Below are positions 1 to 64,000 of a stretch of 64,000 bases of DNA, piece after piece. The position numbers were made by a program, and so were the translations under genes. The stretch is taken from the NCBI RefSeq assembly GCF_030817215.1, contig NZ_JAUSZA010000001.1:1586501-1650500 (forward strand), given 5' to 3'. The first letter of the stretch is position 1; every line of letters begins with the position of its first letter. Source of the DNA: Paenibacillus sp. V4I3 (lineage in GTDB: Bacteria; Bacillota; Bacilli; Paenibacillales; NBRC-103111). The notes under the pieces were generated by a model, which was not told where the DNA came from, did no database searches, and saw only the letters and a list, made by a program, of their open reading frames with translations.

Positions 1-1
1 T

Positions 2-52
2 TTCGGTGAGATTGCGATATGGTCACAAGAGTGGCTGCCTGTTCAGGAGTAG
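2..52 (+). CDS. C-terminal end of an unidentified protein (cut by window edge)
   Basis: The second frame reads 16 codons from the window edge to a TAG stop at 50-52, ending WLPVQE. A T-tailed hairpin follows at once, as expected at the 3' end of a real gene. The fragment is too short to name a family. An acidic, Pro-containing end of this kind occurs in GyrI-like effector domains, but that is only a guess. Confidence 0.35.
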   Translation, partial: FGEIAIWSQEWLPVQE

Positions 53-63
53 CTAGTGTAAGT

Positions 64-112
64 AAAAAAGGTCATCTAACCTGTGGAAATCTGCAGGGTA
101 GATGATCTTTCT
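64..112 (+). terminator. Rho-independent terminator
   Basis: Imperfect stem in which GGTCATCTAACC pairs with GGTAGATGATC across a short loop, followed by CTTTCTG. It lies directly after the stop codon at 52 and most likely ends the gene cut by the window edge. Confidence 0.6.
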
Positions 113-120
113 GTTGAAGA

Positions 121-152
121 AAAAAGCCGGCAGTTCAATGAACCGACGGCTA
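121..152 (-). terminator. Terminator of the DUF3052/SRPBCC/ArsR operon
   Basis: Read on the minus strand, GCCGTCGGTTCA pairs with TGAACTGCCGGC and is followed by a TTTTTT run. It lies 12 bases after the stop of the ArsR gene, the last gene of the leftward operon. Confidence 0.7.
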
Positions 153-163
153 GTCGTATTTTG

Positions 164-544
164 TTATTCATGTTTCGTGGGATCGACCAATTCCAAAGCG
201 GATAAAGCATTTCCGCCTTCCTCATCGTCCGATTCAACGAACCGTTTGAGCACATTTAACTTGTTTTCCCAATAGCGTTCATAATAGGAAAGCCAACGCT
301 TCAACTCCATAAGCGGTTCCGCCTCCAGCCTGTATCGGGTCTCGCGGCCGACTTTGCGTTCTTTCACCAGCCCGGCATCAGCCAAAATGCGAAGATGCTT
401 GGATACCGCGGTGCGGCTCATCGGGAAATGGCCGGAGATAACCGTAACGGGCATCTCTTGTTCACCGAGCAGCTTCAACACCTGACGGCGGGTCGGATCG
501 GCGATCGCTTGAAAGACGTCATGCTTCTGCGAGGGGGCAGCCAT
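164..544 (-). CDS. ArsR-family transcriptional regulator (partner of SRPBCC protein)
   Basis: A 126-residue winged-helix regulator. The core DVFQAIADPTRRQVLKLL is the usual first helix of ArsR regulators, followed by the recognition segment MSRTAVSKHLRILADAGLV and a wing ending in the RETRYRL strand. No metal-binding Cys pair is visible, which fits the non-metal subgroup that accompanies SRPBCC proteins. The ATG at 544 was chosen because it starts the conserved domain, has a GAGG site just upstream and lies one base after the SRPBCC stop, so the two are probably translationally coupled. An upstream in-frame start would add 37 Arg-rich residues read out of the SRPBCC gene and is unlikely. It probably represses its own operon through the palindromes at 1456-1501. 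Confidence 0.9.
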   Translation of the reverse strand: MAAPSQKHDVFQAIADPTRRQVLKLLGEQEMPVTVISGHFPMSRTAVSKHLRILADAGLVKERKVGRETRYRLEAEPLMELKRWLSYYERYWENKLNVLKRFVESDDEEGGNALSALELVDPTKHE

Positions 545-545
545 C

Positions 546-971
546 TTATGCCTCGACGTAAGCAGCGAGCGCCTTCGCCAGGCCTCCCCAGCCCATTGAC
601 ATCGTCTCGCGAACAACCGTGTGAGGTTGACCGAATTCCGTAACTTTATCCGCATCCCAGCCGGAGTGGATGAGAGTGAATTCCGTTTTGCCTTCTAAAT
701 CAGTCAATTCGAAAGTCAGCGACCAATCCTTGCCCCATTCGAAAGTCATACGGTTCGGCGGGTCGAGCTCGGTTACTTTACAAGGGGATTTGCCAAAGGG
801 TCCTGCTTCCAAGTGAAATTCATAGCCAATCTCTGGCTTGAAATCATTGGGCATGAGCCAAGCTGCGATGCCATCAGATGTCGCTACGGCATTCCAAACC
901 TTTTGAATCGGTGCGTTAAAAACAAGTGTTTGTTTGATATCCGGCAATGTGCCTTGAGTCTGGTTTTCCAT
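546..971 (-). CDS. SRPBCC / AHSA1-like domain protein
   Basis: A 141-residue START/Bet v1-fold protein. It opens with the typical strand LVFNAPIQKVWNAVATSDGIAAW and has the family signatures KVTELDPPNRMTFEW and, near the end, HSGW and GWGGLAKALAAYVE. The family forms a hydrophobic ligand cavity; ligands are generally unknown and no catalytic residue can be named. It is the middle gene of a three-gene leftward operon between a DUF3052-like protein and an ArsR regulator. SRPBCC-ArsR pairing is very common, and the regulator is presumed to control the pair. Length is normal for the family. Confidence 0.9.
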   Translation of the reverse strand: MENQTQGTLPDIKQTLVFNAPIQKVWNAVATSDGIAAWLMPNDFKPEIGYEFHLEAGPFGKSPCKVTELDPPNRMTFEWGKDWSLTFELTDLEGKTEFTLIHSGWDADKVTEFGQPHTVVRETMSMGWGGLAKALAAYVEA

Positions 972-999
972 AAATAAGAAGCCTCCAATGATTCATTTT

Positions 1000-1380
1000 T
1001 TAGGATTTGGTTTTTACTTTACTCTTATGTCGCAAACGCAGGGCCGACCATTTATCGTCCACCGCAACATTGCTTACAAGACGATAGTCTGTTTTCTCAT
1101 TCATTAACTTCCAGAGAATGTCTCGGTTAATGTCGGTTTTCACCTTCGAGCTTTGCTTCGGATAGGTTATCCAGAACACAGCCTCATCGTTCAAATAGGC
1201 AATCGCTTTAGGCGCCCATTCAGCCACCTCGGCGGCATTGTTTACAAAAAGCTGAACGAAATCATAGGTCCCATTCGGCTCCTCATTATCCTCAATGCCA
1301 AGCTTGTAGCCTTCAGGTGCCTGAAGAACGAGAGCTCGTCCTTGCTTGTAGCGCAGCTTCTTCAACAATTCGTCCTGCAT
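1000..1380 (-). CDS. DUF3052-like small protein
   Basis: A 126-residue soluble protein without signal peptide or membrane segment. It has the features of small DUF3052-type proteins often found next to AHSA1 genes: QGRALVLQAPEGY near the start, a central FVQLFVNNAAEVAEWAPKAI, then VFWITYPKQSSKVKTDINRD and a basic tail. The biochemical role is unknown. It is the first gene of the operon, 28 bases ahead of the SRPBCC gene, and sits behind the autoregulated promoter at 1479-1508. The family name is from memory of the motif pattern and was not checked by a profile search. Confidence 0.75.
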   Translation of the reverse strand: MQDELLKKLRYKQGRALVLQAPEGYKLGIEDNEEPNGTYDFVQLFVNNAAEVAEWAPKAIAYLNDEAVFWITYPKQSSKVKTDINRDILWKLMNEKTDYRLVSNVAVDDKWSALRLRHKSKVKTKS

Positions 1381-1455
1381 CGTAAGTCATTCCTTCCTGT
1401 ATGTCCTTTTCGTATTGTGTCCAAAAGATTAGGTTTTCCAAAGGCATTACAATAC

Positions 1456-1508
1456 GAAACCAAATGGTTACACAAAGGATTATACGAAACCTTTTGGTTT
1501 CATGTCAA
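1456..1508 (-). promoter_or_regulatory. Promoter with two palindromic operators (ArsR autoregulation)
   Basis: On the minus strand TTGACA (1503-1508) and TATAAT (1479-1484) form a consensus sigma-A promoter with an 18-base spacer. The spacer holds the palindrome GAAACC-N4-GGTTTC (1486-1501). A second, slightly imperfect copy, GAAACC-N4-GGTTAC, lies at 1456-1471, exactly 30 bases (about three helical turns) further down. A dimer bound to the first site would cover the -35/-10 region and the second would overlap the transcription start. The ArsR product at 164-544 is the obvious candidate ligand. Confidence 0.8.
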
Positions 1509-1618
1509 GGGGGGTTGTTGGGTAACAATTCTGCCGTGAAGTTTCTGTTCTCTTTTTCAACAATTCTGAAATCATGGTATAGTTATGAAAAACATAGAGT
1601 GGAACAAAGGAGAACGAG

Positions 1619-2620
1619 ATGATACGTTTTGCTGTTATTGGAACCAACTGGATTACGGAAGAATTCATTCATGCTGCCCGCGAGACGGGGGAGTTCGACT
1701 TAACTGCCGTATACTCGCGTACGGAGGAGAAAGCTGCGGAATTCGCTCAGAAATTCGAGGTTTCTCATATCTATACAAGCCTAGAAACGTTTGCGCAAAG
1801 TAAGGAATTCGATGCAGTTTATATTGCGAGTCCGAACTCGCTTCATGCTGAATACGCGATACTCTGTATGAATCATGGCAAGCATGTTATCTGCGAAAAG
1901 CCCGCGGCATCCAATACCGCCGAGCTCTCAGCGATGATTCAAGCTGCACAAACGAATAAAGTGGTGTTCATGGAAGCTCTCAAGTCCACGCTGCTTCCTA
2001 ATTTCAAGGCGATACAAGACAATTTACATAAGTTGGGGAAAATTCGCCGTTATTTTGCGAGCTATTGCCAATATTCCTCGAGGTATGATGCTTATAAGCA
2101 GGGAACCGTACTGAATGCGTTCAATCCCATTTTTTCTAATGGCTCGATTATGGATCTAGGCGTCTATTGTATTTATCCGTTGGCGGTGCTTTTTGGTACT
2201 CCTGAACGTGTACAAGCAAGCGGAGTACTGCTGGAGTCTGGTGTAGATGGCGAGGGCAGCCTGCTGCTGAGTTACAAGGACATGGATGCGGTTATTATGC
2301 ACTCCAAAATTTCGAGCTCCTATCTACCAGCAGAAATTCAGGGTGAGCATGCGACAATGGTCATCGATAAAATCAACACGCCAGAAAAAGTTGAAATCCG
2401 TTACCGAGATGGTTCTGTGGAAAACCTGACGCGGGAGCAAGCTGTAAGAACGATGCGTTATGAAGCGGAAGAATTTATTCGGCTTATCAAAAGCGGAACA
2501 TTGGAGTCAAAGACAAACTCACATGCGAATTCCAGCATTGCCATGGCCATTATGGATGAGGCTAGAAAGCAGATGGGGCTTGTTTTTCCCGCTGACCGTA
2601 AAGCGGGTCAGTCCGAATAG
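1619..2620 (+). CDS. Gfo/Idh/MocA-family oxidoreductase
   Basis: A 333-residue NAD(P)-dependent dehydrogenase. The N-terminal Rossmann strand is IRFAVIGTNWITEEFI; the usual GxGxxG is reduced to GTNW, a common variant in this family. The signature catalytic strand VICEKPAASN (EKP) is present, as is the central GSIMDLGVYCIYPL segment of the substrate domain. Members oxidise or reduce sugars, inositols or related polyols, but the substrate cannot be read from the sequence. The ATG at 1619 follows an AAAGGAG site. The gene is monocistronic, divergent from the ArsR operon, and ends at a bidirectional terminator shared with the APC permease. Confidence 0.92.
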   Translation: MIRFAVIGTNWITEEFIHAARETGEFDLTAVYSRTEEKAAEFAQKFEVSHIYTSLETFAQSKEFDAVYIASPNSLHAEYAILCMNHGKHVICEKPAASNTAELSAMIQAAQTNKVVFMEALKSTLLPNFKAIQDNLHKLGKIRRYFASYCQYSSRYDAYKQGTVLNAFNPIFSNGSIMDLGVYCIYPLAVLFGTPERVQASGVLLESGVDGEGSLLLSYKDMDAVIMHSKISSSYLPAEIQGEHATMVIDKINTPEKVEIRYRDGSVENLTREQAVRTMRYEAEEFIRLIKSGTLESKTNSHANSSIAMAIMDEARKQMGLVFPADRKAGQSE

Positions 2621-2774
2621 GTAAGGGCTTTGAACTTTGCTTGCAAATGAATCAAAGCGTGCCGTCACATCATTCCGCCAAGAAAAATATCGGTTCGCCG
2701 TCCTTTTGGGCAAGAGTGGCTATCAAGGTTGAGTAAGTTCGATACTGGCAAGTGAAGTGGTACTTTCTATATCT

Positions 2775-2826
2775 AAAAAAGGTTGTCTCATAAGTAGCTA
2801 AGCTACAATGGGACAACCCTTTTTCG
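2775..2826. terminator. Bidirectional terminator
   Basis: AAAAAAGGTTGTC pairs with GGACAACCCTTTTT around an inner AGTAGCT/AGCTAC hairpin. A-run and T-run on opposite sides let it serve the dehydrogenase gene on the plus strand and the permease gene on the minus strand, whose stop codon is at 2829. Confidence 0.85.
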
Positions 2827-2828
2827 TT

Positions 2829-4178
2829 CTAATCCAGAGACCCGGAAGGGCGGCCACTGCCTGTGATGTTGGGCCTGCTTGCCGCTGTTAATGTACGTGC
2901 GGAACGCTTTCGAATCAAATGATACATAATGCCCGCGAGGAGCCAAACGCCACCCATCCATAGGGCATCTTTGTCGAGCAGAGACAGTAGATAGCCAATG
3001 AACCCGGCTCCGATCAACGGAAGAATGAGATAGAGGAACGTTTGCTTTGGCGACCGCTGCTTGTCTTTGATGTATTTTTGAGCAATAACTGAGATGTTTA
3101 CAAAGAAGAAGGCCGTTAATGCCCCGAAATTTACGAATTTCACAGCATTGTCTAGCGATATAACAAGAGCGAGCAAAGAGACGACGCTGACGATCACGAT
3201 GTTGGTGACGGGTGTGTTGAACTTAGGGTGAAGGGAACCGAACACCCGTTTAGGGAGAACCGAATCACGCCCCATCACAAAGAGGAGACGAGAAACGCTA
3301 GTTACTGATGATAAGCCTTGGGTGAAAATGGCGAGTATAAGCACGGTGATGAACACAGAGCTAAGTGCTGCTCCGCCGACGAGCTTAACGATCTCGAAAC
3401 CAGCCGAATCTATGTTGACGAAGGTTAGCTGTGGATAAACCAATTGTGTCAGGAAAGACGGCACCAAGTATAGAATGCTGGCTGCAATGATGATAATCAT
3501 GATGGCCCGAGGGATCGTTTTCTCGGAGTTTTTGGTTTCTTCCGACATAGTCGTGACCGTGTCAAAGCCAAGAAATGAGAAGCAGATCATCGATGCTCCC
3601 GCAAGAATGGTGGAGAACGGTACTTCGGTTTGCAGGAATGGCTGCAGCGGATGAACGTCTCCGGTGATATTCCGGAAAAGGAAAAGACAGAAGACCGCGA
3701 TAAAAAGGATCTGAATCCAGACGAACAGCTTGCTGATATTTGCAGAAAACTTAATGCCAATAATATTTACGATGCCGAGGACGATATTGAGTCCAATGAT
3801 CCAGACATACGCTGGAATGGACGGGAATTGTGCGTGAAGATAGATGCCGAAGGTAAGGCAGGCAATAATGGGGGAGAAGAAATAGTCAAGGAGCAGTGCC
3901 CAGCCGACCAGGAAACCTAAGTAGGGATGGATGCTTTTCTTCGTATAGGTGTAAGCGGAGCCTGAAGTGGGAAAAGATTTGGACATAACACCATAGCTGT
4001 ACGCGGTGAAAAAGATGGCAACGAAAGCAAGCAGATAAGCTTGCGTCAGCATGCCATGTGCATTCTCATAAGCAATGCCATAGATGGAGAAATAAATCAT
4101 AGGCGTCATCCATGCCAGTCCCATGTAAACGACTTGGGATAGATTTAAAGATTTGCGCAGTGTGACTTCTGATTTCAT
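2829..4178 (-). CDS. APC-superfamily permease under guanidine-I riboswitch control
   Basis: A 449-residue integral membrane protein with about 12 hydrophobic segments. The first carries VVYMGLAWMTPMIYFSIYGI and the next SYGVMSKSFPTSGSAYTYTKK, the substrate-loop pattern of amino acid/polyamine/organocation permeases. The segment ICFSFLGFDTVTTMSEETKN matches the conserved helix 6 region. No binding partner or ATPase is needed; transport is presumably driven by an ion gradient. A guanidine-I riboswitch with its own terminator precedes the gene and the guanidine degradation operon is divergent, so import of guanidine or a guanidino compound is the most likely role. Export is the alternative, as with other riboswitch-linked transporters. 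Confidence 0.9.
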   Translation of the reverse strand: MKSEVTLRKSLNLSQVVYMGLAWMTPMIYFSIYGIAYENAHGMLTQAYLLAFVAIFFTAYSYGVMSKSFPTSGSAYTYTKKSIHPYLGFLVGWALLLDYFFSPIIACLTFGIYLHAQFPSIPAYVWIIGLNIVLGIVNIIGIKFSANISKLFVWIQILFIAVFCLFLFRNITGDVHPLQPFLQTEVPFSTILAGASMICFSFLGFDTVTTMSEETKNSEKTIPRAIMIIIIAASILYLVPSFLTQLVYPQLTFVNIDSAGFEIVKLVGGAALSSVFITVLILAIFTQGLSSVTSVSRLLFVMGRDSVLPKRVFGSLHPKFNTPVTNIVIVSVVSLLALVISLDNAVKFVNFGALTAFFFVNISVIAQKYIKDKQRSPKQTFLYLILPLIGAGFIGYLLSLLDKDALWMGGVWLLAGIMYHLIRKRSARTLTAASRPNITGSGRPSGSLD

Positions 4179-4231
4179 GATGTTGACACTCCCTTATCCT
4201 TGTTTTCCGGTGATCATACGGAGCGTATATG

Positions 4232-4358
4232 CAAAAAAGCCAAGGAGATATCTATGAAACAGATATCCTCCCGGGCTTTTATCCCTCCGTGAACACAGGG
4301 TTAGCTGTGCGTTTTCTCTTGGTCCAGACTGAGCTGCTTGCACTCACGGAACCCTAGA
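4232..4358 (-). ncRNA. Guanidine-I (ykkC) riboswitch with terminator, controlling the APC permease
   Basis: Read on the minus strand from 4358, the leader contains the conserved ykkC blocks in order: CTAGGGTTCCG, then a CTGGACCAAGAGAAAAC block, then ACGGAGGGATAAAAGCCCGG. The aptamer covers about 4268-4358. Its 3' AAGCC is also the 5' strand of a terminator hairpin (AAGCC, GGATATCT with AGATATC, GGCTTTTTT; 4232-4283), so aptamer and terminator compete. This is the ON-switch layout: guanidine binding should prevent termination and express the permease. Identification is from recognised consensus blocks. Confidence 0.9.
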
Positions 4359-4513
4359 AAACCATTTATGTGATGAATCATTACTTACCTATTAGCGGAA
4401 ATGACGATTTACTTAATCATGTTAGATATCAGCCTGATGTGTAAGTTAATATAACACAAAGGTAAGCTCGTGAGAAGTGTTTTAGATAAAATAAGGATTT
4501 AATCTAGAAGTTA

Positions 4514-4542
4514 TTGACACATATCATTAACGATGTTATGTT
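4514..4542 (+). promoter_or_regulatory. Sigma-A-type promoter of the guanidine operon
   Basis: TTGACA at 4514-4519 and TATGTT at 4537-4542 with a 17-base spacer. The predicted start lies about 20-25 bases before the first conserved block of the plus-strand riboswitch, so the whole leader is transcribed. Confidence 0.7.
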
Positions 4543-4569
4543 TAGTAACACAAAAGAATACGTTTGTTT

Positions 4570-4698
4570 ACTAGGGTTCCGCCGGTTATGACCGGGCTGG
4601 TCCGAGAGTAAACCGCTCTTGTATAAGGGCGCCACGGAAGGATAAAAACCTGGGAGATATCACCAAGACATTTGAGTCTTGTGGATGTCTCCCTTTTT
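4570..4698 (+). ncRNA. Guanidine-I (ykkC) riboswitch with terminator, controlling the guanidine degradation operon
   Basis: Conserved blocks CTAGGGTTCCG (4571-4581), GGGCTGGTCCGAGAG (about 4594-4608) and ACGGAAGGATAAAAACC define the aptamer (about 4570-4650). Its last bases flow into a terminator (4652-4698) in which GGGAGA...ACCAAGAC pairs with GTCTTGTGG...TCTCCC and is followed by TTTTTGT. The first gene starts 32 bases later. Guanidine binding should allow read-through into the four downstream genes. It is an independent aptamer in opposite orientation to the one at 4232-4358, with different loop sequences. Confidence 0.93.
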
Positions 4699-4729
4699 GT
4701 TTAACGACATAGCAAAGGAGATTGGTAGC

Positions 4730-5452
4730 ATGGATAACATTTGGAGCAAGACGATAGGACCAGGCGGCAAATGGTCGGGAGCGATTGGTAGAGGGAAGTT
4801 GATTCGTTTTACGGCGCTGGAGGCCGGCGCGAATGTGTCTATACAAGTGTTCCACGCGAAGGATCTTACGGAGCGCTACAATATGCCGGATACGCTGAAA
4901 GCCCAACATACAGCTCATTTGACGCGTGGAAACATACTGATGAGTGACAATGGCCGAGCGTTAGTGAGCATCGTGGAGGACAGTATTGGTTGGCATGATC
5001 CGCTTAGCGGATACACAAGTCGTACGGCTACCGATGCCAAGTACGGAACGACGAATTTCCAAGAGCAGCGGAATGAGTGGCTGAGGAGCGGTCAAGAAAA
5101 CTTTGCGGTAGAGCTGGTGCGTAATGGCCTTAGCATGCGCGATATGATGCCGGTTGTGAATTTATTTTCCAAAGTGTTTTGTGATGACAATGGGGATATG
5201 CATTTTAGTGCTGCTCATTGTCCTGCGGGAGCCACGGTTACGCTGCGTACGGAATTAGATTGCTTGCTCGTCTTATCGAACACACCAAACCCGCTTGACC
5301 CAAGATCAACGTATCCATCAGTGCCTGTCAAAATTGAGGTGCTAGCTGCTGCTCCATTGGGTGAAGATGATTATTGCTTGAATTATCGCCCGGAAAATCG
5401 CCGAGCTTTTGAAAATACATGGGAATATCACACGCTGTTAGGAGGAATTTAA
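4730..5452 (+). CDS. Carboxyguanidine deiminase subunit (urea carboxylase-associated protein 1, DUF1989)
   Basis: A 240-residue DUF1989 protein, one of the pair long annotated as urea carboxylase-associated proteins and since shown to form the heteromeric carboxyguanidine deiminase CgdAB. The complex releases ammonia from carboxyguanidine to give allophanate. Visible family features are GGKWSGAIGRGKLIRFTALE near the start, the repeated DNGRALVSIVEDSIGWHDPL block, and CDDNGDMHF with HC and a later C as possible zinc ligands. The ATG at 4730 follows an AAAGGAG site at 4714-4720. An in-frame start at 4679 lies inside the riboswitch terminator and is rejected. The stop abuts the start of the second subunit, as expected for co-translated partners. 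Confidence 0.9.
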   Translation: MDNIWSKTIGPGGKWSGAIGRGKLIRFTALEAGANVSIQVFHAKDLTERYNMPDTLKAQHTAHLTRGNILMSDNGRALVSIVEDSIGWHDPLSGYTSRTATDAKYGTTNFQEQRNEWLRSGQENFAVELVRNGLSMRDMMPVVNLFSKVFCDDNGDMHFSAAHCPAGATVTLRTELDCLLVLSNTPNPLDPRSTYPSVPVKIEVLAAAPLGEDDYCLNYRPENRRAFENTWEYHTLLGGI

Positions 5453-6106
5453 ATGGCTGTTTTTAATCGAGTGGAAAGCCCTCGCCTAGTCGAGGATGCC
5501 ATCTATAGCGAAGTTATTCAAGCGGGAGACGGTTGGATGCGCGTTTTGAAGCCAGGGCAAGTGCTGCGCATTGTCGATCTGGAAGGGAATCAGGCGGCTG
5601 ACACGCTGTTTTATGATGCTGAGAATCCGGAAGATCATTATAGCGCAGTGGCGACGATTGCAGGTCAAAGCAATATTTATCTCAGCACAGGCTCTGTCCT
5701 CCGGGCGGAATCCGGTAAGGAATTGCTCCAAATCGTAGCCGACACCTGCGGGCGCCATGATACGGTCGGGGGTTCGTGCTCAGCTCAAAGCAACACGGTG
5801 CGCTACTCGCACGATAAGCTGTCCATGCATAACTGTCGGGATACGTTTATGCTCCAGCTTGCTCAGCACGAAAGTGGAGCGTATACGAAGCGGGATTTGG
5901 CACCCAACATTAACTTCTTTATGAATGTACCCGTAACACCAGATGGTGGATTGAAGTTCGATGATGGTGTCTCCGCTCCTGGCTGTTATGTGGAAGTTCA
6001 ATCGATAGGCAACTCGATGGTGCTTATCAGCAACTGTCCGCAGCTTAATAATCCTTGTAATGCCTATAATCCGACACCGATACAGGTTCTTATTTGGGAG
6101 AAGTAA
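5453..6106 (+). CDS. Carboxyguanidine deiminase subunit (urea carboxylase-associated protein 2, DUF1989)
   Basis: A 217-residue second DUF1989 protein. It shares the fold of its neighbour: a strand LRIVDLEGNQAADTLFY, then STGSVLRAESGKELLQIVADTCGRHDTVGG with a Cys/His pair, then SAPGCYVEVQSIGNSMVLISNCPQL. The Cys and His residues are the likely zinc ligands. It pairs with the preceding protein as carboxyguanidine deiminase. The ATG directly follows the previous TAA and the GGAGG site lies inside the end of the upstream gene, so the two are translationally coupled. It is followed 24 bases later by the carboxylase. Confidence 0.9.
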   Translation: MAVFNRVESPRLVEDAIYSEVIQAGDGWMRVLKPGQVLRIVDLEGNQAADTLFYDAENPEDHYSAVATIAGQSNIYLSTGSVLRAESGKELLQIVADTCGRHDTVGGSCSAQSNTVRYSHDKLSMHNCRDTFMLQLAQHESGAYTKRDLAPNINFFMNVPVTPDGGLKFDDGVSAPGCYVEVQSIGNSMVLISNCPQLNNPCNAYNPTPIQVLIWEK

Positions 6107-6130
6107 GTTCCTTTGTTTAAGAGGAGATAG

Positions 6131-9100
6131 ATGGTCTACGAAATTCGAAGGGGTGTGGATACGATGTTTACAAAAGTACTGATTGCTAATCGTGGCGCTA
6201 TCGCTGTACGCATTGAGCGTACTTTACGCAAGCTCGGGGTTGCGTCCGTTGCTGTATATACGGGGGCAGATCAAGATAGTTTACATGTGGATGGGGCAGA
6301 TGAAGCTGTTCTGATCGGTGAAGGACCGGCGAAGGAAAGTTATTTGAATACAGAGTTGATTTTGAAAACAGCGCTTGAAACCGGTGTGCAGGCGATTCAT
6401 CCCGGTTACGGCTTTCTGAGCGAAAATGCAGATTTCGCACGTGCTTGCCGAGAGAATGGCATTGTGTTTATCGGCCCTACACCTGAGCAAATGGAAATGT
6501 TCGGACTCAAGCATTCTGCGCGGGAAATCGCTGAAAGAGCCGGCGTGCCGATGCTGCCAGGAACCCCGCTGATTACAGAGCTGAATGAGGCATTAGTTGA
6601 AGCTGCACGTATTGGTTACCCTGTTATTCTCAAAAGCACAGCAGGTGGCGGCGGCATTGGGATGCGTGTCTGCGCAGATGAGGCAACGCTAAGAGCTGCT
6701 TATGATGGCGTCCGCCATTTGGCAGAGACGAATTTCAAAAACGGCGGCATGTTTCTTGAAAAATATATAGCGAGAGCGCGTCACGTTGAGGTGCAAATTT
6801 TCGGTAATGACTTCGGTGAAGTCGTTACGCTGGGGGAGCGCGATTGTTCCATTCAACGTCGTAACCAGAAGGTCATTGAAGAAAGCCCGGCTCCGAATCT
6901 GTCGGATGAAGTGCGTGAGGCGATGTTCGCCTCGGCGAAGCGTCTTGCTGCTGAAGTGGGCTATCGCAGTGCGGGGACGGTCGAATATCTTTACGATCCG
7001 GAAACGTGTGAGTTTTACTTCCTTGAGGTCAACACCAGACTACAGGTTGAGCATGGTGTGACGGAGGAAGTGCTGGGTATTGACCTCGTTGAGTGGATGT
7101 TGCTTGAAGCGGCGAATGAACTGAAGGATATTCAATCACTTATCCGTAAGTCGGTAGGGCACAGCATTCAAGCTCGCATCTATGCGGAGGACTGCCTCCA
7201 GCAGTTCCGTCCGAGTGCAGGACAGCTGGATCGTGCTGTTTTTTCGGATAAAGCAAGAAATGAGACGTGGGTTCGGGACGGGTTGACAGTGACGACGCTT
7301 TACGATCCGATGCTGGCTAAAATCATTGTCCACGGTATAGACCGTTTGGACGCCATTCGTAAGCTAATCGAAGCGTTGGCGGAAACGCGCATGTACGGAA
7401 TTACAACGAATCTGCAGTATTTGCAGGCTCTTCTGCAAGAGAAAGATTGCGTAGACGGGAACGTCTTCACGCAATTGCTGAATACGTTTGAGCCTGTGGA
7501 ACTGGCTCTGGAAGTGGTTGATGGCGGGATCCAAACCACCGTTCAGGACTTCCCCGGTCGCATCCGCCACTGGGATGTGGGCGTACCTCCTTGCGGACCG
7601 ATGGATCCGCTATCGTTCCGTATCGGTAACAAGCTGCTTGGCAACGATGACTCTGCCAGCGGATTGGAAATGACGCTGCGCGGAGGTTCTTATAAGTTCC
7701 GCAGCGACATGTGGTTCTGCGTCACTGGCGCAGATATGCAAGCTGAGTTGGACGGAACGGCTATTGTAATGTATAAGCCGGTGTTTGCGGCTCGTGGTCA
7801 AGTGTTGAGCTTCGGCGAGGCAAAGGAAGGTATGCGTACTTATCTTCTTATCGGTGGCGGATTGGATATACCGAAAATTCTTGGCAGCTCCTCCACGTTT
7901 ACGCTTGGCGGCTTTGGTGGTCATGGCGGTCGAGCGCTGCGTACGGGTGATGTACTGGGTGTGAATGAAGGCGGAAGTCCGGTTCAAGAGGAGGTAGAGC
8001 TTGCTTTGGAGCATCGTCCTGTGATGACGCGAGTGTGGACGATCGGTGTGATCCCTGGACCTCATTGTACAGGTGAGTTTTTGCACGCAAAATACTTGGA
8101 TCAATTGACGGAAACGAGCTGGGAAGTTCATTTTAACTCCTCAAGGACGGGTGTTCGTTTGAAAGGACCTGCTCCGCTATGGACGCGTGAAGATGGCGGG
8201 GAAGCGGGGCTTCATCCATCTAATATTCACGATAATGCATATGCGGTCGGCACGCTTGATTTGACAGGGGATATGCCTATTCTTCTTGGACCTGATGGCC
8301 CGAGCCTTGGCGGTTTCGTATGTCCGGTGACGACGGCTTCGGCTGAGTTTTGGAAGCTGGGCCAGCTTCATCCGGGTGATACAATTCGCTTCCACTTGCT
8401 CACACTTCCAGAAGCAGAGGCATTGCGCGATCTGCAGGAAAGTAATTTGCGCGCGATTGGTGAGGGGGATTTCGGACGGCTGGTGCTTGTGCAGCTACCT
8501 GTTGTTAATGAAGAGATTACGCCGGAATATCCGCGTCTTTTCCATGAAGCAGCTAATCGCAGATTTCCAATTACGATCCGCTGCTGCGGCGATCAGAATT
8601 TACTTGTTGAGTATGGTGAGCTTGAACTGGATTTGCTGCTGCGATTCCAAGTGCAGGCTTTGATGCAAGCCATTGTGAAAAGCGGCTCAATTCCGGTGCT
8701 GGATTTAACGCCAGGGATTCGTTCTTTGCAAATTCATATCGACCCTTCCCAAATCACGGTAAGTGAAGCGTGTATGAAAATTGTTGAGATTGATGCAGCG
8801 CTGCCTCCATTGGAAGAGTTCCGCGTACCATCTCGAATTGTTCGATTACCGCTATCTTGGGATGACCCGGCGACGCAGCTGGCGATTCAGCGATATCAAC
8901 AAGGGGTGCGTCCAGATGCGCCTTGGTGTCCGAGTAACCTGGAATTCATTCAACGCATGAATGGATTAGATACAATTGATGATGTTAAAAAGATTGTTTA
9001 TGACGCTAATTATTTGGTGCTCGGATTAGGTGACGTGTATTTGGGGGCTCCTGTAGCCACGCCTGTCGACCCGCGTCATCGCCTAGTCACAACGAAATAT

Positions 9101-9784
9101 AATCCAGCACGAACATGGACACCGGAAAATGCCGTTGGTATCGGCGGAGCTTACATGTGTGTGTATGGGATGGAAGGTCCAGGCGGTTATCAATTCGTAG
9201 GGCGTACTATTCAAATGTGGAATCGCCTGCGCTCAACGGAAAGCTTCAAGGCGGGTAAACCGTGGTTGTTAAGGTTCTTTGATCAAATCCAATTCTACGA
9301 GGTCAGCGCTGAGGAATTGCTTCAACTGCGTGAAGACTTCCCGAGAGGCAGATATGAAGCGGATATTCAAGAAACGACATTTGATTTAGGTGAATATTTG
9401 CAATTCCTAAGCTCCATCGAAGAGAGTACGGAAACTTTCCGTAAGCAGCAGCAAATTGCTTTTAAAGAAGAGCGGGAGAGCTGGAAGGCGAAGGGATTGG
9501 CTGAGTACGTATCCGAACAGGAGACTGTCAATGAAGGGCCAGAGGATGAGCTGCCGGCAGGGACTGTTGCTGTTCGCGGTATTATGCCGGGAAGTGTATG
9601 GAAGCTTCTTGTTTCTCAGGGTGAACAGGTGAAGAAGGGCGATCAACTGGCGATTCTCGAAAGTATGAAAATGGAATTCCCGCAACATGCGCCTTGTGAT
9701 GGATATGTTTCAATGATTCAAGTGAAGCCTGGAGATCAAGTTCATGCAGGTCAGTTGATTCTCGGTATTGCACAATCTGCTTAA
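6131..9784 (+). CDS. Biotin-dependent guanidine/urea carboxylase
   Basis: A 1217-residue single-chain carboxylase. Domains in order: biotin carboxylase (about 12-460) starting KVLIANRGAIAVRIERTLRK, with the ATP-grasp loop STAGGGGIGMRV and the EVNTRLQVEHGVTE motif; a carboxyltransferase made of KipA-like (about 490-800) and KipI-like (about 830-1050) halves, containing DNAYAVGTLDLTGDMPILLGP and GLGDVYLGAP; and a C-terminal biotinyl domain with ESMKMEF, biotin on Lys1180. It carboxylates guanidine (or urea) using ATP and bicarbonate. The guanidine riboswitch and the deiminase genes argue for guanidine as the real substrate. The start at 6131 has a GAGGAG site four bases away. The ATG at 6164, matching the usual family N-terminus, is a good alternative. 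Confidence 0.93.
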   Translation: MVYEIRRGVDTMFTKVLIANRGAIAVRIERTLRKLGVASVAVYTGADQDSLHVDGADEAVLIGEGPAKESYLNTELILKTALETGVQAIHPGYGFLSENADFARACRENGIVFIGPTPEQMEMFGLKHSAREIAERAGVPMLPGTPLITELNEALVEAARIGYPVILKSTAGGGGIGMRVCADEATLRAAYDGVRHLAETNFKNGGMFLEKYIARARHVEVQIFGNDFGEVVTLGERDCSIQRRNQKVIEESPAPNLSDEVREAMFASAKRLAAEVGYRSAGTVEYLYDPETCEFYFLEVNTRLQVEHGVTEEVLGIDLVEWMLLEAANELKDIQSLIRKSVGHSIQARIYAEDCLQQFRPSAGQLDRAVFSDKARNETWVRDGLTVTTLYDPMLAKIIVHGIDRLDAIRKLIEALAETRMYGITTNLQYLQALLQEKDCVDGNVFTQLLNTFEPVELALEVVDGGIQTTVQDFPGRIRHWDVGVPPCGPMDPLSFRIGNKLLGNDDSASGLEMTLRGGSYKFRSDMWFCVTGADMQAELDGTAIVMYKPVFAARGQVLSFGEAKEGMRTYLLIGGGLDIPKILGSSSTFTLGGFGGHGGRALRTGDVLGVNEGGSPVQEEVELALEHRPVMTRVWTIGVIPGPHCTGEFLHAKYLDQLTETSWEVHFNSSRTGVRLKGPAPLWTREDGGEAGLHPSNIHDNAYAVGTLDLTGDMPILLGPDGPSLGGFVCPVTTASAEFWKLGQLHPGDTIRFHLLTLPEAEALRDLQESNLRAIGEGDFGRLVLVQLPVVNEEITPEYPRLFHEAANRRFPITIRCCGDQNLLVEYGELELDLLLRFQVQALMQAIVKSGSIPVLDLTPGIRSLQIHIDPSQITVSEACMKIVEIDAALPPLEEFRVPSRIVRLPLSWDDPATQLAIQRYQQGVRPDAPWCPSNLEFIQRMNGLDTIDDVKKIVYDANYLVLGLGDVYLGAPVATPVDPRHRLVTTKYNPARTWTPENAVGIGGAYMCVYGMEGPGGYQFVGRTIQMWNRLRSTESFKAGKPWLLRFFDQIQFYEVSAEELLQLREDFPRGRYEADIQETTFDLGEYLQFLSSIEESTETFRKQQQIAFKEERESWKAKGLAEYVSEQETVNEGPEDELPAGTVAVRGIMPGSVWKLLVSQGEQVKKGDQLAILESMKMEFPQHAPCDGYVSMIQVKPGDQVHAGQLILGIAQSA

Positions 9785-9802
9785 GGAGAGAGGTGTCTGT
9801 TG

Positions 9803-11743
9803 ATGACTGAGGCTAATAATGTGGAAAAGATCGAACGGAATGAGAAGAGCGGAAAGAATGGAAAGACTGAGAAGAATGAGAATGGAAAGAACGAGAAAAA
9901 TGAGAATACTGGAAAAAAGATGGTTGAAGTGCCAAAAGAGTTAAGTATCTCATGGCTACGGGATAAGTATGAGATTCAAGAATTGACTCCGCATGAAGTA
10001 ATAGCGGCCATTGTGCAGCGCTCTTCTGATGATGTGGGTATGAATATCTGGATTACACCGCCAACGATGGATGTCATTCAGCCTTATTTGGAAAGATTAA
10101 AATCGGTTTCTATGGCTGATTCGCCGCTGTGGGGGATTCCATTTGCGATCAAGGATAACATTGATCTGGCAGGTGTGCCGACGACAGCTGGCTGCGCGGA
10201 GTATGCGTATACGCCGACGGAACACTCGGGCGTCGTGGAAAGATTGATTGCCGCAGGAGCGATTCCGGTCGGCAAGACGAACTTGGACCAATTCGCGACA
10301 GGGCTGGTCGGCGCGAGAAGTCCTTACGGTGACGCGCATAACGCGCTTCGCCCGGAACTGATCAGCGGCGGCTCGAGCTCCGGCTCAGCCGTCTCGGTAG
10401 CTCGTGGCCAAGCGGCGTTCTCGCTTGGCACGGACACGGCAGGCTCGGGCCGCGTACCTGCTGCTTTGAATCGACTGGTTGGCTATAAGCCGAGTCTCGG
10501 CGCCTGGCCAACCAAAGGGGTAGTGCCTGCCTGTGCGAGTTTAGACTGTGTAACCGTCTTCGCGCACAGCTTGAATGACGCGCTCGCCGTAGACGGCGTA
10601 GTGCGCGGGCTTCACGCGGATGACCCTTGGTCACGAAGTGTAACAAGGGAAGCGGCTAAGCTTCCGGCTAAGTTCTTTTTGCCGGATGGTCCTTTAGGAT
10701 TCTACGGACCTTATGCTTCTGAGTACAGCGCTGCGTGGGACACTGCTGTTGAGAAATTGAAGGGATTAAGTGTTAATTTGAACATCCCCGTTGAATATAT
10801 CGATGTTACGTTATTCGCTGAAGCGGCGGCGATTCTATATGAGGGCCCATGGGTGGCCGAACGTTGGGCGGCCTTGGGCAACTTTATTGAAGCCAATCCG
10901 GGCATTGCGTATCCCGTTACGGAAAAGATCCTCCGCTCGGGCTCCGCTGCAGAGTACGATGCTGCATCCGTGTTCCATGCGATGCATAAGCTTCAGCAGT
11001 TCAAGCTGGAAGCTCGCAAACTGCTGAAGGATGCCGTGCTTGTCATGCCTACCTGCGGGGGGACTTGGACGCGCGAGCAAGTCCTAGCTGACCCGATTAG
11101 CACGAATCGGGATATGGGGCGCTACACGAATCATTGCAATCTGCTTGATTTGTGCGGGGTTGCTGTGCCGGCGGGTGATGCGGCACCACAGACGCCTTTT
11201 GGCATCACGTTCTTCGCGCTCGCTGAAGAGGAGAGCTTGATCTGCGGCGCAGCCGAGCTGTTCGTGGCGGGTGCTGTTGACGCTGAGCTGGAATCGGCTG
11301 CTGGGGCGAGTGCGCCGCGTCTGGCAGGCTCGGCGGCGGATGAGGTTGTCGTGGCAGCGGTGCCGACGACGCTGGTCGCGGTCTGTGGCTTACACATGCG
11401 CGGCTACCCGCTGGAGAAGCAAATGCTAGGCTGTGGAGCGCGGTTCATCCGGGAGGATGAGACCGCAGCGAAATACAGCCTGGTGAAGCTGCCAACCACG
11501 CCGGCGAAGCCGGGGCTTGTGAAGCAGCAGCAGGGCGGCGCAGCCATCCTGCTGGAGGTTTGGGAAATGCCGCTGGAGGCATTCGGCGGCTTTGCGGCTG
11601 CGATCCCAGCTCCGCTGGGGATCGGGAAGGTTGAGCTCCGGGACGGCACGGAAGTCCCGGGCTTCGTTTGCGAAGCTTACGCGGCCGCAGGCGCGGAAGA
11701 TGTAACAGCTTTGCGCACATGGCGCAAAGTGGTGCCTTTATAA
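9803..11743 (+). CDS. atzF: Allophanate hydrolase with low-complexity N-terminal tail
   Basis: A 646-residue AtzF-type enzyme that hydrolyses allophanate to CO2 and two ammonia, completing guanidine breakdown. The amidase-signature domain has the catalytic Lys in GIPFAIKDNIDLAGVPTTAG and the Ser-cisSer-Ser-rich loop ISGGSSSGSAVSVA followed by SLGTDTAGSGRVPA. The C-terminal domain (about 520-646) has HMRGYPLEKQM, KPGLV and AAIPAPLGIGKVEL, the module proposed to decarboxylate the intermediate. Residues about 6-40 form an unusual Asn/Glu/Lys/Gly repeat tail not expected in the family. The C-terminal third of the gene is more GC-rich than its neighbours. The ATG at 9803 is preceded by AAGGAGAGAGG; TTG at 9800 is possible. 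Confidence 0.93.
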   Translation: MTEANNVEKIERNEKSGKNGKTEKNENGKNEKNENTGKKMVEVPKELSISWLRDKYEIQELTPHEVIAAIVQRSSDDVGMNIWITPPTMDVIQPYLERLKSVSMADSPLWGIPFAIKDNIDLAGVPTTAGCAEYAYTPTEHSGVVERLIAAGAIPVGKTNLDQFATGLVGARSPYGDAHNALRPELISGGSSSGSAVSVARGQAAFSLGTDTAGSGRVPAALNRLVGYKPSLGAWPTKGVVPACASLDCVTVFAHSLNDALAVDGVVRGLHADDPWSRSVTREAAKLPAKFFLPDGPLGFYGPYASEYSAAWDTAVEKLKGLSVNLNIPVEYIDVTLFAEAAAILYEGPWVAERWAALGNFIEANPGIAYPVTEKILRSGSAAEYDAASVFHAMHKLQQFKLEARKLLKDAVLVMPTCGGTWTREQVLADPISTNRDMGRYTNHCNLLDLCGVAVPAGDAAPQTPFGITFFALAEEESLICGAAELFVAGAVDAELESAAGASAPRLAGSAADEVVVAAVPTTLVAVCGLHMRGYPLEKQMLGCGARFIREDETAAKYSLVKLPTTPAKPGLVKQQQGGAAILLEVWEMPLEAFGGFAAAIPAPLGIGKVELRDGTEVPGFVCEAYAAAGAEDVTALRTWRKVVPL

Positions 11744-11816
11744 GAGGCGGGACGCGCCTGCCTGCTAATATGTTTTTGGCCCAACCCGGAGAGGCGCGAG
11801 CCTACGAACCATACCG

Positions 11817-11862
11817 AAAAAGAGAAGACCGGATAAAGCAATCGCTTATCCGGTCTTCTTTT
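11817..11862 (+). terminator. Terminator of the guanidine degradation operon
   Basis: Perfect 14-bp stem, AGAAGACCGGATAA with TTATCCGGTCTTCT (11823-11836 and 11846-11859), nine-base loop and a following TTTT. It lies about 75 bases after the allophanate hydrolase stop. Confidence 0.9.
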
Positions 11863-12003
11863 CGCTATAACGACCCTATAAGACCGTTAATTCAGTTATT
11901 TTCCATCCCATTCTTTATGCAAGACCGCTCTACTGTTTATCGCATGTTGTATGAACCGCGTTCATAAATATAGAAAGGAGTTAAGCGTTCGAAGGGAGAT
12001 GCA

Positions 12004-12510
12004 ATGATAACTAACGTTTTGTTTTTCTCTCATACGGGGGTCGATGACGCCGTTGCTCTTATGTACGCTAGCTTTACGAAAACAATCAACATTATCGGAA
12101 TTGTTTGCAGCTACGGCGGACCTATCTCGCTGTTTCCGTTAAATGTAACCCATAAGGCTATTGTGACGCAAAATATGAGTGATTCAATCAACCGGGTAGG
12201 TAAGGTGCCCCTTTTCAAACCAATTTTTGATGTATATTACGACTTTTATAAGACATCTATGCCTCAACTGCGAGGTGCCCCGACGCATGACTTACTTCCC
12301 ATGATGGCTCTTGTTAACCAACATATGTTCCAGTGGATGAATCGACTGGTTCATGTTGTTACCAAAGAAGGAATCGCGAGGGGGCAAAGCATTGCCGATT
12401 TTCGACCAAACACTACCGTTGAGCTAAATACTATTAGGATCGCGGTAGATTTGGACTACCGGCAGTTTTATTGGAATTTTATGATTAATATGATAGATAA
12501 AAAAGGATAA
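12004..12510 (+). pseudogene. Nucleoside hydrolase (IUNH family) with large in-frame internal deletion
   Basis: The 168-residue product aligns with both ends of inosine/uridine-preferring nucleoside hydrolases (about 310 residues) but lacks the middle. Residues 1-40 carry the N-terminal motif as HTGVDDAVAL and the strand INIIGIVCSYGG. Residue 41 onward jumps to the C-terminal half: LNVTHKAIVT, then FYKTSMPQLRGAPTHD and GIARGQSIADFRP, ending AVDLDYRQFYWNFM. The first Asp of the calcium site (DTD in the family) is replaced by SHT. The roughly 140 missing residues would hold the active-site core, so the product is very probably inactive. The ATG keeps a GGGAG site, so it may still be translated. 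Confidence 0.75.
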
Positions 12511-12546
12511 TCGATAGCTCCATAAGAGCCTGATTATCCTTTTTCT
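12499..12546. terminator. Terminator after the nucleoside hydrolase remnant
   Basis: AAAAAGGATAATC pairs with GATTATCCTTTTT. The 5' arm overlaps the last codons of the upstream gene. With A and T runs on both sides it can also end the leftward MFS transporter gene. Confidence 0.8.
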
Positions 12547-12575
12547 TTTTCTAATGAAGCCTATAGATATATTTC

Positions 12576-13772
12576 TTATGCTCTCTGCAACGGCTCAACT
12601 GAAGATTCAGCAGTAGCCATGCTTCCTGCGCTTGATCTTCTAAAAGATAAGATTGTAATAAACATTGCAATCCCAACGCCGATCGCTCCGATCCAAGTAA
12701 CGGACGCCAGAGATATCTGTCCAACTACAACGCCGCCAACGCCTGCACCGGCAGCCATGGCAAGCTGCATAACCGAGCTGTTAAGGCTAAGCATAATACC
12801 TGAAGATTCAGGAGCTAATGTAACTAGATTATATTGCTGCGTAGGTCCGGACGACCAAGCGGCAAAGGACCACAAAATAAGCAATGGAAATACAACGCTT
12901 GGTGAGTGCGCGGCTAAAGTTAACAAAATAAGCGTGATTACATGTAACAGTATACCCGAAGTTAGTGTTCGCTTAACTCCCCAGCGATCCGTGCTGTAGC
13001 CTCCGAGTTTGGAGCCGATAAGGCTAGCTATACCGAATGCAAACAAGGCGGTACTCAGCGTTTTCTCACCCATACCGGTAATCGTTAAAAGATAAGGTGA
13101 AATGTACGTATAGGCAATTGAGTAACCGCCCAGCCAAAAGAAACTAACTGACAAAGTCATAGCCATTTTTGGGTTTTTCAAAAGTGCCAATTGTTTACGC
13201 AGCGGTATAGCCGCCTCTCCTTGTAGGGAAGGAATGGTTAGGGCGATAATGACCATCGCTACCAGGCCTAGGGCGCCGATTCCGCCAAACACCATTTTCC
13301 AATCGTATGAAGCAGCAATCATTCGACCCAGTGGGACCCCGACGATCAAGGAGGCAGTGAACCCCATGATGACAGTTGCGATCGCACTGGCCTGTTTTCC
13401 TTGAGGGGCGATCATAGCCGCGATACTCAATGAGGTAACAACGACGACCCCGGCTCCGAGAGCCATCAAGACTCGAGCGCTGACGAACATTCCGAATCCC
13501 GGCATGACAAAGGCCAACCCATTAGCGATGACGAACAAACCAAGCGCATAGAGGAGCAGTTTACGCCGGTCCCAGCCTGAGGTGAAGGCCATGATGATTG
13601 GAGTGCCTATTGCGTAGACGAGAGAGAAAACAGTAATCAGTTGGCCTGCAGCCACTAATGAAATATCCATCGAGCTCGATATTTTATCCAGTATTCCCGC
13701 TATAATGAACTCTGATGTTCCGACTAAAAAACTAAGGAGTGCTAAGATGTGAATTTTCCATGTTTTTGACAT
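12576..13772 (-). CDS. MFS transporter (AraJ/YdhP-like efflux family)
   Basis: A 398-residue 12-helix major facilitator. The first helix reads HILALLSFLVGTSEFIIAGIL, the typical GTSEF motif of the AraJ/SotB/chloramphenicol-efflux subgroup, followed by loop 2-3 motif A as TSGWDRRKLLL and motif C-like GVPLGRMIAASYDWKMVF. It is likely a proton-coupled efflux pump; the substrate is unknown. It sits downstream of, and in the same direction as, the ArsR-family regulator at 13902-14183, but 129 bases apart with two copies of a shared operator in the gap, so it probably has its own repressed promoter. Confidence 0.9.
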   Translation of the reverse strand: MSKTWKIHILALLSFLVGTSEFIIAGILDKISSSMDISLVAAGQLITVFSLVYAIGTPIIMAFTSGWDRRKLLLYALGLFVIANGLAFVMPGFGMFVSARVLMALGAGVVVVTSLSIAAMIAPQGKQASAIATVIMGFTASLIVGVPLGRMIAASYDWKMVFGGIGALGLVAMVIIALTIPSLQGEAAIPLRKQLALLKNPKMAMTLSVSFFWLGGYSIAYTYISPYLLTITGMGEKTLSTALFAFGIASLIGSKLGGYSTDRWGVKRTLTSGILLHVITLILLTLAAHSPSVVFPLLILWSFAAWSSGPTQQYNLVTLAPESSGIMLSLNSSVMQLAMAAGAGVGGVVVGQISLASVTWIGAIGVGIAMFITILSFRRSSAGSMATAESSVEPLQRA

Positions 13773-13800
13773 GTTGATAACCTCTTTCGTTTATATTTTT

Positions 13801-13824
13801 ATATTTCTAGATCCATTGAAATAT
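13801..13824 (-). promoter_or_regulatory. ArsR-type operator 1, upstream of MFS gene
   Basis: Palindrome with ATATTTC and GAAATAT arms separated by ten bases (core TTTCTA-N8-GAAA, 13804-13821). It lies 29 bases upstream of the MFS start. The same core occurs at 13869-13886 and 14206-14223. Confidence 0.65.
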
Positions 13825-13861
13825 TGTTTAAAAAAATATCTGCAGCAGATATAAGGGGTAT

Positions 13862-13893
13862 TTTTATATTTCTAAATATGTAGAAATATAAAA
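13862..13893 (-). promoter_or_regulatory. ArsR-type operator 2, strongest palindrome
   Basis: Perfect 13-bp arms TTTTATATTTCTA (13862-13874) and TAGAAATATAAAA (13881-13893) around six bases, with the same TTTCTA-N8-GAAA core as operators 1 and 3. It lies between the end of the regulator gene (13902) and the MFS gene. It could also act as a weak terminator for the regulator, but the stem is AT-only. Confidence 0.7.
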
Positions 13894-13901
13894 CAAAAAA
13901 A

Positions 13902-14183
13902 CTAATCAAGTAAATAAGGCACAAATTTTTTAGCGTTTTCCCAATTTACGGTGAAGTATACGAACGTTCCTTTTTTTTGAGAGTCAAGCAGCCCACAGTC
14001 TGTTAATTGTTTCAAATGATGAGACAGTGTGGATAAGGCTACCGATTCCAAACGGTTTTCAAGTTCTGCGGGGCATAAATTACTTTCTTTGATCAGGATC
14101 TCAAAAATTTTGTAACGAGTGGGTTCGCCTAACGCTTTATGAACTTTCACCGCTTGCTTGGCTTCCATACTGACATCAACCAT
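13902..14183 (-). CDS. ArsR-family transcriptional repressor of the adjacent MFS pump
   Basis: A 93-residue winged-helix protein: KVHKALGEPTRYKIFEILI (helix 1-2), the recognition region VALSTLSHHLKQLTDCGLLDSQKKG, and the wing strand TFVYFTVNW. There is a single Cys in NLCPAELEN and another in TDCGLL, not the CxC metal site, so the inducer is not evidently a metal. It is upstream of the MFS gene on the same strand. Matching palindromes precede both genes, which fits repression of itself and of the transporter. The ATG at 14183 has an AAAGGAG site. Confidence 0.9.
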   Translation of the reverse strand: MVDVSMEAKQAVKVHKALGEPTRYKIFEILIKESNLCPAELENRLESVALSTLSHHLKQLTDCGLLDSQKKGTFVYFTVNWENAKKFVPYLLD

Positions 14184-14205
14184 CGTAGTTTGCTCCTTTC
14201 TGTTG

Positions 14206-14223
14206 TTTCTATATTCATCGAAA
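14206..14223 (-). promoter_or_regulatory. ArsR-type operator 3, upstream of the repressor gene
   Basis: TTTCTA-N8-GAAA, the same core and exact spacing as the two copies upstream of the MFS gene, located 23 bases upstream of the repressor start codon. This suggests autoregulation. Confidence 0.6.
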
Positions 14224-14320
14224 TAAGAATAGCATGCCTCTGTGTAAAAGTAAATACCTGCGCGTGTTGCCTTGCAACCCTACGTTGTGAGCTTTGACCA
14301 CTGTATGCGCTACATGGGGA

Positions 14321-14555
14321 AAAGGCTGAGAAGCCGCTTTAAGATAGCTCGGAAAGCGAAACGGGTGATGCAGCCAGACAAAGTAAGGCTGAGAAGTCAT
14401 TTTCCGAGCTAAAAGTTGTTGTAAGTAAGCGGCTTGTGTGTGAAAGCGCGGAAAACGAGCTTTCAATTTGTGTAAACTGAAATAGGCTCGAAAACCGAGC
14501 CTAAAGTAAGCGGAACCCGCTATGTAGCCGGAAAAAGTAGGCTGAGAAGCCGGTT
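14321..14555. repeat. Folded intergenic repeat region between the ArsR and solute-binding genes
   Basis: This gap of about 340 bases holds no convincing gene. It contains three copies of AGGCTGAGAAG (about 14323, 14387 and 14539). A nested inverted repeat has AAGCCGCTT (14332-14340) pairing with AAGCGGCTT (14427-14435) and, inside it, TAGCTCGGAAA (14345-14355) with TTTCCGAGCTA (14401-14411). A short hairpin AGGCTCG-N5-CGAGCCT lies at 14484-14502. It resembles a REP/BIME-type intergenic element downstream of the solute-binding protein gene. Confidence 0.6.
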
Positions 14556-14562
14556 TCCAACA

Positions 14563-15642
14563 CTACTTAGCCATCAAAAACTCATTCGTATATAAATCCT
14601 TAACCGGGATGTCATCCTTAATCATGCCGGCTTCTTTCATCTGGCTTACGAGTGTTTTCCAGCGATCTTCGGACATGTAGCCAACGCCGTGAGTTTTGGC
14701 ATCGCCGCCGAAGATAAAATCTTTCGCAACGGCTTGTGCATCTTTCAAGTGATCCACGTCGTAATCCTTGTTTACTCCGTTAAGCGCATTGTTCACTTCA
14801 TCGGCATGAGCATAATAGTAGTCCCAGCCCTCAGTTGTTGCTTTTAAGTATCTTTTGATCAAGTCCGGATTCTTTTTGATGAAGTCATCGGTTGTGATGA
14901 CGACGTTGCCGTAGGGGTTGTAGCCAAGGTCGGCATTGAGGAACCAAGCGACGTCGACACCTTGTTTTTTCAGGACGTAAGGTTCATTGGTTGCAAAGCC
15001 TTGTGTGATGGAGTCTTTATCTGCGCTAAAGCCAGCGAGGGAGCCGGTGTAATTTTGGACTTGGACTTTATCGAGTTTATATTTGTAGCTGATGTATTGC
15101 CAGAAGGGGAAGCCTACAGCTGTGTAGACTTTGCGTCCATTTAAATCTTCTATTTTCTTAATACCGGAATCTTTGTGATAGATGAGGTTCTGTGGATTGG
15201 TCTGCAAGTTTGCATAGATCACTTTAACCGGGATGCCTTCTTTGCGCGCTAGTACGACTTCGTCGGCGTTAGCCATCGCAAATTGTACCTTACCTGAAGC
15301 GACTAGCTGAATGTTGGATACTTGTGGTCCGCCTTGCTGTAGGGTGACGTCTAGACCCGCTTTCTCATAGAAATGGGCGACTTGCGCGGCGTAGTGTCCG
15401 CCCATTTCCGGTTGCGCAAACCAGCTCATCGCTTGGGTGACTTTATCCGTTTGATTATTGGCCTTGGTGCTCTCTGTAGGGGGAGTTCCGCCTGTGGTTG
15501 ATGTTGATGTTGAAGTTGTGGTCGTTGAAGTTGATCCAGCTGTCGTACTTGTTGTTGCCGTATTGCTCGTTCCACAAGCTGTGAGAAGGATGACCATGCC
15601 GATGGCGGTTGAACTGACCTTTATTGTCCCCAGTAATTTCAT
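14563..15642 (-). CDS. NMT1/THI5-like ABC solute-binding lipoprotein
   Basis: A 359-residue periplasmic-type binding protein. The signal peptide ends in a lipobox, VILLTACG, with Cys about residue 23, followed by a long Thr/Ser-rich linker (about 25-60) tethering the domain to the membrane. The folded part has features of the NMT1/THI5 group: WFAQPEMGGHYAAQVAHFYEKAGLDVTLQQGG, SGKVQFAMANADEVVLARKEG and ATNEPYVLKKQGVD. This group binds thiamine-precursor pyrimidines, sulfonates, nitrate or related small nitrogen or sulfur compounds. It is last in a leftward cluster with two amidohydrolases and a PucR regulator. No permease or ATPase gene is adjacent, so it must use components encoded elsewhere. 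Confidence 0.88.
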   Translation of the reverse strand: MKLLGTIKVSSTAIGMVILLTACGTSNTATTSTTAGSTSTTTTSTSTSTTGGTPPTESTKANNQTDKVTQAMSWFAQPEMGGHYAAQVAHFYEKAGLDVTLQQGGPQVSNIQLVASGKVQFAMANADEVVLARKEGIPVKVIYANLQTNPQNLIYHKDSGIKKIEDLNGRKVYTAVGFPFWQYISYKYKLDKVQVQNYTGSLAGFSADKDSITQGFATNEPYVLKKQGVDVAWFLNADLGYNPYGNVVITTDDFIKKNPDLIKRYLKATTEGWDYYYAHADEVNNALNGVNKDYDVDHLKDAQAVAKDFIFGGDAKTHGVGYMSEDRWKTLVSQMKEAGMIKDDIPVKDLYTNEFLMAK

Positions 15643-15690
15643 TGAAATCTCCCCATTCTCTCTCGGTTATTTTCACTCTTAAAGTCACCT

Positions 15691-16854
15691 TTAAATCTCC
15701 CAAGCACTCTGCAGCTGTCTCCCGGCAACTGGGACGCCTCGCACGCAGACGATCTCACGTGGTGGAGCGGTAGCTATCGCATGCTCAGCATTTATCGCAT
15801 CTAGCAATATGAAATCTGCAGTGTCTCCTATCTGGAAAGCAGCTGCTGTGGAACCTAAGTAAGGATAAACGGAACGCAGCCGCTCATCGTCATTCCAGCG
15901 GTTCATGTCCGCCATTCTTCGGCCTCTCGCAAGCTGGTCGGTAAAGCCGAAGGGTGTCCAAGCATCCAAACCGGTATGATCAGAGCCGACGTAGACTCTC
16001 ACGCCTTGCGAGGTTAACTGCGCTACGCGGGGCATCGCTGAGTCAATGGGAACGCTTGTGACAATAGCGATGTCCAATGTGCCTAGCCGTTCTGCAATAG
16101 CCAAGGATTCAGCTCCTGACACCTGGCCTAAGCAATAGGCGTGGCTGACCGTTACTTTGCCGTTTTTACCACTCTGCTCGGTGTAGTTCATAACGCGCTC
16201 TAAGGTGAACAGACCAAGATGCCCGGGATCGTGCAAATGAATATCGACCTCCGCGTCATGGGCCACACTTAGATCGAATATGGCACTCAAGCAGGCTTCT
16301 ATATCCCGGTCAACGCCTGCGGGGTCAACGCCCCCAACGATAGATGCTCCTTCTTGGAGTGCTTGCTTGATAAGGCTAACCGACTGTGAACGGATTAATC
16401 CTTGCTGGGGGAAAGCGACGATTTCGATGTCCAGCGTGCTTTTGAACTCCTCCTGAAGCCCTCGAACCATCTCTAAATGCGTCAGCCCAATCTCGGGATC
16501 GATGTCGACGTGGACGCGAAGCCGTGTAGTTCCGAAGGCCAACATTTGCTGTAAAATCGCTCGTGCCCGCTCCTTCTGCCCGCTTTTCATAGGCGCTAGC
16601 AGATCCTTTTCCATTTGAAACTGTTTAAATAACGAATCAACCTTTCCTCGTGAAACCCACTCTCGATCCGGGAAAGCTTTGTCCAAATGCACGTGATAAT
16701 CTTTAAAAGTAGGCAGCATCAGCATCCCTTGTGCGTCCCAAGTAATCTTCTCCTGATCACTCGCTCCAGGTACGATTTGGGCAATGATGCCTTGGTTCAA
16801 ATAGATGTCGTGCAGGCCTCCGTTAACATGAACGTTACTTAACCACTGTCCCAT
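15691..16854 (-). CDS. Amidohydrolase of the cytosine deaminase-like group
   Basis: A 387-residue metal-dependent hydrolase. The first metal motif is DYHVHLDKAF, followed by a second His in VDIHLHDPGH, a third in VTVSHAYCLG, and the terminal catalytic Asp in VYVGSDHTGLDAWTPFG. The layout matches cytosine/isocytosine deaminase-type amidohydrolases, but the Glu that follows the second His by three in CodA is not present, so the substrate may not be cytosine. The start at 16854 was chosen for its AAAGGAG site eight bases upstream; the ATG at 16872 is part of that site. It lies 34 bases after the PucR gene in the same operon. Confidence 0.85.
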   Translation of the reverse strand: MGQWLSNVHVNGGLHDIYLNQGIIAQIVPGASDQEKITWDAQGMLMLPTFKDYHVHLDKAFPDREWVSRGKVDSLFKQFQMEKDLLAPMKSGQKERARAILQQMLAFGTTRLRVHVDIDPEIGLTHLEMVRGLQEEFKSTLDIEIVAFPQQGLIRSQSVSLIKQALQEGASIVGGVDPAGVDRDIEACLSAIFDLSVAHDAEVDIHLHDPGHLGLFTLERVMNYTEQSGKNGKVTVSHAYCLGQVSGAESLAIAERLGTLDIAIVTSVPIDSAMPRVAQLTSQGVRVYVGSDHTGLDAWTPFGFTDQLARGRRMADMNRWNDDERLRSVYPYLGSTAAAFQIGDTADFILLDAINAEHAIATAPPREIVCVRGVPVAGRQLQSAWEI

Positions 16855-16888
16855 GATTACTGCTCCTTTCATCCTAGCTCCAACCCTG

Positions 16889-18481
16889 CTAGTGCTTGCT
16901 AGTTTGCAAATAGTTTCGGAAAAGAAAGGCCAACTTTAAGCGCAGGACGTCACTCATTTTTTTGAAATCCATCTGTAGGATGTCAGCAATTTTCTCAAGT
17001 CGATAAGAGACTGTATTTCGATGTATGAATAAAAGTCGACTCGTTTCATTAATGGAACCGTCATATTCGAGGTACACCTCGAGCGTTAAAGCCAGCTCCT
17101 GATCAATATGCTTGTTATTGCCGTAGATGGGCTCAAGGACGTAATTGTAGTAGCTGCGCATCGCTTCCTCCGAAAGGTGCTGGAACAAAGAGAACAGCTC
17201 GATGGATTCATGATGCAGAACGGTTTGGTTCATGCGCAGCCTGTGGGCCACGCGACTAGTCTCCAGACATTCCTTATAGGCGTCGTAAACCAGGTCCGGA
17301 TGAGCCTTGGCTCGACTAACCCAGCAATTCAAGCCTGAAGCGGAAGTTCTTGTTGTCAAACCAGATAGGCAGGATGTAAGGGCGGCGATAAATTCTTTCT
17401 TATGGAACAATTGCTCCTCGGGTAAGGAAAAGATCGAAAGCAATCCTTCGGCGATATAGAGGTGCTCAGACTCATAATGCTGCATCGTGGGGTGATAAAT
17501 GAGCTCCTGACGCACTTCATTCAACAACCTTTTGGCAGTTGGATGCTCGGGTGCGACCGTTGTGAACACACACTGATAAGTGCTGGAAAGCACACTGAGG
17601 TGATAGGTCTTGCAGCTTTTCATAAAATCATGAAAGGAAAGCTCTCTCCCGAAAAAGTCTGTAAACACCTGACTAAGCGCATGCTGTCGAGAGGGATCTT
17701 TGCCCTTTTGAATATCCAAACCAAGATGAAACGTTAATATTTCGGCCGCTTGGTGAAATAAGGCTTCCTCTTCTTTGAGTGTGAGCGGAGAATTCAGATA
17801 CACTTTGAAAAAGCCAGTGCATCCTTGAGGGTCCATCAAAGGAATGCGAAAGCACCGCGTATCTCCGAAGCCTTCCCATTGCACGCTTTTGTGCCATGGC
17901 CACTGATGCAGCAGTATTTCTTCCGCCCACGAGGTGTTATGAAATAGGACATTTCCGCTGTGTCCGAACACGGCAATGGGCTGCCCTAGAATACCCGAGA
18001 TCATATGAAAAATATCCGATGATTCTTTATGTCGCAGTGCAAACTGCATGAGCTGCTTTTGTTTTTCTAGGACGTTTTGCAGTTTTTTGGTCGTTTTGGT
18101 GTGTTCAGCGTTGAAGAGAGCATCCATCTGGTCGGAAAAGGTGAATTCATACGGCAGCTCAAGAATGGGGATATCTAATCGATTCGCTTCATCGAACAAT
18201 TCCTGTGGAATTTGAGACCAGTAGCGGCCTACCTTAATGCCGAGGCCAGCACCGCCGCGTTCGTCTAACATGCGTAATAGCGTTAAAGCCACTTCCAGGT
18301 GATCTTTCATGGCGAAGGCGGTGGTAAAAAGCATCTCACCAGACTTAACCCAATCGCCGGCATCGGGAGCATCCATCACATTGACGGATCTTAAAATGCG
18401 GGACACGCCTTTCTGTCCAGCGACCAGCTTCGCACGAGATAACGGGTAAATCGTTAGCGCTTCTTCGACGGTCAGATGCAT
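16889..18481 (-). CDS. PucR-family transcriptional regulator
   Basis: A 530-residue regulator. The N-terminal PucR ligand-sensing domain (about 1-125) begins LTVEEALTIYPLSRAKLVAG and includes the NVMDAPDAGDWVKSGEMLFTTAF signature. A GGDEF-like or GAF-like central region follows. The C-terminal HTH has LTLEVYLEYDGSINETSRLLFIHRNTVSYRLEKI, the PucR-type helix-turn-helix. PucR proteins usually activate purine or other nitrogen-heterocycle catabolism. The start codon overlaps the stop of the upstream amidohydrolase by one base (TGATG), so it is translated from the operon it presumably controls. Confidence 0.9.
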   Translation of the reverse strand: MHLTVEEALTIYPLSRAKLVAGQKGVSRILRSVNVMDAPDAGDWVKSGEMLFTTAFAMKDHLEVALTLLRMLDERGGAGLGIKVGRYWSQIPQELFDEANRLDIPILELPYEFTFSDQMDALFNAEHTKTTKKLQNVLEKQKQLMQFALRHKESSDIFHMISGILGQPIAVFGHSGNVLFHNTSWAEEILLHQWPWHKSVQWEGFGDTRCFRIPLMDPQGCTGFFKVYLNSPLTLKEEEALFHQAAEILTFHLGLDIQKGKDPSRQHALSQVFTDFFGRELSFHDFMKSCKTYHLSVLSSTYQCVFTTVAPEHPTAKRLLNEVRQELIYHPTMQHYESEHLYIAEGLLSIFSLPEEQLFHKKEFIAALTSCLSGLTTRTSASGLNCWVSRAKAHPDLVYDAYKECLETSRVAHRLRMNQTVLHHESIELFSLFQHLSEEAMRSYYNYVLEPIYGNNKHIDQELALTLEVYLEYDGSINETSRLLFIHRNTVSYRLEKIADILQMDFKKMSDVLRLKLAFLFRNYLQTSKH

Positions 18482-19752
18482 CAGGAACCCACCTTTCTTT
18501 CATCAAAAGCCGCAATTTCATGGTAAAAGGTTGTTTGTTTCATGGTAGAAGCGACGAGTTTACCTTTCTTCCATACGTACAGCCTCGGGGCGCGTTCGTA
18601 GACAACACTCCGTAGGTCAAAGGCATCACATAAGACAAGATCTGCGTATGCGCCAACTTGTAACCCGTAATGATCGATCTGAAGGGCTTGTGCGGCTCGA
18701 GTTGTTGCCATTTCGACGATCGTGACCACATCCTGTTTGGAACCCATATAGGCGGTTTGGGCGAGAAGTAGTCCAGTATCCATGGGGTCCGCGGTGCCAA
18801 AGGGGGTGAAAGGATTTTGAATATTATTGCTTCCAAAGATCACATTAGCGCCTTGCTCTAACAGTAAGGAGACAGGAGTTAAACCGCGGCGAGGGCGATG
18901 GTCATCACCACGACCATTTAAGTAGAGATCCGTTGCTGGCAAACACATGACGTGAATGCCCGCATCTGCAATTGACTTGCAAATTTCTTTGGCTTGCTCG
19001 TAAGGGAGGGATCCTAGAGATGTGAGATGTCCAACGCTGACGCGCCCCTGCATATCGTACTCGTGCGTCATTCGAATGATCGTGAGAATCGCCAGTATTT
19101 GCGGGTCATCGGAGAAATCCACATGCAAATCTAGAGGCTTGTTGAAGGTATGGGCTAAGTTGAAAACAGTGCTTAGATGCTCTTCGAGATTCGGATCTTG
19201 ATAGGTAATGCCGCCAACCACATCCGCTCCAAGCTGTAAGGCTGTTTTCAACAGTTCTTCTGTACCTGGCTGCTTAATGATGCCTTCTTGAGGAAAGGCG
19301 ACAATCTGTAAGGTAAGTGCGTCGTGGTAACGTTCTTTCAGCTCCAACATGACTTCGAGGCCGATGAGATTAACGATAGGGTCAATTTCCACATGACAAC
19401 GCATGTGCGTAACGCCGTGAGCTATAGCTTGTTGAATCACTTGTGTAGAGCGAATCTCGATATCTTCTTTCGTGAACGTGCGTTTCATCTCCAAGGTCGA
19501 TGCCATGGCTTGCTGTATCGTGAGGGCCTCTTCTTTCATTTGATTCAAAAGAAAAGCTTTATCCAGATGGATATGCGGTTCTATGAATCCAGGGAGTAGA
19601 ACGCGTCCATGGGCTTCTATAATATTTCCTCCGCTGTAGGAGTCAGGTTGATGCTCACTCAGGAAAACAATTCTTCCCGCTTTAATGCCTACATCCATGA
19701 ATGTGCTGAAGTGAGGATTAGAGAAACGTTGGATGATCAAATCTGGCTCCAT
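18481..19752 (-). CDS. Amidohydrolase of the cytosine deaminase-like group (Asp-to-Asn variant)
   Basis: A 423-residue amidohydrolase related to the one at 15691-16854. The metal motif EPHIHLDKAF, the second His in LHVDFSDD and the third in VGHLTSLG are present. The position of the catalytic Asp (GHDD in E. coli CodA, GSDH in the neighbour) reads FGSNNIQNPFTPFG, with Asn instead of Asp, and the CodA proton-shuttle Glu is Phe. Either this is a known variant subfamily or the enzyme has lost hydrolytic activity. It is the first gene of the leftward operon, transcribed from the AT-rich region at 19753-19960. Confidence 0.85.
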   Translation of the reverse strand: MEPDLIIQRFSNPHFSTFMDVGIKAGRIVFLSEHQPDSYSGGNIIEAHGRVLLPGFIEPHIHLDKAFLLNQMKEEALTIQQAMASTLEMKRTFTKEDIEIRSTQVIQQAIAHGVTHMRCHVEIDPIVNLIGLEVMLELKERYHDALTLQIVAFPQEGIIKQPGTEELLKTALQLGADVVGGITYQDPNLEEHLSTVFNLAHTFNKPLDLHVDFSDDPQILAILTIIRMTHEYDMQGRVSVGHLTSLGSLPYEQAKEICKSIADAGIHVMCLPATDLYLNGRGDDHRPRRGLTPVSLLLEQGANVIFGSNNIQNPFTPFGTADPMDTGLLLAQTAYMGSKQDVVTIVEMATTRAAQALQIDHYGLQVGAYADLVLCDAFDLRSVVYERAPRLYVWKKGKLVASTMKQTTFYHEIAAFDERKVGS

Positions 19753-19965
19753 GCCACTTCACCTCGTGATTATGTTAATTAATCTAACGTTAAATTGATT
19801 TGTTAAGTGAATTATAGGTCCGTCATGTAAATTGAGTCAATTTAATGTCAGGATAATTGTGTATTTTAATAAAATAGATCCTGAAATTGTGATTTTGTAA
19901 ATTTGGTGTATGAATAACTCACATCTCCTCCCTCTTTTTACGACTTCATGCTGATTACTTTATAG

Positions 19966-20066
19966 TTATCCACAAAGTTACCCACAATATCAACATGTCC
20001 ACAGAGCAGGCTGTGTACAATAAATCAGACATTCTATACACATATCCACAGGACAACTTATCCACA
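19966..20066 (+). promoter_or_regulatory. Cluster of DnaA-box-like sites
   Basis: The 476-bp gap between the amidohydrolase and YhgE genes holds seven sites resembling TTATNCACA within 101 bp. Two are perfect TTATCCACA (19966-19974 and 20058-20066). Single-mismatch copies lie at 19978-19986 (TTACCCACA), 20034-20042 (CTATACACA), 20042-20050 (ATATCCACA) and, on the minus strand, 20012-20020 (TTGTACACA). A two-mismatch copy is at 19995-20003. An AT-rich stretch (about 19780-19920) lies beside them. No dnaA, dnaN or rep gene is nearby, so a DnaA-titrating cluster or DnaA-regulated promoter is more likely than an origin. Confidence 0.65.
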
Positions 20067-20228
20067 ATCATGAAGGGTTCTAACATTCAGGAGAACTCCT
20101 TTAGATGGATTCCAATGGGGGGATTCTGGATATTCTTTTGTGTGGTCTTCTCTTATATGGCAAAAAAGTGTATGGTATCTTAGGCTCAAGGTAACATTAA
20201 CCATATCGTTGAAAGTTGTGGAGGTATT

Positions 20229-22904
20229 ATGAAGAAAATTTTGAGCATTTATTTAACGGATCTTAGGAACTTGTGGAAAGTGCCCACAGGTCTTTTTCTT
20301 ATGATTGCACTAGCTATTTTACCGTCTGTGTATGCCTGGATTAATCTAGAGGCGATGTGGGATCCCTATGCCAATACGTCTGGTATCAAAATTGCGGTAA
20401 CAAGCAAAGACGAAGGGGCAGTTGTCGCAGATAAAGTCATTAATATTGGTAATGAAGTTGTGGATAATTTGAAAAATAATCATTCTCTGGGTTGGACGTT
20501 TGTGAACGAGCAGGACGCTCTGGACGGTGTTGAACAAGGGGATTATTATGCAAGTTTGATCATTCCGGCCGATTTTTCGCGAAAAATAACAAGTATTGTG
20601 GATGGATCGATGGAAAAGCCAGAGATTTTATACACGGTAAATGAGAAAATCAATGCGGTTGCGCCTAAAATTACGAGCAAAGGCGTTTCCAACGTGACTG
20701 CGCAAATCAGTGAAAATTTTATTAAAACGGTGAGCACGTCTATTTTGACGCGAATGAAAGAGCTCGGTATCGATTTGGAGAAAGAGTTACCTACAATTCG
20801 GAATATGGAGTCAAGGATCTTTGAGCTGGAAAAGCGCTTGCCGGAAATTACGGCTATGGGAGACAAAGCGCTTGAGATCGAGCAGAAGCTGCCCGAAATC
20901 AAGGAAAAGGGGCAAAAAATCGTCGAACTAGAGAAACGGATTCCCGAAATGGATCGGGCTGGAGATACGATTCTAAAGATTGAAGAGCGTTGGCCAAAGA
21001 TTGAAGCAGCTGCGCAAGAGGTATTGGTCATTCAGCAAAAACTGCCGGAGATCCAGCGGGCCGCTGATCGTATCGCAGAACTGGACCAGAACTTCGGCAA
21101 GGTCGAAGAGGCTCTAAACACAGCGATTGATAAATCAAGCAAGGCGGACGAAATTGTTACCGCGGCGTTAAACACCCTGCCTAAAGTAGAGGCCATTGCT
21201 GCGCAAGGTGGTCCGTTTGCAACCCAATTGGCCAACTTTTTACAAAATAATGATGCGGCGTTCCAAGCGCTTATCCCTGTCGTGAAGCAGAATTTGATAT
21301 TACTTCAACAGACAGCCGATGCGGTAACTCAGCTTACTGGCTTGCTCCAGGATGCTAATCTTGACCCGCAGAAAGCTTTGGCTGCTGTAGGGCTGCTCAC
21401 GGATCGCCTTACTGCGGGCGTGGCGGTCATCGACCGAACAGTCGACCTGCTTACGCGTTTGAACACCTACTTACCGAATGGCCCGCTTACCGATTCCATC
21501 GACCGTTTGAACAGTGTCAAATCCAAGTTCAATAACCAACTTCAAACGTTAAGTAAGATCCAATCGGCCATTCAACGCGGGGAGAAACCAGCGAAAGAAC
21601 TTGTGGATAATTTGAATGCATTGTCCAAAGAGGCGAGCAGTGCATTAAGTAATATCTTGTCGCGCTACGACTCAGAAATTGTCCCGAACATCACCAAGGC
21701 ACTAGGTCAACTGAAGTCTATCGCCCAAAACTCAGCTGCTGTGCTGCAGACACTGCAGTCCCAACTGCCGAACATCAAAGAGATCTTAGTGGATGCGCAG
21801 AGCGGCATTCATTTCGCGCAAGCTCAGCTCGATATGCTGCAAAAGGAACTGCCGAATATCCGTACGAAGGTACAAGAAGCGTCAACGACCCTTCAGACCA
21901 AAATGAACGAGTTCACCAATGCGATCAATGAAGCCGCTCCGTTCGTCCGTAATGATCTTCCCAAAGCCCGGCAAAAGCTGCATGAGGCAGCGGACTTTGT
22001 GCGCAATGATTTGCCGGCGGCTGAGGATGAAATCCGTAAATTATCTGATCTGTACCAGACGAAATTTCCGGAGGTTGAGAGTGCCGTTCATCTAGCGGCC
22101 AACCTTGTGCGCAACGATTTGCCAGCATTTGAGGCGGCTGTCCGCAGAGCAGCAGATCAAATCCGTAAGGTGGAAGGCGGGGGCAGTATCGAAGAAATTC
22201 TCCGACTGCTGCAAAATGATATTCAGAAGCAAAGCGATTTCCTCGCGAATCCTGTGCTGATTAAAGAGGATAGGCGTTTTCCTATTCCGAACTACGGGTC
22301 GGCGATGTCGCCCTTTTATACAACGCTATCCCTGTGGGTAGGCGCAATGATGCTTGTTTCGATGATGAGAGTGGATGTGGATAACCCGGACGGCCTGCTG
22401 AAGCCTCGCCATATCTACTTTGGACGTATGCTCATCTTCCTGACAGTTGGATGTCTCCAAGCCATCATCGTTACACTCGGTGATATGTACCTCCTGGGCA
22501 CATATGTTGTGGATAAGTTCTGGTTCATTCTGTTTGCCATTCTTATCAGTAACGTGTTCATAACCATCACGTACACATTGGTCTCCGTATTCGGGAACAT
22601 AGGCAAAGGCATTGCGATTATCTTCCTTGTGCTTCAGTTTTCCAGCTCCGGCGGCACTTTTCCGGTTAGCACAGCTTCGTCTTTTTTTCAAAAGCTTAAC
22701 CCGCTCGTGCCGTTCACTTATGCGGTAGGTATCATGCGCGAGGCGGTTGGAGGCATGCTGCTCTCCGTGGTGCTTAAGGATGTGTTCTTCCTCTGCGTGT
22801 TCATTGCGATTTGCTACGTCATTGCTCTAGCACTGAAAAAGCCGCTCAGCGGCTATACCCAGAAGGTTGCGGAGAAGGCGAAGCAGACGAAGCTGATTTC
22901 TTAA
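20229..22904 (+). CDS. YhgE/Pip-domain membrane protein
   Basis: An 891-residue protein of the YhgE/Pip (phage infection protein) family. One N-terminal membrane helix (about 17-38, GLFLMIALAILPSVYAW) is followed by the family signature NLEAMWDPYANTSGIKIAV. A long extracytoplasmic coiled-coil region (about 185-690) comes next, then about five to six C-terminal helices related to ABC-2 type permeases (694-880). The stalk has two internal repeats: a 17-18 residue unit around LPEI (five copies, about 199-275) and VRNDLP (about 572, 590 and 626). Homologues serve as phage receptors or accompany type VII secretion (YueB), but no secretion genes are nearby. The ATG follows a GTGGAGG site. Confidence 0.88.
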   Translation: MKKILSIYLTDLRNLWKVPTGLFLMIALAILPSVYAWINLEAMWDPYANTSGIKIAVTSKDEGAVVADKVINIGNEVVDNLKNNHSLGWTFVNEQDALDGVEQGDYYASLIIPADFSRKITSIVDGSMEKPEILYTVNEKINAVAPKITSKGVSNVTAQISENFIKTVSTSILTRMKELGIDLEKELPTIRNMESRIFELEKRLPEITAMGDKALEIEQKLPEIKEKGQKIVELEKRIPEMDRAGDTILKIEERWPKIEAAAQEVLVIQQKLPEIQRAADRIAELDQNFGKVEEALNTAIDKSSKADEIVTAALNTLPKVEAIAAQGGPFATQLANFLQNNDAAFQALIPVVKQNLILLQQTADAVTQLTGLLQDANLDPQKALAAVGLLTDRLTAGVAVIDRTVDLLTRLNTYLPNGPLTDSIDRLNSVKSKFNNQLQTLSKIQSAIQRGEKPAKELVDNLNALSKEASSALSNILSRYDSEIVPNITKALGQLKSIAQNSAAVLQTLQSQLPNIKEILVDAQSGIHFAQAQLDMLQKELPNIRTKVQEASTTLQTKMNEFTNAINEAAPFVRNDLPKARQKLHEAADFVRNDLPAAEDEIRKLSDLYQTKFPEVESAVHLAANLVRNDLPAFEAAVRRAADQIRKVEGGGSIEEILRLLQNDIQKQSDFLANPVLIKEDRRFPIPNYGSAMSPFYTTLSLWVGAMMLVSMMRVDVDNPDGLLKPRHIYFGRMLIFLTVGCLQAIIVTLGDMYLLGTYVVDKFWFILFAILISNVFITITYTLVSVFGNIGKGIAIIFLVLQFSSSGGTFPVSTASSFFQKLNPLVPFTYAVGIMREAVGGMLLSVVLKDVFFLCVFIAICYVIALALKKPLSGYTQKVAEKAKQTKLIS

Positions 22905-22948
22905 AGAAAGTTAGGTAGCTTGAACTAAGCTAAGGGGAGGGGGAGTTT

Positions 22949-23176
22949 TTGCTGAAAACATTATTACTGGCGGGGGCAATCTTACATGCCACCTGTCCAA
23001 AAATAGAGGTGTTTGACATTGATTTAGGTAAGGTTACGAAGACCACTTCCTCATCTAAACAAATACAAGAGGAAGTTCTGGTCTGGCTAAAATCGATCAA
23101 TGGCATAGACGACAAAGTGAAATTTGAACCTCCTCCACATGGCATGGTGATCAAAATGCCATTATCTCCACCTTGA
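22949..23176 (+). CDS. Small hypothetical protein with hydrophobic N-terminus
   Basis: A possible 75-residue protein from a TTG start at 22949, four bases after a GGGGAGG-GGGAG purine run. The first 16 residues, LKTLLLAGAILHA, are hydrophobic with an early Lys and could be a short signal or anchor. The remainder is charged and ends in a Pro-rich tail. It follows the YhgE gene by 44 bases on the same strand, so it may be co-transcribed. No family was recognised; coding status is uncertain. Confidence 0.45.
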   Translation: MLKTLLLAGAILHATCPKIEVFDIDLGKVTKTTSSSKQIQEEVLVWLKSINGIDDKVKFEPPPHGMVIKMPLSPP

Positions 23177-23258
23177 TGCTGATCCTAGCCCGTTTATAAA
23201 ACGTATTTCTAGCGATCTGACAGAAATAAATAAGCATATACTTACTTCACTAGCCTTT

Positions 23259-23345
23259 TAGACTTGTGCCTTAGTCACAGGTCTTTTCTGTGTATTTTTC
23301 CTTTATGCAAAAAATAGAACTTAGACTTTGGTCTAGGTTTTTTCG
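23259..23345 (+). terminator. Two tandem terminator-like hairpins
   Basis: First, AGACTTGTG (23260-23268) pairs with CACAGGTCT (23276-23284), followed by TTT. Second, CTTAGAC-TTTG-GTCTAGG is followed by TTTTTT (about 23319-23344). Together they close the YhgE/small-ORF unit before the PAP2 gene. The rest of the 266-base gap shows nothing clear apart from a TATAAT-like hexamer near 23404. Confidence 0.6.
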
Positions 23346-23442
23346 CGACCTTTGGCTAACGAAAGACAGTACCTTAGTGCGTTAAGAAGTCATTGGATCT
23401 CTTTTATAATGAAGATAACGTAAAGGAGAGCGAGGAATTGAT

Positions 23443-24117
23443 GTGAAAAAAACTTCGTGGTGGTCGTTTATAATGGCATGCAGCGGCTTGCTATTGATCC
23501 CCCTAGTGGGACTCATCTACATTCATCTGAATCAGGCGGACGGGGTGGCTTACAGCTTAGTTACTGATTTGGATCGGCAAATTCCGTTTATGAAGAGCTT
23601 CGTAATACCTTACCTGTCTTGGTATGGATTTCTGTTGGTTGGGTTCTTATATTTGGCTTATAAGGATCGCAGCATGTACTATAAAACACTTTTTCAGTTC
23701 ATAATGGGTCTGCTCCTGTGTTATGGGGTATATGCTATATATCAGACAACTGTTCCTCGGCCGGAGCTAACCGGAAGCGATTGGCTGCTGCAGATGGTAC
23801 AGTGGGTGTATCGCACAGATCAACCGTTTAACTGTTTTCCGAGTACGCATGTGTTAACTTCGTATTTAATGATGAAAGCCTACTTAAGATCAACAACTAT
23901 ACCTTGGCCCTATAAAATAGCCGTTACGAGCATGTCATTGCTCATTATTGTATCGACGCTGCTCGTAAAACAGCATGTTCTTCTGGATATTGTGGGCGCA
24001 GTACTGGTTTCTGAGGGGGTCGTGTACGTCGTGGAACGTTTTAGAATTGGTTTGCTGAAAGATTCGGTGGCTGTGAATACGCAGCAGCGAAAGTTCGAAG
24101 GGGGACTTAGAAGATGA
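23443..24117 (+). CDS. PAP2-family phosphatase (membrane)
   Basis: A 224-residue membrane protein with five to six hydrophobic helices. The PAP2 catalytic motifs are visible as CFPSTHVLTSYLMM (motif 2, with the catalytic His) and VKQHVLLDIVGAVLVSE (motif 3). Motif 1 is weak, as in the inositol-phosphorylceramide/dolichyl-like branch. It would dephosphorylate a lipid phosphate such as phosphatidic acid or undecaprenyl diphosphate at the membrane. The GTG start at 23443 follows a CGAGGA site; an overlapping ATG at 23441 is closed at once by TGA. Its stop overlaps the following glycosyltransferase start (ATGA), suggesting a joint role in diacylglycerol supply and glycolipid synthesis. Confidence 0.85.
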   Translation: MKKTSWWSFIMACSGLLLIPLVGLIYIHLNQADGVAYSLVTDLDRQIPFMKSFVIPYLSWYGFLLVGFLYLAYKDRSMYYKTLFQFIMGLLLCYGVYAIYQTTVPRPELTGSDWLLQMVQWVYRTDQPFNCFPSTHVLTSYLMMKAYLRSTTIPWPYKIAVTSMSLLIIVSTLLVKQHVLLDIVGAVLVSEGVVYVVERFRIGLLKDSVAVNTQQRKFEGGLRR

Positions 24118-25295
24118 AACGTAGGGACAAACTATTAATCCTGACAGGCAGCCTAGGGGACGGGCATAATAAAGCAGCGCAAGCGATTCTGGAGGCTGCA
24201 TGGTTTTATAAACCGGATGTGGACGTGAAAGTGGTTGATTTCCTAGAGTGGACGCATCCTTACCTGCATTCGGTGGGCAAATACTGCTATATGCAGTGGG
24301 TGAAAAGTCTGCCTTCGGTTTACGGGTATTTGTACCGCAAGACGCGAGAGGATAATACATTGTCCCATATGTTTAAAAAGATGAAGTCGTTCAGCACCGA
24401 TAGGATGCTGGAACTGCTGCAAGAAGAGGAGCCGACGGAAGTGGTCTGCACCTTTCCAGGGGCGGCAGCGGCGATGTCGTACTTAAAATGTAACGGTCTG
24501 ACCACGGTGCCTACTGTGACAGTGATGACCGATTATACGGATCACAGTTACTGGGTGCATCCCGGTACGGATCGTTATCTGGTTGGTGCCGAACATGTGA
24601 AGCAATCGCTTCTTCGTTACCGGATTCCGGAGCAGCGTATTATGGTGACGGGGATTCCGATTCGAAGGCCTTTCACGCAAACGTATGATCGTAATGAACT
24701 CCGTGATAAGCATGGTTTGCACCGTGATATGCCTACCGTACTAGTGATGGGCGGCGGGCATGGTTTGATCGGCAAGCAGTTCAAGTCTGTGCTGCAATCA
24801 GACGATTTGGCGGTGCCGGTGCAGTTTGTATTCGTTTGCGGGCGCAATGAGAAGCTGAAGCAGCAGCTAGAGGAGGAGCTGGGCGGCGAGAAAACGCGTC
24901 ATCGCGTGATGGTAACAGGATTCGTGGATCATGTCCATGAGCTGATGGCTTTATCCGATCTGATCGTGACGAAGCCGGGAGGACTTACCGTATCCGAGGC
25001 GCTCGCACTCGAGCTACCGATGATGCTGTACAAGCCGATACCTGGTCAAGAGCAGGATAATGCGGCATTTCTTGTTGGCCTTGGAGCGGCGATTGAAGTG
25101 AAGAATGCGGTGGAGCTGAAAAGACAATTGCTTGAGGTTATCGCCAACCAGTCTTTGCTGGTGAGACTTAAAAAGAATGCCAAGCTTAGTCAGCATAACC
25201 AAGATGCTCTTCACACGCTGAATGCGATATTGGATACTCACCATCATTTCATCCCTGCACTAGATGGCCTGCAGCTAGCCTATGCAAATGTGTGA
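24114..25295 (+). CDS. Processive diacylglycerol glucosyltransferase / MGDG synthase-like GT28 glycosyltransferase
   Basis: A 393-residue GT-B enzyme similar to UgtP and plant MGDG synthases. The N-terminal domain has LILTGSLGDGHNKAAQAI, the lipid-binding signature, then HPYLHSVGKYCYMQWVKSLPSVYGYLY and VVCTFPGAAAAM. The C-terminal domain has the nucleotide-sugar site VTKPGGLTVSEALALELPMMLYKPIPGQEQDN. It probably transfers glucose from UDP-glucose to diacylglycerol, giving glycolipid membrane anchors. It is translationally coupled to the PAP2 phosphatase, which could provide the diacylglycerol acceptor. Confidence 0.9.
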   Translation: MKRRDKLLILTGSLGDGHNKAAQAILEAAWFYKPDVDVKVVDFLEWTHPYLHSVGKYCYMQWVKSLPSVYGYLYRKTREDNTLSHMFKKMKSFSTDRMLELLQEEEPTEVVCTFPGAAAAMSYLKCNGLTTVPTVTVMTDYTDHSYWVHPGTDRYLVGAEHVKQSLLRYRIPEQRIMVTGIPIRRPFTQTYDRNELRDKHGLHRDMPTVLVMGGGHGLIGKQFKSVLQSDDLAVPVQFVFVCGRNEKLKQQLEEELGGEKTRHRVMVTGFVDHVHELMALSDLIVTKPGGLTVSEALALELPMMLYKPIPGQEQDNAAFLVGLGAAIEVKNAVELKRQLLEVIANQSLLVRLKKNAKLSQHNQDALHTLNAILDTHHHFIPALDGLQLAYANV

Positions 25296-25370
25296 TACGT
25301 TAGGCTATCAACAATCGATGTAAAGTTTGCTTTGGTTTGGGAGCCCCTTTGTCCCTCTTTTTCCCCTTCG

Positions 25371-25413
25371 AAAAGCACCGTACTTTGGCTCGAAATGTAC
25401 AGGTGCTTTTTTG
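25371..25413 (+). terminator. Rho-independent terminator
   Basis: AAAAGCACCGTAC pairs with GTACAGGTGCTTTTTT around a 13-base loop, 75 bases after the glycosyltransferase stop. Confidence 0.85.
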
Positions 25414-25570
25414 TTGTCAAGTTTGTTGTCAATGTGGGGTTATCGCAGATTTTTCATATTATAAATTTGTGAATTGAGGGTTTACTTGACGTGTTGTTGT
25501 TGTCAACATGAGTGGAAACCCCGTGAAAACGGGCTGCCACTGACAACTGCCGCTACGTGCGCTTCGCGCC

Positions 25571-25666
25571 GCATCATGGCCAGGCATCATGGCGAGAATC
25601 ACGGCCGGCACAACGGTCAGTACCGCAGCCAGCACTATGGTCGGCACCGCGGCCCGCACCATGGCC
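25571..25666 (+). repeat. Degenerate 12-bp tandem repeat, eight units
   Basis: Eight consecutive 12-base units of the type GGCATCATGGCC fill 25571-25666. In one plus-strand frame they encode an H-x-G-x tetrapeptide repeat (HHGE, NHGR, HNGQ, HYGR, HRGP). The region is much more GC-rich than its surroundings. No start codon with a ribosome binding site opens this frame, so it is listed as a repeat, perhaps the remnant of a His/Gly-rich protein. The rest of the gap at 25414-25721 shows nothing else clear. Confidence 0.65.
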
Positions 25667-25721
25667 TGCCCCCGCGGCTTCTCGCATTTCGCACCCGAAG
25701 GGGCTCATTAACTACATGATC

Positions 25722-26630
25722 TTACTTATCCTCATGCATCGTAACCACGATGTCTTGCTCATAATTTCCAAATTGCTTGCCGAACAAAGTAATGCCGCCG
25801 CAGTTTGTGGAGTCTTCTAAGGATGCAATTCGAAAATGGATGTCTTTTGCGAAAGAAATATCTAAGTCTTGGATGGTGATATCGGAAATCTTCGTTCCGT
25901 CCAAGAATGAGCCTTGCGGATTGATGGTGATGATTTTCAAAAGACCATGCTGAGTGAAACCATTTCCCCACCAATCCGGGGATAGCACGCCTCTTTGCTT
26001 TCCAAAATCACCAGGGCTCGTCCACTGACCTAGGGGAGTTTCGTTGATAAAGAAAGAAATATCGGATGGCCAATTCTCGTTAAATCCCGGGGCCTCGGAA
26101 CAGATTTCAAAAGAAATTTCCATGGAGCGAAGCTTCTGATTGCTGTGAAAAAAGTTAGGTATTCTATACTCGACATAACCACTCCCGAACCAGAGGATAC
26201 CGGCGTGCACATGTTGGGGATCAGCAAAATATCTGGGGTCATCAATGACGCCAATGATTTGCGTAGGCGAAGCAAGACCGCACGTAGGCCTCACCTCGAA
26301 GGATGAGTATTGGCCAACCGGAATTGAAATCGTATTCGTCGGATGTTCATACGGTTTCTTTGCTTTGAACTGAAGCGTCGCAAGCTCGAGCTGCAGATAA
26401 CATACTTTCTGTGTCCCGCGAACACCTGTCATACTTTCGGACGTAACAATTCCGGCATGCTCTAGCTTCTGTATATGCTTAGTCACAATAGCAGATGAAA
26501 TCTCCAACCGCTGTGATAATTGTTTAATATTCAAAGGTTCTTCACCCAGCAGCTCAATGATTTTCACTCGGGTCTCCGAGGAGAAACATTCCAGGAAGAA
26601 CATATTTTTGGTCGAAACCTCAATTTGCAT
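25722..26630 (-). CDS. ArsR-type HTH regulator with a large C-terminal domain
   Basis: A 302-residue protein. Residues 1-85 form an ArsR-like winged helix: MFFLECFSSETRVKIIELL, the recognition helix ISSAIVTKHIQKLEHAGIV, and a wing ending GTQKVCYLQLE. Residues 100-302 form a separate beta-rich domain with an IPVGQYSSFEVRPTCGL start, a DPRYFADPQHVHAGILWFGSGYVEY block and SDISFFINETPLGQWTSPGDFG, reminiscent of a jelly-roll sugar- or ligand-binding fold. Such two-domain regulators are seen in Paenibacillus, often near glycoside hydrolases, but no such gene is adjacent here. The target and ligand are unknown. Confidence 0.8.
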   Translation of the reverse strand: MQIEVSTKNMFFLECFSSETRVKIIELLGEEPLNIKQLSQRLEISSAIVTKHIQKLEHAGIVTSESMTGVRGTQKVCYLQLELATLQFKAKKPYEHPTNTISIPVGQYSSFEVRPTCGLASPTQIIGVIDDPRYFADPQHVHAGILWFGSGYVEYRIPNFFHSNQKLRSMEISFEICSEAPGFNENWPSDISFFINETPLGQWTSPGDFGKQRGVLSPDWWGNGFTQHGLLKIITINPQGSFLDGTKISDITIQDLDISFAKDIHFRIASLEDSTNCGGITLFGKQFGNYEQDIVVTMHEDK

Positions 26631-26824
26631 AGTGGAACCTCATTCTATTGTTTTTATTCATTGTATAACTTGTAGGTTAATTAAACAATGTTAAAACTGT
26701 GTATAAACTGCGAGTTTTGCTCAACTCCGATGTCCGACTAATGGTCGCTCAATTTATGAATATCTAACTAGTTGCTACTCAATTAGTACATATCAAACCA
26801 ATAAGAATCCTCAACACGCCGAGA

Positions 26825-27010
26825 TGTTGTATTTTGTGCAACAACTCCTAGGCGCTTTCTTTGGACAAATTGGCTTTTTGTTGTACCGCGTACAACATTA
26901 TGGTGCGAATCGCTCAAAAATAGGCGTTTTAAGCTCAAATTGTTGTACGAAATACAACAATAGCAGGCCAAAGCAGCGTGAGGTAGATGTATTGTTGCAC
27001 AATATACAAC
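26825..27010. repeat. Nested palindromic repeat element, copy A (four hairpins)
   Basis: Four palindromes built on TGTTGTA-N3/5-TACAACA: 26825-26843, 26879-26897, 26939-26961 and 26994-27010, with centres 54, 62 and 52 bases apart. The first and fourth units are inverted copies of each other, as are the second and third. The middle holds a further weak stem (CTCAAAAA with TTTTAAG). The whole element is therefore a nested inverted repeat of about 185 bp. A homologous copy with near-identical spacing lies at 45477-45657. No ORF with a credible start crosses it. It fills most of the 489-base gap; the flanking parts show nothing clear. Confidence 0.8.
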
Positions 27011-27119
27011 TTGGACTGAGTGAACTCGGGGATTTTCAATGCATGTCTGATTAGTGGTTGCAGAGATCAAATAGTGCCTATGAAAAATACTTGGTGAGTC
27101 TGTGCATTCTTGCTAAGCG

Positions 27120-27410
27120 CTAAGAGCGGTCCATATCTTTGATATGGCTTTGGTAGCCGTCACACTCAATTCCAAAATAACCGATTGGGGTAAGGAATGC
27201 AAAATCGAGGAACTGTGACTTACGATTCCAATCGTAAATCTCATATTCCGGATGTAGGTTGTCGAAGTTTCCGAATAGCGGCCACCATACCTGTTGGAGC
27301 AGCAACTTTTCTGCATAGTTGTGCCCCCTTAGTAAACGGCCCTTTCTCTCACCAGTTCTGCGTGCATGATGGTTTTCTATGAACGACTGATGTGCTTGTT
27401 CAAATGGCAT
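27120..27410 (-). pseudogene. Truncated endonuclease-domain protein (N-terminal fragment)
   Basis: A 96-residue fragment: EKLLLQQVWWPLFGNFDNLHPEY, then KSQFLDFAFLTPIGYFGIECDGYQSH. The D-x-AFL and ECDGYQSH pattern recalls the active site of PD-(D/E)XK or Vsr-like proteins of the DUF559 kind, in which the chain normally goes on for another 100 or more residues. Here it stops at a TAG right after DMDRS. The sequence beyond the stop is intergenic in character and runs towards repeat copy A. It is probably a decayed gene. The ATG at 27410 is preceded by an AGGAGG site. Confidence 0.6.
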
Positions 27411-27433
27411 TTGGGTACGCCTCCTTATAAAAG

Positions 27434-27473
27434 AATAAAAAAACGCCCTTGCGCCACAGGGCTCAAGGACGTT
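27434..27473 (-). terminator. Terminator of the LacI regulator gene
   Basis: On the minus strand AACGTCCTTG pairs with CAAGGGCGTT and is followed by TTTTTT. It lies 60 bases after the LacI stop and just upstream of the truncated nuclease gene. Confidence 0.8.
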
Positions 27474-27532
27474 CTTCGTCTATTTGACATTATAACATTT
27501 TCCAGTAGACAGAGGAATTCAAAAAAATATTT

Positions 27533-28546
27533 CTATCCAAGCACTTTACAAGAATCACGCTCGATGAGTTCTCCATAAATGGAAATCTTCGCAGGGCTTC
27601 CGCCGAAATCGATTTTGCGAATGAGAAAATCCACGGCTTCATTGCCGAGCTGTTCCCGCTGCACTTGGATCGTCGTTAAGCGAGGAGCGATCATTTGAGC
27701 CGCTTCAATGTCGCCAAACCCAACAACGGAGATATCCTCCGGCACCTTGTAGCCTTTGGAAATAAGGATTTGAATGAAGGAAATCGCAATACGATCATCC
27801 GCACAAAACCAAGCTGTCGGCATAGAAGGCATCGCATCGAGATGATCTGCTAACTCAATGGGGGTGGAATTTAGCGCCTCCAGTGGTGAAGGATTAACGA
27901 TATTGTGATTCATATCGATTGCCAGCCCTGCATCAGACATGGCATTTTGGTACCCGGACCAACGTTCCCTGAAGCTCTTCGTCCTACTAATCGCACCGAT
28001 AAAACCAATCTGCTGATGACCTTTGTCAATGAGATGAGTGACGATTTTGTAAGCCTCTTCGGCATTCGCCGTTACAACAGCGTCAAACTGTAAGCTATCG
28101 TAATAATGATCCACCGTAACGAGGGGAATTCCCAAGTCAAAAAGCTTTCGTACATAGTTAAGATGAAGGACGCCAACGAGGAGTATGCCGTGAAATTCAA
28201 TTTCATGATAAAGCTCCGGCAGGATGAGTTGATCCTCCATCTCTTGTGTAACACTGCAAATAATGGCGTTGTAGCCATTTTCTTTGGCTCTTTTTTCTAT
28301 GGACCAGAACACCTCGTAGTAGAAGATTTTATCATTACGAATGTTTTCAGGGATTAAGACGAGCAGGTTGCCGCGTTTCTTTTTTGTTTTTGTATCTGTC
28401 CGATAGTTCAACTGATTAGCTGCTTCGAAAATACGAAAGCGCAATTCTTCGCTGACGCCAGCTTTATTATTAAGAGCCAGGGAGACGGCATTCTTGGAAA
28501 TGCCTAGCTTATCGGCTATGTCTTGCATGGAGGTTTTCGAATTCAT
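27533..28546 (-). CDS. LacI-family transcriptional regulator
   Basis: A 337-residue repressor. The HTH is SMQDIADKLGISKNAVSLALNNKAGVSEELRFRI (the LacI hinge and recognition helix), followed by a periplasmic-binding-like effector domain with ILLVGVLHLNYVRKLFDLGIPLVTVDHYYDS, HLIDKGHQQIGFIGA, AWFCADDRIAISFI and the C-terminal RLTTIQVQREQLGNEAVDFLI. It should bind a sugar or related effector. It is monocistronic, with no adjacent transport or enzyme gene that clearly matches, so its regulon is not evident. A long-spaced inverted repeat upstream may be its operator. Confidence 0.92.
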   Translation of the reverse strand: MNSKTSMQDIADKLGISKNAVSLALNNKAGVSEELRFRIFEAANQLNYRTDTKTKKKRGNLLVLIPENIRNDKIFYYEVFWSIEKRAKENGYNAIICSVTQEMEDQLILPELYHEIEFHGILLVGVLHLNYVRKLFDLGIPLVTVDHYYDSLQFDAVVTANAEEAYKIVTHLIDKGHQQIGFIGAISRTKSFRERWSGYQNAMSDAGLAIDMNHNIVNPSPLEALNSTPIELADHLDAMPSMPTAWFCADDRIAISFIQILISKGYKVPEDISVVGFGDIEAAQMIAPRLTTIQVQREQLGNEAVDFLIRKIDFGGSPAKISIYGELIERDSCKVLG

Positions 28547-28606
28547 TTTATGTACGGCCCCTTGAGAAGTATGTAGATCCTATTTTGTATTCTATAATTA
28601 TAGGAG

Positions 28607-28650
28607 TATTTTGTAAAGCAAAGTCAATTCATAAATCACTTTACAAAATA
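28607..28650. promoter_or_regulatory. Inverted repeat between LacI and kinase genes, putative operator
   Basis: Perfect 12-bp arms TATTTTGTAAAG (28607-28618) and CTTTACAAAATA (28639-28650), 20 bases apart. A related TATTTTGTAT lies at 28581-28590. Each arm looks like one half of a LacI-type operator. On the minus strand TTGACT (28622-28627) and TATAAT could be the promoter of the LacI gene, with an over-long 19-base spacer. Confidence 0.5.
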
Positions 28651-28678
28651 GATATTGTCAATGTTGTTCTTTGGATCA

Positions 28679-29266
28679 TTAGCCTCTATAAATGAATTTC
28701 TCAAGTACATCTAGCTTTACAGATGAAAGCGGTCCTGAATTATCGAAATAGAGAATCGAAGAGGGATCAATTAGCCATTTGATTTCTCTGCGAACGAGCG
28801 ACTGGCTAAAATGCTTCCAGTTGTCCAGCTTCCAAACATCTAAAGCGGAGCCTCTAGTCTGTATACGTTCTTGGTAGGCTTTCTCGCTTGGTAAATAGAC
28901 AAAAACAGCCCTAACGCACACATCGTTGATCGTAGTGCCGACGTTTGAAAGTTCCTTTTCCAGCCAAAGCGGATCTGCTAGTTCTTTGGTGAAAGGTCCG
29001 ACTACAATGGCATCCAAGCCTAGTTCAAGATTCTCAAGTGCTGCGTCCATCGTTATGCGGTATCCCAAATCGCGACAGTATGTCTTATATGTGGGGGAAT
29101 CCCGGTCGTTCGGGTCTTGTCCGGCAAGGGTCATGATCGCTTCTGCCGCGGGTCGGAGCAGCGTATCCATGTCCAAAAAAGCTCCGCCGTGCTTGCGTGC
29201 CCATGCTTTGGCGAGTGTCGTTTTCCCTGCACCGGCAGGACCTATGAAAAATATGAGTTTTCGCAT
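28679..29266 (-). CDS. P-loop kinase/ATPase, shikimate kinase-like
   Basis: A 195-residue nucleotide-binding protein. It begins MRKLIFFIGPAGAGKTTLAKAWA with a Walker A motif (about residues 9-17), then FLDMDTLLRP like the substrate Asp of small-molecule kinases, and AIVVGPFTKEL. A lid-like RIQTRGSALDVWKLDNW segment has the Arg residues expected of a phosphotransferase. The substrate is unknown. The ATG at 29266 has a GGAGG site; a longer reading frame upstream lacks one. It is monocistronic. Confidence 0.85.
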   Translation of the reverse strand: MRKLIFFIGPAGAGKTTLAKAWARKHGGAFLDMDTLLRPAAEAIMTLAGQDPNDRDSPTYKTYCRDLGYRITMDAALENLELGLDAIVVGPFTKELADPLWLEKELSNVGTTINDVCVRAVFVYLPSEKAYQERIQTRGSALDVWKLDNWKHFSQSLVRREIKWLIDPSSILYFDNSGPLSSVKLDVLEKFIYRG

Positions 29267-29465
29267 GACTAACCTCCGAATAAGGTTTCCTTTTAAGGGG
29301 ATTTGTACGAATATTGTAACATATGGGGTGCAAATCACATGAAATTCAGCAAACGTTCAGCTAATATTAAGGTTCTATTAAGGTTTAAGCCATAATTAGT
29401 TCACACTTATCAAGTAAAATACTTAGCACAGGGGGCTAAAAACCATACTGGAAGGAAAGATAGAG

Positions 29466-30692
29466 ATGAAAAACAATAATAAACCACTTGTCGGAAGTGG
29501 AAATAAAACAGCAGCCCTTTCTTTGTCAGCGTCTGGAACCCAAAATAAACAAGTTCATATTTTGAACAAATCGATTCCACAAATGACTATCAATTCTGAT
29601 AGTATTTCGGCAAAAACGGCAAATGATTGGCCTACACAAGGTTGGAAAACATCTACGCCAGAGGCGCAAGGGATGAACTCGGCTGGACTAGCCAAGATGC
29701 TCGAAGTTTTTCGCGACCAGCAGGTACATAGTGTAGCGGTAATTCGTAACGGGCATTTGGTTGCTGAAGCTTATAATGAGAGTACCCAAGCTGATTTGCC
29801 GCAAGATGTGAAGTCCGTGACCAAAAGCGTGACGTCAGCATTGATCGGTATTGCCTTGTCTGAGCGTAAGCTGATAAGTCTGGATCAGAGGCTTGCTGCT
29901 TTTTTTCCTGAGCTAGAAAGTGATCCACTGAAGTCTAAGATCATGTTAAAGCATTTGCTTACTATGACCTCAGGGCTAGCGTGGAACAATGAAAATGAAC
30001 AATCCTCAACTGAAATGATGTACTCATCGGACTGGGTGCAAAACGTTCTGGAACGTCCGGCTAAGAACCAGCCTGGTGCAATGTTTAATTACAGCAATGG
30101 TGATGCGCATCTTCTGTCTGCTGTACTGCAAAAGGTCACAGGCGAGTCCATGTTTGACTATGCCAAATCCCGCTTGTTCGAGCCGCTTGGTATAACAGAT
30201 GTAAACTGGAATCATGATCCTGGGGGCTGCACGATTGGGGCTTGGGCTATGGCTTTAACGTTAAGAAACATGGCCAAGATTGGCTATCTGTATCTGAAGG
30301 AAGGCCAGTGGGAAGACAAGACCATTATTCCGAAGTCATGGATCCGGGAGTCGGTGACTAAGCGTATATTCCTCAATTACAGTAATGGTACACAAGGTGG
30401 GTACGGCTATTATTGGTGGTCCAAGCCTTTGGCTCAGGGGCTAGTCAGAGGAAGCAAAAAGCAACATGAAGTGTTCTATGCATCTGGTTCAGGCGGAAGA
30501 CGCATATTTGTCGTCCCTGATCTGCAATTAGTCGTTGCAGCTACAGCGCATTCGGCGGATGTGGACATGCCGGAACAACTACTAAACCATGTGGTTCAAT
30601 CTATTAGATCGGATAAGCCGATTCAAGAGAATTCGGAAGCTTTTGCTGGACTGGATCAGGCTATTGAGGCTTTTAAGATGGGATTAGAGTAG
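29466..30692 (+). CDS. Serine hydrolase, class C beta-lactamase-like
   Basis: A 408-residue penicillin-recognising-fold enzyme. The nucleophile motif SxxK is in DVKSVTKSVTSALIG, the second motif YxN is FNYSNGDAHL, and a glycine-rich third motif YASGSGGRRIF replaces the usual HTG or KTG. It has no signal peptide or lipobox; the first 50 residues are Asn/Ser/Lys-rich, so it is probably cytoplasmic. Such proteins act as esterases or D-amino peptidases as often as beta-lactamases. It is monocistronic, with GGAAGG upstream of the ATG and a terminator behind. Confidence 0.88.
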   Translation: MKNNNKPLVGSGNKTAALSLSASGTQNKQVHILNKSIPQMTINSDSISAKTANDWPTQGWKTSTPEAQGMNSAGLAKMLEVFRDQQVHSVAVIRNGHLVAEAYNESTQADLPQDVKSVTKSVTSALIGIALSERKLISLDQRLAAFFPELESDPLKSKIMLKHLLTMTSGLAWNNENEQSSTEMMYSSDWVQNVLERPAKNQPGAMFNYSNGDAHLLSAVLQKVTGESMFDYAKSRLFEPLGITDVNWNHDPGGCTIGAWAMALTLRNMAKIGYLYLKEGQWEDKTIIPKSWIRESVTKRIFLNYSNGTQGGYGYYWWSKPLAQGLVRGSKKQHEVFYASGSGGRRIFVVPDLQLVVAATAHSADVDMPEQLLNHVVQSIRSDKPIQENSEAFAGLDQAIEAFKMGLE

Positions 30693-30716
30693 ACTTAAAA
30701 AGTTTATAGAAATAAT

Positions 30717-30748
30717 GAAGGAGCTGCCGTGGCAGCTCCTTTTTTTTG
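30717..30748 (+). terminator. Rho-independent terminator
   Basis: AAGGAGCTGCC pairs with GGCAGCTCC, followed by TTTTTTTT, 25 bases after the serine hydrolase stop. Confidence 0.92.
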
Positions 30749-30845
30749 CAAATTATGTGAGTGGAAGTTCGTAAAAGTGCAGGGATATATTGGAATTAAT
30801 TGAATTAATAATTAGGGAAGCAAATGATCCAGGAGGATTATTTAA

Positions 30846-31418
30846 GTGGAGAGTAACAAAAATCCATTCGCTGTAGATTCATACATTGTTCTTGATATCC
30901 CTGAAGACATAGCACAGAAAGTAATGAATATTCGAAAACATAATAAGGATCAATTTAGACTGTCATTACCTGTAGAAATAACAATTACTGGTTCAAGTGG
31001 AATTGGTGTTATAGACCATAATGAAGATCCGGAAAAAGTATTTAATATTGTAGGGGAAATAACGGCCAGTATTCCACCTATAAGAGCCACATTTGGTAAT
31101 GTTATACGATTTCCGTATACAGATATATTTGTGTTAACACTTAAAGATGAGGGACCTTTCAAGAAGTTTCAAAAACGATTAGCTGATTCTGGTATTAGGT
31201 TTAAGGAGAATCCTTTTCCATATAAGCCCCATTGTACATTAAGAGGTAGGTCACCTGTGACAGAAGAAGAGGCAGAACAACTATATAAAGTCTCTATTAC
31301 AGAAGCGTTTTATCTGAATACATTCTCTATATATTCATTAGGAACTGATAATGAAAAGGTGAATTTGGAAAGACTACAATTCGGTAAACTTCTAGGAAAA
31401 AAAAGTAAATTATTTTGA
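30846..31418 (+). CDS. 2'-5' RNA ligase superfamily protein
   Basis: A 190-residue protein of the LigT / 2H phosphoesterase type. The second HxT motif is clear, YKPHCTLRG. The position of the first motif reads LPVEITITG, with Glu where His is expected, so only one of the two catalytic histidines is seen. Either this subfamily uses another residue or the protein is a non-catalytic binder. The GTG start follows an AGGAGG site. The GC content of this gene and the next (30846-31988) is clearly lower than that of the neighbours. It lies 57 bases ahead of the Nudix gene and is probably co-transcribed with it. Confidence 0.8.
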   Translation: MESNKNPFAVDSYIVLDIPEDIAQKVMNIRKHNKDQFRLSLPVEITITGSSGIGVIDHNEDPEKVFNIVGEITASIPPIRATFGNVIRFPYTDIFVLTLKDEGPFKKFQKRLADSGIRFKENPFPYKPHCTLRGRSPVTEEEAEQLYKVSITEAFYLNTFSIYSLGTDNEKVNLERLQFGKLLGKKSKLF

Positions 31419-31475
31419 GAGTAAATCAATGAGGGCATTGAAAGATCAGAGACAACAATATTGGAGTTGATCATT

Positions 31476-31988
31476 TTGTCAGTGAATGTAACGCACAAAA
31501 TATATACAATGTGTATGATACAAGATGGAACTAGAGTTTTATTAATGAATAGACCAGACAAACTAGGGTTTCCAGGATACATAGCACCGGGAGGTAAGGT
31601 TGATTTTCCAGAGAGTATAGTTAATGGGGCAATTCGGGAAGTAAGAGAAGAGACCGGCTTAATTATTAAAGACATTATTTATAAAGGTCTGGATGAGTTT
31701 TGCGAGCCTAATAAAGGGCTAAGGTACATGGTATTTAATTATTTGGCCACTTCATTTGAGGGAGATATACTCAAGAATCCTCCAGAAGGGGAGCTATTGT
31801 GGGTAGAAATCGAAGAAGCATTAAAGTTACCTATGCAAGATTGGTTTAAGCGAAGATTTCCTTTGTTCTTTGAACAGGGAACGTTTGAATTGAGTTTTGT
31901 ATGGGATGAGAAAAGCAATGAAACATTAGAAGAGACTATTAAGAGCTATGCTGTAGGTGAATTCAAAGAAGTTGGATCCATCAACTAA
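31476..31988 (+). CDS. Nudix hydrolase
   Basis: A 170-residue Nudix protein with a complete box: GGKVDFPESIVNGAIREVREETGLI fits G-x5-E-x7-REVREETGL. It begins VNVTHKIYTMCMIQDGTRVLLMNRPDKLGFPGYIAPG, as in MutT/YtkD 8-oxo-dGTP-type enzymes. It hydrolyses a nucleoside diphosphate derivative; the exact substrate is not readable. TTG at 31476 was chosen because TTGGAG lies nine bases upstream; a TTG at 31461 is itself part of that site. Like the preceding gene it is AT-rich. Confidence 0.87.
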   Translation: MSVNVTHKIYTMCMIQDGTRVLLMNRPDKLGFPGYIAPGGKVDFPESIVNGAIREVREETGLIIKDIIYKGLDEFCEPNKGLRYMVFNYLATSFEGDILKNPPEGELLWVEIEEALKLPMQDWFKRRFPLFFEQGTFELSFVWDEKSNETLEETIKSYAVGEFKEVGSIN

Positions 31989-32068
31989 CATGCGGCGCAA
32001 ACGCGCCTTAAACTAGTAAGGGTTCGGGAATACAACAAGGTTATCCGAAAGAACCGATTAAAAATCTT

Positions 32069-32812
32069 TTAAATGATAATTCCTTTTTCCGATAAAGTTT
32101 TGCGCAAAACATCTGTCATTATGTTATAGCCGAGCACATTTGGATGAAGGGAGTCGTCAGACAATTCCGATCGCAACGTTTTGCCGTCCGGACCCACGAG
32201 ATTGGCATGATAGTCAACATAGATAACTCCTTCATAATCTGCCATATGTTTTAGAGCTCGGTTTGAGAATGCAAGTAGTTCATTACGAACACCCGTGCTG
32301 TTGTTGGGACAACGAATCAACGGTTCGAAGGGGAAGCAAGGAATATCTCTGCCAGTAGGCAGGTTCGAACCGACAATTGGTATTATGCCGCTGCTTTTGG
32401 ACAATCGAACCATCGACGTGATATCGCTTAGAATCTCATGATTGATTTGTTCGGGTGTTCTTCGTTCGCGCATGTCTACAGCATCAAGTCTCCATGTATT
32501 ATTCGTTCCCCCTAGAATATGGACATATTGGGGCCTTAATTGAATAACATCGGCAGGAAAACGTCGAAGCATAATCGGTGTGATGTCTCCCGAAATCCCG
32601 CGGTTGACAATGAAATTTCTGGATGAACCGAAATAGACTTGTAAATCCCAAAATTGTGTGATGGATTCACCGATGAAAACAAAATTAACTGCGATATGAT
32701 GAAACAGGATTTGCTCGTTAAAGCCGTCATAAGCGGCACGCAAACGGTCAGCGGCTGCATTGAATGAAAAGTTGCCTGGCCTGATGAGTGGTACTCTTTG
32801 TCTAGCGGACAA
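32069..32812 (-). CDS. SGNH/GDSL-family hydrolase
   Basis: A 247-residue esterase-fold protein. Block I is FIGESITQFW (Glu in place of Asp of GDS), block III is ILGGTNNTW, and block V is DDSLHPNVLGY with the catalytic Asp/His. The oxyanion Gly is in NRGISGD. No signal peptide is seen. Substrates of this fold include acyl esters and acetylated sugars. The TTG start at 32812 follows AGTAGGGGA. It is convergent with the Nudix gene. Confidence 0.87.
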   Translation of the reverse strand: MSARQRVPLIRPGNFSFNAAADRLRAAYDGFNEQILFHHIAVNFVFIGESITQFWDLQVYFGSSRNFIVNRGISGDITPIMLRRFPADVIQLRPQYVHILGGTNNTWRLDAVDMRERRTPEQINHEILSDITSMVRLSKSSGIIPIVGSNLPTGRDIPCFPFEPLIRCPNNSTGVRNELLAFSNRALKHMADYEGVIYVDYHANLVGPDGKTLRSELSDDSLHPNVLGYNIMTDVLRKTLSEKGIII

Positions 32813-33005
32813 AAAATCCCCTACTTTCCGAATAATCGTTTCAAATTATGTGTATAAGAAATTCTTGTATAAAAGAACAGGAATGAAATAGGTTAAAATA
32901 AAATATTTGATTTTTGTAAGATTAAGTCATTCAAGAAGCACTTGAGTTTATAAAGCAATATGACTTATATTTTGAAGATAATTTTAAATGATATGAGGTG
33001 CAATT

Positions 33006-33272
33006 ATGTTTGACGAATTCACAAAGAAACGATTAGAAAATATTTTACAGGAATATATTGGAAAGAAGATACCCAAGCATTTAAACAATCAGATTCGGAT
33101 GGTGTATAAATTTAGAGGGAACAATGTGACACTCATCGAGGAAAGGGAACGCTTTATTGGTACTGAATGGACGCAATTTGATATTGCGCAATTCAGATTT
33201 GAATCAAATGAATGGAAGTTGATAAGGACAATACAGGAGTGTTTTGGGGATAATACTGCGAAAGCTGTTTGA
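33006..33272 (+). pseudogene. DUF3024-family protein with internal deletion and frameshift
   Basis: The first 73 residues match DUF3024: FTKKRLENILQEYIGKKIPKHLNNQIRMVYKFRGNNVTLIEERERF, then IAQFRFESNEWKL. After this point the frame diverges. The +1 frame at 33222-33253 reads DKDNTGVFWG and a stop at 33251-33253, which is the usual C-terminus of the family. About 25-30 residues between WKL and DKD have been lost, and the deletion shifted the frame so that the real stop is missed and translation runs to 33272. It is a decayed gene. The preceding gap (32813-33005) is AT-rich and shows nothing else. Confidence 0.75.
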
Positions 33273-33289
33273 AGACCTGCGAACGATAA

Positions 33290-33323
33290 TAAAAAGCCTA
33301 TTCTACGAAAGAATAGACTTTCA
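33290..33323. terminator. Bidirectional terminator
   Basis: AAAGCCTATTCT (33293-33304) pairs with AGAATAGACTTT (33310-33321), with an A-run on the left that becomes TTTTTATT on the minus strand. It lies immediately after the stop of the leftward sensor lipoprotein gene. Confidence 0.8.
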
Positions 33324-33324
33324 T

Positions 33325-34293
33325 CTAATTTTTGTTCGTATCCTTCGCTGGAAGCTCCGTCATACCCGTATCAATCCATGGCGGAAGCGTCTTACCCTCT
33401 GCGGCCATCAGCAGATGATCGATGAGGAGGTTGCCCCACTGATGTTCATTCTCTGATATAACGGAGACCATCTGCCCGTTGATTAGAGCCTCCTTGACTT
33501 CAGGCGTCAAGCCAATAGCAAGAACACTTCGGTTTAAGCCTGTAGCTTTCCAAAATAAGATCGAAGCGGAGCTTGAGATGATATCCAGATTGACCAAAGC
33601 ATCAAAGTGAGGATGCTCGTCGATCATCCCTTCCAGATCCTTTAGCGCCTGCTCGCTGTGCCCTTCGTTGTAGCGAGTCTCTAATACTTGGATCTCTGTT
33701 TGATGTTTAACATAATGGAGCAAACCTTCCAATCGACGACTGTATAAGTTCATCTTGGCTATACCGGACTCGATGAGGATCATTCCTTTGCTCTTCAGGT
33801 GCAAACTTAGCATTTCCCCCATCCGAATACCTTCCTGAAATGGATCAGCACCGATAAAGGTCAGCCGATCACTATCCGGGGCATCGGATTCAAAGCAAAT
33901 GACTGGAATGCCGGCTTGAACTGCTTTATTAATGGTAGGAGTCAGCGCCTCGGGGTCAATAGGATCGATTGCGATTCCGCTTACCTTTTGTTTTATCATC
34001 GTCTCCATCATCCGGATTTGCTGTTCTAGGTTAATTTCATCCGGAGCCTTCACGATCAACTGAATGCCCTGCGGCTTTGCATCGCGTTCGGCTAGTTCTG
34101 TAATCATCTCATAGAAGGGATGCGCCATCGGATAAATGATTCCAAAGGTGCGAACGGGCGTCTGCTCCTTCGCAGTTGGTACGGGCGTCCGTTCAGGGGC
34201 AGGCGTGCTTGTTGGTGAGATGCCCAGGCATCCGGAAAGCAATATAAGCGCTAGCAACGTAAGCCGTTTAACCTTGGTCACACCACGTATCAA
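33325..34293 (-). CDS. Periplasmic sugar-binding lipoprotein encoded with a two-component system
   Basis: A substrate-binding protein of about 322 residues. The signal helix LTLLALILLSGC ends in a lipobox and is followed by a Thr/Pro-rich linker. The domain starts TFGIIYPMAHPFYEMITELAERDA and has ISGIAIDPIDPEALTP-like and AVQAGIPVICFESDAPDS motifs of peripla_BP_4 sugar-binding proteins. It follows the response regulator, overlapping its 3' end. In Firmicutes a third-component binding protein of this kind presents sugar to the sensor kinase, which is the likely role here. The start is uncertain: TTG at 34293 has AGGAGG nine bases away; GTG at 34311 and GTG at 34281 are alternatives. Confidence 0.82.
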   Translation of the reverse strand: MIRGVTKVKRLTLLALILLSGCLGISPTSTPAPERTPVPTAKEQTPVRTFGIIYPMAHPFYEMITELAERDAKPQGIQLIVKAPDEINLEQQIRMMETMIKQKVSGIAIDPIDPEALTPTINKAVQAGIPVICFESDAPDSDRLTFIGADPFQEGIRMGEMLSLHLKSKGMILIESGIAKMNLYSRRLEGLLHYVKHQTEIQVLETRYNEGHSEQALKDLEGMIDEHPHFDALVNLDIISSSASILFWKATGLNRSVLAIGLTPEVKEALINGQMVSVISENEHQWGNLLIDHLLMAAEGKTLPPWIDTGMTELPAKDTNKN

Positions 34294-35911
34294 TAGCCTC
34301 AGCCTCCTCACCTATCGGGCCAGACAAGGCTTCTCCCAAACTCCTTGATTTTCTAAATTCCTTTGTCGTCATTCCGGTAACCCGTTTAAATAGATTGGAA
34401 AAATAGTGGGCATCATTATAGCCAACCTGATAAGCGATCTCATAAGATTTCGCAGAGGTGCTTTGCAGCAGCTCCATCGCCTTGCGGATGCGGGTTTGTG
34501 TCAAATATTCGATAAAAGTTTGCCCGGTCTCCTGGCTGAACACCTTGCTGAGATGGCTTGGGCTAATCGTAACATGCTCGGCTGCATCCTGGAGGGAAAT
34601 ATAGTCTTTGCCATAATGGTCTTGGATATATGCCTTCACCTTTCTCAGCATTTCGCCGTATTTATCGCTCGTTCGGGAGCGCCATGCCCAGAACTGCTCC
34701 GTAAGCTTAACGAGAAAGGCGCAGGCCTCCGCCCAAGAACGAATCGTTTCAATCTGCTGCTGCAGCGGATGAACCATCTCCTCGGGTGCCTCCACATGCC
34801 GATACATGTCTTTGGCAGCTCGGAAAACCTCCAGCGTCAAGTCGTTCAAAATATAATAGCCAATGGGGGAGGCATGCCAGTCGAGGTCCAACAGCCCGGA
34901 GGCATATTCGTTTACAAAGCTCTTAAGCTGTGCGGGAGTGCCGATTTTCAGGAAATCGACGAAGCACCCCCGGTCGAGGAAAACGGAAGGGTCCAGTCGG
35001 CCAGCGGTGGTTTTCCACAGGTCGTGTCGATTTTGACGTGCGAGCCGCCTCCAGTGCATATCCTCCTCCGCCTCCAGAAAGGACAGATGTACGCCCTGCA
35101 GCCGTTCTTGAACACTGCCGATGCCAATCGTAATCGTCCCCACTGTTCCAGTAGAAGCTTCAGCGGTCAAACGCTGAAGCTCCTTCAATGGCTGCAGCTC
35201 CTGCTGCAGCTGTTCAAGCGAGTCCCCTTTCATAATCCAAACCGTCTCCGTACGGCTTCGCTTGCACATGAGTATATCGGATCTTTCCTGAAGAATTCGG
35301 TAATCCCTAAGTAACACCTCATCTGAGGGCTGCTTCTCGAGGTCACGGTTATCAGAGATCGCAACGACGTAGTAACGCGCAACAAGGGGCAGGGATAAGG
35401 AAGCGCTGAGATGGATGGCTTCCGTGGTAGAGAGGAAGCCGCTGCTTAGATCATTCAGCAGCTTATCCCGGGAGACATGCTTGGTTTCGGCTTCACGCTG
35501 CTGCAGCTTATCGATTCGCGTCTTCTCCTCACGCTCCTTATCGATCTTCGCGCTGACTTTCTTGAGCAGCTGGATAATATCCGATGCGCTGACTGGCTTG
35601 AGGCAATATTCCTCTACACCCATGTGAAGGGCCGTTCTTGCATATTCAAACTCTCCATGACCGCTCAAGATAATAATCTTCATGTCCGGGTACTGTTTCC
35701 GCACAATATCGCTCAGTTCTAGCCCATTCATAAACGGCATCATAATATCCGTAATTAATATATCCGGACACAGCTCCTCGATAATCGGCAGTGCGACTTC
35801 TCCATCGGAGGCATCCCCACAGTAGACAAAGCCTTCCTTCTCCCAATCAATACAGTCCCGAATCGTTTCTCTGATCAAAATCTCATCGTCGACCAGCATT
35901 ATTTTCTTCAT
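34268..35911 (-). CDS. YesN-type response regulator with AraC DNA-binding domain
   Basis: A 547-residue regulator. The receiver domain begins KKIMLVDDEILIRETIRDCIDWEKEGF, has the phosphoacceptor Asp in DILITDIMMPFMNG and the conserved Thr/Ser-Lys region IILSGHGEFEYARTAL...YCLKPV. A long linker is followed by two C-terminal AraC helix-turn-helix motifs: ISLQDAAEHVTISPSHLSKVFSQETGQTFIEYL and SYEIAYQVGYNDAHYFSNLFKRVTGMTTKEFR. It probably activates the divergent YtfQ-type transporter operon at 37988. The ATG follows a TGAGGA site overlapping the kinase stop. It lies between kinase and sensor lipoprotein in one operon. Confidence 0.93.
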   Translation of the reverse strand: MKKIMLVDDEILIRETIRDCIDWEKEGFVYCGDASDGEVALPIIEELCPDILITDIMMPFMNGLELSDIVRKQYPDMKIIILSGHGEFEYARTALHMGVEEYCLKPVSASDIIQLLKKVSAKIDKEREEKTRIDKLQQREAETKHVSRDKLLNDLSSGFLSTTEAIHLSASLSLPLVARYYVVAISDNRDLEKQPSDEVLLRDYRILQERSDILMCKRSRTETVWIMKGDSLEQLQQELQPLKELQRLTAEASTGTVGTITIGIGSVQERLQGVHLSFLEAEEDMHWRRLARQNRHDLWKTTAGRLDPSVFLDRGCFVDFLKIGTPAQLKSFVNEYASGLLDLDWHASPIGYYILNDLTLEVFRAAKDMYRHVEAPEEMVHPLQQQIETIRSWAEACAFLVKLTEQFWAWRSRTSDKYGEMLRKVKAYIQDHYGKDYISLQDAAEHVTISPSHLSKVFSQETGQTFIEYLTQTRIRKAMELLQSTSAKSYEIAYQVGYNDAHYFSNLFKRVTGMTTKEFRKSRSLGEALSGPIGEEAEAIDTWCDQG

Positions 35912-35917
35912 TGGTCC

Positions 35918-37727
35918 TCACCCCAGCTGCATTGGTATTCGAATCATGACCGTAGTGCCTTCCCGTTCCCTGCTGTTCACCTGCACACCATACGCTTCTC
36001 CGTAGTATAAACGAAGCCGCTGATGCACGTTATGAAGCCCAAAGCCGCCGGATACTTCCTTGCCCGTTTCCTCTGGGGGATCAGGCTGAGATAAAGCAAA
36101 CCTAAGCTCCTCCAGCCGAGTCTCCGACATCCCGATGCCGTTATCCTCAACGACAATGAGGATATCCCGGTCCTCATCCATAACCCCCCGTACTTGAACC
36201 ATCCCTTTACCGCGCTTGTTTTTGATACCGTGGTAAATCGCATTTTCGATAATCGGCTGCAGCGTCATCTTCAGAATCGGGTAGCTATACAGCTCGGAAG
36301 CTATGCAAATGTCATATTCTAGAATGTCTCTGTACCGCATTTGCTGAATGACCATATAGCTTTGTACGTGCTCCAGCTCTTTTTTGATGGTGATCCAGTC
36401 TTTTCCCTTGCTTAAGCTTATGCGGAACAGGCTGGACAAGGACTGAACCAATGTAATCACTTGATCCTTCTTGCCGGACTCAGCCATCCATATAATTGAC
36501 TCCAACGTGTTGTATAGAAAATGTGGATTGATTTGGGCCTGCAGGGCGCGGAGCTCAGCCTTCTTTATTTCCTGCTGTTCTTGAATGCTCTGCTCCAGCA
36601 GCCTCCGAATTTTACCTAACATAATATTAAAGCTGTTCCCAAGGTCTGCGATTTCATCGTTGCCGGAAGGGACGACCTTGGCTTCAAGAAAGCCGGAGGC
36701 GGCCAGCTGCATTTTGTTTTTCAGCACATGTACCGGTCTAGTAAGCCGGGTAGAAACGAAAAAATGAAGGGAAATCGCAAAAATAATACTTAGTACCACA
36801 CTAATGATAATTAATTGGCGTATGGCATTGGCTTCCTCAACGATTTCCTGTAAGGGTACGATCCCCACGATACCCCACCCAGTGGCTTTGGAATGGGAAG
36901 CAAAGACGAACTTGGGCTTCCCCTCCGATTTATCGATAAAATGGGTTTCCGGTCCTTTAAGTATGGAGGATAGTTCATCTGAAACTGGCAGCATTGCCTG
37001 GTTAGTCAGTGCCGAAGGCATAAAAATGGGTGTACCCGTTTCGTCCACGACATAGAAGAACCCGGTTTTGCCGATGGTGACGTTGTCGCAAAACCGTTTG
37101 ACGATGCTGTCGTCCAAATCAATGATGATAAAACCGATGACCTCATGGGTAATGCGCTGCTTTACTGTAGTCATGATGGAGATGACATTCTTATCCTTGT
37201 ACTGAAACCCATCCAATCGATCCATGGAGGAGGATTTTGAAGAGGGGATGTTAAGAACCGCATTCGGGTGGTTCACCAAATAGGCGAGATTCTCATTGCG
37301 CAGCGGATTTCGATCCAGCTGAAATACGCCCTTTCGTTCGCTAATTCCACGTCCATACAGGTTGATCATCGTTATGTTCAGCACACTATCGTATTGATAC
37401 GTTTGGCGATAGGAACTCATCGTCCGCAGAATGTCCTTAGCATCCTCATAGGAATCACTTTGGGGAGAAAAGAAAATGGAGCACTCTAGGGTTTTTATCG
37501 AGCTCCAACAGCTTTCCTGTATCCCTAAATAGGATGTCGAGATCTAGGGCTAGCTGATCTGCAACCAGCATAGTTGACGCTTTACTATTCTTAAACACGG
37601 TGTTGAATGACTTCTGATGAGAGATAAGCCCTACGGAGATTAAAGGAATACAAGTCAAAATAACAAACATGGTCAACAGTTTCGCGCGCAAACTGGAGGA
37701 TAGCCATCGGAGCAACGCCATAGGCAT
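35918..37727 (-). pseudogene. YesM-type sensor histidine kinase split by a one-base frameshift
   Basis: Two frames together make one kinase of about 603 residues. 37455-37727 encodes the first 90 residues: membrane helix AKLLTMFVILTCIPLISVGLI and the start of the sensor domain, ending HFLFSPK-stop. The rest (downstream ATG at 37420) carries the dCache sensor, a second helix (LIIISVVLSIIFAISLHFF), HAMP, the His_kinase motif ALQAQINPHFLYNTLESIIW and HATPase motifs (VEDNGIGM, GFGLHNVHQRL). The total span is 1810 bases, one more than a multiple of three, as a single inserted base would give. The shift lies near 37461-37477 in a T/C-run (TTTTCTTTTCTCCCC on the minus strand). It may be a real mutation or a sequencing error. 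Confidence 0.85.
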
Positions 37728-37987
37728 TCGTGACCTTTCTACTAATATAGTGCAGCGTTTCTTGTATTCAAATTATGAGGTATAAAATATGAAAACGCAA
37801 TCATTAGACAAGAAACTACACTTCTTAACAAAGAAAACAAAGGAATTAGGGCTTGGCTCTCAAACAGCCTGAAAAACACATAAAAATTTATAAAGACGAG
37901 ATATGAAACTCCGTATACCCTCGATCTGTAAGCGTCTTATAATCAGGGCACACCAACGATAATGGTGAGTCAAAGGGAGGAATGAAT

Positions 37988-39022
37988 ATGAAAGTTACTA
38001 AGAAAATGGGGCTCGTAACCGCTGCGGTGATGATGATGTTGACAGCAGCGTGCGGAAGTACAACCGGAACGACAACAACAGGGGCTAAGCCAGCAGCGAC
38101 AGAGAACACGGCCAAGACCACCCCGGCTCCGGCTCCGGCAGACAAAAAGATTACGCTCGGCTTTGCCCAGGTTGGTGCGGAGAGCGGCTGGAGATCAGCG
38201 AACACCAAGTCGGTTCAGGATTCGGCGAAGGAAGCCGGCTTTGATCTTAAGTTCTCCGATGCACAGCAAAAGCAGGAGAATCAAATCAAGGCCATCCGCA
38301 CGTATATTCAGCAAAAGGTTGATGTGATCTCGTTCTCCCCTGTGGTTGAATCCGGTTGGGATACCGTGCTTAAGGAAGCGAAGGATGCCGGCATTCCCGT
38401 CATTCTTACAGACCGTGCGGTTGATTCGAAGGACACCTCCTTATATGTCTCCTTTATAGGCTCTGACTTCGTAGAAGAAGGCCGCCGTGCAGGCAAGTGG
38501 TTGGTGGATCAATCCAAGGATAAGAAGGAAACTGTGAATATCGTTGAGCTTCAAGGGACGACAGGCTCTGCACCTGCGAATGACCGGAAGTCCGGCTTTG
38601 AAGAGGTGATCAAGTCTAATCCGAATCTTAAGGTTATTGCTTCCCAGACCGGTGATTTCACCCGTGCGAAAGGGAAGGAAGTTATGCAGGCATTCCTGAA
38701 GGCAAACAAAAAAATCGACGTTTTGTATGCGCATAATGATGATATGGCCCTTGGAGCGATTCAGGCCATTGAAGCAGCAGGCTTAAAGCCAGGCAAGGAC
38801 ATTATCATTATCTCCATCGACGGCGTGAAGGACGGCTTTGTTGCAGCAAGCGAAGGCAAAATTAACTTTATCGTGGAATGTAACCCGCTGCTCGGACCAC
38901 AGCTGATGCAGGCTGTACGCGATGTGCTCGGCAGCAAGCAAATTCCCAAGCGAATTGTAACCAAGGAAGGCGTATTCACCTCTGAGGATGCGAAACGTGA
39001 GCTGGCTAACCGACAATATTAA
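37988..39022 (+). CDS. ytfQ: Galactofuranose-type ABC transporter solute-binding lipoprotein (YtfQ-like)
   Basis: A 344-residue binding protein. The signal ends at lipobox MLTAACG and a Thr/Ala/Pro-rich linker follows. The domain reads KITLGFAQVGAESGWRSANTKSVQDSAK, the hallmark of YtfQ, then KQKVDVISFSPVVESGWDTVLKEAKDAGIPVILTDRAVD, AHNDDMALGAIQAIEAAGLKPGKDI and NPLLGPQLMQAV. The family binds galactofuranose or related furanoses. The ATG at 37988 was chosen over 37982 because GGGAGG is seven bases away. It is the first gene of the transporter operon, divergent from the two-component genes, and a terminator-like hairpin separates it from the ATPase. A TATAAT at 37938-37943 lacks a good -35, fitting an activator-dependent promoter. 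Confidence 0.9.
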   Translation: MKVTKKMGLVTAAVMMMLTAACGSTTGTTTTGAKPAATENTAKTTPAPAPADKKITLGFAQVGAESGWRSANTKSVQDSAKEAGFDLKFSDAQQKQENQIKAIRTYIQQKVDVISFSPVVESGWDTVLKEAKDAGIPVILTDRAVDSKDTSLYVSFIGSDFVEEGRRAGKWLVDQSKDKKETVNIVELQGTTGSAPANDRKSGFEEVIKSNPNLKVIASQTGDFTRAKGKEVMQAFLKANKKIDVLYAHNDDMALGAIQAIEAAGLKPGKDIIIISIDGVKDGFVAASEGKINFIVECNPLLGPQLMQAVRDVLGSKQIPKRIVTKEGVFTSEDAKRELANRQY

Positions 39023-39039
39023 TTAACAAAAAAAGGATC

Positions 39040-39080
39040 AAAGCCGTTCCGATCGAGTTATCTGTGTGGAGCGGCTTTTA
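39040..39080 (+). terminator. Intra-operon terminator/attenuator after the binding protein gene
   Basis: AAAGCCGTTCC (39040-39050) pairs with GGAGCGGCTTT (39068-39078), followed by TTATT. The position between binding protein and ATPase genes suggests partial termination, giving an excess of binding protein over transporter. Confidence 0.75.
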
Positions 39081-39105
39081 TTCTTGAAGGGAGAGGGTTT
39101 GTCAG

Positions 39106-40614
39106 ATGAAGGAGCACGGACCCGTATTACAAATGACAGGAATTCATAAACAATTTCCTGGAGTTAAAGCGTTGTCGGACGTAAACTTCCGGATGTTTCC
39201 CGGCGAGGTTCATGCGCTGATGGGGGAGAATGGTGCCGGTAAGTCCACATTGATTAAGGTGCTTACAGGCGTCTATTCGATTGATCAAGGTTTAGTGGAG
39301 ATGGAGGCTAAGCAGATCCAAATCATGAGTCCGCAGGATGCCCAGAACGCGGGAATCAGTACGGTATACCAGGAAGTGAATCTTTGTCCGAATCTTTCGG
39401 TCGCCGAAAATATCTTTATTGGACGCGAGCCGTTGCGCTTTGGCCGCATTTTATGGAAGGAAATGAACCGCAATGCGATAGCCCTGCTAAAGGACAGACT
39501 AAATCTGCAAATTGATGTCACGCAGCCGCTGCAGTCTTACTCGGTTGCCGTTCAGCAGTTGATCGCGATTGCAAGAGCGTTAAGTATTTCGGCGAAAGTG
39601 CTTATCCTGGATGAACCAACATCCAGCTTGGATCGAGGTGAGGTACAGCAGCTATTCTCAGTGATGAGGAAGCTAAAAAGCGAGGGGCTTTCTATCTTGT
39701 TTGTTACCCATTTCTTAGAGCAGGTATATGAAATTTCAGATCGAATAACCATTCTCCGTAATGGAGAGTTTATCGGGGAATATATGGCCAAGGACCTTAC
39801 TCGAATAGATTTGGTATCAAAAATGATTGGTAAGGAGCTTCATATGCTGGAGGAGTTGCCGAAGCTATCCGGCGTGGATGGGGACACAGGGGAAGTGCTG
39901 CTCGATGCTTCTAAATTTGGCAGAAAAGGGGCGATAGAGCCGGTAGATCTGCAGATTCGCAAGGGGGAAGTCGTTGGACTAGCGGGATTGCTCGGCTCCG
40001 GAAGAACAGAGCTGGCCCGGCTCTTGTTCGCGGCAGACCGTGCGGATGAGGGAGTCCTCCAATTCGAGGGTAACCGTGTGTCCATCCAGACGCCGCGGCA
40101 GGCGATCGATCAAGGCATTGCTTTTTGCTCCGAGAATCGAAAGACCGAAGGCATAATTGACGATCTGACCGTTAGGGAAAATATCATTTTGGCGCTTCAG
40201 GCGTCCCAAGGCTGGTTTAAAGCGATCTCTCGGAAGCGTCAGGATGAAATTGCGGATGCGTATATGAAAATACTCAATATCAACCCGCCGAACCCGGAGC
40301 ATCTGATCAAAAATTTAAGCGGCGGAAACCAGCAAAAGGTGCTTCTGGCCCGCTGGCTGCTGACTCAGCCGAAGCTGCTTATTCTAGATGAACCGACTAG
40401 AGGCATAGATATCGGGGCCAAGGCGGAAATTCAGAAGCTGGTGCTCTCCTTATCGGAGAAAGGCATGTCCGTGCTGTTTATATCTTCTGAGCTCGAAGAA
40501 GTACTGCGGGTAAGCGATCGAATCGCTGTGCTTCGGGATCGCCGCAAGGTCAAAGAAATGTCTGGCGATGAGATGAGTCAAAAAAATGTTATGCAGGCTA
40601 TAGCAGGGGGGTAA
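39106..40614 (+). CDS. ytfR: Sugar ABC transporter ATP-binding protein with two NBDs (YtfR-like)
   Basis: A 502-residue fused ATPase of the RbsA/MglA/YtfR type. The N-terminal NBD has Walker A GENGAGKSTL, a degenerate signature and Walker B LILDEPTSSLD. The C-terminal NBD has the degenerate Walker A-like GLLGSGRTEL, the signature LSGGNQQKVLLARWL and Walker B LILDEPTRGID. This asymmetry is normal in the family. It energises furanose import with the two permeases downstream. The TCAG-ATG start has a GGGAGAGGG site. Confidence 0.93.
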   Translation: MKEHGPVLQMTGIHKQFPGVKALSDVNFRMFPGEVHALMGENGAGKSTLIKVLTGVYSIDQGLVEMEAKQIQIMSPQDAQNAGISTVYQEVNLCPNLSVAENIFIGREPLRFGRILWKEMNRNAIALLKDRLNLQIDVTQPLQSYSVAVQQLIAIARALSISAKVLILDEPTSSLDRGEVQQLFSVMRKLKSEGLSILFVTHFLEQVYEISDRITILRNGEFIGEYMAKDLTRIDLVSKMIGKELHMLEELPKLSGVDGDTGEVLLDASKFGRKGAIEPVDLQIRKGEVVGLAGLLGSGRTELARLLFAADRADEGVLQFEGNRVSIQTPRQAIDQGIAFCSENRKTEGIIDDLTVRENIILALQASQGWFKAISRKRQDEIADAYMKILNINPPNPEHLIKNLSGGNQQKVLLARWLLTQPKLLILDEPTRGIDIGAKAEIQKLVLSLSEKGMSVLFISSELEEVLRVSDRIAVLRDRRKVKEMSGDEMSQKNVMQAIAGG

Positions 40615-40619
40615 GTGAG

Positions 40620-41648
40620 ATGGTAAGGCATCATTTGTTTTGGCCGCTTACCGTGTTAGGCGTGCTGTTATTGTTTAACCTGCTTTATTCGCCGGACTTC
40701 TTCTCAATTAAGTTGAGAGAAGGGCACTTATACGGCAGCCTTATCGATATTTTAAACTTCGGGTCACCCTTAATCTTGGTGGCGATTGGGATGACTTTGG
40801 TCATTGCGACCAAGGGCATTGACTTATCTGTAGGGTCAGTTGTCGCCATTGCTGGAGCGATCTCCTGCCTTCTTATTAGTAAAGGCAGCGCACAGGACTC
40901 TCTTTCCCTCGTATTCATAGCGGTTGGTGTTTCCTTGGCGTTATCGATTGTACTGGGGACTTGGAATGGCTTCTTGGTCGCTGGTGTGGGCATTCAGCCG
41001 ATTATTGCAACTTTGATTCTCATGGTGGCGGGGCGCGGGCTGGCTCAGTTGATCACTGGTGGACAGATCATCACGGTGTCCAGCGCTTCGTACAAATATA
41101 TTGGTGCAGGCTCGCTAGCTACGCTGCCGTTTTCAATCTTTATCGTTGCTATCGTGGTGATCATAGCTGCTGTATTGACGAGAAAGACGGCGCTTGGCCT
41201 ATTCATCGAGTCGGTTGGCTGCAAACCGACAGCCAGTCATCTGGCTGGCATCAGGTCCAAGACCGTTTTGCTCGCGGTATATATGTTCTGCGGATTATGT
41301 GCGGGCATTGCCGGCTTAATTCTCAGCTCTAACGTGTCGAGTGCAGATGGAAATAACGCGGGACTGTGGTACGAGCTGGATGCCATCCTTGCCGTCGTGA
41401 TCGGAGGTACTTCTCTGAATGGCGGACGGTTTTACTTAATGGGGACGCTCATTGGGGCACTCATTATTCAAACTTTAACGACCACCATTTATATGATCGG
41501 CGTACCGCCTGAAATTACATTGGTGGTGAAGGCATTCGTTGTATTAGCTGTGTGCCTGATCCAATCGGAGCAATTCCGCAAAACGCTGATGCAGCGCTGG
41601 AAAACCCGCCATTATTCGGCGGAGCGGGAGGTAAAGCAGCATGTTTAA
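40620..41648 (+). CDS. ytfT: Sugar ABC transporter permease (YtfT-like)
   Basis: A 342-residue membrane protein with eight or more helices. The BPD_transp_2 family signature is IGMTLVIATKGIDLSVGSVVAIAGAISCLLI, and near the C-terminus LWYELDAILAVVIGGTSLNGGRFYLMGTLIGALII. It follows the ATPase by five bases and overlaps the second permease by eight, so the subunits are made together. Two different permeases are typical of the YtfQRT-YjfF system. Confidence 0.92.
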   Translation: MVRHHLFWPLTVLGVLLLFNLLYSPDFFSIKLREGHLYGSLIDILNFGSPLILVAIGMTLVIATKGIDLSVGSVVAIAGAISCLLISKGSAQDSLSLVFIAVGVSLALSIVLGTWNGFLVAGVGIQPIIATLILMVAGRGLAQLITGGQIITVSSASYKYIGAGSLATLPFSIFIVAIVVIIAAVLTRKTALGLFIESVGCKPTASHLAGIRSKTVLLAVYMFCGLCAGIAGLILSSNVSSADGNNAGLWYELDAILAVVIGGTSLNGGRFYLMGTLIGALIIQTLTTTIYMIGVPPEITLVVKAFVVLAVCLIQSEQFRKTLMQRWKTRHYSAEREVKQHV

Positions 41649-42606
41649 GAGACAATATATTCCGATTCTGGTGACCATCTCCTTATTCGCGCTCATGTTC
41701 GCTGCGGGGTCCTTTCGATATACCGGATTCTTCTCCCTGCAGGTCATACTGAATCTTTTGATCGATAATGCCTTTCTGCTAATCGTGGCTGTGGGGATGA
41801 CCTTAGTCATTGTGTCCGGAGGCATTGACTTATCCGTCGGTTCGATAATCGCATTAACAACGATGGTGTCCGCAAGTCTTGTACAGGCAGGCTGGCCGCC
41901 GGCGCTAGTGATCCCACTGGTGCTGCTTATGGGGAGCTTGTTCGGATGGGCAATGGGAGCCATCATTCATTATTTTAAAATTCAGCCGTTCATTGTTACA
42001 TTAGCCGGCATGTTCCTGGCTCGTGGACTATGCTATCTGATCAGCATCAATACCATTACGATCGATAACGGCTTCTACACCACAATGGCTCAAACCAAGG
42101 TCAGTTTACCAGGTGGAAATCACGTATCCATTAGTGTCATCATTGCGCTATTGGTATTGTTCGCCGGCTTCTTCATTGCACACTACACTCGCTTGGGACG
42201 CAATACGTACGCTTTGGGCGGCAGCGAGCAATCTTCCCTGCTGATGGGACTGCCGGTGGGCCGTGTCAAAATGCTGGTGTACACCTTCAGCGGCTTTTGC
42301 TCCGCCCTTTCGGGCGTCGTGTTTACCTTCTATATGCTGTCAGGCTACGGGCTGCATGCGATGGGTTTGGAGCTGGATGCGATCGCTGCGGTGGTGATCG
42401 GCGGAACACTGCTGACCGGCGGCGTTGGTTACATCGCAGGCACCTTCTTCGGCGTCATGATCCAAGGTCTCATTCAAACGATTATTAGCTACGAAGGAAC
42501 ACTGAGCTCCTGGTGGACCAAGATCGTCATTGGCCTGCTGCTCTTCTTGTTTATCCTGCTGCAACGCTTGCTGAGTGAACGTCGTTGGGTACAACGGAGA
42601 GGGTAA
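41641..42606 (+). CDS. yjfF: Sugar ABC transporter permease (YjfF-like)
   Basis: A 321-residue membrane protein homologous to the preceding permease: VGMTLVIVSGGIDLSVGSIIALTTMVSASLV, RNTYALGGSEQSSLLMGLPVGRVK, and LELDAIAAVVIGGTLLTGGVGYIAGTFFG. It forms the heterodimeric membrane channel with the YtfT-like subunit. The start overlaps the preceding gene by eight bases with GGAGG inside its 3' end. Confidence 0.92.
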   Translation: MFKRQYIPILVTISLFALMFAAGSFRYTGFFSLQVILNLLIDNAFLLIVAVGMTLVIVSGGIDLSVGSIIALTTMVSASLVQAGWPPALVIPLVLLMGSLFGWAMGAIIHYFKIQPFIVTLAGMFLARGLCYLISINTITIDNGFYTTMAQTKVSLPGGNHVSISVIIALLVLFAGFFIAHYTRLGRNTYALGGSEQSSLLMGLPVGRVKMLVYTFSGFCSALSGVVFTFYMLSGYGLHAMGLELDAIAAVVIGGTLLTGGVGYIAGTFFGVMIQGLIQTIISYEGTLSSWWTKIVIGLLLFLFILLQRLLSERRWVQRRG

Positions 42607-42677
42607 AATTAGAGCAACACATGGCACGTTTTTTGATACAATAGGTATTAATAGAGCTTTCAACGGTTCTGGCAAGC

Positions 42678-43739
42678 ATGCTTGAAAAGGTCGGTGAATT
42701 CGTGGGGAAGCTGGCGAAACTTGTCACTGCAGGGGCGATGGTCTTATTTATAATGCTTTCGGGCTGCGAGACAGGGCAGGAAAATACTGAACGTTCAGCG
42801 ATGATTTCATCCAACGAGCCGACACTTCAGGCTGCAGGGAATGAGATCGTGCCCGCAAGAAGCATTGTAGTGGGCTTCTCACAGCTCGGTTCGGAAAGCG
42901 ATTGGCGCAGAGCGAATACGCGCTCTATCCAAGAAGCGGCGAAGGAAACGGGTATTCAGCTCATTCTCGAAAATGCGGAGCAATCCCAAGAGAAGCAATT
43001 CGAAGCGATACGGGCCTTTGTGAAGCAAAAGGTTGACGTCATTGCCATTGCCCCGGTCGTAGAGAAGGGCTGGGAGCCCATTTTACGAGAAGTGAAGCAA
43101 GTTGGAATACCGGTGATTATCACAGACCGTTTAGTTGAGGTGTCGGACCCATCGTTATACGTCAGCTATATCGGTTCAGACTTTTACGAGGAAGGACGTA
43201 TGGCGGGAAAGTATGTCATGGATAAGCTGCTGCGTGCGGAAGGGCCCATCGGTATCGTAGAACTGAAGGGTACAGAAGGTTCTACCCCCTCGCTCTCAAG
43301 AGGGAAAGGCTTCCATGATGTCATTAAGCAAAACCCTAATCTTCAGGTGGTGGAGAGTGAGTACGCAAACTTTACGGTAGAGCAGGGCAATAAGGTCATG
43401 CGAGAATTGCTGGAACGGAGAAGCAAGGAAATTCGTGTGCTCTTTGCGCATAATGATGACATGGCGCTTGGAGCAATTGAAGCGATAGAAGCGTATGGAT
43501 TAAAGCCTGGCAAGGACATTGTGATCGTCTCGGTAGACGGCACCCGGAAGGCCTTCGAACGGATGGTAGCTGGTAACATCAACAGCGTAGTAGAATGTAA
43601 TCCCTTGCTGGGACCCTACCTGATGCAAGCCGTGAAGGAGATGCTCGACGGTCGAACGTTACCAAAGCGGATCGTCACACCGGAGCGAATTTTCACAGAG
43701 GTTACGGCTCATAATGAACTGAATAACCGTATGTATTGA
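42678..43739 (+). CDS. Second YtfQ-like solute-binding lipoprotein
   Basis: A lipoprotein of about 353 residues, paralogous to the one at 37988: SIVVGFSQLGSESDWRRANTRSIQEAAK, KQKVDVIAIAPVVEKGWEPILREVK, AHNDDMALGAIEAIEAYGLKPGKDI and VVECNPLLGPYLMQAV. The signal is VTAGAMVLFIMLSGC and the linker is shorter than in the first copy. The start is uncertain: ATG at 42678 has no good ribosome binding site, while GTG at 42702 follows AAAAGG at a long distance. Two binding proteins bracket one transporter; this one may serve a different sugar or take part in sensing. Confidence 0.88.
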   Translation: MLEKVGEFVGKLAKLVTAGAMVLFIMLSGCETGQENTERSAMISSNEPTLQAAGNEIVPARSIVVGFSQLGSESDWRRANTRSIQEAAKETGIQLILENAEQSQEKQFEAIRAFVKQKVDVIAIAPVVEKGWEPILREVKQVGIPVIITDRLVEVSDPSLYVSYIGSDFYEEGRMAGKYVMDKLLRAEGPIGIVELKGTEGSTPSLSRGKGFHDVIKQNPNLQVVESEYANFTVEQGNKVMRELLERRSKEIRVLFAHNDDMALGAIEAIEAYGLKPGKDIVIVSVDGTRKAFERMVAGNINSVVECNPLLGPYLMQAVKEMLDGRTLPKRIVTPERIFTEVTAHNELNNRMY

Positions 43740-43827
43740 TATAACCAGGTGAGGTGTCCGCTGTAGCCCTGGAATCGTCTTCTGCCACTGAGCATTTAAA
43801 TAAACCAATAAAAATGGTTACAACTTA

Positions 43828-43858
43828 CCCCTCAATCACCTTTGAGGGGCTTTTTTTT
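43828..43858 (+). terminator. Terminator of the furanose transporter operon
   Basis: CCCCTCA (43828-43834) pairs with TGAGGGG (43843-43849), followed by CTTTTTTTT. Confidence 0.9.
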
Positions 43859-43917
43859 GTTCCCGAGGCAAGATGTAGTAATATAGGAAGAACAGCAAGA
43901 AGAAGGGGAGTTTATTC

Positions 43918-45363
43918 GTGGGTATAAGAAGTTTTACGGATTATAATTTGAGTGAAGATATCGTACGGGCGCTTCAAAGCTTAGGATACGAGCAGCCAAC
44001 AGATGTGCAGAATGAAGTGATTCCTATCGCGCTGCAGGAGAAGGATCTCACGGTTAAGTCAAGAACAGGAAGCGGGAAGACGGCGGCGTTCGGTATACCG
44101 ATTTGTGAATTGGTGGAGTGGGAAGAGAACAGACCGCAGGCGCTGATTTTGACACCGACGAGAGAACTGGCCGACCAAGTAAAGCAGGATATCACGAATA
44201 TCGGGAGATTCAAGCGGATTAAAGCGGTGGCTCTGTATGGGAAGCAGCCTTTTGCCAAGCAGAAGATTGAGCTGCACCAGAAGTGCCATGTTGTTGTTGG
44301 GACGCCTGGCCGCGTGCTGGATCATATTCAGAAAGGGACGCTGGACCTGGAGCGGCTGAAATATCTAGTCATCGATGAAGCGGATGAGATGCTGCGGATG
44401 GGCTTCATTGAGCAGGTGGGGGCGATTATTGATGAGCTTCCGACGGATCGCATGACGATGTTATTTTCGGCAACACTTCCAAATGACGTGGAACAATTAT
44501 GCCATCGATACATGCGTAACCCCATTGATATTGAGATTCAAACGCCGGAGGCATCTAAGGTTCAGATTGAGCATTCCATTATAACGGTTCGAGAAAATGA
44601 TAAGTTTAACGTGCTTAAGGATGTCTTCGTGGTGGAGAATCCCGATAATTGCATCATTTTCTGCCGGACACAAGAGCATGTCGACTACTTATATAGACAG
44701 TTGGAGCAGTTGGACTATCCGTGCGATAAAATCCACGGGGGCATGATACAGGACGATCGGTTCCTAGTCATGAATGCTTTCAAAAGAGGGGAATTCCGTT
44801 TCTTAATTGCTACGGATGTCGCGGCGCGAGGGATTGACGTGGAGGATATCACACATGTCATTAACTACGATCTTCCGCTTGAAAAAGAAAGCTATGTCCA
44901 CCGAATCGGAAGAACGGGACGTGCGGGGAAGACGGGCAAGGCGATTACATTTGTTACGCCAAATGAGGACAAGTTTCTAGCTGATATTGAGGGCTATCTG
45001 GGGTTCGAAATACCGAGAAAAGACGCTCCCACGGCGGAGGAGGTTGCTACTGGACAACCTGCTTTTGATCAGAAAATGCAGGCCACGCCGGTCATTAAGA
45101 GGGATAAAAGTGACCAACTGAACAAGGGAATCATGAAGCTCTATTTTAACGGCGGGAAAAAGAAAAAGATTCGGGCTGTAGACTTTGTGGGAACCTTGGC
45201 CAAAATTGAAGGTATCACGGCTGACGATATCGGTATCATTACGATTCAGGACAATGTTTCGTATGTGGATATTTTGAATGGTAAAGGCCCGTTGGTGCTC
45301 AAAATCATGAAGAATACGACGATTAAAGGCAAGCTGCTCAAGGTGCATGAAGCGAATAAGTAA
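43918..45363 (+). CDS. dbpA: DEAD-box RNA helicase DbpA/YxiN
   Basis: A 481-residue ATP-dependent RNA helicase. The motifs are all intact: [12 protein letters not shown] (I), PTRELADQ (Ia), TPGRVLDH (Ib), VIDEADEML (II), LFSATLP (III), [11 protein letters not shown] (V) and [10 protein letters not shown] (VI). The C-terminal 75 residues, [27 protein letters not shown], form the DbpA RNA-binding domain that targets 23S rRNA hairpin 92, pointing to large-subunit ribosome assembly. The GTG start follows AAGGGGAG. The gene is monocistronic with terminators on both sides. Confidence 0.95.
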
Positions 45364-45370
45364 GAACAAG

Positions 45371-45405
45371 GATCCGGTTAGCCTCTGTGGCTCATCGGAT
45401 TTTTT
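45371..45405 (+). terminator. Terminator of dbpA
   Basis: ATCCG...AGCC pairs with GGCT...CGGAT, followed by TTTTTT, eight bases after the stop. Confidence 0.8.
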
Positions 45406-45476
45406 GCTGTTTGAGGGAGAAGGGGGCGGATTAGGAGGCCAGCCTGATAGTCTTTTTTCGGCTTATAGGAGCGAAA

Positions 45477-45657
45477 GTTGTACAGAGTACAACAATTTCA
45501 GAGGTTTCTTCTCATCCTAGCAGGAGATGTTGTATGTTGTACAACAATTTAGCCTCATTTCCTTCAAAAGAGCTGTTTTTGAGGGAAATGTTGTATTTTC
45601 TGCAACAATCGCAGGGAAAACGTGGATTAGCCAGCTTATTGTTGTACAAAATACAAC
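45477..45657. repeat. Nested palindromic repeat element, copy B (four hairpins)
   Basis: Four palindromes of the GTTGTA-N-TACAAC type: 45477-45493, 45528-45546, 45589-45607 and 45641-45657, centres 52, 61 and 51 bases apart, against 54, 62 and 52 in copy A. Unit three (TGTTGTA-TTTTC-TGCAACA) differs by one base from unit one of copy A. The spacer after unit three (GCAGG...AA..GTG...TAG) also resembles the corresponding copy A spacer. A central stem CAAAA-N6-TTTTTG lies between units two and three. No gene crosses it. It occupies the gap between dbpA and a sugar transporter operon. Confidence 0.82.
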
Positions 45658-45690
45658 TTTGAGCTACAGGTTAAAATTTTACCCAAAGGG

Positions 45691-45704
45691 GTCAATTAAT
45701 TGAC
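45691..45704. promoter_or_regulatory. Perfect 14-bp palindrome upstream of the sugar transporter operon
   Basis: GTCAATTAATTGAC reads the same on both strands. It lies 58 bases before the first permease start and its right half contains TTGACT, a possible -35, but no good -10 is at the right distance. It may be a regulator site. Confidence 0.4.
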
Positions 45705-45761
45705 TTACCGATCCTACTCCACCAAGGTAGACTAGAGAAAACACGACATGGGGTGAATTTC

Positions 45762-46706
45762 ATGGCTACCAAAATACATTCACAAGCAGACACCATTCCA
45801 TCCGTACAAGTGAAGCGGAAGCGGTCCATGCAGCAGGTGCGCGAGGATCTGGTCGGATACGCATTCGTCAGTCCCATGGTACTTGGATTATTTATCTTTA
45901 CATTATTTCCAATCGTAGCGTCCTTTTTCCTCAGTTTTACGGATTGGAACTTTGTTGCCAGATTTTCTAAAGTGAAATTTCTCGGCTTAGATAACTTTGT
46001 TAAGCTTGTGCATGACAGCGTATTTCTTCTATCACTCAAAAATAACCTGATTCTTATGATTGTAGTGCCGTTAACCTTGATCTCTTCGCTGGTTCTGGCG
46101 GTTATCATCGATAAGAAAATTCATTTTAAAGACCTCTTTAAAGTTGTTTATTTCATTCCTTACATCTCAAGTGTTGTTGCTGTAGCTATTGTGTTTCAGG
46201 TATTGTTCCACCCAACCTATGGACCGATTAATCAAATATTAATCGACTGGGGGATGGCGAACCCGCCCAAATGGCTAGCTGATCCGGATTTTGCTTTATA
46301 TTGTGTAATGGGACTTATGATCTGGGTGAGTATCGGATATAACATGATTATATTTATGGCCGGTCTGCAGTCGATTCCGAACGATCTTTATGAGGCAGCG
46401 GACATTGACGGTGCATCGAAGTTGAAGCAATTTTTCAGCATAACCGTGCCGCTCTTATCACCAACCACATTCTTCTTACTCGTAACAGGCATTATAGGGA
46501 CATTCAAAGCGTTCGACGTTATTTCCGTTCTAACAGGCGGCGGTCCTGCGAATTCAACCAGTGTAGTCGTATATCGTTTGTATGAAACAGCTTTCGTTAA
46601 TCTACAATCCGGTTATGCCTCCGCAATGGCTATTGTGCTGCTGGTGTTTGTCCTCCTGATTACACTCGTTCAGTGGTTTGGGCAACGTAGATGGGTCAAT
46701 TACTAG
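45762..46706 (+). CDS. Sugar ABC transporter permease (LacF/UgpA type)
   Basis: A 314-residue membrane protein with six helices. After a cytoplasmic N-terminal tail it reads VGYAFVSPMVLGLFIFTLFPIVASFFLSFTDW, typical of the first permease of CUT1-class sugar transporters, and has the EAA loop YEAADIDGASKLKQFFSITVPLLSPT. It works with the permease and binding protein that follow. ATG at 45762 was chosen because GGGGTG lies six bases upstream; a GTG nine bases earlier overlaps that site. No ATPase gene is in the operon, so a shared MsmX-type ATPase is likely. Confidence 0.92.
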   Translation: MATKIHSQADTIPSVQVKRKRSMQQVREDLVGYAFVSPMVLGLFIFTLFPIVASFFLSFTDWNFVARFSKVKFLGLDNFVKLVHDSVFLLSLKNNLILMIVVPLTLISSLVLAVIIDKKIHFKDLFKVVYFIPYISSVVAVAIVFQVLFHPTYGPINQILIDWGMANPPKWLADPDFALYCVMGLMIWVSIGYNMIIFMAGLQSIPNDLYEAADIDGASKLKQFFSITVPLLSPTTFFLLVTGIIGTFKAFDVISVLTGGGPANSTSVVVYRLYETAFVNLQSGYASAMAIVLLVFVLLITLVQWFGQRRWVNY

Positions 46707-46726
46707 AGAAGAAGGAGGAGTAACCG

Positions 46727-47554
46727 ATGGACAAGTTTAAAAATGTTAAAAAAACACTGCTAACTATACTCATGTTTATTATAGGCATATTGTTCATGTC
46801 TCCCTTCTTATGGATGATATCCGCATCTATGAAGCCGGAAGCAGATGTGTTTATATATCCCATTCAGTGGATCCCGAAGCATTGGAATTTGATTGAAAAT
46901 TATAAGACGGTGTGGTCGACGAAGTTCTCCCTTTATTACTGGAATTCTATCAAGGTTTCCGTCTTAACTACGGCGCTTTCCGTCCTGCTTTCCGCCATGG
47001 CAGCCTATGCCTTCTCGAAGATCAAGTTTCGCGGCCGTCATGTACTCTTTATTCTCGTCCTGGCGATCTATATGATTCCCAGTCAAGCGATTCTCGTTCC
47101 ACAGTTTCTATTGTTCCGCTGGATGGGCTTGTTCGACAGTCACTTTGGCTTGATTTTGCTAGGCTCCTTCAGTGTTCTCGGTACTTTCATGCTTCGTCAG
47201 TTCTATATGGGCATTCATGAGGAGTTTATCGAGTCAGCGCGAATGGATGGTGCAGGTCATGTCCGAATTTTCTTCTCTATCTGTACACCGCTTGTACGTC
47301 CGGCGATCGCCACTTATGCGATTCTGCGTTTTATCTGGACTTGGAACGATTACCAGAACCCGCTCATTTTCTTAAGAACGAAAGATTTATTCACACTGCC
47401 TCTCGGCATCCGATCCTTTGCTGATTTAAATGGAGAGTTCTACTCACTCATCATGGCCGCTTCTGTATCGGCAATCGTACCTTTACTTATCATTTTTATC
47501 ATTGGTCAAAAACAAGTTATCGAGGGAATCTCGATGGGTGGCGTTAAAGGTTAA
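46727..47554 (+). CDS. Sugar ABC transporter permease (LacG/UgpE type)
   Basis: A 275-residue six-helix permease: FMSPFLWMISASMKPEADVF at the start, AYAFSKIKFRGRHVLF in the middle, the EAA loop ESARMDGAGHVRIFFSICTPLVRP and the C-terminal IIFIIGQKQVIEGISMGGVKG, which is the usual end of CUT1 second permeases. It starts 20 bases after the first permease with an AAGGAGG site. Confidence 0.93.
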   Translation: MDKFKNVKKTLLTILMFIIGILFMSPFLWMISASMKPEADVFIYPIQWIPKHWNLIENYKTVWSTKFSLYYWNSIKVSVLTTALSVLLSAMAAYAFSKIKFRGRHVLFILVLAIYMIPSQAILVPQFLLFRWMGLFDSHFGLILLGSFSVLGTFMLRQFYMGIHEEFIESARMDGAGHVRIFFSICTPLVRPAIATYAILRFIWTWNDYQNPLIFLRTKDLFTLPLGIRSFADLNGEFYSLIMAASVSAIVPLLIIFIIGQKQVIEGISMGGVKG

Positions 47555-47573
47555 GGGTAAAAGGTCAAAAAAT

Positions 47574-47608
47574 GAGTGCATGAGGTTAAAATAGTGCCTC
47601 GTGTGCTC
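47574..47608 (+). other. Intercistronic hairpin before the binding protein gene
   Basis: GAGTGCATGAGG (47574-47585) pairs with CCTCGTGTGCTC (47597-47608) with two G-T pairs. No T-run follows, so it is not a standard terminator. It may protect the downstream binding protein mRNA or reduce read-through. Confidence 0.5.
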
Positions 47609-47677
47609 CATACAAGTTTGTTACGATCGATCATGTAAAGGTTTTCAAAATAACGAATACAACTTGGAGGGGTTCCT

Positions 47678-49021
47678 ATGAAAAAGAGTTTATTAGTACT
47701 AAGCGGTGTCCTAGCGATCAGTACTGCACTTGCAGGCTGTGGCAAAGGAGATACACCAGCAGCGGATAATGGTAAGGATGCAGCAGCAACGGCGAAAGCT
47801 CCGGTTACAATTAAAGTACAAGGATGGTACACCGAAGTTCAAGGGAATTGGAACGCGACAGTTGAAGCTTATAATAAAACACACCCGAACGTAAAAGTCG
47901 TATATGAAAACATGTCTGAAAAGGGTGATTCCCAAGAAGGCATGAAAAAGTTAGACCTATTAGCAGCTTCCGGTGAGCAAATGGACGTTGTTTTGTATTC
48001 CAGTGCACCTGAATTCGCTCAACGCGTAGGAGCAGGTATCTTGGAACCGCTTGATGAATATTTGAAGAAAGATAACATTGTTGTCAAAGATGAATATAAG
48101 CTTGACCCGATCGTAAACGGCAAATATTATGCACTGCCAGGTAAAATGGCTGAATGGTTCGTTCTATTGAACAAGGATAAGTTGGATGAAGCGAAGCTGC
48201 CAGTACCAACCGAGTGGACTTGGAATGATTATGCAGAGTATGCTAAGAAATTGACGAAGGGTGAAGGGGCAGCAAAGTCATACGGCTCCTACTTCCATAC
48301 GTGGAAAGAATACGCGGAATTAGCACTAAACAACGACATGGATAACGCTTACCTTGTGAAACCGGATGGTACACAGAACATCGATAATCCGAAGGTTCGT
48401 TTCTCCCTAGACTTACGTAACAAAATGGAAAACATAGATAAAACATCCGTTCCTTTCTTTGAAGTTGTCTCGCAGAAAATGGCTTACCGCGATGTATTTT
48501 ATAGCGGAAAAACAGCAATGTTAGCAACGGGTAACTGGATGGTAGGAGAACTATCACAAAATGCGAAGTTTAAAACCGTTTTTGCTCCATATCCGAAGTA
48601 CGACGCGAAAGATGAAAACGGACTAACGATTGGTGGCGCAGACTTCGTTGGTGTTGCAGCTAATTCCAAGAATAAGCAAGCGGCATATGACTTTGTGAAA
48701 TGGTATACGACGGAAGGAATCCAAACACAGGGTCTGTTCTTCTCAAGTTGGAAGAAAGCCGATATTGCCAAGAATGTAGACGCGATTCTGAAAAGCGGTA
48801 AACCTGAACAAGCCGCTCTGATCGATAAGGATTCATTGCTGGCTACGTTGAAAGTGAATAAAGCAACGAAGCTTTTAATTCCTCCGACATATGCGCTGCA
48901 ACAAGAGAAAGAATTCTTAACACAAGTTGAGCTTTTCTTAACAGGCAAGCAGGATCTGGAGAAAACGATTCAGATGGCAAAAACGAAAATTGAAGATATC
49001 CGTAAGAGCAATGCCAAGTAG
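47678..49021 (+). CDS. Sugar ABC transporter solute-binding lipoprotein (CUT1 family)
   Basis: A 447-residue extracellular binding protein. Lipobox STALAGCG (Cys about residue 21), Ala/Asp-rich linker, then TIKVQGWYTEVQGNWNATVEAYNKTHPNVKVVYENM, typical of COG1653 oligosaccharide-binding proteins. Further features are LDLLAASGEQMDVVLYSS, GKYYALPGKMAEWFVLLNKDKLDEAKLPVPTEWTWNDY and GKTAMLATGNWMVGEL. The sugar is unknown. It lies between the permeases and the sensor kinase, all on one strand. Confidence 0.92.
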   Translation: MKKSLLVLSGVLAISTALAGCGKGDTPAADNGKDAAATAKAPVTIKVQGWYTEVQGNWNATVEAYNKTHPNVKVVYENMSEKGDSQEGMKKLDLLAASGEQMDVVLYSSAPEFAQRVGAGILEPLDEYLKKDNIVVKDEYKLDPIVNGKYYALPGKMAEWFVLLNKDKLDEAKLPVPTEWTWNDYAEYAKKLTKGEGAAKSYGSYFHTWKEYAELALNNDMDNAYLVKPDGTQNIDNPKVRFSLDLRNKMENIDKTSVPFFEVVSQKMAYRDVFYSGKTAMLATGNWMVGELSQNAKFKTVFAPYPKYDAKDENGLTIGGADFVGVAANSKNKQAAYDFVKWYTTEGIQTQGLFFSSWKKADIAKNVDAILKSGKPEQAALIDKDSLLATLKVNKATKLLIPPTYALQQEKEFLTQVELFLTGKQDLEKTIQMAKTKIEDIRKSNAK

Positions 49022-49058
49022 TTATTAACCAACAAGTGCACCATTCCTGATATAATTG

Positions 49059-49086
49059 AAAGAGGAGGCCTAGGGCTCCTCTTTTT
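49059..49086 (+). terminator. Terminator between binding protein and kinase genes
   Basis: AAAGAGGAG pairs with CTCCTCTTTTT around GCCTAGGG, 38 bases after the binding protein stop. It should lower transcription into the two-component genes. Confidence 0.9.
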
Positions 49087-49124
49087 CCCATTTCATCGAT
49101 TCAACCGAAAGGCAGGAGAGTGCA

Positions 49125-50912
49125 GTGCCGAGCTGGCTTCGTACCTTATCACTACGCAATAAATTGGTGCTGACGATTCTGATTTGTCTCGTTCTTCCTT
49201 CAATCGCTTCCATGAACGTCTCCAGTTTGCTAACACGGGATGCAGTAAGGTCGCAAGTGGCAGATAACTCGCAGGAATCGATGCGGATCGTCAATCAGAT
49301 TGTTAACGGACAAATGAAAAATATGCTTTATGTGATGAATTTCATTCAATTTGATGAGGATCTGCAGCCTTCCATTCGGGAATTAGGCCGGGCAAATGAC
49401 CTAACGGATAAAGGCGATGTCTTGGCTTATAAGCAAACGATAATCAAGAGAATATCAACGGTCATCAACTCTTTTGGTAATTTGTACGTCACAGTGCTTT
49501 TGCCCAATGGAGAGTATGTTGCTTCGTATTCAACCTTTGCTTTTAACCCGAACGAATTCCTGCAAAAAAGTTGGTTTAACGATGTGGAGAAGATATCCGG
49601 TTATAATGTCAAATGGATAGGAGCTGAAACCAATTATAGTCAAGCAACCAATCAACCTTATTTATTGGCGGCAGCAAAACCGCTTCGTATCAATGGATTA
49701 ACGTACGGTTATGTGGTTGTTGGAATGGAATTAAGCACAATCCAACAGTTATTTGATCAATATAAAAACAATGAATCGATGGTCATTGTTGACGGTCAGG
49801 GGCGTATTCTGGTCGATAAAGACTCCAGCACAATCGGTAAATCATTTCCTTACTATAATCAGCTCCCTGCGCAGGATGGATCCTCGTTTGTGAAGGTAGA
49901 TGGAGAAGATTATATCTTGCATAGCACCCATTTAACATCTGAATGGAAGCTTGTTAATATGAGTCCTTATAAAAGCGCTGCCCACAAAATTGAGTCGTTC
50001 CGAAAGACTGATTTTCTGATTCAGTTATTCTTTTTAATTCTATTCGCTGTTGTGCTCCTTTATATGGTACGCACGCTTACGAAACCGATTGCGCGGCTTG
50101 TCCAAACCGTAGTCCGAATTGAATCGGGTCAACTGAGTGAGCGATCCAACATCAGCGGGGGGGACGAAGTAGGGCGGCTTGGATATGTTTTCGACCGAAT
50201 GATTGACCGTATTGAACGGATGTTAGAAGAGAACCGCCGTGAACAAGAATTAAAGCGTAAGGCAGAGTTAGCCATGCTGCAGGCGCAAATAAATCCGCAT
50301 TTTCTATTTAATGTACTCAATTCGATCCGACTGAAAATCATGATGAAGGGTGATTCTGAGAATGCGGAGCTGATCAGTTCATTGTCATCACTGTTACGGA
50401 TGACGATCAACCGCAACAATGAATACATTTCGCTGCATGAGGAGATTGAGATTAACGAACATTATATTCGACTATTAAATTCTCGGCACGGTGATCGGGT
50501 ACATCTGCGGATTTCAGCGGCTTCAGACACCCTTCTTTTTGAAATACCTAGGTTTTTATTACAACCGCTTATTGAGAACGCTTATATACATGGGCTTAAA
50601 AGTAAGGCAGGGGATATTACCATAGCCTCGAGGATTTGTGAGGATGGTAGGCTGCAGGTGGAAGTTAGAGATTCGGGGGTAGGGATGCCTCCTGAACGTC
50701 TAGCTGCACTTCGCAATCATTTAGATGTCGTTCCTACCCAACAATCTGAAGAAACAAGCAGCCCATCCTTGTCAGGCATAGGTCTTCACAATGTATTTGA
50801 ACGACTTCGTTTAATATATGGTCATCGTTTCGATTATGAAATCGAAAGCGGGCCAGATCAGGGAACGCAGATTGTGCTGCGCTTTCCTCAACAGGCAGGA
50901 AAGGAGGGTTAA
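49125..50912 (+). CDS. YesM-type sensor histidine kinase
   Basis: A 595-residue intact membrane kinase. First helix NKLVLTILICLVLPSIASMNV, an extracellular dCache-like domain (about 35-290), second helix FLIQLFFLILFAVVLLYMV, HAMP (LTKPIARLVQTVVRIESGQLSER), the His_kinase segment MLQAQINPHFLFNVLNSIRLKIM with the phospho-His, and HATPase motifs LLQPLIENAYIHG, VRDSGVGMP and GIGLHNVFERLRLIYG. It probably senses the transported sugar and phosphorylates the regulator that follows two bases later. The GTG start has an AGGAG site. Confidence 0.93.
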   Translation: MPSWLRTLSLRNKLVLTILICLVLPSIASMNVSSLLTRDAVRSQVADNSQESMRIVNQIVNGQMKNMLYVMNFIQFDEDLQPSIRELGRANDLTDKGDVLAYKQTIIKRISTVINSFGNLYVTVLLPNGEYVASYSTFAFNPNEFLQKSWFNDVEKISGYNVKWIGAETNYSQATNQPYLLAAAKPLRINGLTYGYVVVGMELSTIQQLFDQYKNNESMVIVDGQGRILVDKDSSTIGKSFPYYNQLPAQDGSSFVKVDGEDYILHSTHLTSEWKLVNMSPYKSAAHKIESFRKTDFLIQLFFLILFAVVLLYMVRTLTKPIARLVQTVVRIESGQLSERSNISGGDEVGRLGYVFDRMIDRIERMLEENRREQELKRKAELAMLQAQINPHFLFNVLNSIRLKIMMKGDSENAELISSLSSLLRMTINRNNEYISLHEEIEINEHYIRLLNSRHGDRVHLRISAASDTLLFEIPRFLLQPLIENAYIHGLKSKAGDITIASRICEDGRLQVEVRDSGVGMPPERLAALRNHLDVVPTQQSEETSSPSLSGIGLHNVFERLRLIYGHRFDYEIESGPDQGTQIVLRFPQQAGKEG

Positions 50913-50914
50913 CC

Positions 50915-52546
50915 ATGTACTCCGTTATGATTGTGGATGATGATTTACCTGTGCTTGAGTTTCTGAAGACTTCAATTAAGTGGGCAGAATTAGGGTATAC
51001 GTTGACAGGCGCTTACGAGAATCCACTAGATGCGCTCGAAGCAGGACGCCAGGAAAAGACGGATGTGCTTATCAGCGATATTGGCATGCCTGGCATGAAT
51101 GGACTGGAGCTCATTGGGCATCTTCGTGAGGCTCATCCTCACGTGAAGGCCGTCATATTATCTTGTCACGATGATTTTCACTTTGCGCAAACAGCGATGA
51201 AGCTATCGGTGAGCGAATATATCTTGAAGGAAACGATGAACGTTGGCAACATTTCCGAGTTGCTGGGAAGGCTGAAGGAACAATTGGACGCGGAGGTCCA
51301 AGTATTGTCGAAGAGTCGCAAGCTCGAGAAAGAGGCTTATCAACACCGCGGAGCGTCTAAGCGTCAATTTATCCGCAGTACGGTGAATGAGCCCTTATTT
51401 GATGCTGAAGAGTGGACTTTGAAAGCTGAAGGATTCGGTATTCGACTTGGAAAACAAGGCGTACTTCCGGTCTTTGGTTATGCGAATCGTGTGAAGGAGG
51501 CGGATAATCGTTTTCAATCCAAGGATCTGTTTGAATATACCATCCAGAATATTGTTGAAGAGCTGCTTGTCGATCAGAAGGAGACAGCACTTTTCACTTA
51601 CGATACAGGAGAATTTGTTTTGTTGTTTCCTCATTACTCGGAGCTTCACGTCAACAACAGCCAGAAGGTGGAGCAGACATTAAAGCAACTGCAAAGCAGC
51701 TTGCAGCAATACTCGAAGCTATCCTTCACCTTTCTAACGGGAAGCCCAGTCAAAGATGCGCGATCTTTGAAAGATCAATTGATTCGTATGGTCGAAGGGA
51801 AGAATCTACGATTTTATTTGCCGGAGTCATCTATTATTAAATTGGGTCATGTCAGAGATGGATTCGGGGACGGAGGGTTGCTGTTAGCGCAGTACTCTGA
51901 AGCACTAGATGAGTTTCGGAGTGTCGTTTTCGATGAGCGATTGGATATGATCGACGTGTTTGTCTCGAAGTGGATAGATTTTATCCAATATAACCGATTT
52001 CGCCCGATGGAAGTAAAGGAATGGCTGCTGAAGATGATTCTCGACGTGCGGATGCGGCTCAAGTCGCTTCAGCATTATCAGTCAACCTTTTCTTCGGAGC
52101 TCTTGCATCATGATGTTCATGAATTATCATCAATTCGTGAGTTTGAGCTGTGGCTCAAAGACTACCTTCAGCAGGCCATTCAATGGGCAGGTCAGGTGTA
52201 TCACGAGTCTCACAACCGTGAAATTCTAGAGTGTCAACGTTTTGTATACAATCATCTACATATGAAAATTTCCCTCGAAGATGCTGCCACTCATCTGCAT
52301 CTGCATCCAAGCTATTTAAGCCGATTGTTCAAACGGGAAACCGGGGAGAATTTCATTGAATACGTCACACGGCTGAAGATGGAGAAAGCGAAGGAGCTCT
52401 TGGAAATCACAGACAAGAGCATCGAACAAATTTCCGATTCGTTAGGCTACGAGAATAAGAATTATTTCGGTAAGTTGTTCAAAGCGCATACGGGGTTTGT
52501 GCCGAATGCTTACCGAGGACAAACGAAAGCGAATCAGCCGTCTTAA
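50915..52546 (+). CDS. YesN-type response regulator with AraC DNA-binding domain
   Basis: A 543-residue partner of the preceding kinase. The receiver domain starts YSVMIVDDDLPVLEFLKTSIKWAELGY with the phosphoacceptor Asp in DVLISDIGMPGMNG and ending SEYILKETM, where the usual KP is KE. A long middle region is followed by the AraC motifs ISLEDAATHLHLHPSYLSRLFKRETGENFIEYV and SIEQISDSLGYENKNYFGKLFKAHTGFVPNAYR. It likely activates the transporter operon just upstream. The ATG follows AAGGAGG overlapping the end of the kinase gene. Confidence 0.93.
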   Translation: MYSVMIVDDDLPVLEFLKTSIKWAELGYTLTGAYENPLDALEAGRQEKTDVLISDIGMPGMNGLELIGHLREAHPHVKAVILSCHDDFHFAQTAMKLSVSEYILKETMNVGNISELLGRLKEQLDAEVQVLSKSRKLEKEAYQHRGASKRQFIRSTVNEPLFDAEEWTLKAEGFGIRLGKQGVLPVFGYANRVKEADNRFQSKDLFEYTIQNIVEELLVDQKETALFTYDTGEFVLLFPHYSELHVNNSQKVEQTLKQLQSSLQQYSKLSFTFLTGSPVKDARSLKDQLIRMVEGKNLRFYLPESSIIKLGHVRDGFGDGGLLLAQYSEALDEFRSVVFDERLDMIDVFVSKWIDFIQYNRFRPMEVKEWLLKMILDVRMRLKSLQHYQSTFSSELLHHDVHELSSIREFELWLKDYLQQAIQWAGQVYHESHNREILECQRFVYNHLHMKISLEDAATHLHLHPSYLSRLFKRETGENFIEYVTRLKMEKAKELLEITDKSIEQISDSLGYENKNYFGKLFKAHTGFVPNAYRGQTKANQPS

Positions 52547-52619
52547 CTGTTGTAACCAGAATTTCTTGAGGGATGTCGATGCTATTTGGATGGAAAACAC
52601 CCGAAATCATGGGGAAGTG

Positions 52620-52720
52620 GAACGTAGACGCGCTATTTCGCATTTTTTGCCTCCGAATCGTTCACAATGCTGTAATAGCGCATATTTTCCGAAATAACGG
52701 ATCGTCGTTCCGTTAACTAA
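52620..52720. repeat. Intergenic structured repeat
   Basis: The 545-base gap after the response regulator holds GCGCTATT (52631-52638) and its inverted copy AATAGCGC (about 52673-52680). There are two related segments of the form CGCAT(T/A)TTTT...CCGAA...CG and a small hairpin AACGGA-N-TCCGTT at about 52696-52715. No coding frame is credible. It looks like a short dispersed repeat, but no second copy is in the window. Confidence 0.45.
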
Positions 52721-52783
52721 AGGTCGGGTGACTTTCCTTGCCCATAATTTGCTTAAAAAAAGCAGAGGCATACAAAAAATGAG

Positions 52784-52827
52784 GACAGTTGGGCAGGCAG
52801 GTATAACCTGCCGTTCAGCTGTCTTTT
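52784..52827. terminator. Terminator-like hairpin
   Basis: GACAGTTG...GGCAGG pairs with CCTGCC...CAGCTGTC, followed by TTTTC on the plus strand and by TTTTTTG some bases further on the minus strand. It is far (238 bases) from the preceding stop. The rest of the gap up to 53091 is AT-rich with no further clear feature. Confidence 0.7.
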
Positions 52828-53091
52828 CAATTTTAGGGAATGCCCGAAAGCGATTGCAAGTCAACTAAAATGATATTCATGAACAATCAAGCTCGAGTGA
52901 TAGTGAAGTTCGCATAGGTAGCTTATTAAACGATTGTACATCTGCACAAACTTCCTTATCTTTACAAAAAAATATCACTTTTCTCTTTTAAATCATGGTA
53001 AAATTTAGAAGTATTATTGGGCTTGTCTGTCCATAAAGCCTCGGCTTATGAAGAAATGTTTTGACTCAGCAAATGCTAAGGAGGAATTGTA

Positions 53092-56000
53092 ATGAGTAGG
53101 CTACCAGGATGGAAAGCAAAACTTTTTAAAACAACACTCGCCTTAACAATCGCGTTGCCGTTTCAAGTGTTGGCCACAAGCAGCTGGCAAGCTGTTATGG
53201 CGGAAGGACCGAGTGATCCGGCTCCATTCATTGAAGCCAAAGTTGTGAATGAAAACGCAGGCAAGAAGGTGCTTTTCGACAATACGCATGAACAAACCGC
53301 TGGAGCGGCTGATTGGGTTATTGATGGCGCTTTCTCCGATTTCGCCAATGCTTTAGCGAATAATGGTTATTATGTAAAAGAGCTGCGCAAAACGACACCA
53401 ATTACTTTGAGTGACTTGAGCGGTTACGATGTATTCGTCGTTGCAGAATCGAATGTTCCCTATAAGACGAGTGAGCAGGCTGCGTTGGAGCAATATGTGC
53501 AGGGAGGCGGCAGTATCTTCTTCATCGGAGATCACTACAATGCAGACCGTAACAAGAACCGTTGGGACGGTTCGGAAGTATTCAATGGCTACCGCAGAGG
53601 CGCATGGACGAACCCAGCTAGCGGCATGAACGCAGAGGAGAGCGCTTCGTCATCCATGCAGGATGTAGCTAGTTCGGATTGGTTGGCCACGCAGTTCGGT
53701 TTGCGTTTCCGCTATAATGCTTTGGGTGATATTACGGCGAATCAAATTGTTGCGCCAGAGCAAGCTTTCGGGATTACCAGCGGCGTTTCGACAGTGGCTA
53801 TGCATGCGGGTTCAACATTAGCCATTCTCGACCCGACGAAGGCGAAGGGGATTGTGTACCTGCCGCAAACGAGTGATGCTTGGGCAAATGCAGTTGATCA
53901 AGGTGTATATAACGGAGGCGGTATTGCCGAAGGTCCTTATGTGGCTGTTGCTAAAGCGGGTGCAGGAAAGGCTGGATTTATCGGCGATTCCTCACCGGTT
54001 GAAGATGCGACACCGAAATATGTCCGCGAGGATACAGGTGCGAAGAAGACGACCTATGACGGTTTTAAAGAGCAGAATGATGGTGTGCTGCTTGTAAATA
54101 TGGTGAACTGGCTCTCGAAGAAAGAAAGCTATACAAGCTTATCTCAGGTTAGCGGCTTACAGTTGGATCAACCGACAGCGCTGCTGCCTTTTGAAGATCC
54201 GGCTGCGTCAACGGAACCACAGCCAGAGCCTTGGGCTGCGCCAAACGCAGGCTACAAATGGTATGACCGCAGCACATTTAAACCGGGCTCATACGGCGGA
54301 CCTACGGCAACAGCTAGCGCAGCTTACAGCTTTGTGCATCAAGCAACACTACCCAATGCAGTGGACTTCCCAGTACGGGTAGTTGTGGATAACCTTCCTG
54401 CGTCTACGACTGTAGCGGGGTTCAGTGTGGGTATTTATTTGGTTAGCGGGGGCGCTCAAATTGCCATGATTCAAAATTCAGACGGCACATGGCCTGCTGC
54501 ATACGGGTACAGCTCCACGTTTAGCGTGACCTCAGATATTAACGGACATGCTTCAAAAGATTTGAAGGTTCGAATTAAGCCGGGAACGACAGCTGCGGCC
54601 AACTTGAGGCTGCGTCAAAACGGAACGAACCTGAAGACCGAAGCCGTTACACTTGGCAACGTTCCGGCTGAACCGTTACCGGAAGAGCAGAATCCGATTC
54701 CGGCGAAGATCACCGTCGCTGAAGCACGGGGGAAAGCTGCAGGAACACTGGTGACAGTGGAAGGCGTTGTAATTACGGAGCCAGGATCTTTTGGCGGACA
54801 ATCTTTTTACTTGCAGGATGCTACCGGCGGTCTGTATGTGTTCCAGAGCTTGAGTGGATTCCATCTTGGAGATACCGTGAAGGTAACTGCTTCGACAGCG
54901 CTATTTAACACAGAGCTTGAGTTGACGGATCCGGTGGAAATTGCCAAAACAGGGGTCGCTGTTGTACCTACACCTGTGGTTGTAACAGCTGTAACTTACG
55001 AGAATCAAGGTCAATTGGTTGAGCTTAGCAATGTGACGATTAGCAATATCATCAGCGCTTCACCGACTGGTTCTTTTGAATTTGATGCGGTTAGCGGAGC
55101 GGTAAGCAATCATGTTCGGGTTGATGCACGTACTGGATTAACACAAAGTACGTTCCCATACCAGGCAGGTCAAACCGTGAATATCAAAGGTGTGGCTGCC
55201 ATTTTCAAAGGTGTATTCCAGTTGAAACCAAGAGGTTCGGGCGATTTCACCGTAGTGGCTGACACAGTGGCACCTGTGACGACGGCGGCATTGTCGGGTG
55301 CTCCAAATAGCGAGGGCTGGTTTAAAGAAGATGTGACGATTACCTTAACGGCTATGGATGAATCAGCTGGTTCGGTGGGGACCGAATACAGTATCAATGG
55401 TGGGACAGCAGCTGCTTACGTTGCATCCATTGTCATTCAAAACGAAGGTACGAATATGATCGGATATTTCTCTACAGATGCCGCAGGGAATGTGGAAGCG
55501 GCGAAATCTTTGCAAGTGAAATTAGATAAAACAGCGCCTGTTGCTGTTTTGACGGAGTCCGGCCACACTGTGACGGATGTGACAGATGCGGATGCGCTGA
55601 GATTTGATTTGAACAGTACAGATGCACACTCTGGTGTGGCTGCACAGACGTTGACTTTGGATGGCGCTGTGATTAACAGCGGTCAAACCATTGCTGCGGG
55701 AAGTCTAGCATTAGGTGCACATACGGTGCAATACAGTGTAGTGGATGTTGCGGGCAATTTGGTGCAATCGACACAAACCTTCAACGTGAGTGCGAGTGTT
55801 ACGTTCAGTCAAGCTACCCTAGCTGCTGACGCGGTGTCTCTGAAACCGGGTGAAACCACGGCTACTCATCTTACTGGTACATTAAGCAACGGAGCGCCTG
55901 CTGATCTTAGTGGTGCTGTAGTTGCCTACAACACAAGCAATGGAGCGGTAGTTACTGTAGATGCAGCAGGTAAAGTTGGCGCTTTGGCAGAAGGATCTGC

Positions 56001-56664
56001 ACAAATTACAGCTGCTGTCACACTGAATGGAAAAACAGTACAAACCAACGCTGTGACTATTACGGTTGTGAAGCCGTTATCGGTTGGAGTGCCAGGTAAG
56101 CCAGTTTTATCAGATAACAGTGGTCATGCAACTGGATTAAAAGATGGTAACTATACAGTCACAATGAACATGTGGTGGGGGAATAACGGCTTCCTGTTCA
56201 AGCTGTACGAAAATGGCGTACTCATTAGTACGCAAACATTGACAGACGCGTCTCCAGCTGCGCAAGTGGCTAAAGTAGATGTTAAAGACAAAGCGAACGG
56301 CACTTACACCTATACAAGTGAACTTATTAATTCTTTCGGAACAACAGCCAGCAGCCCACTTGTGGTCAAGATTACAGACGCATCGCCAGGAAAACCGGTA
56401 CTATCTCAAGATAATTGGGATGGAGATGGCAACTACAAGGTGACAATGAACATGTGGTGGGGCACCAACGCTACCGAGTATCGCCTATTCGAAAATGGCA
56501 TCTTGATCGAAACTAAGAGCTTGAACGCAGCTTCTCCAAGTGCTCAAAGCGCTGTGTCGACGATTGCCGGCAGAGCCATTGGCGTGTATGAGTACCGCAG
56601 CGAATTGGTCAATGCGGGTGGCATTACCTCGAGCGAGAAGATTACGGTGAAAGTAACGAAGTAA
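53092..56664 (+). CDS. Large secreted multidomain protein with GATase-like, OB-fold and Ig-like domains
   Basis: A 1190-residue exported protein. The signal peptide (about 1-37) ends near VMAEG. Residues 58-340 form a glutamine-amidotransferase-like or DUF4350-like fold: [50 protein letters not shown]. Residues 535-720 hold a YhcR/nuclease-associated OB-fold ([31 protein letters not shown]). Residues 722-905 are bacterial Ig-like domains ([19 protein letters not shown]), 906-1000 a Big_2-like domain. The C-terminus has two tandem modules (about 1003-1095 and 1097-1190), each with [13 protein letters not shown] and ENGxLIxT, known from chitinase-type enzymes. No sortase motif. Catalytic activity is unknown; DNA or polysaccharide binding is plausible. 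AAGGAGG precedes the ATG. Confidence 0.85.
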
Positions 56665-56679
56665 GAGATGACGTTCTGG

Positions 56680-56728
56680 AAAAGGGCCTTTAACGACTCC
56701 AGCTGGAGTTGTTGGAGGTTCTTTTTTT
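56680..56728 (+). terminator. Rho-independent terminator
   Basis: AACGACTCCAG pairs with CTGGAGTTGTT (56692-56713), and a CTTTTTTT run follows shortly. It lies about 28 bases after the stop of the secreted protein gene. Confidence 0.75.
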
Positions 56729-56822
56729 GTCTGGTTTTCAGCTTTGTAAAAGTTACCTACTAGACAAAACCACATCTCGATGGTAGCGTAAATTTACTAC
56801 GAATGAAAGTTTGTGATACGTG

Positions 56823-58049
56823 ATGTCCAATCCTATTGCTTCCCAAGCGAGACTAACTGTAAGTCGTTCAAACCGTTTATGGATTGTGCTCGTGCTCGGT
56901 TCACTGGCCTCTTTCGGTCCGCTCTCGCTCGATATGTACTTACCCGCGCTGCCTGTGCTCGCGAATGATCTTCATACCACGACCTCGCTGGCACAAATGA
57001 GTTTAACTGCCTGCATGCTCGGCCTATCGATCGGCCAGCTCATCGCCGGTTCGGTGAGCGATGTGCGCGGAAGGCGAATGCCACTGCTGATCGGGCTCGT
57101 TATTTATGCGATTTCCTCGGTCCTATGCATGTTCTCGCCAACGATATGGGTATTTCTGGGTCTGCGTTTCGTTCAAGGCATGGCTGGCGCAGCTGGCATC
57201 GTCATCTCTCGTGCGATTGTTCGTGATATGTATGAAGGTGTGGAGCTGACGAAATTTTTTGCACTTTTAATGTTGGTCAATGGGGCTGCGCCTATACTTG
57301 CTCCCATCGTAGGTGGTCAAATTTTGCAGTTCACCTCGTGGCGTGGCGTATTCCTTGTTTTAAGCTTGATCGGGGTGGTTATGCTCTTTGCTACTGTGCT
57401 CAGCTTGAAGGAAACACACCCGCCAGAGCGTCGTTCCAAAGGCGGTCTCACCAATACGTTGCGAACGTTTGGCGGCCTGCTCACAGACCGTATGTTCATG
57501 GGCTATACGTTAACGCAAGGGCTCGTTTTTGCCGGCATGTTCGCCTATATATCGGGTTCCCCGTTCGTGCTGCAGGATATTTTCGGCGTTTCCCCGCAAA
57601 TGTTCAGTCTTTGCTTCGCGATTAACGGTCTGGGTGTTATCATAGCCGGTCAAATCACAGGCAAGCTAGCAGGCAAAGTAAGCAATTATCGATTACTAGC
57701 AGGTGGGCTTGCCATTGCCGCTTTCGGCGGCTTGTTACTGTTCATTTCTACCCTTATCGGGGCAGGGTTATATGCGATTTTGGCGGCTTTTTTCTTTATC
57801 GTTTCTAGCGTAGGACCTGTCTCTGTAGCTACTTCCTCCCTAGCTCTTCAAAATCAAGGGAAAACAGCGGGCAGCGCCGCAGCATTGTTAGGTTTGCTTT
57901 CTTTTATCATAGGAGGCCTAGTTGCTCCGTTGGTCGGTATTAGCGGGAGCCAAACCGCGATTCCATTAGGCATCATCATAGCCGTGATGGAAATAGGAGC
58001 GATCCTATGTTTTATTTTACTTACCCGTAAAAAGGCAGCGGCACACTAG
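56823..58049 (+). CDS. Bcr/CflA-family multidrug efflux MFS transporter
   Basis: A 408-residue 12-helix transporter. It has the Bcr/CflA signature SLDMYLPALPVLANDLHTTTSLAQMSLTACMLGLSIGQLIAGSVSDVRGRRMPLL, including motif A, then RFVQGMAGAAGIVISRAIVRDMYEG. It exports drugs such as bicyclomycin or sulfonamides in relatives, probably by proton antiport. ATG at 56823 was taken over the GTG three bases before; the ribosome binding site (GAAAG) is weak. It is monocistronic. Confidence 0.92.
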   Translation: MSNPIASQARLTVSRSNRLWIVLVLGSLASFGPLSLDMYLPALPVLANDLHTTTSLAQMSLTACMLGLSIGQLIAGSVSDVRGRRMPLLIGLVIYAISSVLCMFSPTIWVFLGLRFVQGMAGAAGIVISRAIVRDMYEGVELTKFFALLMLVNGAAPILAPIVGGQILQFTSWRGVFLVLSLIGVVMLFATVLSLKETHPPERRSKGGLTNTLRTFGGLLTDRMFMGYTLTQGLVFAGMFAYISGSPFVLQDIFGVSPQMFSLCFAINGLGVIIAGQITGKLAGKVSNYRLLAGGLAIAAFGGLLLFISTLIGAGLYAILAAFFFIVSSVGPVSVATSSLALQNQGKTAGSAAALLGLLSFIIGGLVAPLVGISGSQTAIPLGIIIAVMEIGAILCFILLTRKKAAAH

Positions 58050-58059
58050 AAAATTAAAT

Positions 58060-58106
58060 AAAGGTTGCCTCTTTCGATCTTACTAAGACCGGAGGGGCAA
58101 CCTTTT
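58060..58106. terminator. Terminator, twin of the one at 58961-59012
   Basis: AAAGGTTGCC (58060-58069) pairs with GGCAACCTTTT (58096-58106). The loop contains CTTTCGATC and AAGACCG. It lies after the MFS stop and before the 3' end of the convergent DedA gene. Confidence 0.85.
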
Positions 58107-58168
58107 CATATACATAGGGGAATTCTGTTTGACATAGAAGGTGAAATATTACTTTTCTTCAGGCCGTT

Positions 58169-58795
58169 TCATCGTTGAGGCTTGTGCAGCCCTGTTTTCA
58201 AACGATTACGCCATTTGAGAAGGAGAAAAAGAGCCACCGCAATACACAACCCAATCAAGGTGTAAATCAAAAACTTTTCAACCCACATAAAAATGATAAG
58301 CCACTGATCACCGAAAAGGTATCCGATTCCGAAAAATACAACCACCCATAAAGCTGAGCCTGTGAAGGCGAATAAAGCAAAAATTCGGTATGGAACGCGG
58401 ATGATGCCTACAAAATAAAAGATAAATTGCCTGATTCCCGGTATGAAATAACTGAAAAGCAGCAATTTGTTTCCGTACTTTGCGTAATATTCTCTAGATT
58501 TCTGAAGATGTGCAGGTTTCAAAAACAGAAGTTTTCCATAACGTTCAATCAGAGGCGTGCCCAGTTTATATCCGATCCAATAGGTAATCGTCATGCCTAT
58601 TATAGTTCCGACCCAGGCCGCAACCATGGCTAAGAACCAATGAAGCACCCCTTTATAAACTAAAAAACCCGTATACGTCATCGTCGTATTTCCTGGAGGA
58701 ATTGGAAGCGCAATAGCGTCCAATGGCAGACCGATCAACAATACCCAATAGCCATATTGTGCAAATAATTGTTCAATTAGTCCCATAAACTTCAT
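58169..58795 (-). CDS. DedA-family membrane protein
   Basis: A 208-residue membrane protein. The family motifs are present: YWVLLIGLPLDAIALPIPPGNTTMTYTG, GTIIGMTITYWIGYKLG, and FSYFIPGIRQFIFYFVGIIRVPYRIFALFAFTGSALWVV, with the conserved Arg of the (F/Y)xRFxPxxR-like helix as GIRQ. DedA proteins are implicated in recycling of lipid carriers or phospholipids and membrane potential maintenance. The start is preceded by AAGGAG. It lies alone between two near-identical terminators. Confidence 0.88.
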   Translation of the reverse strand: MKFMGLIEQLFAQYGYWVLLIGLPLDAIALPIPPGNTTMTYTGFLVYKGVLHWFLAMVAAWVGTIIGMTITYWIGYKLGTPLIERYGKLLFLKPAHLQKSREYYAKYGNKLLLFSYFIPGIRQFIFYFVGIIRVPYRIFALFAFTGSALWVVVFFGIGYLFGDQWLIIFMWVEKFLIYTLIGLCIAVALFLLLKWRNRLKTGLHKPQR

Positions 58796-58960
58796 GACAT
58801 ATGCACTCCTTGTAACCGAGAAAGAGAATATTAGTAATAGATGTTTGCTTTAGTATACTACTTCAAGTAAAGCCACGAACCGTTTGAAAGTCAAGTTTTG
58901 ACCAAGACCTAAGTCTAGTTATCGATGTTTAGAGAGACGATAGATAAAACCATAACAATA

Positions 58961-59012
58961 AATAAAGGTTGCCGCTTTCGATCATAAAAGACCGAAGGGA
59001 GCAACCTTTTTC
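58961..59012. terminator. Terminator, twin of the one at 58060-58106
   Basis: AAAGGTTGC (58964-58972) pairs with GCAACCTTTTT (59001-59011). The inner part shares CTTTCGATC and AGACCG with the other copy. It ends the GNAT gene on the minus strand. The gap 58796-58960 holds nothing else clear. Confidence 0.85.
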
Positions 59013-59017
59013 TCGCA

Positions 59018-59479
59018 TTAGGCGATTTCTTTTTGATAAAGAATCACATTGAAACCATCAATAACGGCAGGGCCTTGCAAAATATAACCGTTTTTCTCAA
59101 AAAGCTTCTGAGCGCCGATTTGATTGGATAGTGTATCTAAAATTAGCTGCTTCATACCGAGTTCTTTGGCTCTTTGCTCCAAACGGTCTAAGAGCATTTG
59201 ACCATAGCCTTTTTGCTGAAAGCTGGGATGTACGCGTAATCGTTTGATTTCGGCCTTGTTGTTATCGAGGATTTTTAAACCTCCCATGGCAAAAACGGTG
59301 CCATTCTCACCTGTACCTACCAGAAATTCCCCGCCTGATTGCAAATATTGCTCATCAATATGTAGGATATCGTGATAGTGCTGATGAGTAGGTTCTACTT
59401 TCGCTTCCGAGATGACTAATAAATGAATTCTCCAAACATCGTCATGATCTAGCGTAGAATAGCGTCGAATTTGTATCAT
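59018..59479 (-). CDS. GNAT-family acetyltransferase
   Basis: A 153-residue N-acetyltransferase. Residues about 60-120 carry the fold: GEFLVGTGENGTVFAMGGL, EIKRLRVHPSFQQKGYGQMLLDRLEQRAKELG with the acetyl-CoA pyrophosphate loop QQKGYG, then LILDTLSNQIGAQKLFEKNGY. The substrate is unknown. ATG at 59479 was chosen for its GAGGAG site; a longer frame starting upstream lacks one. Monocistronic. Confidence 0.88.
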   Translation of the reverse strand: MIQIRRYSTLDHDDVWRIHLLVISEAKVEPTHQHYHDILHIDEQYLQSGGEFLVGTGENGTVFAMGGLKILDNNKAEIKRLRVHPSFQQKGYGQMLLDRLEQRAKELGMKQLILDTLSNQIGAQKLFEKNGYILQGPAVIDGFNVILYQKEIA

Positions 59480-59623
59480 AGAATCTCTCCTCTTTGTTTT
59501 GCTATAAATGTAATATAAACTAACGCATGGTTGATAACAAATCACGTTTTTTTATATGAAATCATAGAAAAACAAATAAATGCGAGTAAAACATAACATG
59601 TACATTACATTAATTAAGAGATA

Positions 59624-60574
59624 TCAATACAAAACACGCCATAAGTAAAAAGTTGCGTAAGCTTCCCAACCACTCCATCCTTCAGCAAGCTGTCGAATAT
59701 GAGGAAGAGTCGGTTTCTGTTCTAAACCAAGCACATGCTTCAGAGCATTGTGCAAACCAACGTCGGCAAGAGGGAAAGCAGCGGGGTTCCGCAAGCAGCG
59801 CATCAGTACATAATTGGCCGTCCACGGACCGATACCGCGAATATTTAACAGCTCTTTCTCCATATCGGCAAAATCGTTCCGACTCAGCAGCTCCTCTTTA
59901 ACAAGCAGCCTCTCGGCCATCAACTTGGCAACGCCAATTAAGTATTCAGCCTTTTTACCCGTGAACTGTAAAGCAGTCAAGGCATCAGGTGTGAGCTCGG
60001 TGATTCGCTCTGGTGTAGGAAATGCCCAGTACGTCCGTCCTTCCCAGTCTAGCTGTGTGCCGAAGGCTTCAACAAGACGTCTTTTGAGCGTATAGGCAAA
60101 AGTCAGGTTGATTTGCTGTCCGATAATGCCCCAGCTCATCGCCTCGAATAGATCTGGAATCCCCATCAGGCGCAGCCCATAAAAGTCCTGTGTGACTTGC
60201 TTCAGCAGCGGATCACCCTTGGCTAACTCGTAGAACGGTGTAAGTTCGGTGCCGAGGTCAAACCATTCCCACACATAACGAGCCACGTCTTCACGAAGGG
60301 AGGGGGTGAGGGTACCGTCGGTACTATGGAGTAGTTGAATGCGCAGCCGGGAATTATCCTCACTGTTGACAGCGATTAGCACGTGATTATCCCCAACCTG
60401 AACAAGCTTGTAAATAGCTAAGTTATCCACATGGAATAGGCACTCATTGGTTGATCGGGATAGGTAACCGAGATTTTGCTCATAACGAAAAGGATCGGGA
60501 AGCGGAAGTATGAGAGAGCTCGTCTGTTCGCACCATTTTAGGATAGAAGGGTCAAAGGGTTGAAGATGTGGCAT
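59624..60574 (-). CDS. alkA: DNA-3-methyladenine glycosylase II
   Basis: A 316-residue helix-hairpin-helix glycosylase. The N-terminal AlkA-like domain is followed by GIPDLFEAMSWGIIGQQINLTFAYTLKRRLVEAFG, the HhH motif LLNIRGIGPWTANYVLMR and the catalytic Asp in AAFPLADVGLHNAL. It excises alkylated purines. It is divergent from adaA-ogt, so the alkylation-repair genes share one intergenic region of about 155 bp. Confidence 0.9.
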   Translation of the reverse strand: MPHLQPFDPSILKWCEQTSSLILPLPDPFRYEQNLGYLSRSTNECLFHVDNLAIYKLVQVGDNHVLIAVNSEDNSRLRIQLLHSTDGTLTPSLREDVARYVWEWFDLGTELTPFYELAKGDPLLKQVTQDFYGLRLMGIPDLFEAMSWGIIGQQINLTFAYTLKRRLVEAFGTQLDWEGRTYWAFPTPERITELTPDALTALQFTGKKAEYLIGVAKLMAERLLVKEELLSRNDFADMEKELLNIRGIGPWTANYVLMRCLRNPAAFPLADVGLHNALKHVLGLEQKPTLPHIRQLAEGWSGWEAYATFYLWRVLY

Positions 60575-60662
60575 GTTAAATTCTCCTCTTATCTGATAAA
60601 GTTTCTTCCTCTATTATCACTGATAGCGGCTTTCGTAATCTTGCTTTCTCATCTTCCTTCCC

Positions 60663-60691
60663 TTACAAGAGCAGCATAGTTTGGTTATACT
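60663..60691 (+). promoter_or_regulatory. Promoter of adaA-ogt
   Basis: TTACAA (60663-60668) and TATACT (60686-60691) with a 17-base spacer, about 40 bases upstream of the adaA start. The hexamers are moderately conserved, in keeping with activation by methylated Ada. Confidence 0.55.
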
Positions 60692-60730
60692 GAAGTTAGT
60701 AGGGAGATGGAGCTGAGAGGAGCGGTAGTC

Positions 60731-61273
60731 ATGCAAGAACGGTTTTGGAAAGCGATTGTTGCGAATGATGCGGCTTATGATGGTACGTTTTATTATGCGG
60801 TGACGACAACTGGGATCTTCTGCAGGCCGTCCTGCAAATCAAGGCTGCCAAAGAAGGAGAATGTCCGGATTTTTGGGAACCGCCAAGCGGCTTTCTCGGA
60901 AAATTACCGTCCTTGCAAAAGGTGCAGACCAGACGGCGTGAGACTGCCAGATGAAGAATGGGTGTCGCTTATGGCGGCTCACATCGAAGAACGTTATGCC
61001 GAATCGCTGACGCTGACAACCCTGGCAGATCACTTTTATGCGAGCGTGTATCATCTCCAAAGGACTTTCAAACGCGTGCAGGGCGTCTCGCCTCTAACCT
61101 ATCTGCAACAAGTGCGTATCGAAGCCGCCAAACGGCTGCTTCTAGAGACGAGTGCTCCTGTGAATGCGATTGGTGTTCAAGTGGGGATTCCGAATGCGGC
61201 ACATTTTGCCACGATGTTTCAAAAAAAGACCGGTTTTTCGCCAACGGAATTCCGTCAAATAAAATTAATTTAA
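60731..61273 (+). CDS. adaA: Ada-type methylphosphotriester-DNA methyltransferase and transcription activator
   Basis: A 180-residue AdaA. The N-terminal zinc domain has Cys31, Cys35, Cys62 and Cys65 (GIFCRPSCKSR and YRPCKRCRPDG), with Cys31 in the position of the methyl acceptor of E. coli Ada. The C-terminal AraC-type DNA-binding part is LTLTTLADHFYASVYHLQRTFKRVQGVSPLTYLQQVRIE and NAIGVQVGIPNAAHFATMFQKKTGFSP. Self-methylation should convert it to an activator of adaA-ogt and perhaps alkA. ATG at 60731 follows GAGAGGAG; an in-frame ATG at 60707 lies before that site. The separation of adaA and adaB functions is as in Bacillus. Confidence 0.93.
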   Translation: MQERFWKAIVANDAAYDGTFYYAVTTTGIFCRPSCKSRLPKKENVRIFGNRQAAFSENYRPCKRCRPDGVRLPDEEWVSLMAAHIEERYAESLTLTTLADHFYASVYHLQRTFKRVQGVSPLTYLQQVRIEAAKRLLLETSAPVNAIGVQVGIPNAAHFATMFQKKTGFSPTEFRQIKLI

Positions 61274-61296
61274 ACATAACCGAGGAGGGTTCGAAG

Positions 61297-61926
61297 ATGC
61301 AAACTGTGCGGGTGAAGTCCGAGTCGCAAACCATGCAGGCGAAGTCAGAGATGCAAACCAAGCAGGCGAAGTCAGAGATGCAAACTAAACCGACCAAGTC
61401 GATCTTTTGGGGAATTGTTCGTTTACTGGAGAATAACTTTTTAATGGCGGCAACGGATGAGGGGCTTTGCTATTTGCAATTTCATGAGGCGGATCATACA
61501 GGTGGTGTAGATGAGGGTGCTTGGTTGGAATTAGTGAAATGGGCTCGTGCTCAGCTGCCTGAGCCTAACTGGGTAGAGGATACAGAGAAGCTGCAGCCCT
61601 ATATCCATCAATTAGAGGAGTACTTGAAAGGACTACGCACGACATTTACATTGCCGTTGGATCTTCGTGGTACTACGTTTCAGCAGTCGGTGTGGCGTGT
61701 GCTTCATGAGATTCCACATGGGGAAACGTGTAGTTATTCACAGGTAGCCCAAGAGCTGGATAAAATAAGTGCAGTTAGGGCCGTAGGCACTGCCATTGGG
61801 GCTAACCCCGTGCTAATCGTGGTGCCGTGTCATCGCGTTGTGGGGAAGGATGGGTCGCTAACTGGCTATCGCGGTGGACTCCGGAACAAGGAGAAGCTGC
61901 TGCTGTTGGAGCGAGCAGGATTGTGA
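61297..61926 (+). CDS. ogt: Methylated-DNA--protein-cysteine methyltransferase with repeated N-terminal tail
   Basis: A 209-residue O6-methylguanine methyltransferase (Ogt/AdaB). The acceptor is Cys178 in VVPCHRVVG; preceding motifs are RGTTFQQSVWRVLHEIPHGETCSYSQVA and AVRAVGTAIGANP. Residues 6-35 form a tail of three 9-residue repeats of the type AKSEMQTKQ, encoded by 27-bp tandem repeats, which is not part of the usual fold. It starts 23 bases after adaA with a GAGGAGG site, in the same operon. Start alternatives further upstream are overlapping frames of adaA. Confidence 0.92.
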   Translation: MQTVRVKSESQTMQAKSEMQTKQAKSEMQTKPTKSIFWGIVRLLENNFLMAATDEGLCYLQFHEADHTGGVDEGAWLELVKWARAQLPEPNWVEDTEKLQPYIHQLEEYLKGLRTTFTLPLDLRGTTFQQSVWRVLHEIPHGETCSYSQVAQELDKISAVRAVGTAIGANPVLIVVPCHRVVGKDGSLTGYRGGLRNKEKLLLLERAGL

Positions 61927-61962
61927 CTCTGATCAGATGTGGCTGTATATAACTCTAATCCA

Positions 61963-62025
61963 TTGGAGTTTGGAGACTGCCGATTGATTCAATATGTCTC
62001 TCACAACTGGTATTCAAAACTCCAA
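61963..62025. repeat. Inverted repeat in the gap after ogt
   Basis: TTGGAGTTT (61963-61971) and AAACTCCAA (62017-62025), 45 bases apart. It is the only structure seen in the AT-rich gap 61927-62295. No T-run follows, so it is not clearly a terminator. Confidence 0.35.
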
Positions 62026-62295
62026 AATTTGATTTTAGAGTCATTAAGCTCGTGAGGAACGGGCGAATAGGGATTCATTCATTCAGCAACCTCAACCAAG
62101 CATAGTTGACGATTGATCCTTATTTAAGACACCTCAATCTAGAGCAGGATTGTTTATCAGATTTTTAATTTAGGGTTACTGATAATCGATTCTATTGGAG
62201 TATTGTATTTTATCCAATGTAATAGATGAAATTAGTTAATACGATATTTATGATATCCAAATATGTTCTCCGAAAGGGAAAATGGAGGTGAGTCT

Positions 62296-63114
62296 ATGAA
62301 GGTTGACGTAAACCGGAAGACGGTGAAGCAGCTGCTCACGAAAGCGAGCGGCTTTCTTAAGGGGTACACACACACGCTAAACCCTTATACCGGCTGTGCT
62401 TTTGCCTGTTCCTACTGCTACGTGAGGCAGATGCCGGTCGCATTATTCCGCAGCGATTTATGGGGCGGTTGGGTCGATGTAAAAGAAAATGCGGCCGAGC
62501 TTCTAGCGAAGGAGCTGGCCAAAGCGAAGAGCAAAGGGCCGGTTACGATCTTCATGTCATCGGCAACGGATCCCTACCAGCCGATCGAACATAAGGAGCG
62601 AATCACCCGTTCGCTCCTTGAGGTGCTGTCCGCGAATCCGCCGGACTTCTTGTTCGTTCAGACCCGCAGCCCGCTCGTGACACGGGACGCGGATGTATTA
62701 AAGCTGCTCGGCGAACGTGTAAGAGTCAGCATGACGGTCGAGACCGACCGCGAGGATATACGCCGAGCGTTCACGCCGTCCGCGCCGCCGATTCCGGCGC
62801 GGCTAAATGCACTGCGCGAGCTCGCAGCTCGCGGCATTCCGGTGCAGGCCACGATAGCGCCAGCGCTGCCGAGCTCGGAGCATTTCGCCGAGCTGCTTGC
62901 GGGCATCGTGGATCGGGTGTGCATCGACGATTACTTCATGGGCGATGGCAGTGGGGGCAAGCGCACGGAACGCATCGGCGTGCGCGCTATCTATGACGCG
63001 CTGGAGCTGCCAGACTGGTACAGTCGGGATGCGTACGAGCGCGTGCGCGAACAGCTCCTGCGGCATTTTCCTCAGGAGCGTGTGTTTGTCAGCCAACAAG
63101 GTTTCCTGCCTTGA
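62296..63114 (+). CDS. Radical SAM protein (SplB/Rv2578c-like)
   Basis: A 272-residue radical SAM enzyme. The cluster-binding motif CAFACSYCYV (C-x3-C-x2-C, Cys34, Cys38 and Cys41) differs from spore photoproduct lyase only in wider context. Following are SSATDPYQPIEHKERITRSLLEVL, the TRSPLVTRDADVL strand and RVSMTVETDREDIRRAFTPSAPPIPARL, typical of the Rv2578c-like group. The reaction is unknown; DNA repair is a possibility given the neighbouring alkylation-repair genes. ATG at 62296 has GGAGG. The second half (62600-63060) is markedly GC-rich. Confidence 0.9.
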   Translation: MKVDVNRKTVKQLLTKASGFLKGYTHTLNPYTGCAFACSYCYVRQMPVALFRSDLWGGWVDVKENAAELLAKELAKAKSKGPVTIFMSSATDPYQPIEHKERITRSLLEVLSANPPDFLFVQTRSPLVTRDADVLKLLGERVRVSMTVETDREDIRRAFTPSAPPIPARLNALRELAARGIPVQATIAPALPSSEHFAELLAGIVDRVCIDDYFMGDGSGGKRTERIGVRAIYDALELPDWYSRDAYERVREQLLRHFPQERVFVSQQGFLP

Positions 63115-63120
63115 TGGATA

Positions 63121-63154
63121 TAACAAAGCCTCCTGCGGGATTTCCCGTGGAGGC
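63121..63154. terminator. Bidirectional terminator hairpin
   Basis: GCCTCC...CGGGA pairs with CCCG...GGAGGC (63128-63154). On the minus strand it is followed by TTTGTT, so it mainly serves the leftward AraC gene, and it is convergent with the radical SAM gene. Confidence 0.7.
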
Positions 63155-63169
63155 TACTAGGCAAGCGCG

Positions 63170-64000
63170 CTAGTCCGCTTGCGCAAGCAGAGGCGTCAGC
63201 CCGGATTGACTGCGCATGCGTTGTTTAAATTCTTTGGGCGAGCATTGGTTATGACGCTTAAACAACTTGTAGAACTGCGCCATATTCAGTATGCCTACTT
63301 CAAAGCTTACTTCCATAATGCTGAGGTCGCCTGTAAGAAGGAGACGCTCGGCTTTTTTGATCCGCTTGTAATTAACGTAATCGACGAAGGATATCCCCAT
63401 CACCTTTTTGAAATACTTAATAAAGTAATGATAGCTCAAATTGAGCACATTGCACATGTCTTCGACCGAAATCCGTTCGCTCAGATGCTCATCGATAAAA
63501 TCTAGCGCCGGACGCACGCGAGAAATGCCGGAGTCCTCGGCAAGAGCTGAGAAATCTCGGTTGTCATTGCGCAGCATTAAAAGTAAGAGATTTTTGATCG
63601 CTGCACTGATCGCTAACTCGTACCCAATTTTGCGGGATTGCGACTCTTCGTAAATCTGCATGATGAGGTTGTAAGCAGCTTGCTTGACGGCCGTATTGCC
63701 TTTAAACAGCTCATTAAATTGCTCAAGTGGATGAGTCAGCTCTGAGAAACAGTGCAGGTAGGGCATGGTGCTAAGATCAAAATGCTGTTTTAGATCAATC
63801 TGGAAAACAATCTGTCGCAAGGCATCCGCTGAATGCTTATATGTTCGATGAGGCTGGGAAGAGCCCAAGACCATGACATCCCCAGGCGCCATCACCGTAT
63901 AATCGTGCTTCGTCTGGATGCCGAGTTGACCTTCAATGACCACAAGAAATTCAACTTGCATATGTGAATGCCAACGCCAAGGAGTAGGAGGTCCGTACTG
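63170..64000 (-). CDS. AraC-family transcriptional regulator with cupin N-terminus (start cut by window edge)
   Basis: At least 276 residues; the frame is open to the right edge, where it reads PTPWRWHSHMQVEFLVVIEG, so the N-terminus lies outside the window. The WHSH and following strands are a cupin-type sensor domain (GDVMVLGSSQPHRTYKHSA). The C-terminal AraC domain has ISVEDMCNVLNLSYHYFIKYFKKVMGISFVDYVNYKRIKKAE and SIMEVSFEVGILNMAQFYKLFKRHNQCSPKEFK. It probably controls a sugar-utilisation gene beyond the window. Confidence 0.9.
   Translation of the reverse strand, partial: QYGPPTPWRWHSHMQVEFLVVIEGQLGIQTKHDYTVMAPGDVMVLGSSQPHRTYKHSADALRQIVFQIDLKQHFDLSTMPYLHCFSELTHPLEQFNELFKGNTAVKQAAYNLIMQIYEESQSRKIGYELAISAAIKNLLLLMLRNDNRDFSALAEDSGISRVRPALDFIDEHLSERISVEDMCNVLNLSYHYFIKYFKKVMGISFVDYVNYKRIKKAERLLLTGDLSIMEVSFEVGILNMAQFYKLFKRHNQCSPKEFKQRMRSQSGLTPLLAQAD

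Follow-up and report, generated by a model that had tools for sequence, protein, structure and literature searches.

The window analysed here, i.e., the whole 64-kb stretch of DNA, carries two copies of a palindromic element. Copy 1 (26825..27011) reads along the model strand (+) and contains four palindromes: unit 1 at 26825..26843 (TGTTGTATTTTGTGCAACA), unit 2 at 26879..26897 (TGTTGTACCGCGTACAACA), unit 3 at 26941..26959 (TGTTGTACGAAATACAACA), and unit 4 at 26993..27011 (TGTTGCACAATATACAACT). Copy 2 (45476..45658) has the reverse orientation (-), its model strand being opposite to the window strand, and its four palindromes correspond to model unit 4 at 45476..45494 (AGTTGTACAGAGTACAACA), unit 3 at 45528..45546 (TGTTGTATGTTGTACAACA), unit 2 at 45589..45607 (TGTTGTATTTTCTGCAACA), and unit 1 at 45640..45658 (TGTTGTACAAAATACAACT); the individual palindromes were given no strand. 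Using a unit call of at least 12 of 14 arm positions, we found these eight units and no others in the window, as expected from the original prediction of two four-palindrome copies, while first-order Markov controls gave 0.6 such units in 64 kb, with no more than 2 in any of 20 runs. The exact GTTGTA..TACAAC pattern occurred 5 times in the window versus 0.02 expected. Re-measurement returned the predicted centre spacings of 54-62-52 for copy 1 and 52-61-51 for copy 2, and copy 1 folded on either strand into one long inverted repeat, in keeping with its description as a palindrome of palindromes (fold energy z -7.4 and -6.8 for the two strands; folding was run on copy 1 only).

A full copy is ~190 bp long, intergenic, and composed of four 19-bp palindromes of the form TGTTGYA-N5-TRCAACA; tandem arrays of units were also seen. 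The genome search proposed with the prediction recovered far more than two loci. The family occupies at least about 73 places in the 8.17-Mb chromosome of genome G000 (a count in which the interrupted copy 948614/949294 is entered twice), with 55 places assigned to type A and 18 to type B by hand from sequence similarity. Gene context was taken for 65 of the 73 places, the remaining 8 scoring <28 bits, and 31 of the 65 places examined hold full four-unit copies. Searching with model R1, which was built from the G000 copies alone, we detected the family at E 1e-6 in at least 76 of 296 genomes of the order, in 12 of 48 genera; up to 150 candidates were scored per genome (43 in a 60-genome search and 8 in the 296-genome search), and copy counts are therefore lower bounds. 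The element is thus dispersed, as had been proposed. Some species of the genus gave no match at E 1e-6, G024, G004, and G008 among them, and so the element is dispensable. At locus 1631974, G016 and G024 lack the copy, and G003 and G028 have only part of it; at locus 460092, G028 lacks it and G015 has part of it; and at locus 6173715, G016 lacks it. By this comparison, copies are lost often between species. Judging by title or the start of the abstract, we found no paper describing the element. A paper on bacterial MITEs does not mention Paenibacillus (PMC3733652), and a study that counts repeats in P. vortex does not describe the present element in the part available (PMC3012674).

Full copies have centre spacings of 51-52, 62, and 51-52 bp, i.e., about five, six, and five helix turns. 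Among neighbouring units in G000, 81 of 89 spacings in the 49-55 bp range were 51-52 bp, and 29 of 35 in the 60-66 bp range were 62 bp. A GTDB scan open to any spacing of 40-70 bp placed 162 of 164 spacings in the Paenibacillaceae at 50-53 or 61-63 bp. This tally covers the 80 loci listed out of 116 and enters two overlapping triples of a single element separately. Since spacings cluster at 50-53 or 61-63 bp, they are quantised at five or six helical turns. Among the loci listed in the same scan, those of other groups had scattered spacing or their own 40-43 bp arrays. A 51-62-51 geometry with different arms was found in G045 and G044, which belong to other families; the geometry is, to judge from these sequences, retained with altered arms in other families of the order.

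To compare rates of change at the same locus, we aligned 18 pairs of non-G000 stretches from 7 loci, a tally that used 19 of 29 fetched stretches, omitted partial or absent copies, and may therefore favour conserved ones. Differences were found at 70 of 960 arm positions (7.3%), 87 of 345 loop positions (25.2%), 447 of 1993 spacer positions (22.4%), 1750 of 5596 non-coding flank positions (31.3%), and 1156 of 9397 coding positions (12.3%), giving an arm/spacer divergence ratio of 0.33 (bootstrap over loci 0.18-0.54). One of these loci, 615894, sets L199 against L200, which lie 22 kb from each other in the single genome G025 and are therefore not a true ortholog pair; without it, the counts were 69/918 for arms, 86/330 for loops, 429/1864 for spacers, 1562/5282 for non-coding flanks, and 909/8922 for coding sequence. 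Two other ortholog tallies showed the same trend of slower arms; the earlier one pooled 21 of 29 comparisons with at least 28 aligned arm positions each and included one stretch (L195) with a different subfamily at the same spot, and the other was likewise based on 19 of the 29 stretches, with partial or absent copies omitted. Indels per substitution were lower in spacers (15 per 447) than in non-coding flanks (113 per 1750), and the arms had 7 indel events, equal per kb to the spacers. Since arms diverged by 7% against 25% for loops, 22% for spacers, and 31% for non-coding flanks, the arms are under selection in place.

The arms do not, however, change as pairs. The paired changes claimed from TGCAACA versus TACAACA proved to be one-sided: among 202 units of G000, the C-G double change was observed 5 times versus 9.0 expected for independent half-sites, and 59 units carried C-A mismatches on the model strand. 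Arm pair 1-19 went the other way, with 7 double changes versus 5.2 expected. In a 17-copy alignment, there was no covariation (score 0.029, identical to the shuffled 0.029), 91.2% of cells paired, equal to the shuffled alignment, and both sides had changed in 2 cases versus 1.9 when shuffled. Above the gathering score, Rfam matched only two Guanidine-I riboswitches in the window and no family at the element. A structured non-coding RNA with four hairpins, one of the options originally offered, could account for the fold of copy 1 (z -7.4 and -6.8), yet this is a consequence of the palindromes. Since half-sites vary independently, an RNA or hairpin function is disfavoured, and since the arms lack covariation, no hairpin is maintained. 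Having tested the RNA and hairpin readings, we rejected them on the lack of covariation, the one-sided arm changes, and the lack of an Rfam match, and we regard a structured RNA as very improbable.

Copies with a clear polarity lie almost uniformly in one direction relative to replication, with 27 of 28 doing so in G000, where the origin was placed at 1.0245 Mb by parS (exact TGTTNCACGTGAAACA is present twice, at 1.023-1.026 Mb, and neither site coincides with a listed element). The corresponding counts were 22 of 23 in G015 and 11 of 12 in G028 when an unlisted opposite strand was set to the lowest score of the list, and 27 of 29 and 13 of 14 when it was scored as 0. Copy 1 of the window is an exception to this rule (score margin 18 bits). 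Over all places in G000, the polarity was 47 of 55 for type A and 7 of 18 for type B. Copy orientation was also compared with gene direction, a comparison that replication confounds; when type A was limited to copies of at least 80 bits, 14 of 15 in convergent and divergent contexts and 15 of 15 in codirectional leading-strand contexts lay with replication, and the two in codirectional lagging-strand contexts were split 1:1. Polarity this constant suggests that the gain of copies, or their retention, went along with the passage of the replication fork. Copies were enriched near the origin and scarce near the terminus in G000 and G015 (KS p 2e-5), while G028 showed neither origin-proximal enrichment nor terminus depletion (p 0.94), which weakens a general role in segregation or nucleoid occlusion. 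As a separate observation, terminator-like hairpins faced the unit-4 side in 12 of 39 copies and the unit-1 side in 3, a difference confounded with polarity.

Raw gene-context counts, taken without a genome-wide background, were 17 convergent, 6 divergent, and 24 codirectional for 47 places, with neighbours called from ORF length alone and ORFs overlapping a copy by >60 bp left out. Short ORFs of 92-120 aa over 7 of 19 copies were discounted as spurious. A distance of 194 bp separates copy 1 from a downstream gene for an ArsR-like regulator, and palindromic half-sites of such size are bound by dimeric helix-turn-helix regulators, both of which would suit a regulon whose transcription factor uses multi-site operators. 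Neighbouring genes, however, shared no common function (34 of 40 genes submitted had a Pfam family), convergent contexts outnumbered divergent ones, and a 190-bp phased array would be an unusual operator; we therefore consider a regulon improbable.

Mobile DNA offers two further explanations. In one, the element would be non-autonomous and MITE-like, its palindromes serving as sites for a transposase supplied elsewhere and being of no use to the host. Its roughly 73 dispersed places, its tandem arrays, and the absence of copies from some species fit such an origin, as does the extent of sequence shared between loci, which outside two subfamilies mostly starts a few bp ahead of unit 1 and stops 10-30 bp past unit 4; a bias at insertion could also explain the constant polarity to replication. 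The subfamily-B copy at 193375 has 18-bp terminal inverted repeats, each end differing from the reference at one position, and a 5-bp duplication (TCACA). However, terminal repeats and a duplication occur together in only this one copy among the 18 group-B places, and no duplication was seen among the type-A alignments listed. Searches of plasmid and phage collections with one element, and of plasmids with a second array, gave no match. Moreover, where species inherited a copy at a given locus, its arms changed about three times more slowly than its spacers, and neutral relics would not behave in this way. For type A, no ends were recognised beyond the outer units; where copies are missing at loci 460092 and 1631974, the edges are ragged and resemble deletions. 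The MITE status of the common type is unproven, and we think this explanation unlikely, if by no means negligible. REP/BIME repeats are located at gene 3' ends. They are extragenic palindromes with regular spacing and alternating orientation, as far as the available part of PMC2817692 describes them. The second explanation, in which a RAYT (Y1) transposase moves REP/BIME-like repeats or the copies derive from IS200/IS605 with its subterminal hairpins, would share the extragenic palindromes and regular layout, and replication polarity would fit the targeting of the lagging-strand template reported for some elements in the part available of PMC6006769. The search for a REP-associated transposase was negative: among 11 genomes, Y1_Tnp (PF01797) was found in G028 alone and was not found in G000 or the nine others, with or without the element. 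That genomes rich in the element lack the gene counts against this origin. RAYT/REP is therefore not supported, and since the half-sites are conserved in sequence without covariation or a pairing constraint, at a helix-locked spacing, we judge it highly improbable.

Among the three options first offered, a multi-site binding platform fits best, because loops and spacers drift within a locus whereas the arms there are conserved, and because spacing is locked to five or six helical turns. Independent variation of half-sites, neighbours of no common function, the small number of divergent contexts, and the replication polarity also speak for it. We thus retain the dispersed element and the binding platform from that interpretation, and find REP/RAYT and structured RNA unsupported. 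On balance, the element is somewhat more probably than otherwise a docking platform on double-stranded DNA, with four palindromic sites for a putative dimeric protein bound together on one helix face, although dispersal, tandem arrays, and the one subfamily-B copy with terminal repeats look like mobile DNA. Putative dimers, probably of a helix-turn-helix protein, would bind cooperatively along the 5-6-5 lattice, and the bound lattice could give rise locally to a loop, a bridge, or a nucleoprotein knot. Our leading guess at the role, and the most speculative part, is that the element would serve to organise the chromosome, in domain bridging, segregation, or division timing, and not to control a single promoter.

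Several known systems resemble such a platform in part. Plasmid centromere repeats such as sopC are regularly spaced palindrome arrays bound by a partition protein; the element shares the regular arrays but is dispersed over the chromosome, mostly in blocks of at most 4 sites, and no partition gene was present among the neighbours checked. The ram motif of Bacillus subtilis is GC-rich, in contrast to TGTTGYA of the element. In the part of PMC6593407 available, ram sites are dense near the origin and are bound by the helix-turn-helix protein RacA, by which DNA is condensed and anchored; the element would likewise offer chromosomal sites to such a protein, here predicted only. Noc-binding sites of B. 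subtilis (about 70, a 14-bp palindrome) and SlmA sites of E. coli (24-52) are both under-represented in the terminus (PMC4726725, available part). The element resembles them in its dozens of dispersed palindromic sites, scarce near the terminus in G000 and G015, but differs in showing no terminus depletion in G028 and in its 5-6-5 turn lattice, which the same part of that source does not describe for either. Bacterial MITEs (RUP, bcr1, and others) are dispersed, intergenic, and non-coding (PMC3733652, available part), as is the element, whose arms, however, are constrained in place.

Many families of intergenic repeats in bacteria are treated as selfish or of unknown use. The present element combines in-place selection on site letters, a whole-turn spacing rule, and replication polarity. 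It is conceivable, if doubtful, that it belongs to a chromosome-organising system of the order, not described before, in which a putative dimeric protein would occupy 5-6-5-turn four-palindrome lattices at dozens of polarised positions between genes. Its specificity and the arms would co-evolve across families on an unchanging lattice, and the element would be a bacterial analogue of dispersed architectural or insulator sites. The element therefore provides a testable lead to a possibly architectural protein in a large bacterial group.

Scoring of the 19-bp unit TGTTGYA-N5-TRCAACA, in which two half-sites (arms) flank a 5-bp loop, bore out both four-palindrome copies of the original prediction, at 26825-27011 (spacings 54-62-52) and 45476-45658 (52-61-51). 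At a cut-off of 12/14 no further units were found elsewhere in the 64-kb window, the chance level in Markov controls being 0.6 units per 64 kb. The window also contains two Guanidine-I riboswitches, back to back (4266-4368, minus strand; 4560-4658, plus strand). In the 8.17-Mb genome of Paenibacillus sp. V4I3 (G000), GTTGTA-N5-TACAAC occurred 208 times with at most one mismatch, versus 28 times for the reversed control. Across both strands, a sequence-only model with 17 copies as input gave at least 142 matches with E no higher than 10 (among the best 150 of 2118 candidates); manual merging reduced these to 73 places, a few of them weakly supported. The two copies therefore belong to a dispersed family rather than being the only loci. 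The complete layout, four units at about 5, 6, and 5 helical turns, was recognized at 31 of the 65 places with context (unit cut-off 11/14), the remainder having fewer recognizable units. Three identical units (GTTGTACGTTGTACAAC) lie outside the listed four-unit blocks, at G000 C1:629823, 642504, and 663145. Across the order, matches at E 1e-6 or better occurred in 76 of 296 genomes and 12 of 48 genera; in a 60-genome search at E 0.01 or better, 32 genomes matched (G000 among them, some marginally), and several species of its own genus had no match. One element searched against plasmid and phage collections, and an array from another genome of the order (G005) searched against the plasmid collection, gave no match.

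Spacings between neighboring units in G000 were concentrated at 51 bp (44 cases), 52 bp (37), and 62 bp (29); 14 others fell within 49-66 bp and 13 were longer, nine of these at 112-118 bp, as expected if one unit had been missed. A difference of ~10.5 bp corresponds to one turn of the DNA helix. To avoid model bias, GTDB (one genome per species) was scanned for TTGT-N7-ACAA followed twice by TTGnA-N5-TnCAA, each spacing being free between 40 and 70 bp. Among the 80 of 116 loci listed, 63 were assigned to Paenibacillaceae from their record titles and held 82 triples, and 162 of their 164 spacings were 50-53 or 61-63 bp (exceptions, 69 and 40). Spacings at the 17 listed loci of other groups were scattered, except for 40-43 bp arrays; contigs L265, L292, L227, and L242 (by title Bacteroidaceae, Prevotella, Bacteroidales, and Flammeovirgaceae) carry TTGTA-type palindromes of their own, spaced by 40-43 bp, or about four turns of the helix. 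With arm consensuses picked by eye for each genome, other families of the order retained the geometry with different arms, at 51-62-51 with arms TAGTTGYA..TRCAACTA (G045) and at 51-62-52 with arms TTAGTTGGA..TCCAACTAA (G044). Spacings in G033 were 51-52-52, and long arrays in G006 and G005 alternated 52/62 or repeated the block.

Gene flanks served to locate orthologous intergenic stretches in seven relatives, six of them close and one more distant. Differences between G000 and these relatives, in 21 of 29 comparisons, numbered 52/1074 in arms, 82/388 in loops, 406/2210 in spacers, and 875/7803 in flanks including coding DNA. Since the G000 copies had been picked for good arms, we repeated the count among the other genomes only (19 stretches, 18 pairs), a set that omits partial or absent copies and is thus biased toward intact ones. 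Divergence was 7.3% in arms and 25.2% in loops, in keeping with the predicted conservation of arms and variation of loops, and 22.4% in spacers, 31.3% in non-coding flanks, and 12.3% in coding DNA (arm/spacer ratio 0.33, 0.18-0.54). Arms had 7 indel events over 960 positions, and spacers had 3.4 per 100 substitutions versus 6.5 in non-coding flanks, so that spacer length is kept. Purifying selection thus appears to act on the arms locus by locus, with arms changing more slowly than coding DNA and loops free. Despite this constraint, copies are lost: at locus 1631974 (the second window copy), G016 and G024 have no copy and G003 and G028 have part of one; at locus 460092 the copy is missing from G028 and incomplete in G015; and G016 also lacks the copy at locus 6173715. 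Five orthologous stretches of G024 contained nothing resembling units. At locus 460092, CCTCTAA-like heptamer runs adjoin the element in G025 and G016 (L165, L166). The flanks of a single element at G000 C1:615894 lie ~22 kb apart in G025 (C92:18924-42263, with an element at both ends) and G015 (C2:6795042-6817489), an arrangement possibly due to deletion through recombination between copies.

The paired arm changes of the original prediction were not upheld. Among 202 units, 114 had T-A at the variable Y/R pair, 59 had C-A, 22 had T-G, and 5 had C-G, versus 9.0 C-G double changes expected for independent half-sites; the outermost pair had 7 double changes (5.2 expected), and loop-edge bases paired in 61 units (61.6 expected). 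Covariation measures in the 17-copy alignment equaled shuffled values. These results argue against a hairpin function, and the independent variation fits two protein subunits, one per half-site of double-stranded DNA.

With short overlapping ORFs set aside, copies sit between longer ORFs, and the 47 places of at least 60 bits had 17 convergent, 6 divergent, and 24 codirectional gene contexts. Pfam families were assigned to 34 of 40 neighboring proteins (30 from G000 or the window, 10 from relatives), with no common theme among them. With the origin set at parS, copies of clear orientation (margin of at least 25 bits) pointed in one direction relative to replication in 27/28 cases in G000, 22/23 in G015, and 11/12 in G028, counts that are not independent because many loci are common to them. 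Gene direction does not account for this polarity, since it held in 14 of 15 copies at convergent and divergent contexts. Copies with margins below 15 bits, mostly near-symmetric, had none (4/11, 3/8, 7/15). G000 and G015 showed a clear enrichment near the origin and G028 showed none, and our explanation therefore does not rest on such enrichment.

Among the three options originally raised, the binding platform is favored over a structured RNA and, no Y1 transposase having been found in G000, over a REP-like element. Selection on half-sites, their independence, helix-quantized spacing, and the absent gene theme point to a predicted four-site protein platform, for which we infer a bound protein, cooperative assembly, and an architectural role.

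The rival deserving most weight is a mobile element. Two groups of copies have longer common flanks, and copy 193375 of one of them (group B) is MITE-like, with terminal repeats of 18 bp and a duplicated TCACA. Outside these groups, the sequence that copies have in common mostly spans the four-unit block and extends little beyond units 1 and 4, and no terminal repeats or duplication were seen among the type-A (common kind) alignments shown. Another group B copy (L122 ~2244-2799; G000 C1 ~948.74-949.30 Mb [sic]) is split by an insert of ~560 bp whose ends are GAGTCAATTTCATAAT / ATTATGAAATTGACTC and which shows an apparent CATTA duplication; the insert is probably a true MITE that landed inside the element. 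At locus 7145285, G028 (L195) has a group B element where relatives hold another type in the same intergenic spot, upstream of a putative ruvB gene. Perhaps mobile copies were later put to use by the host; dispersal and selection in place would then be compatible.
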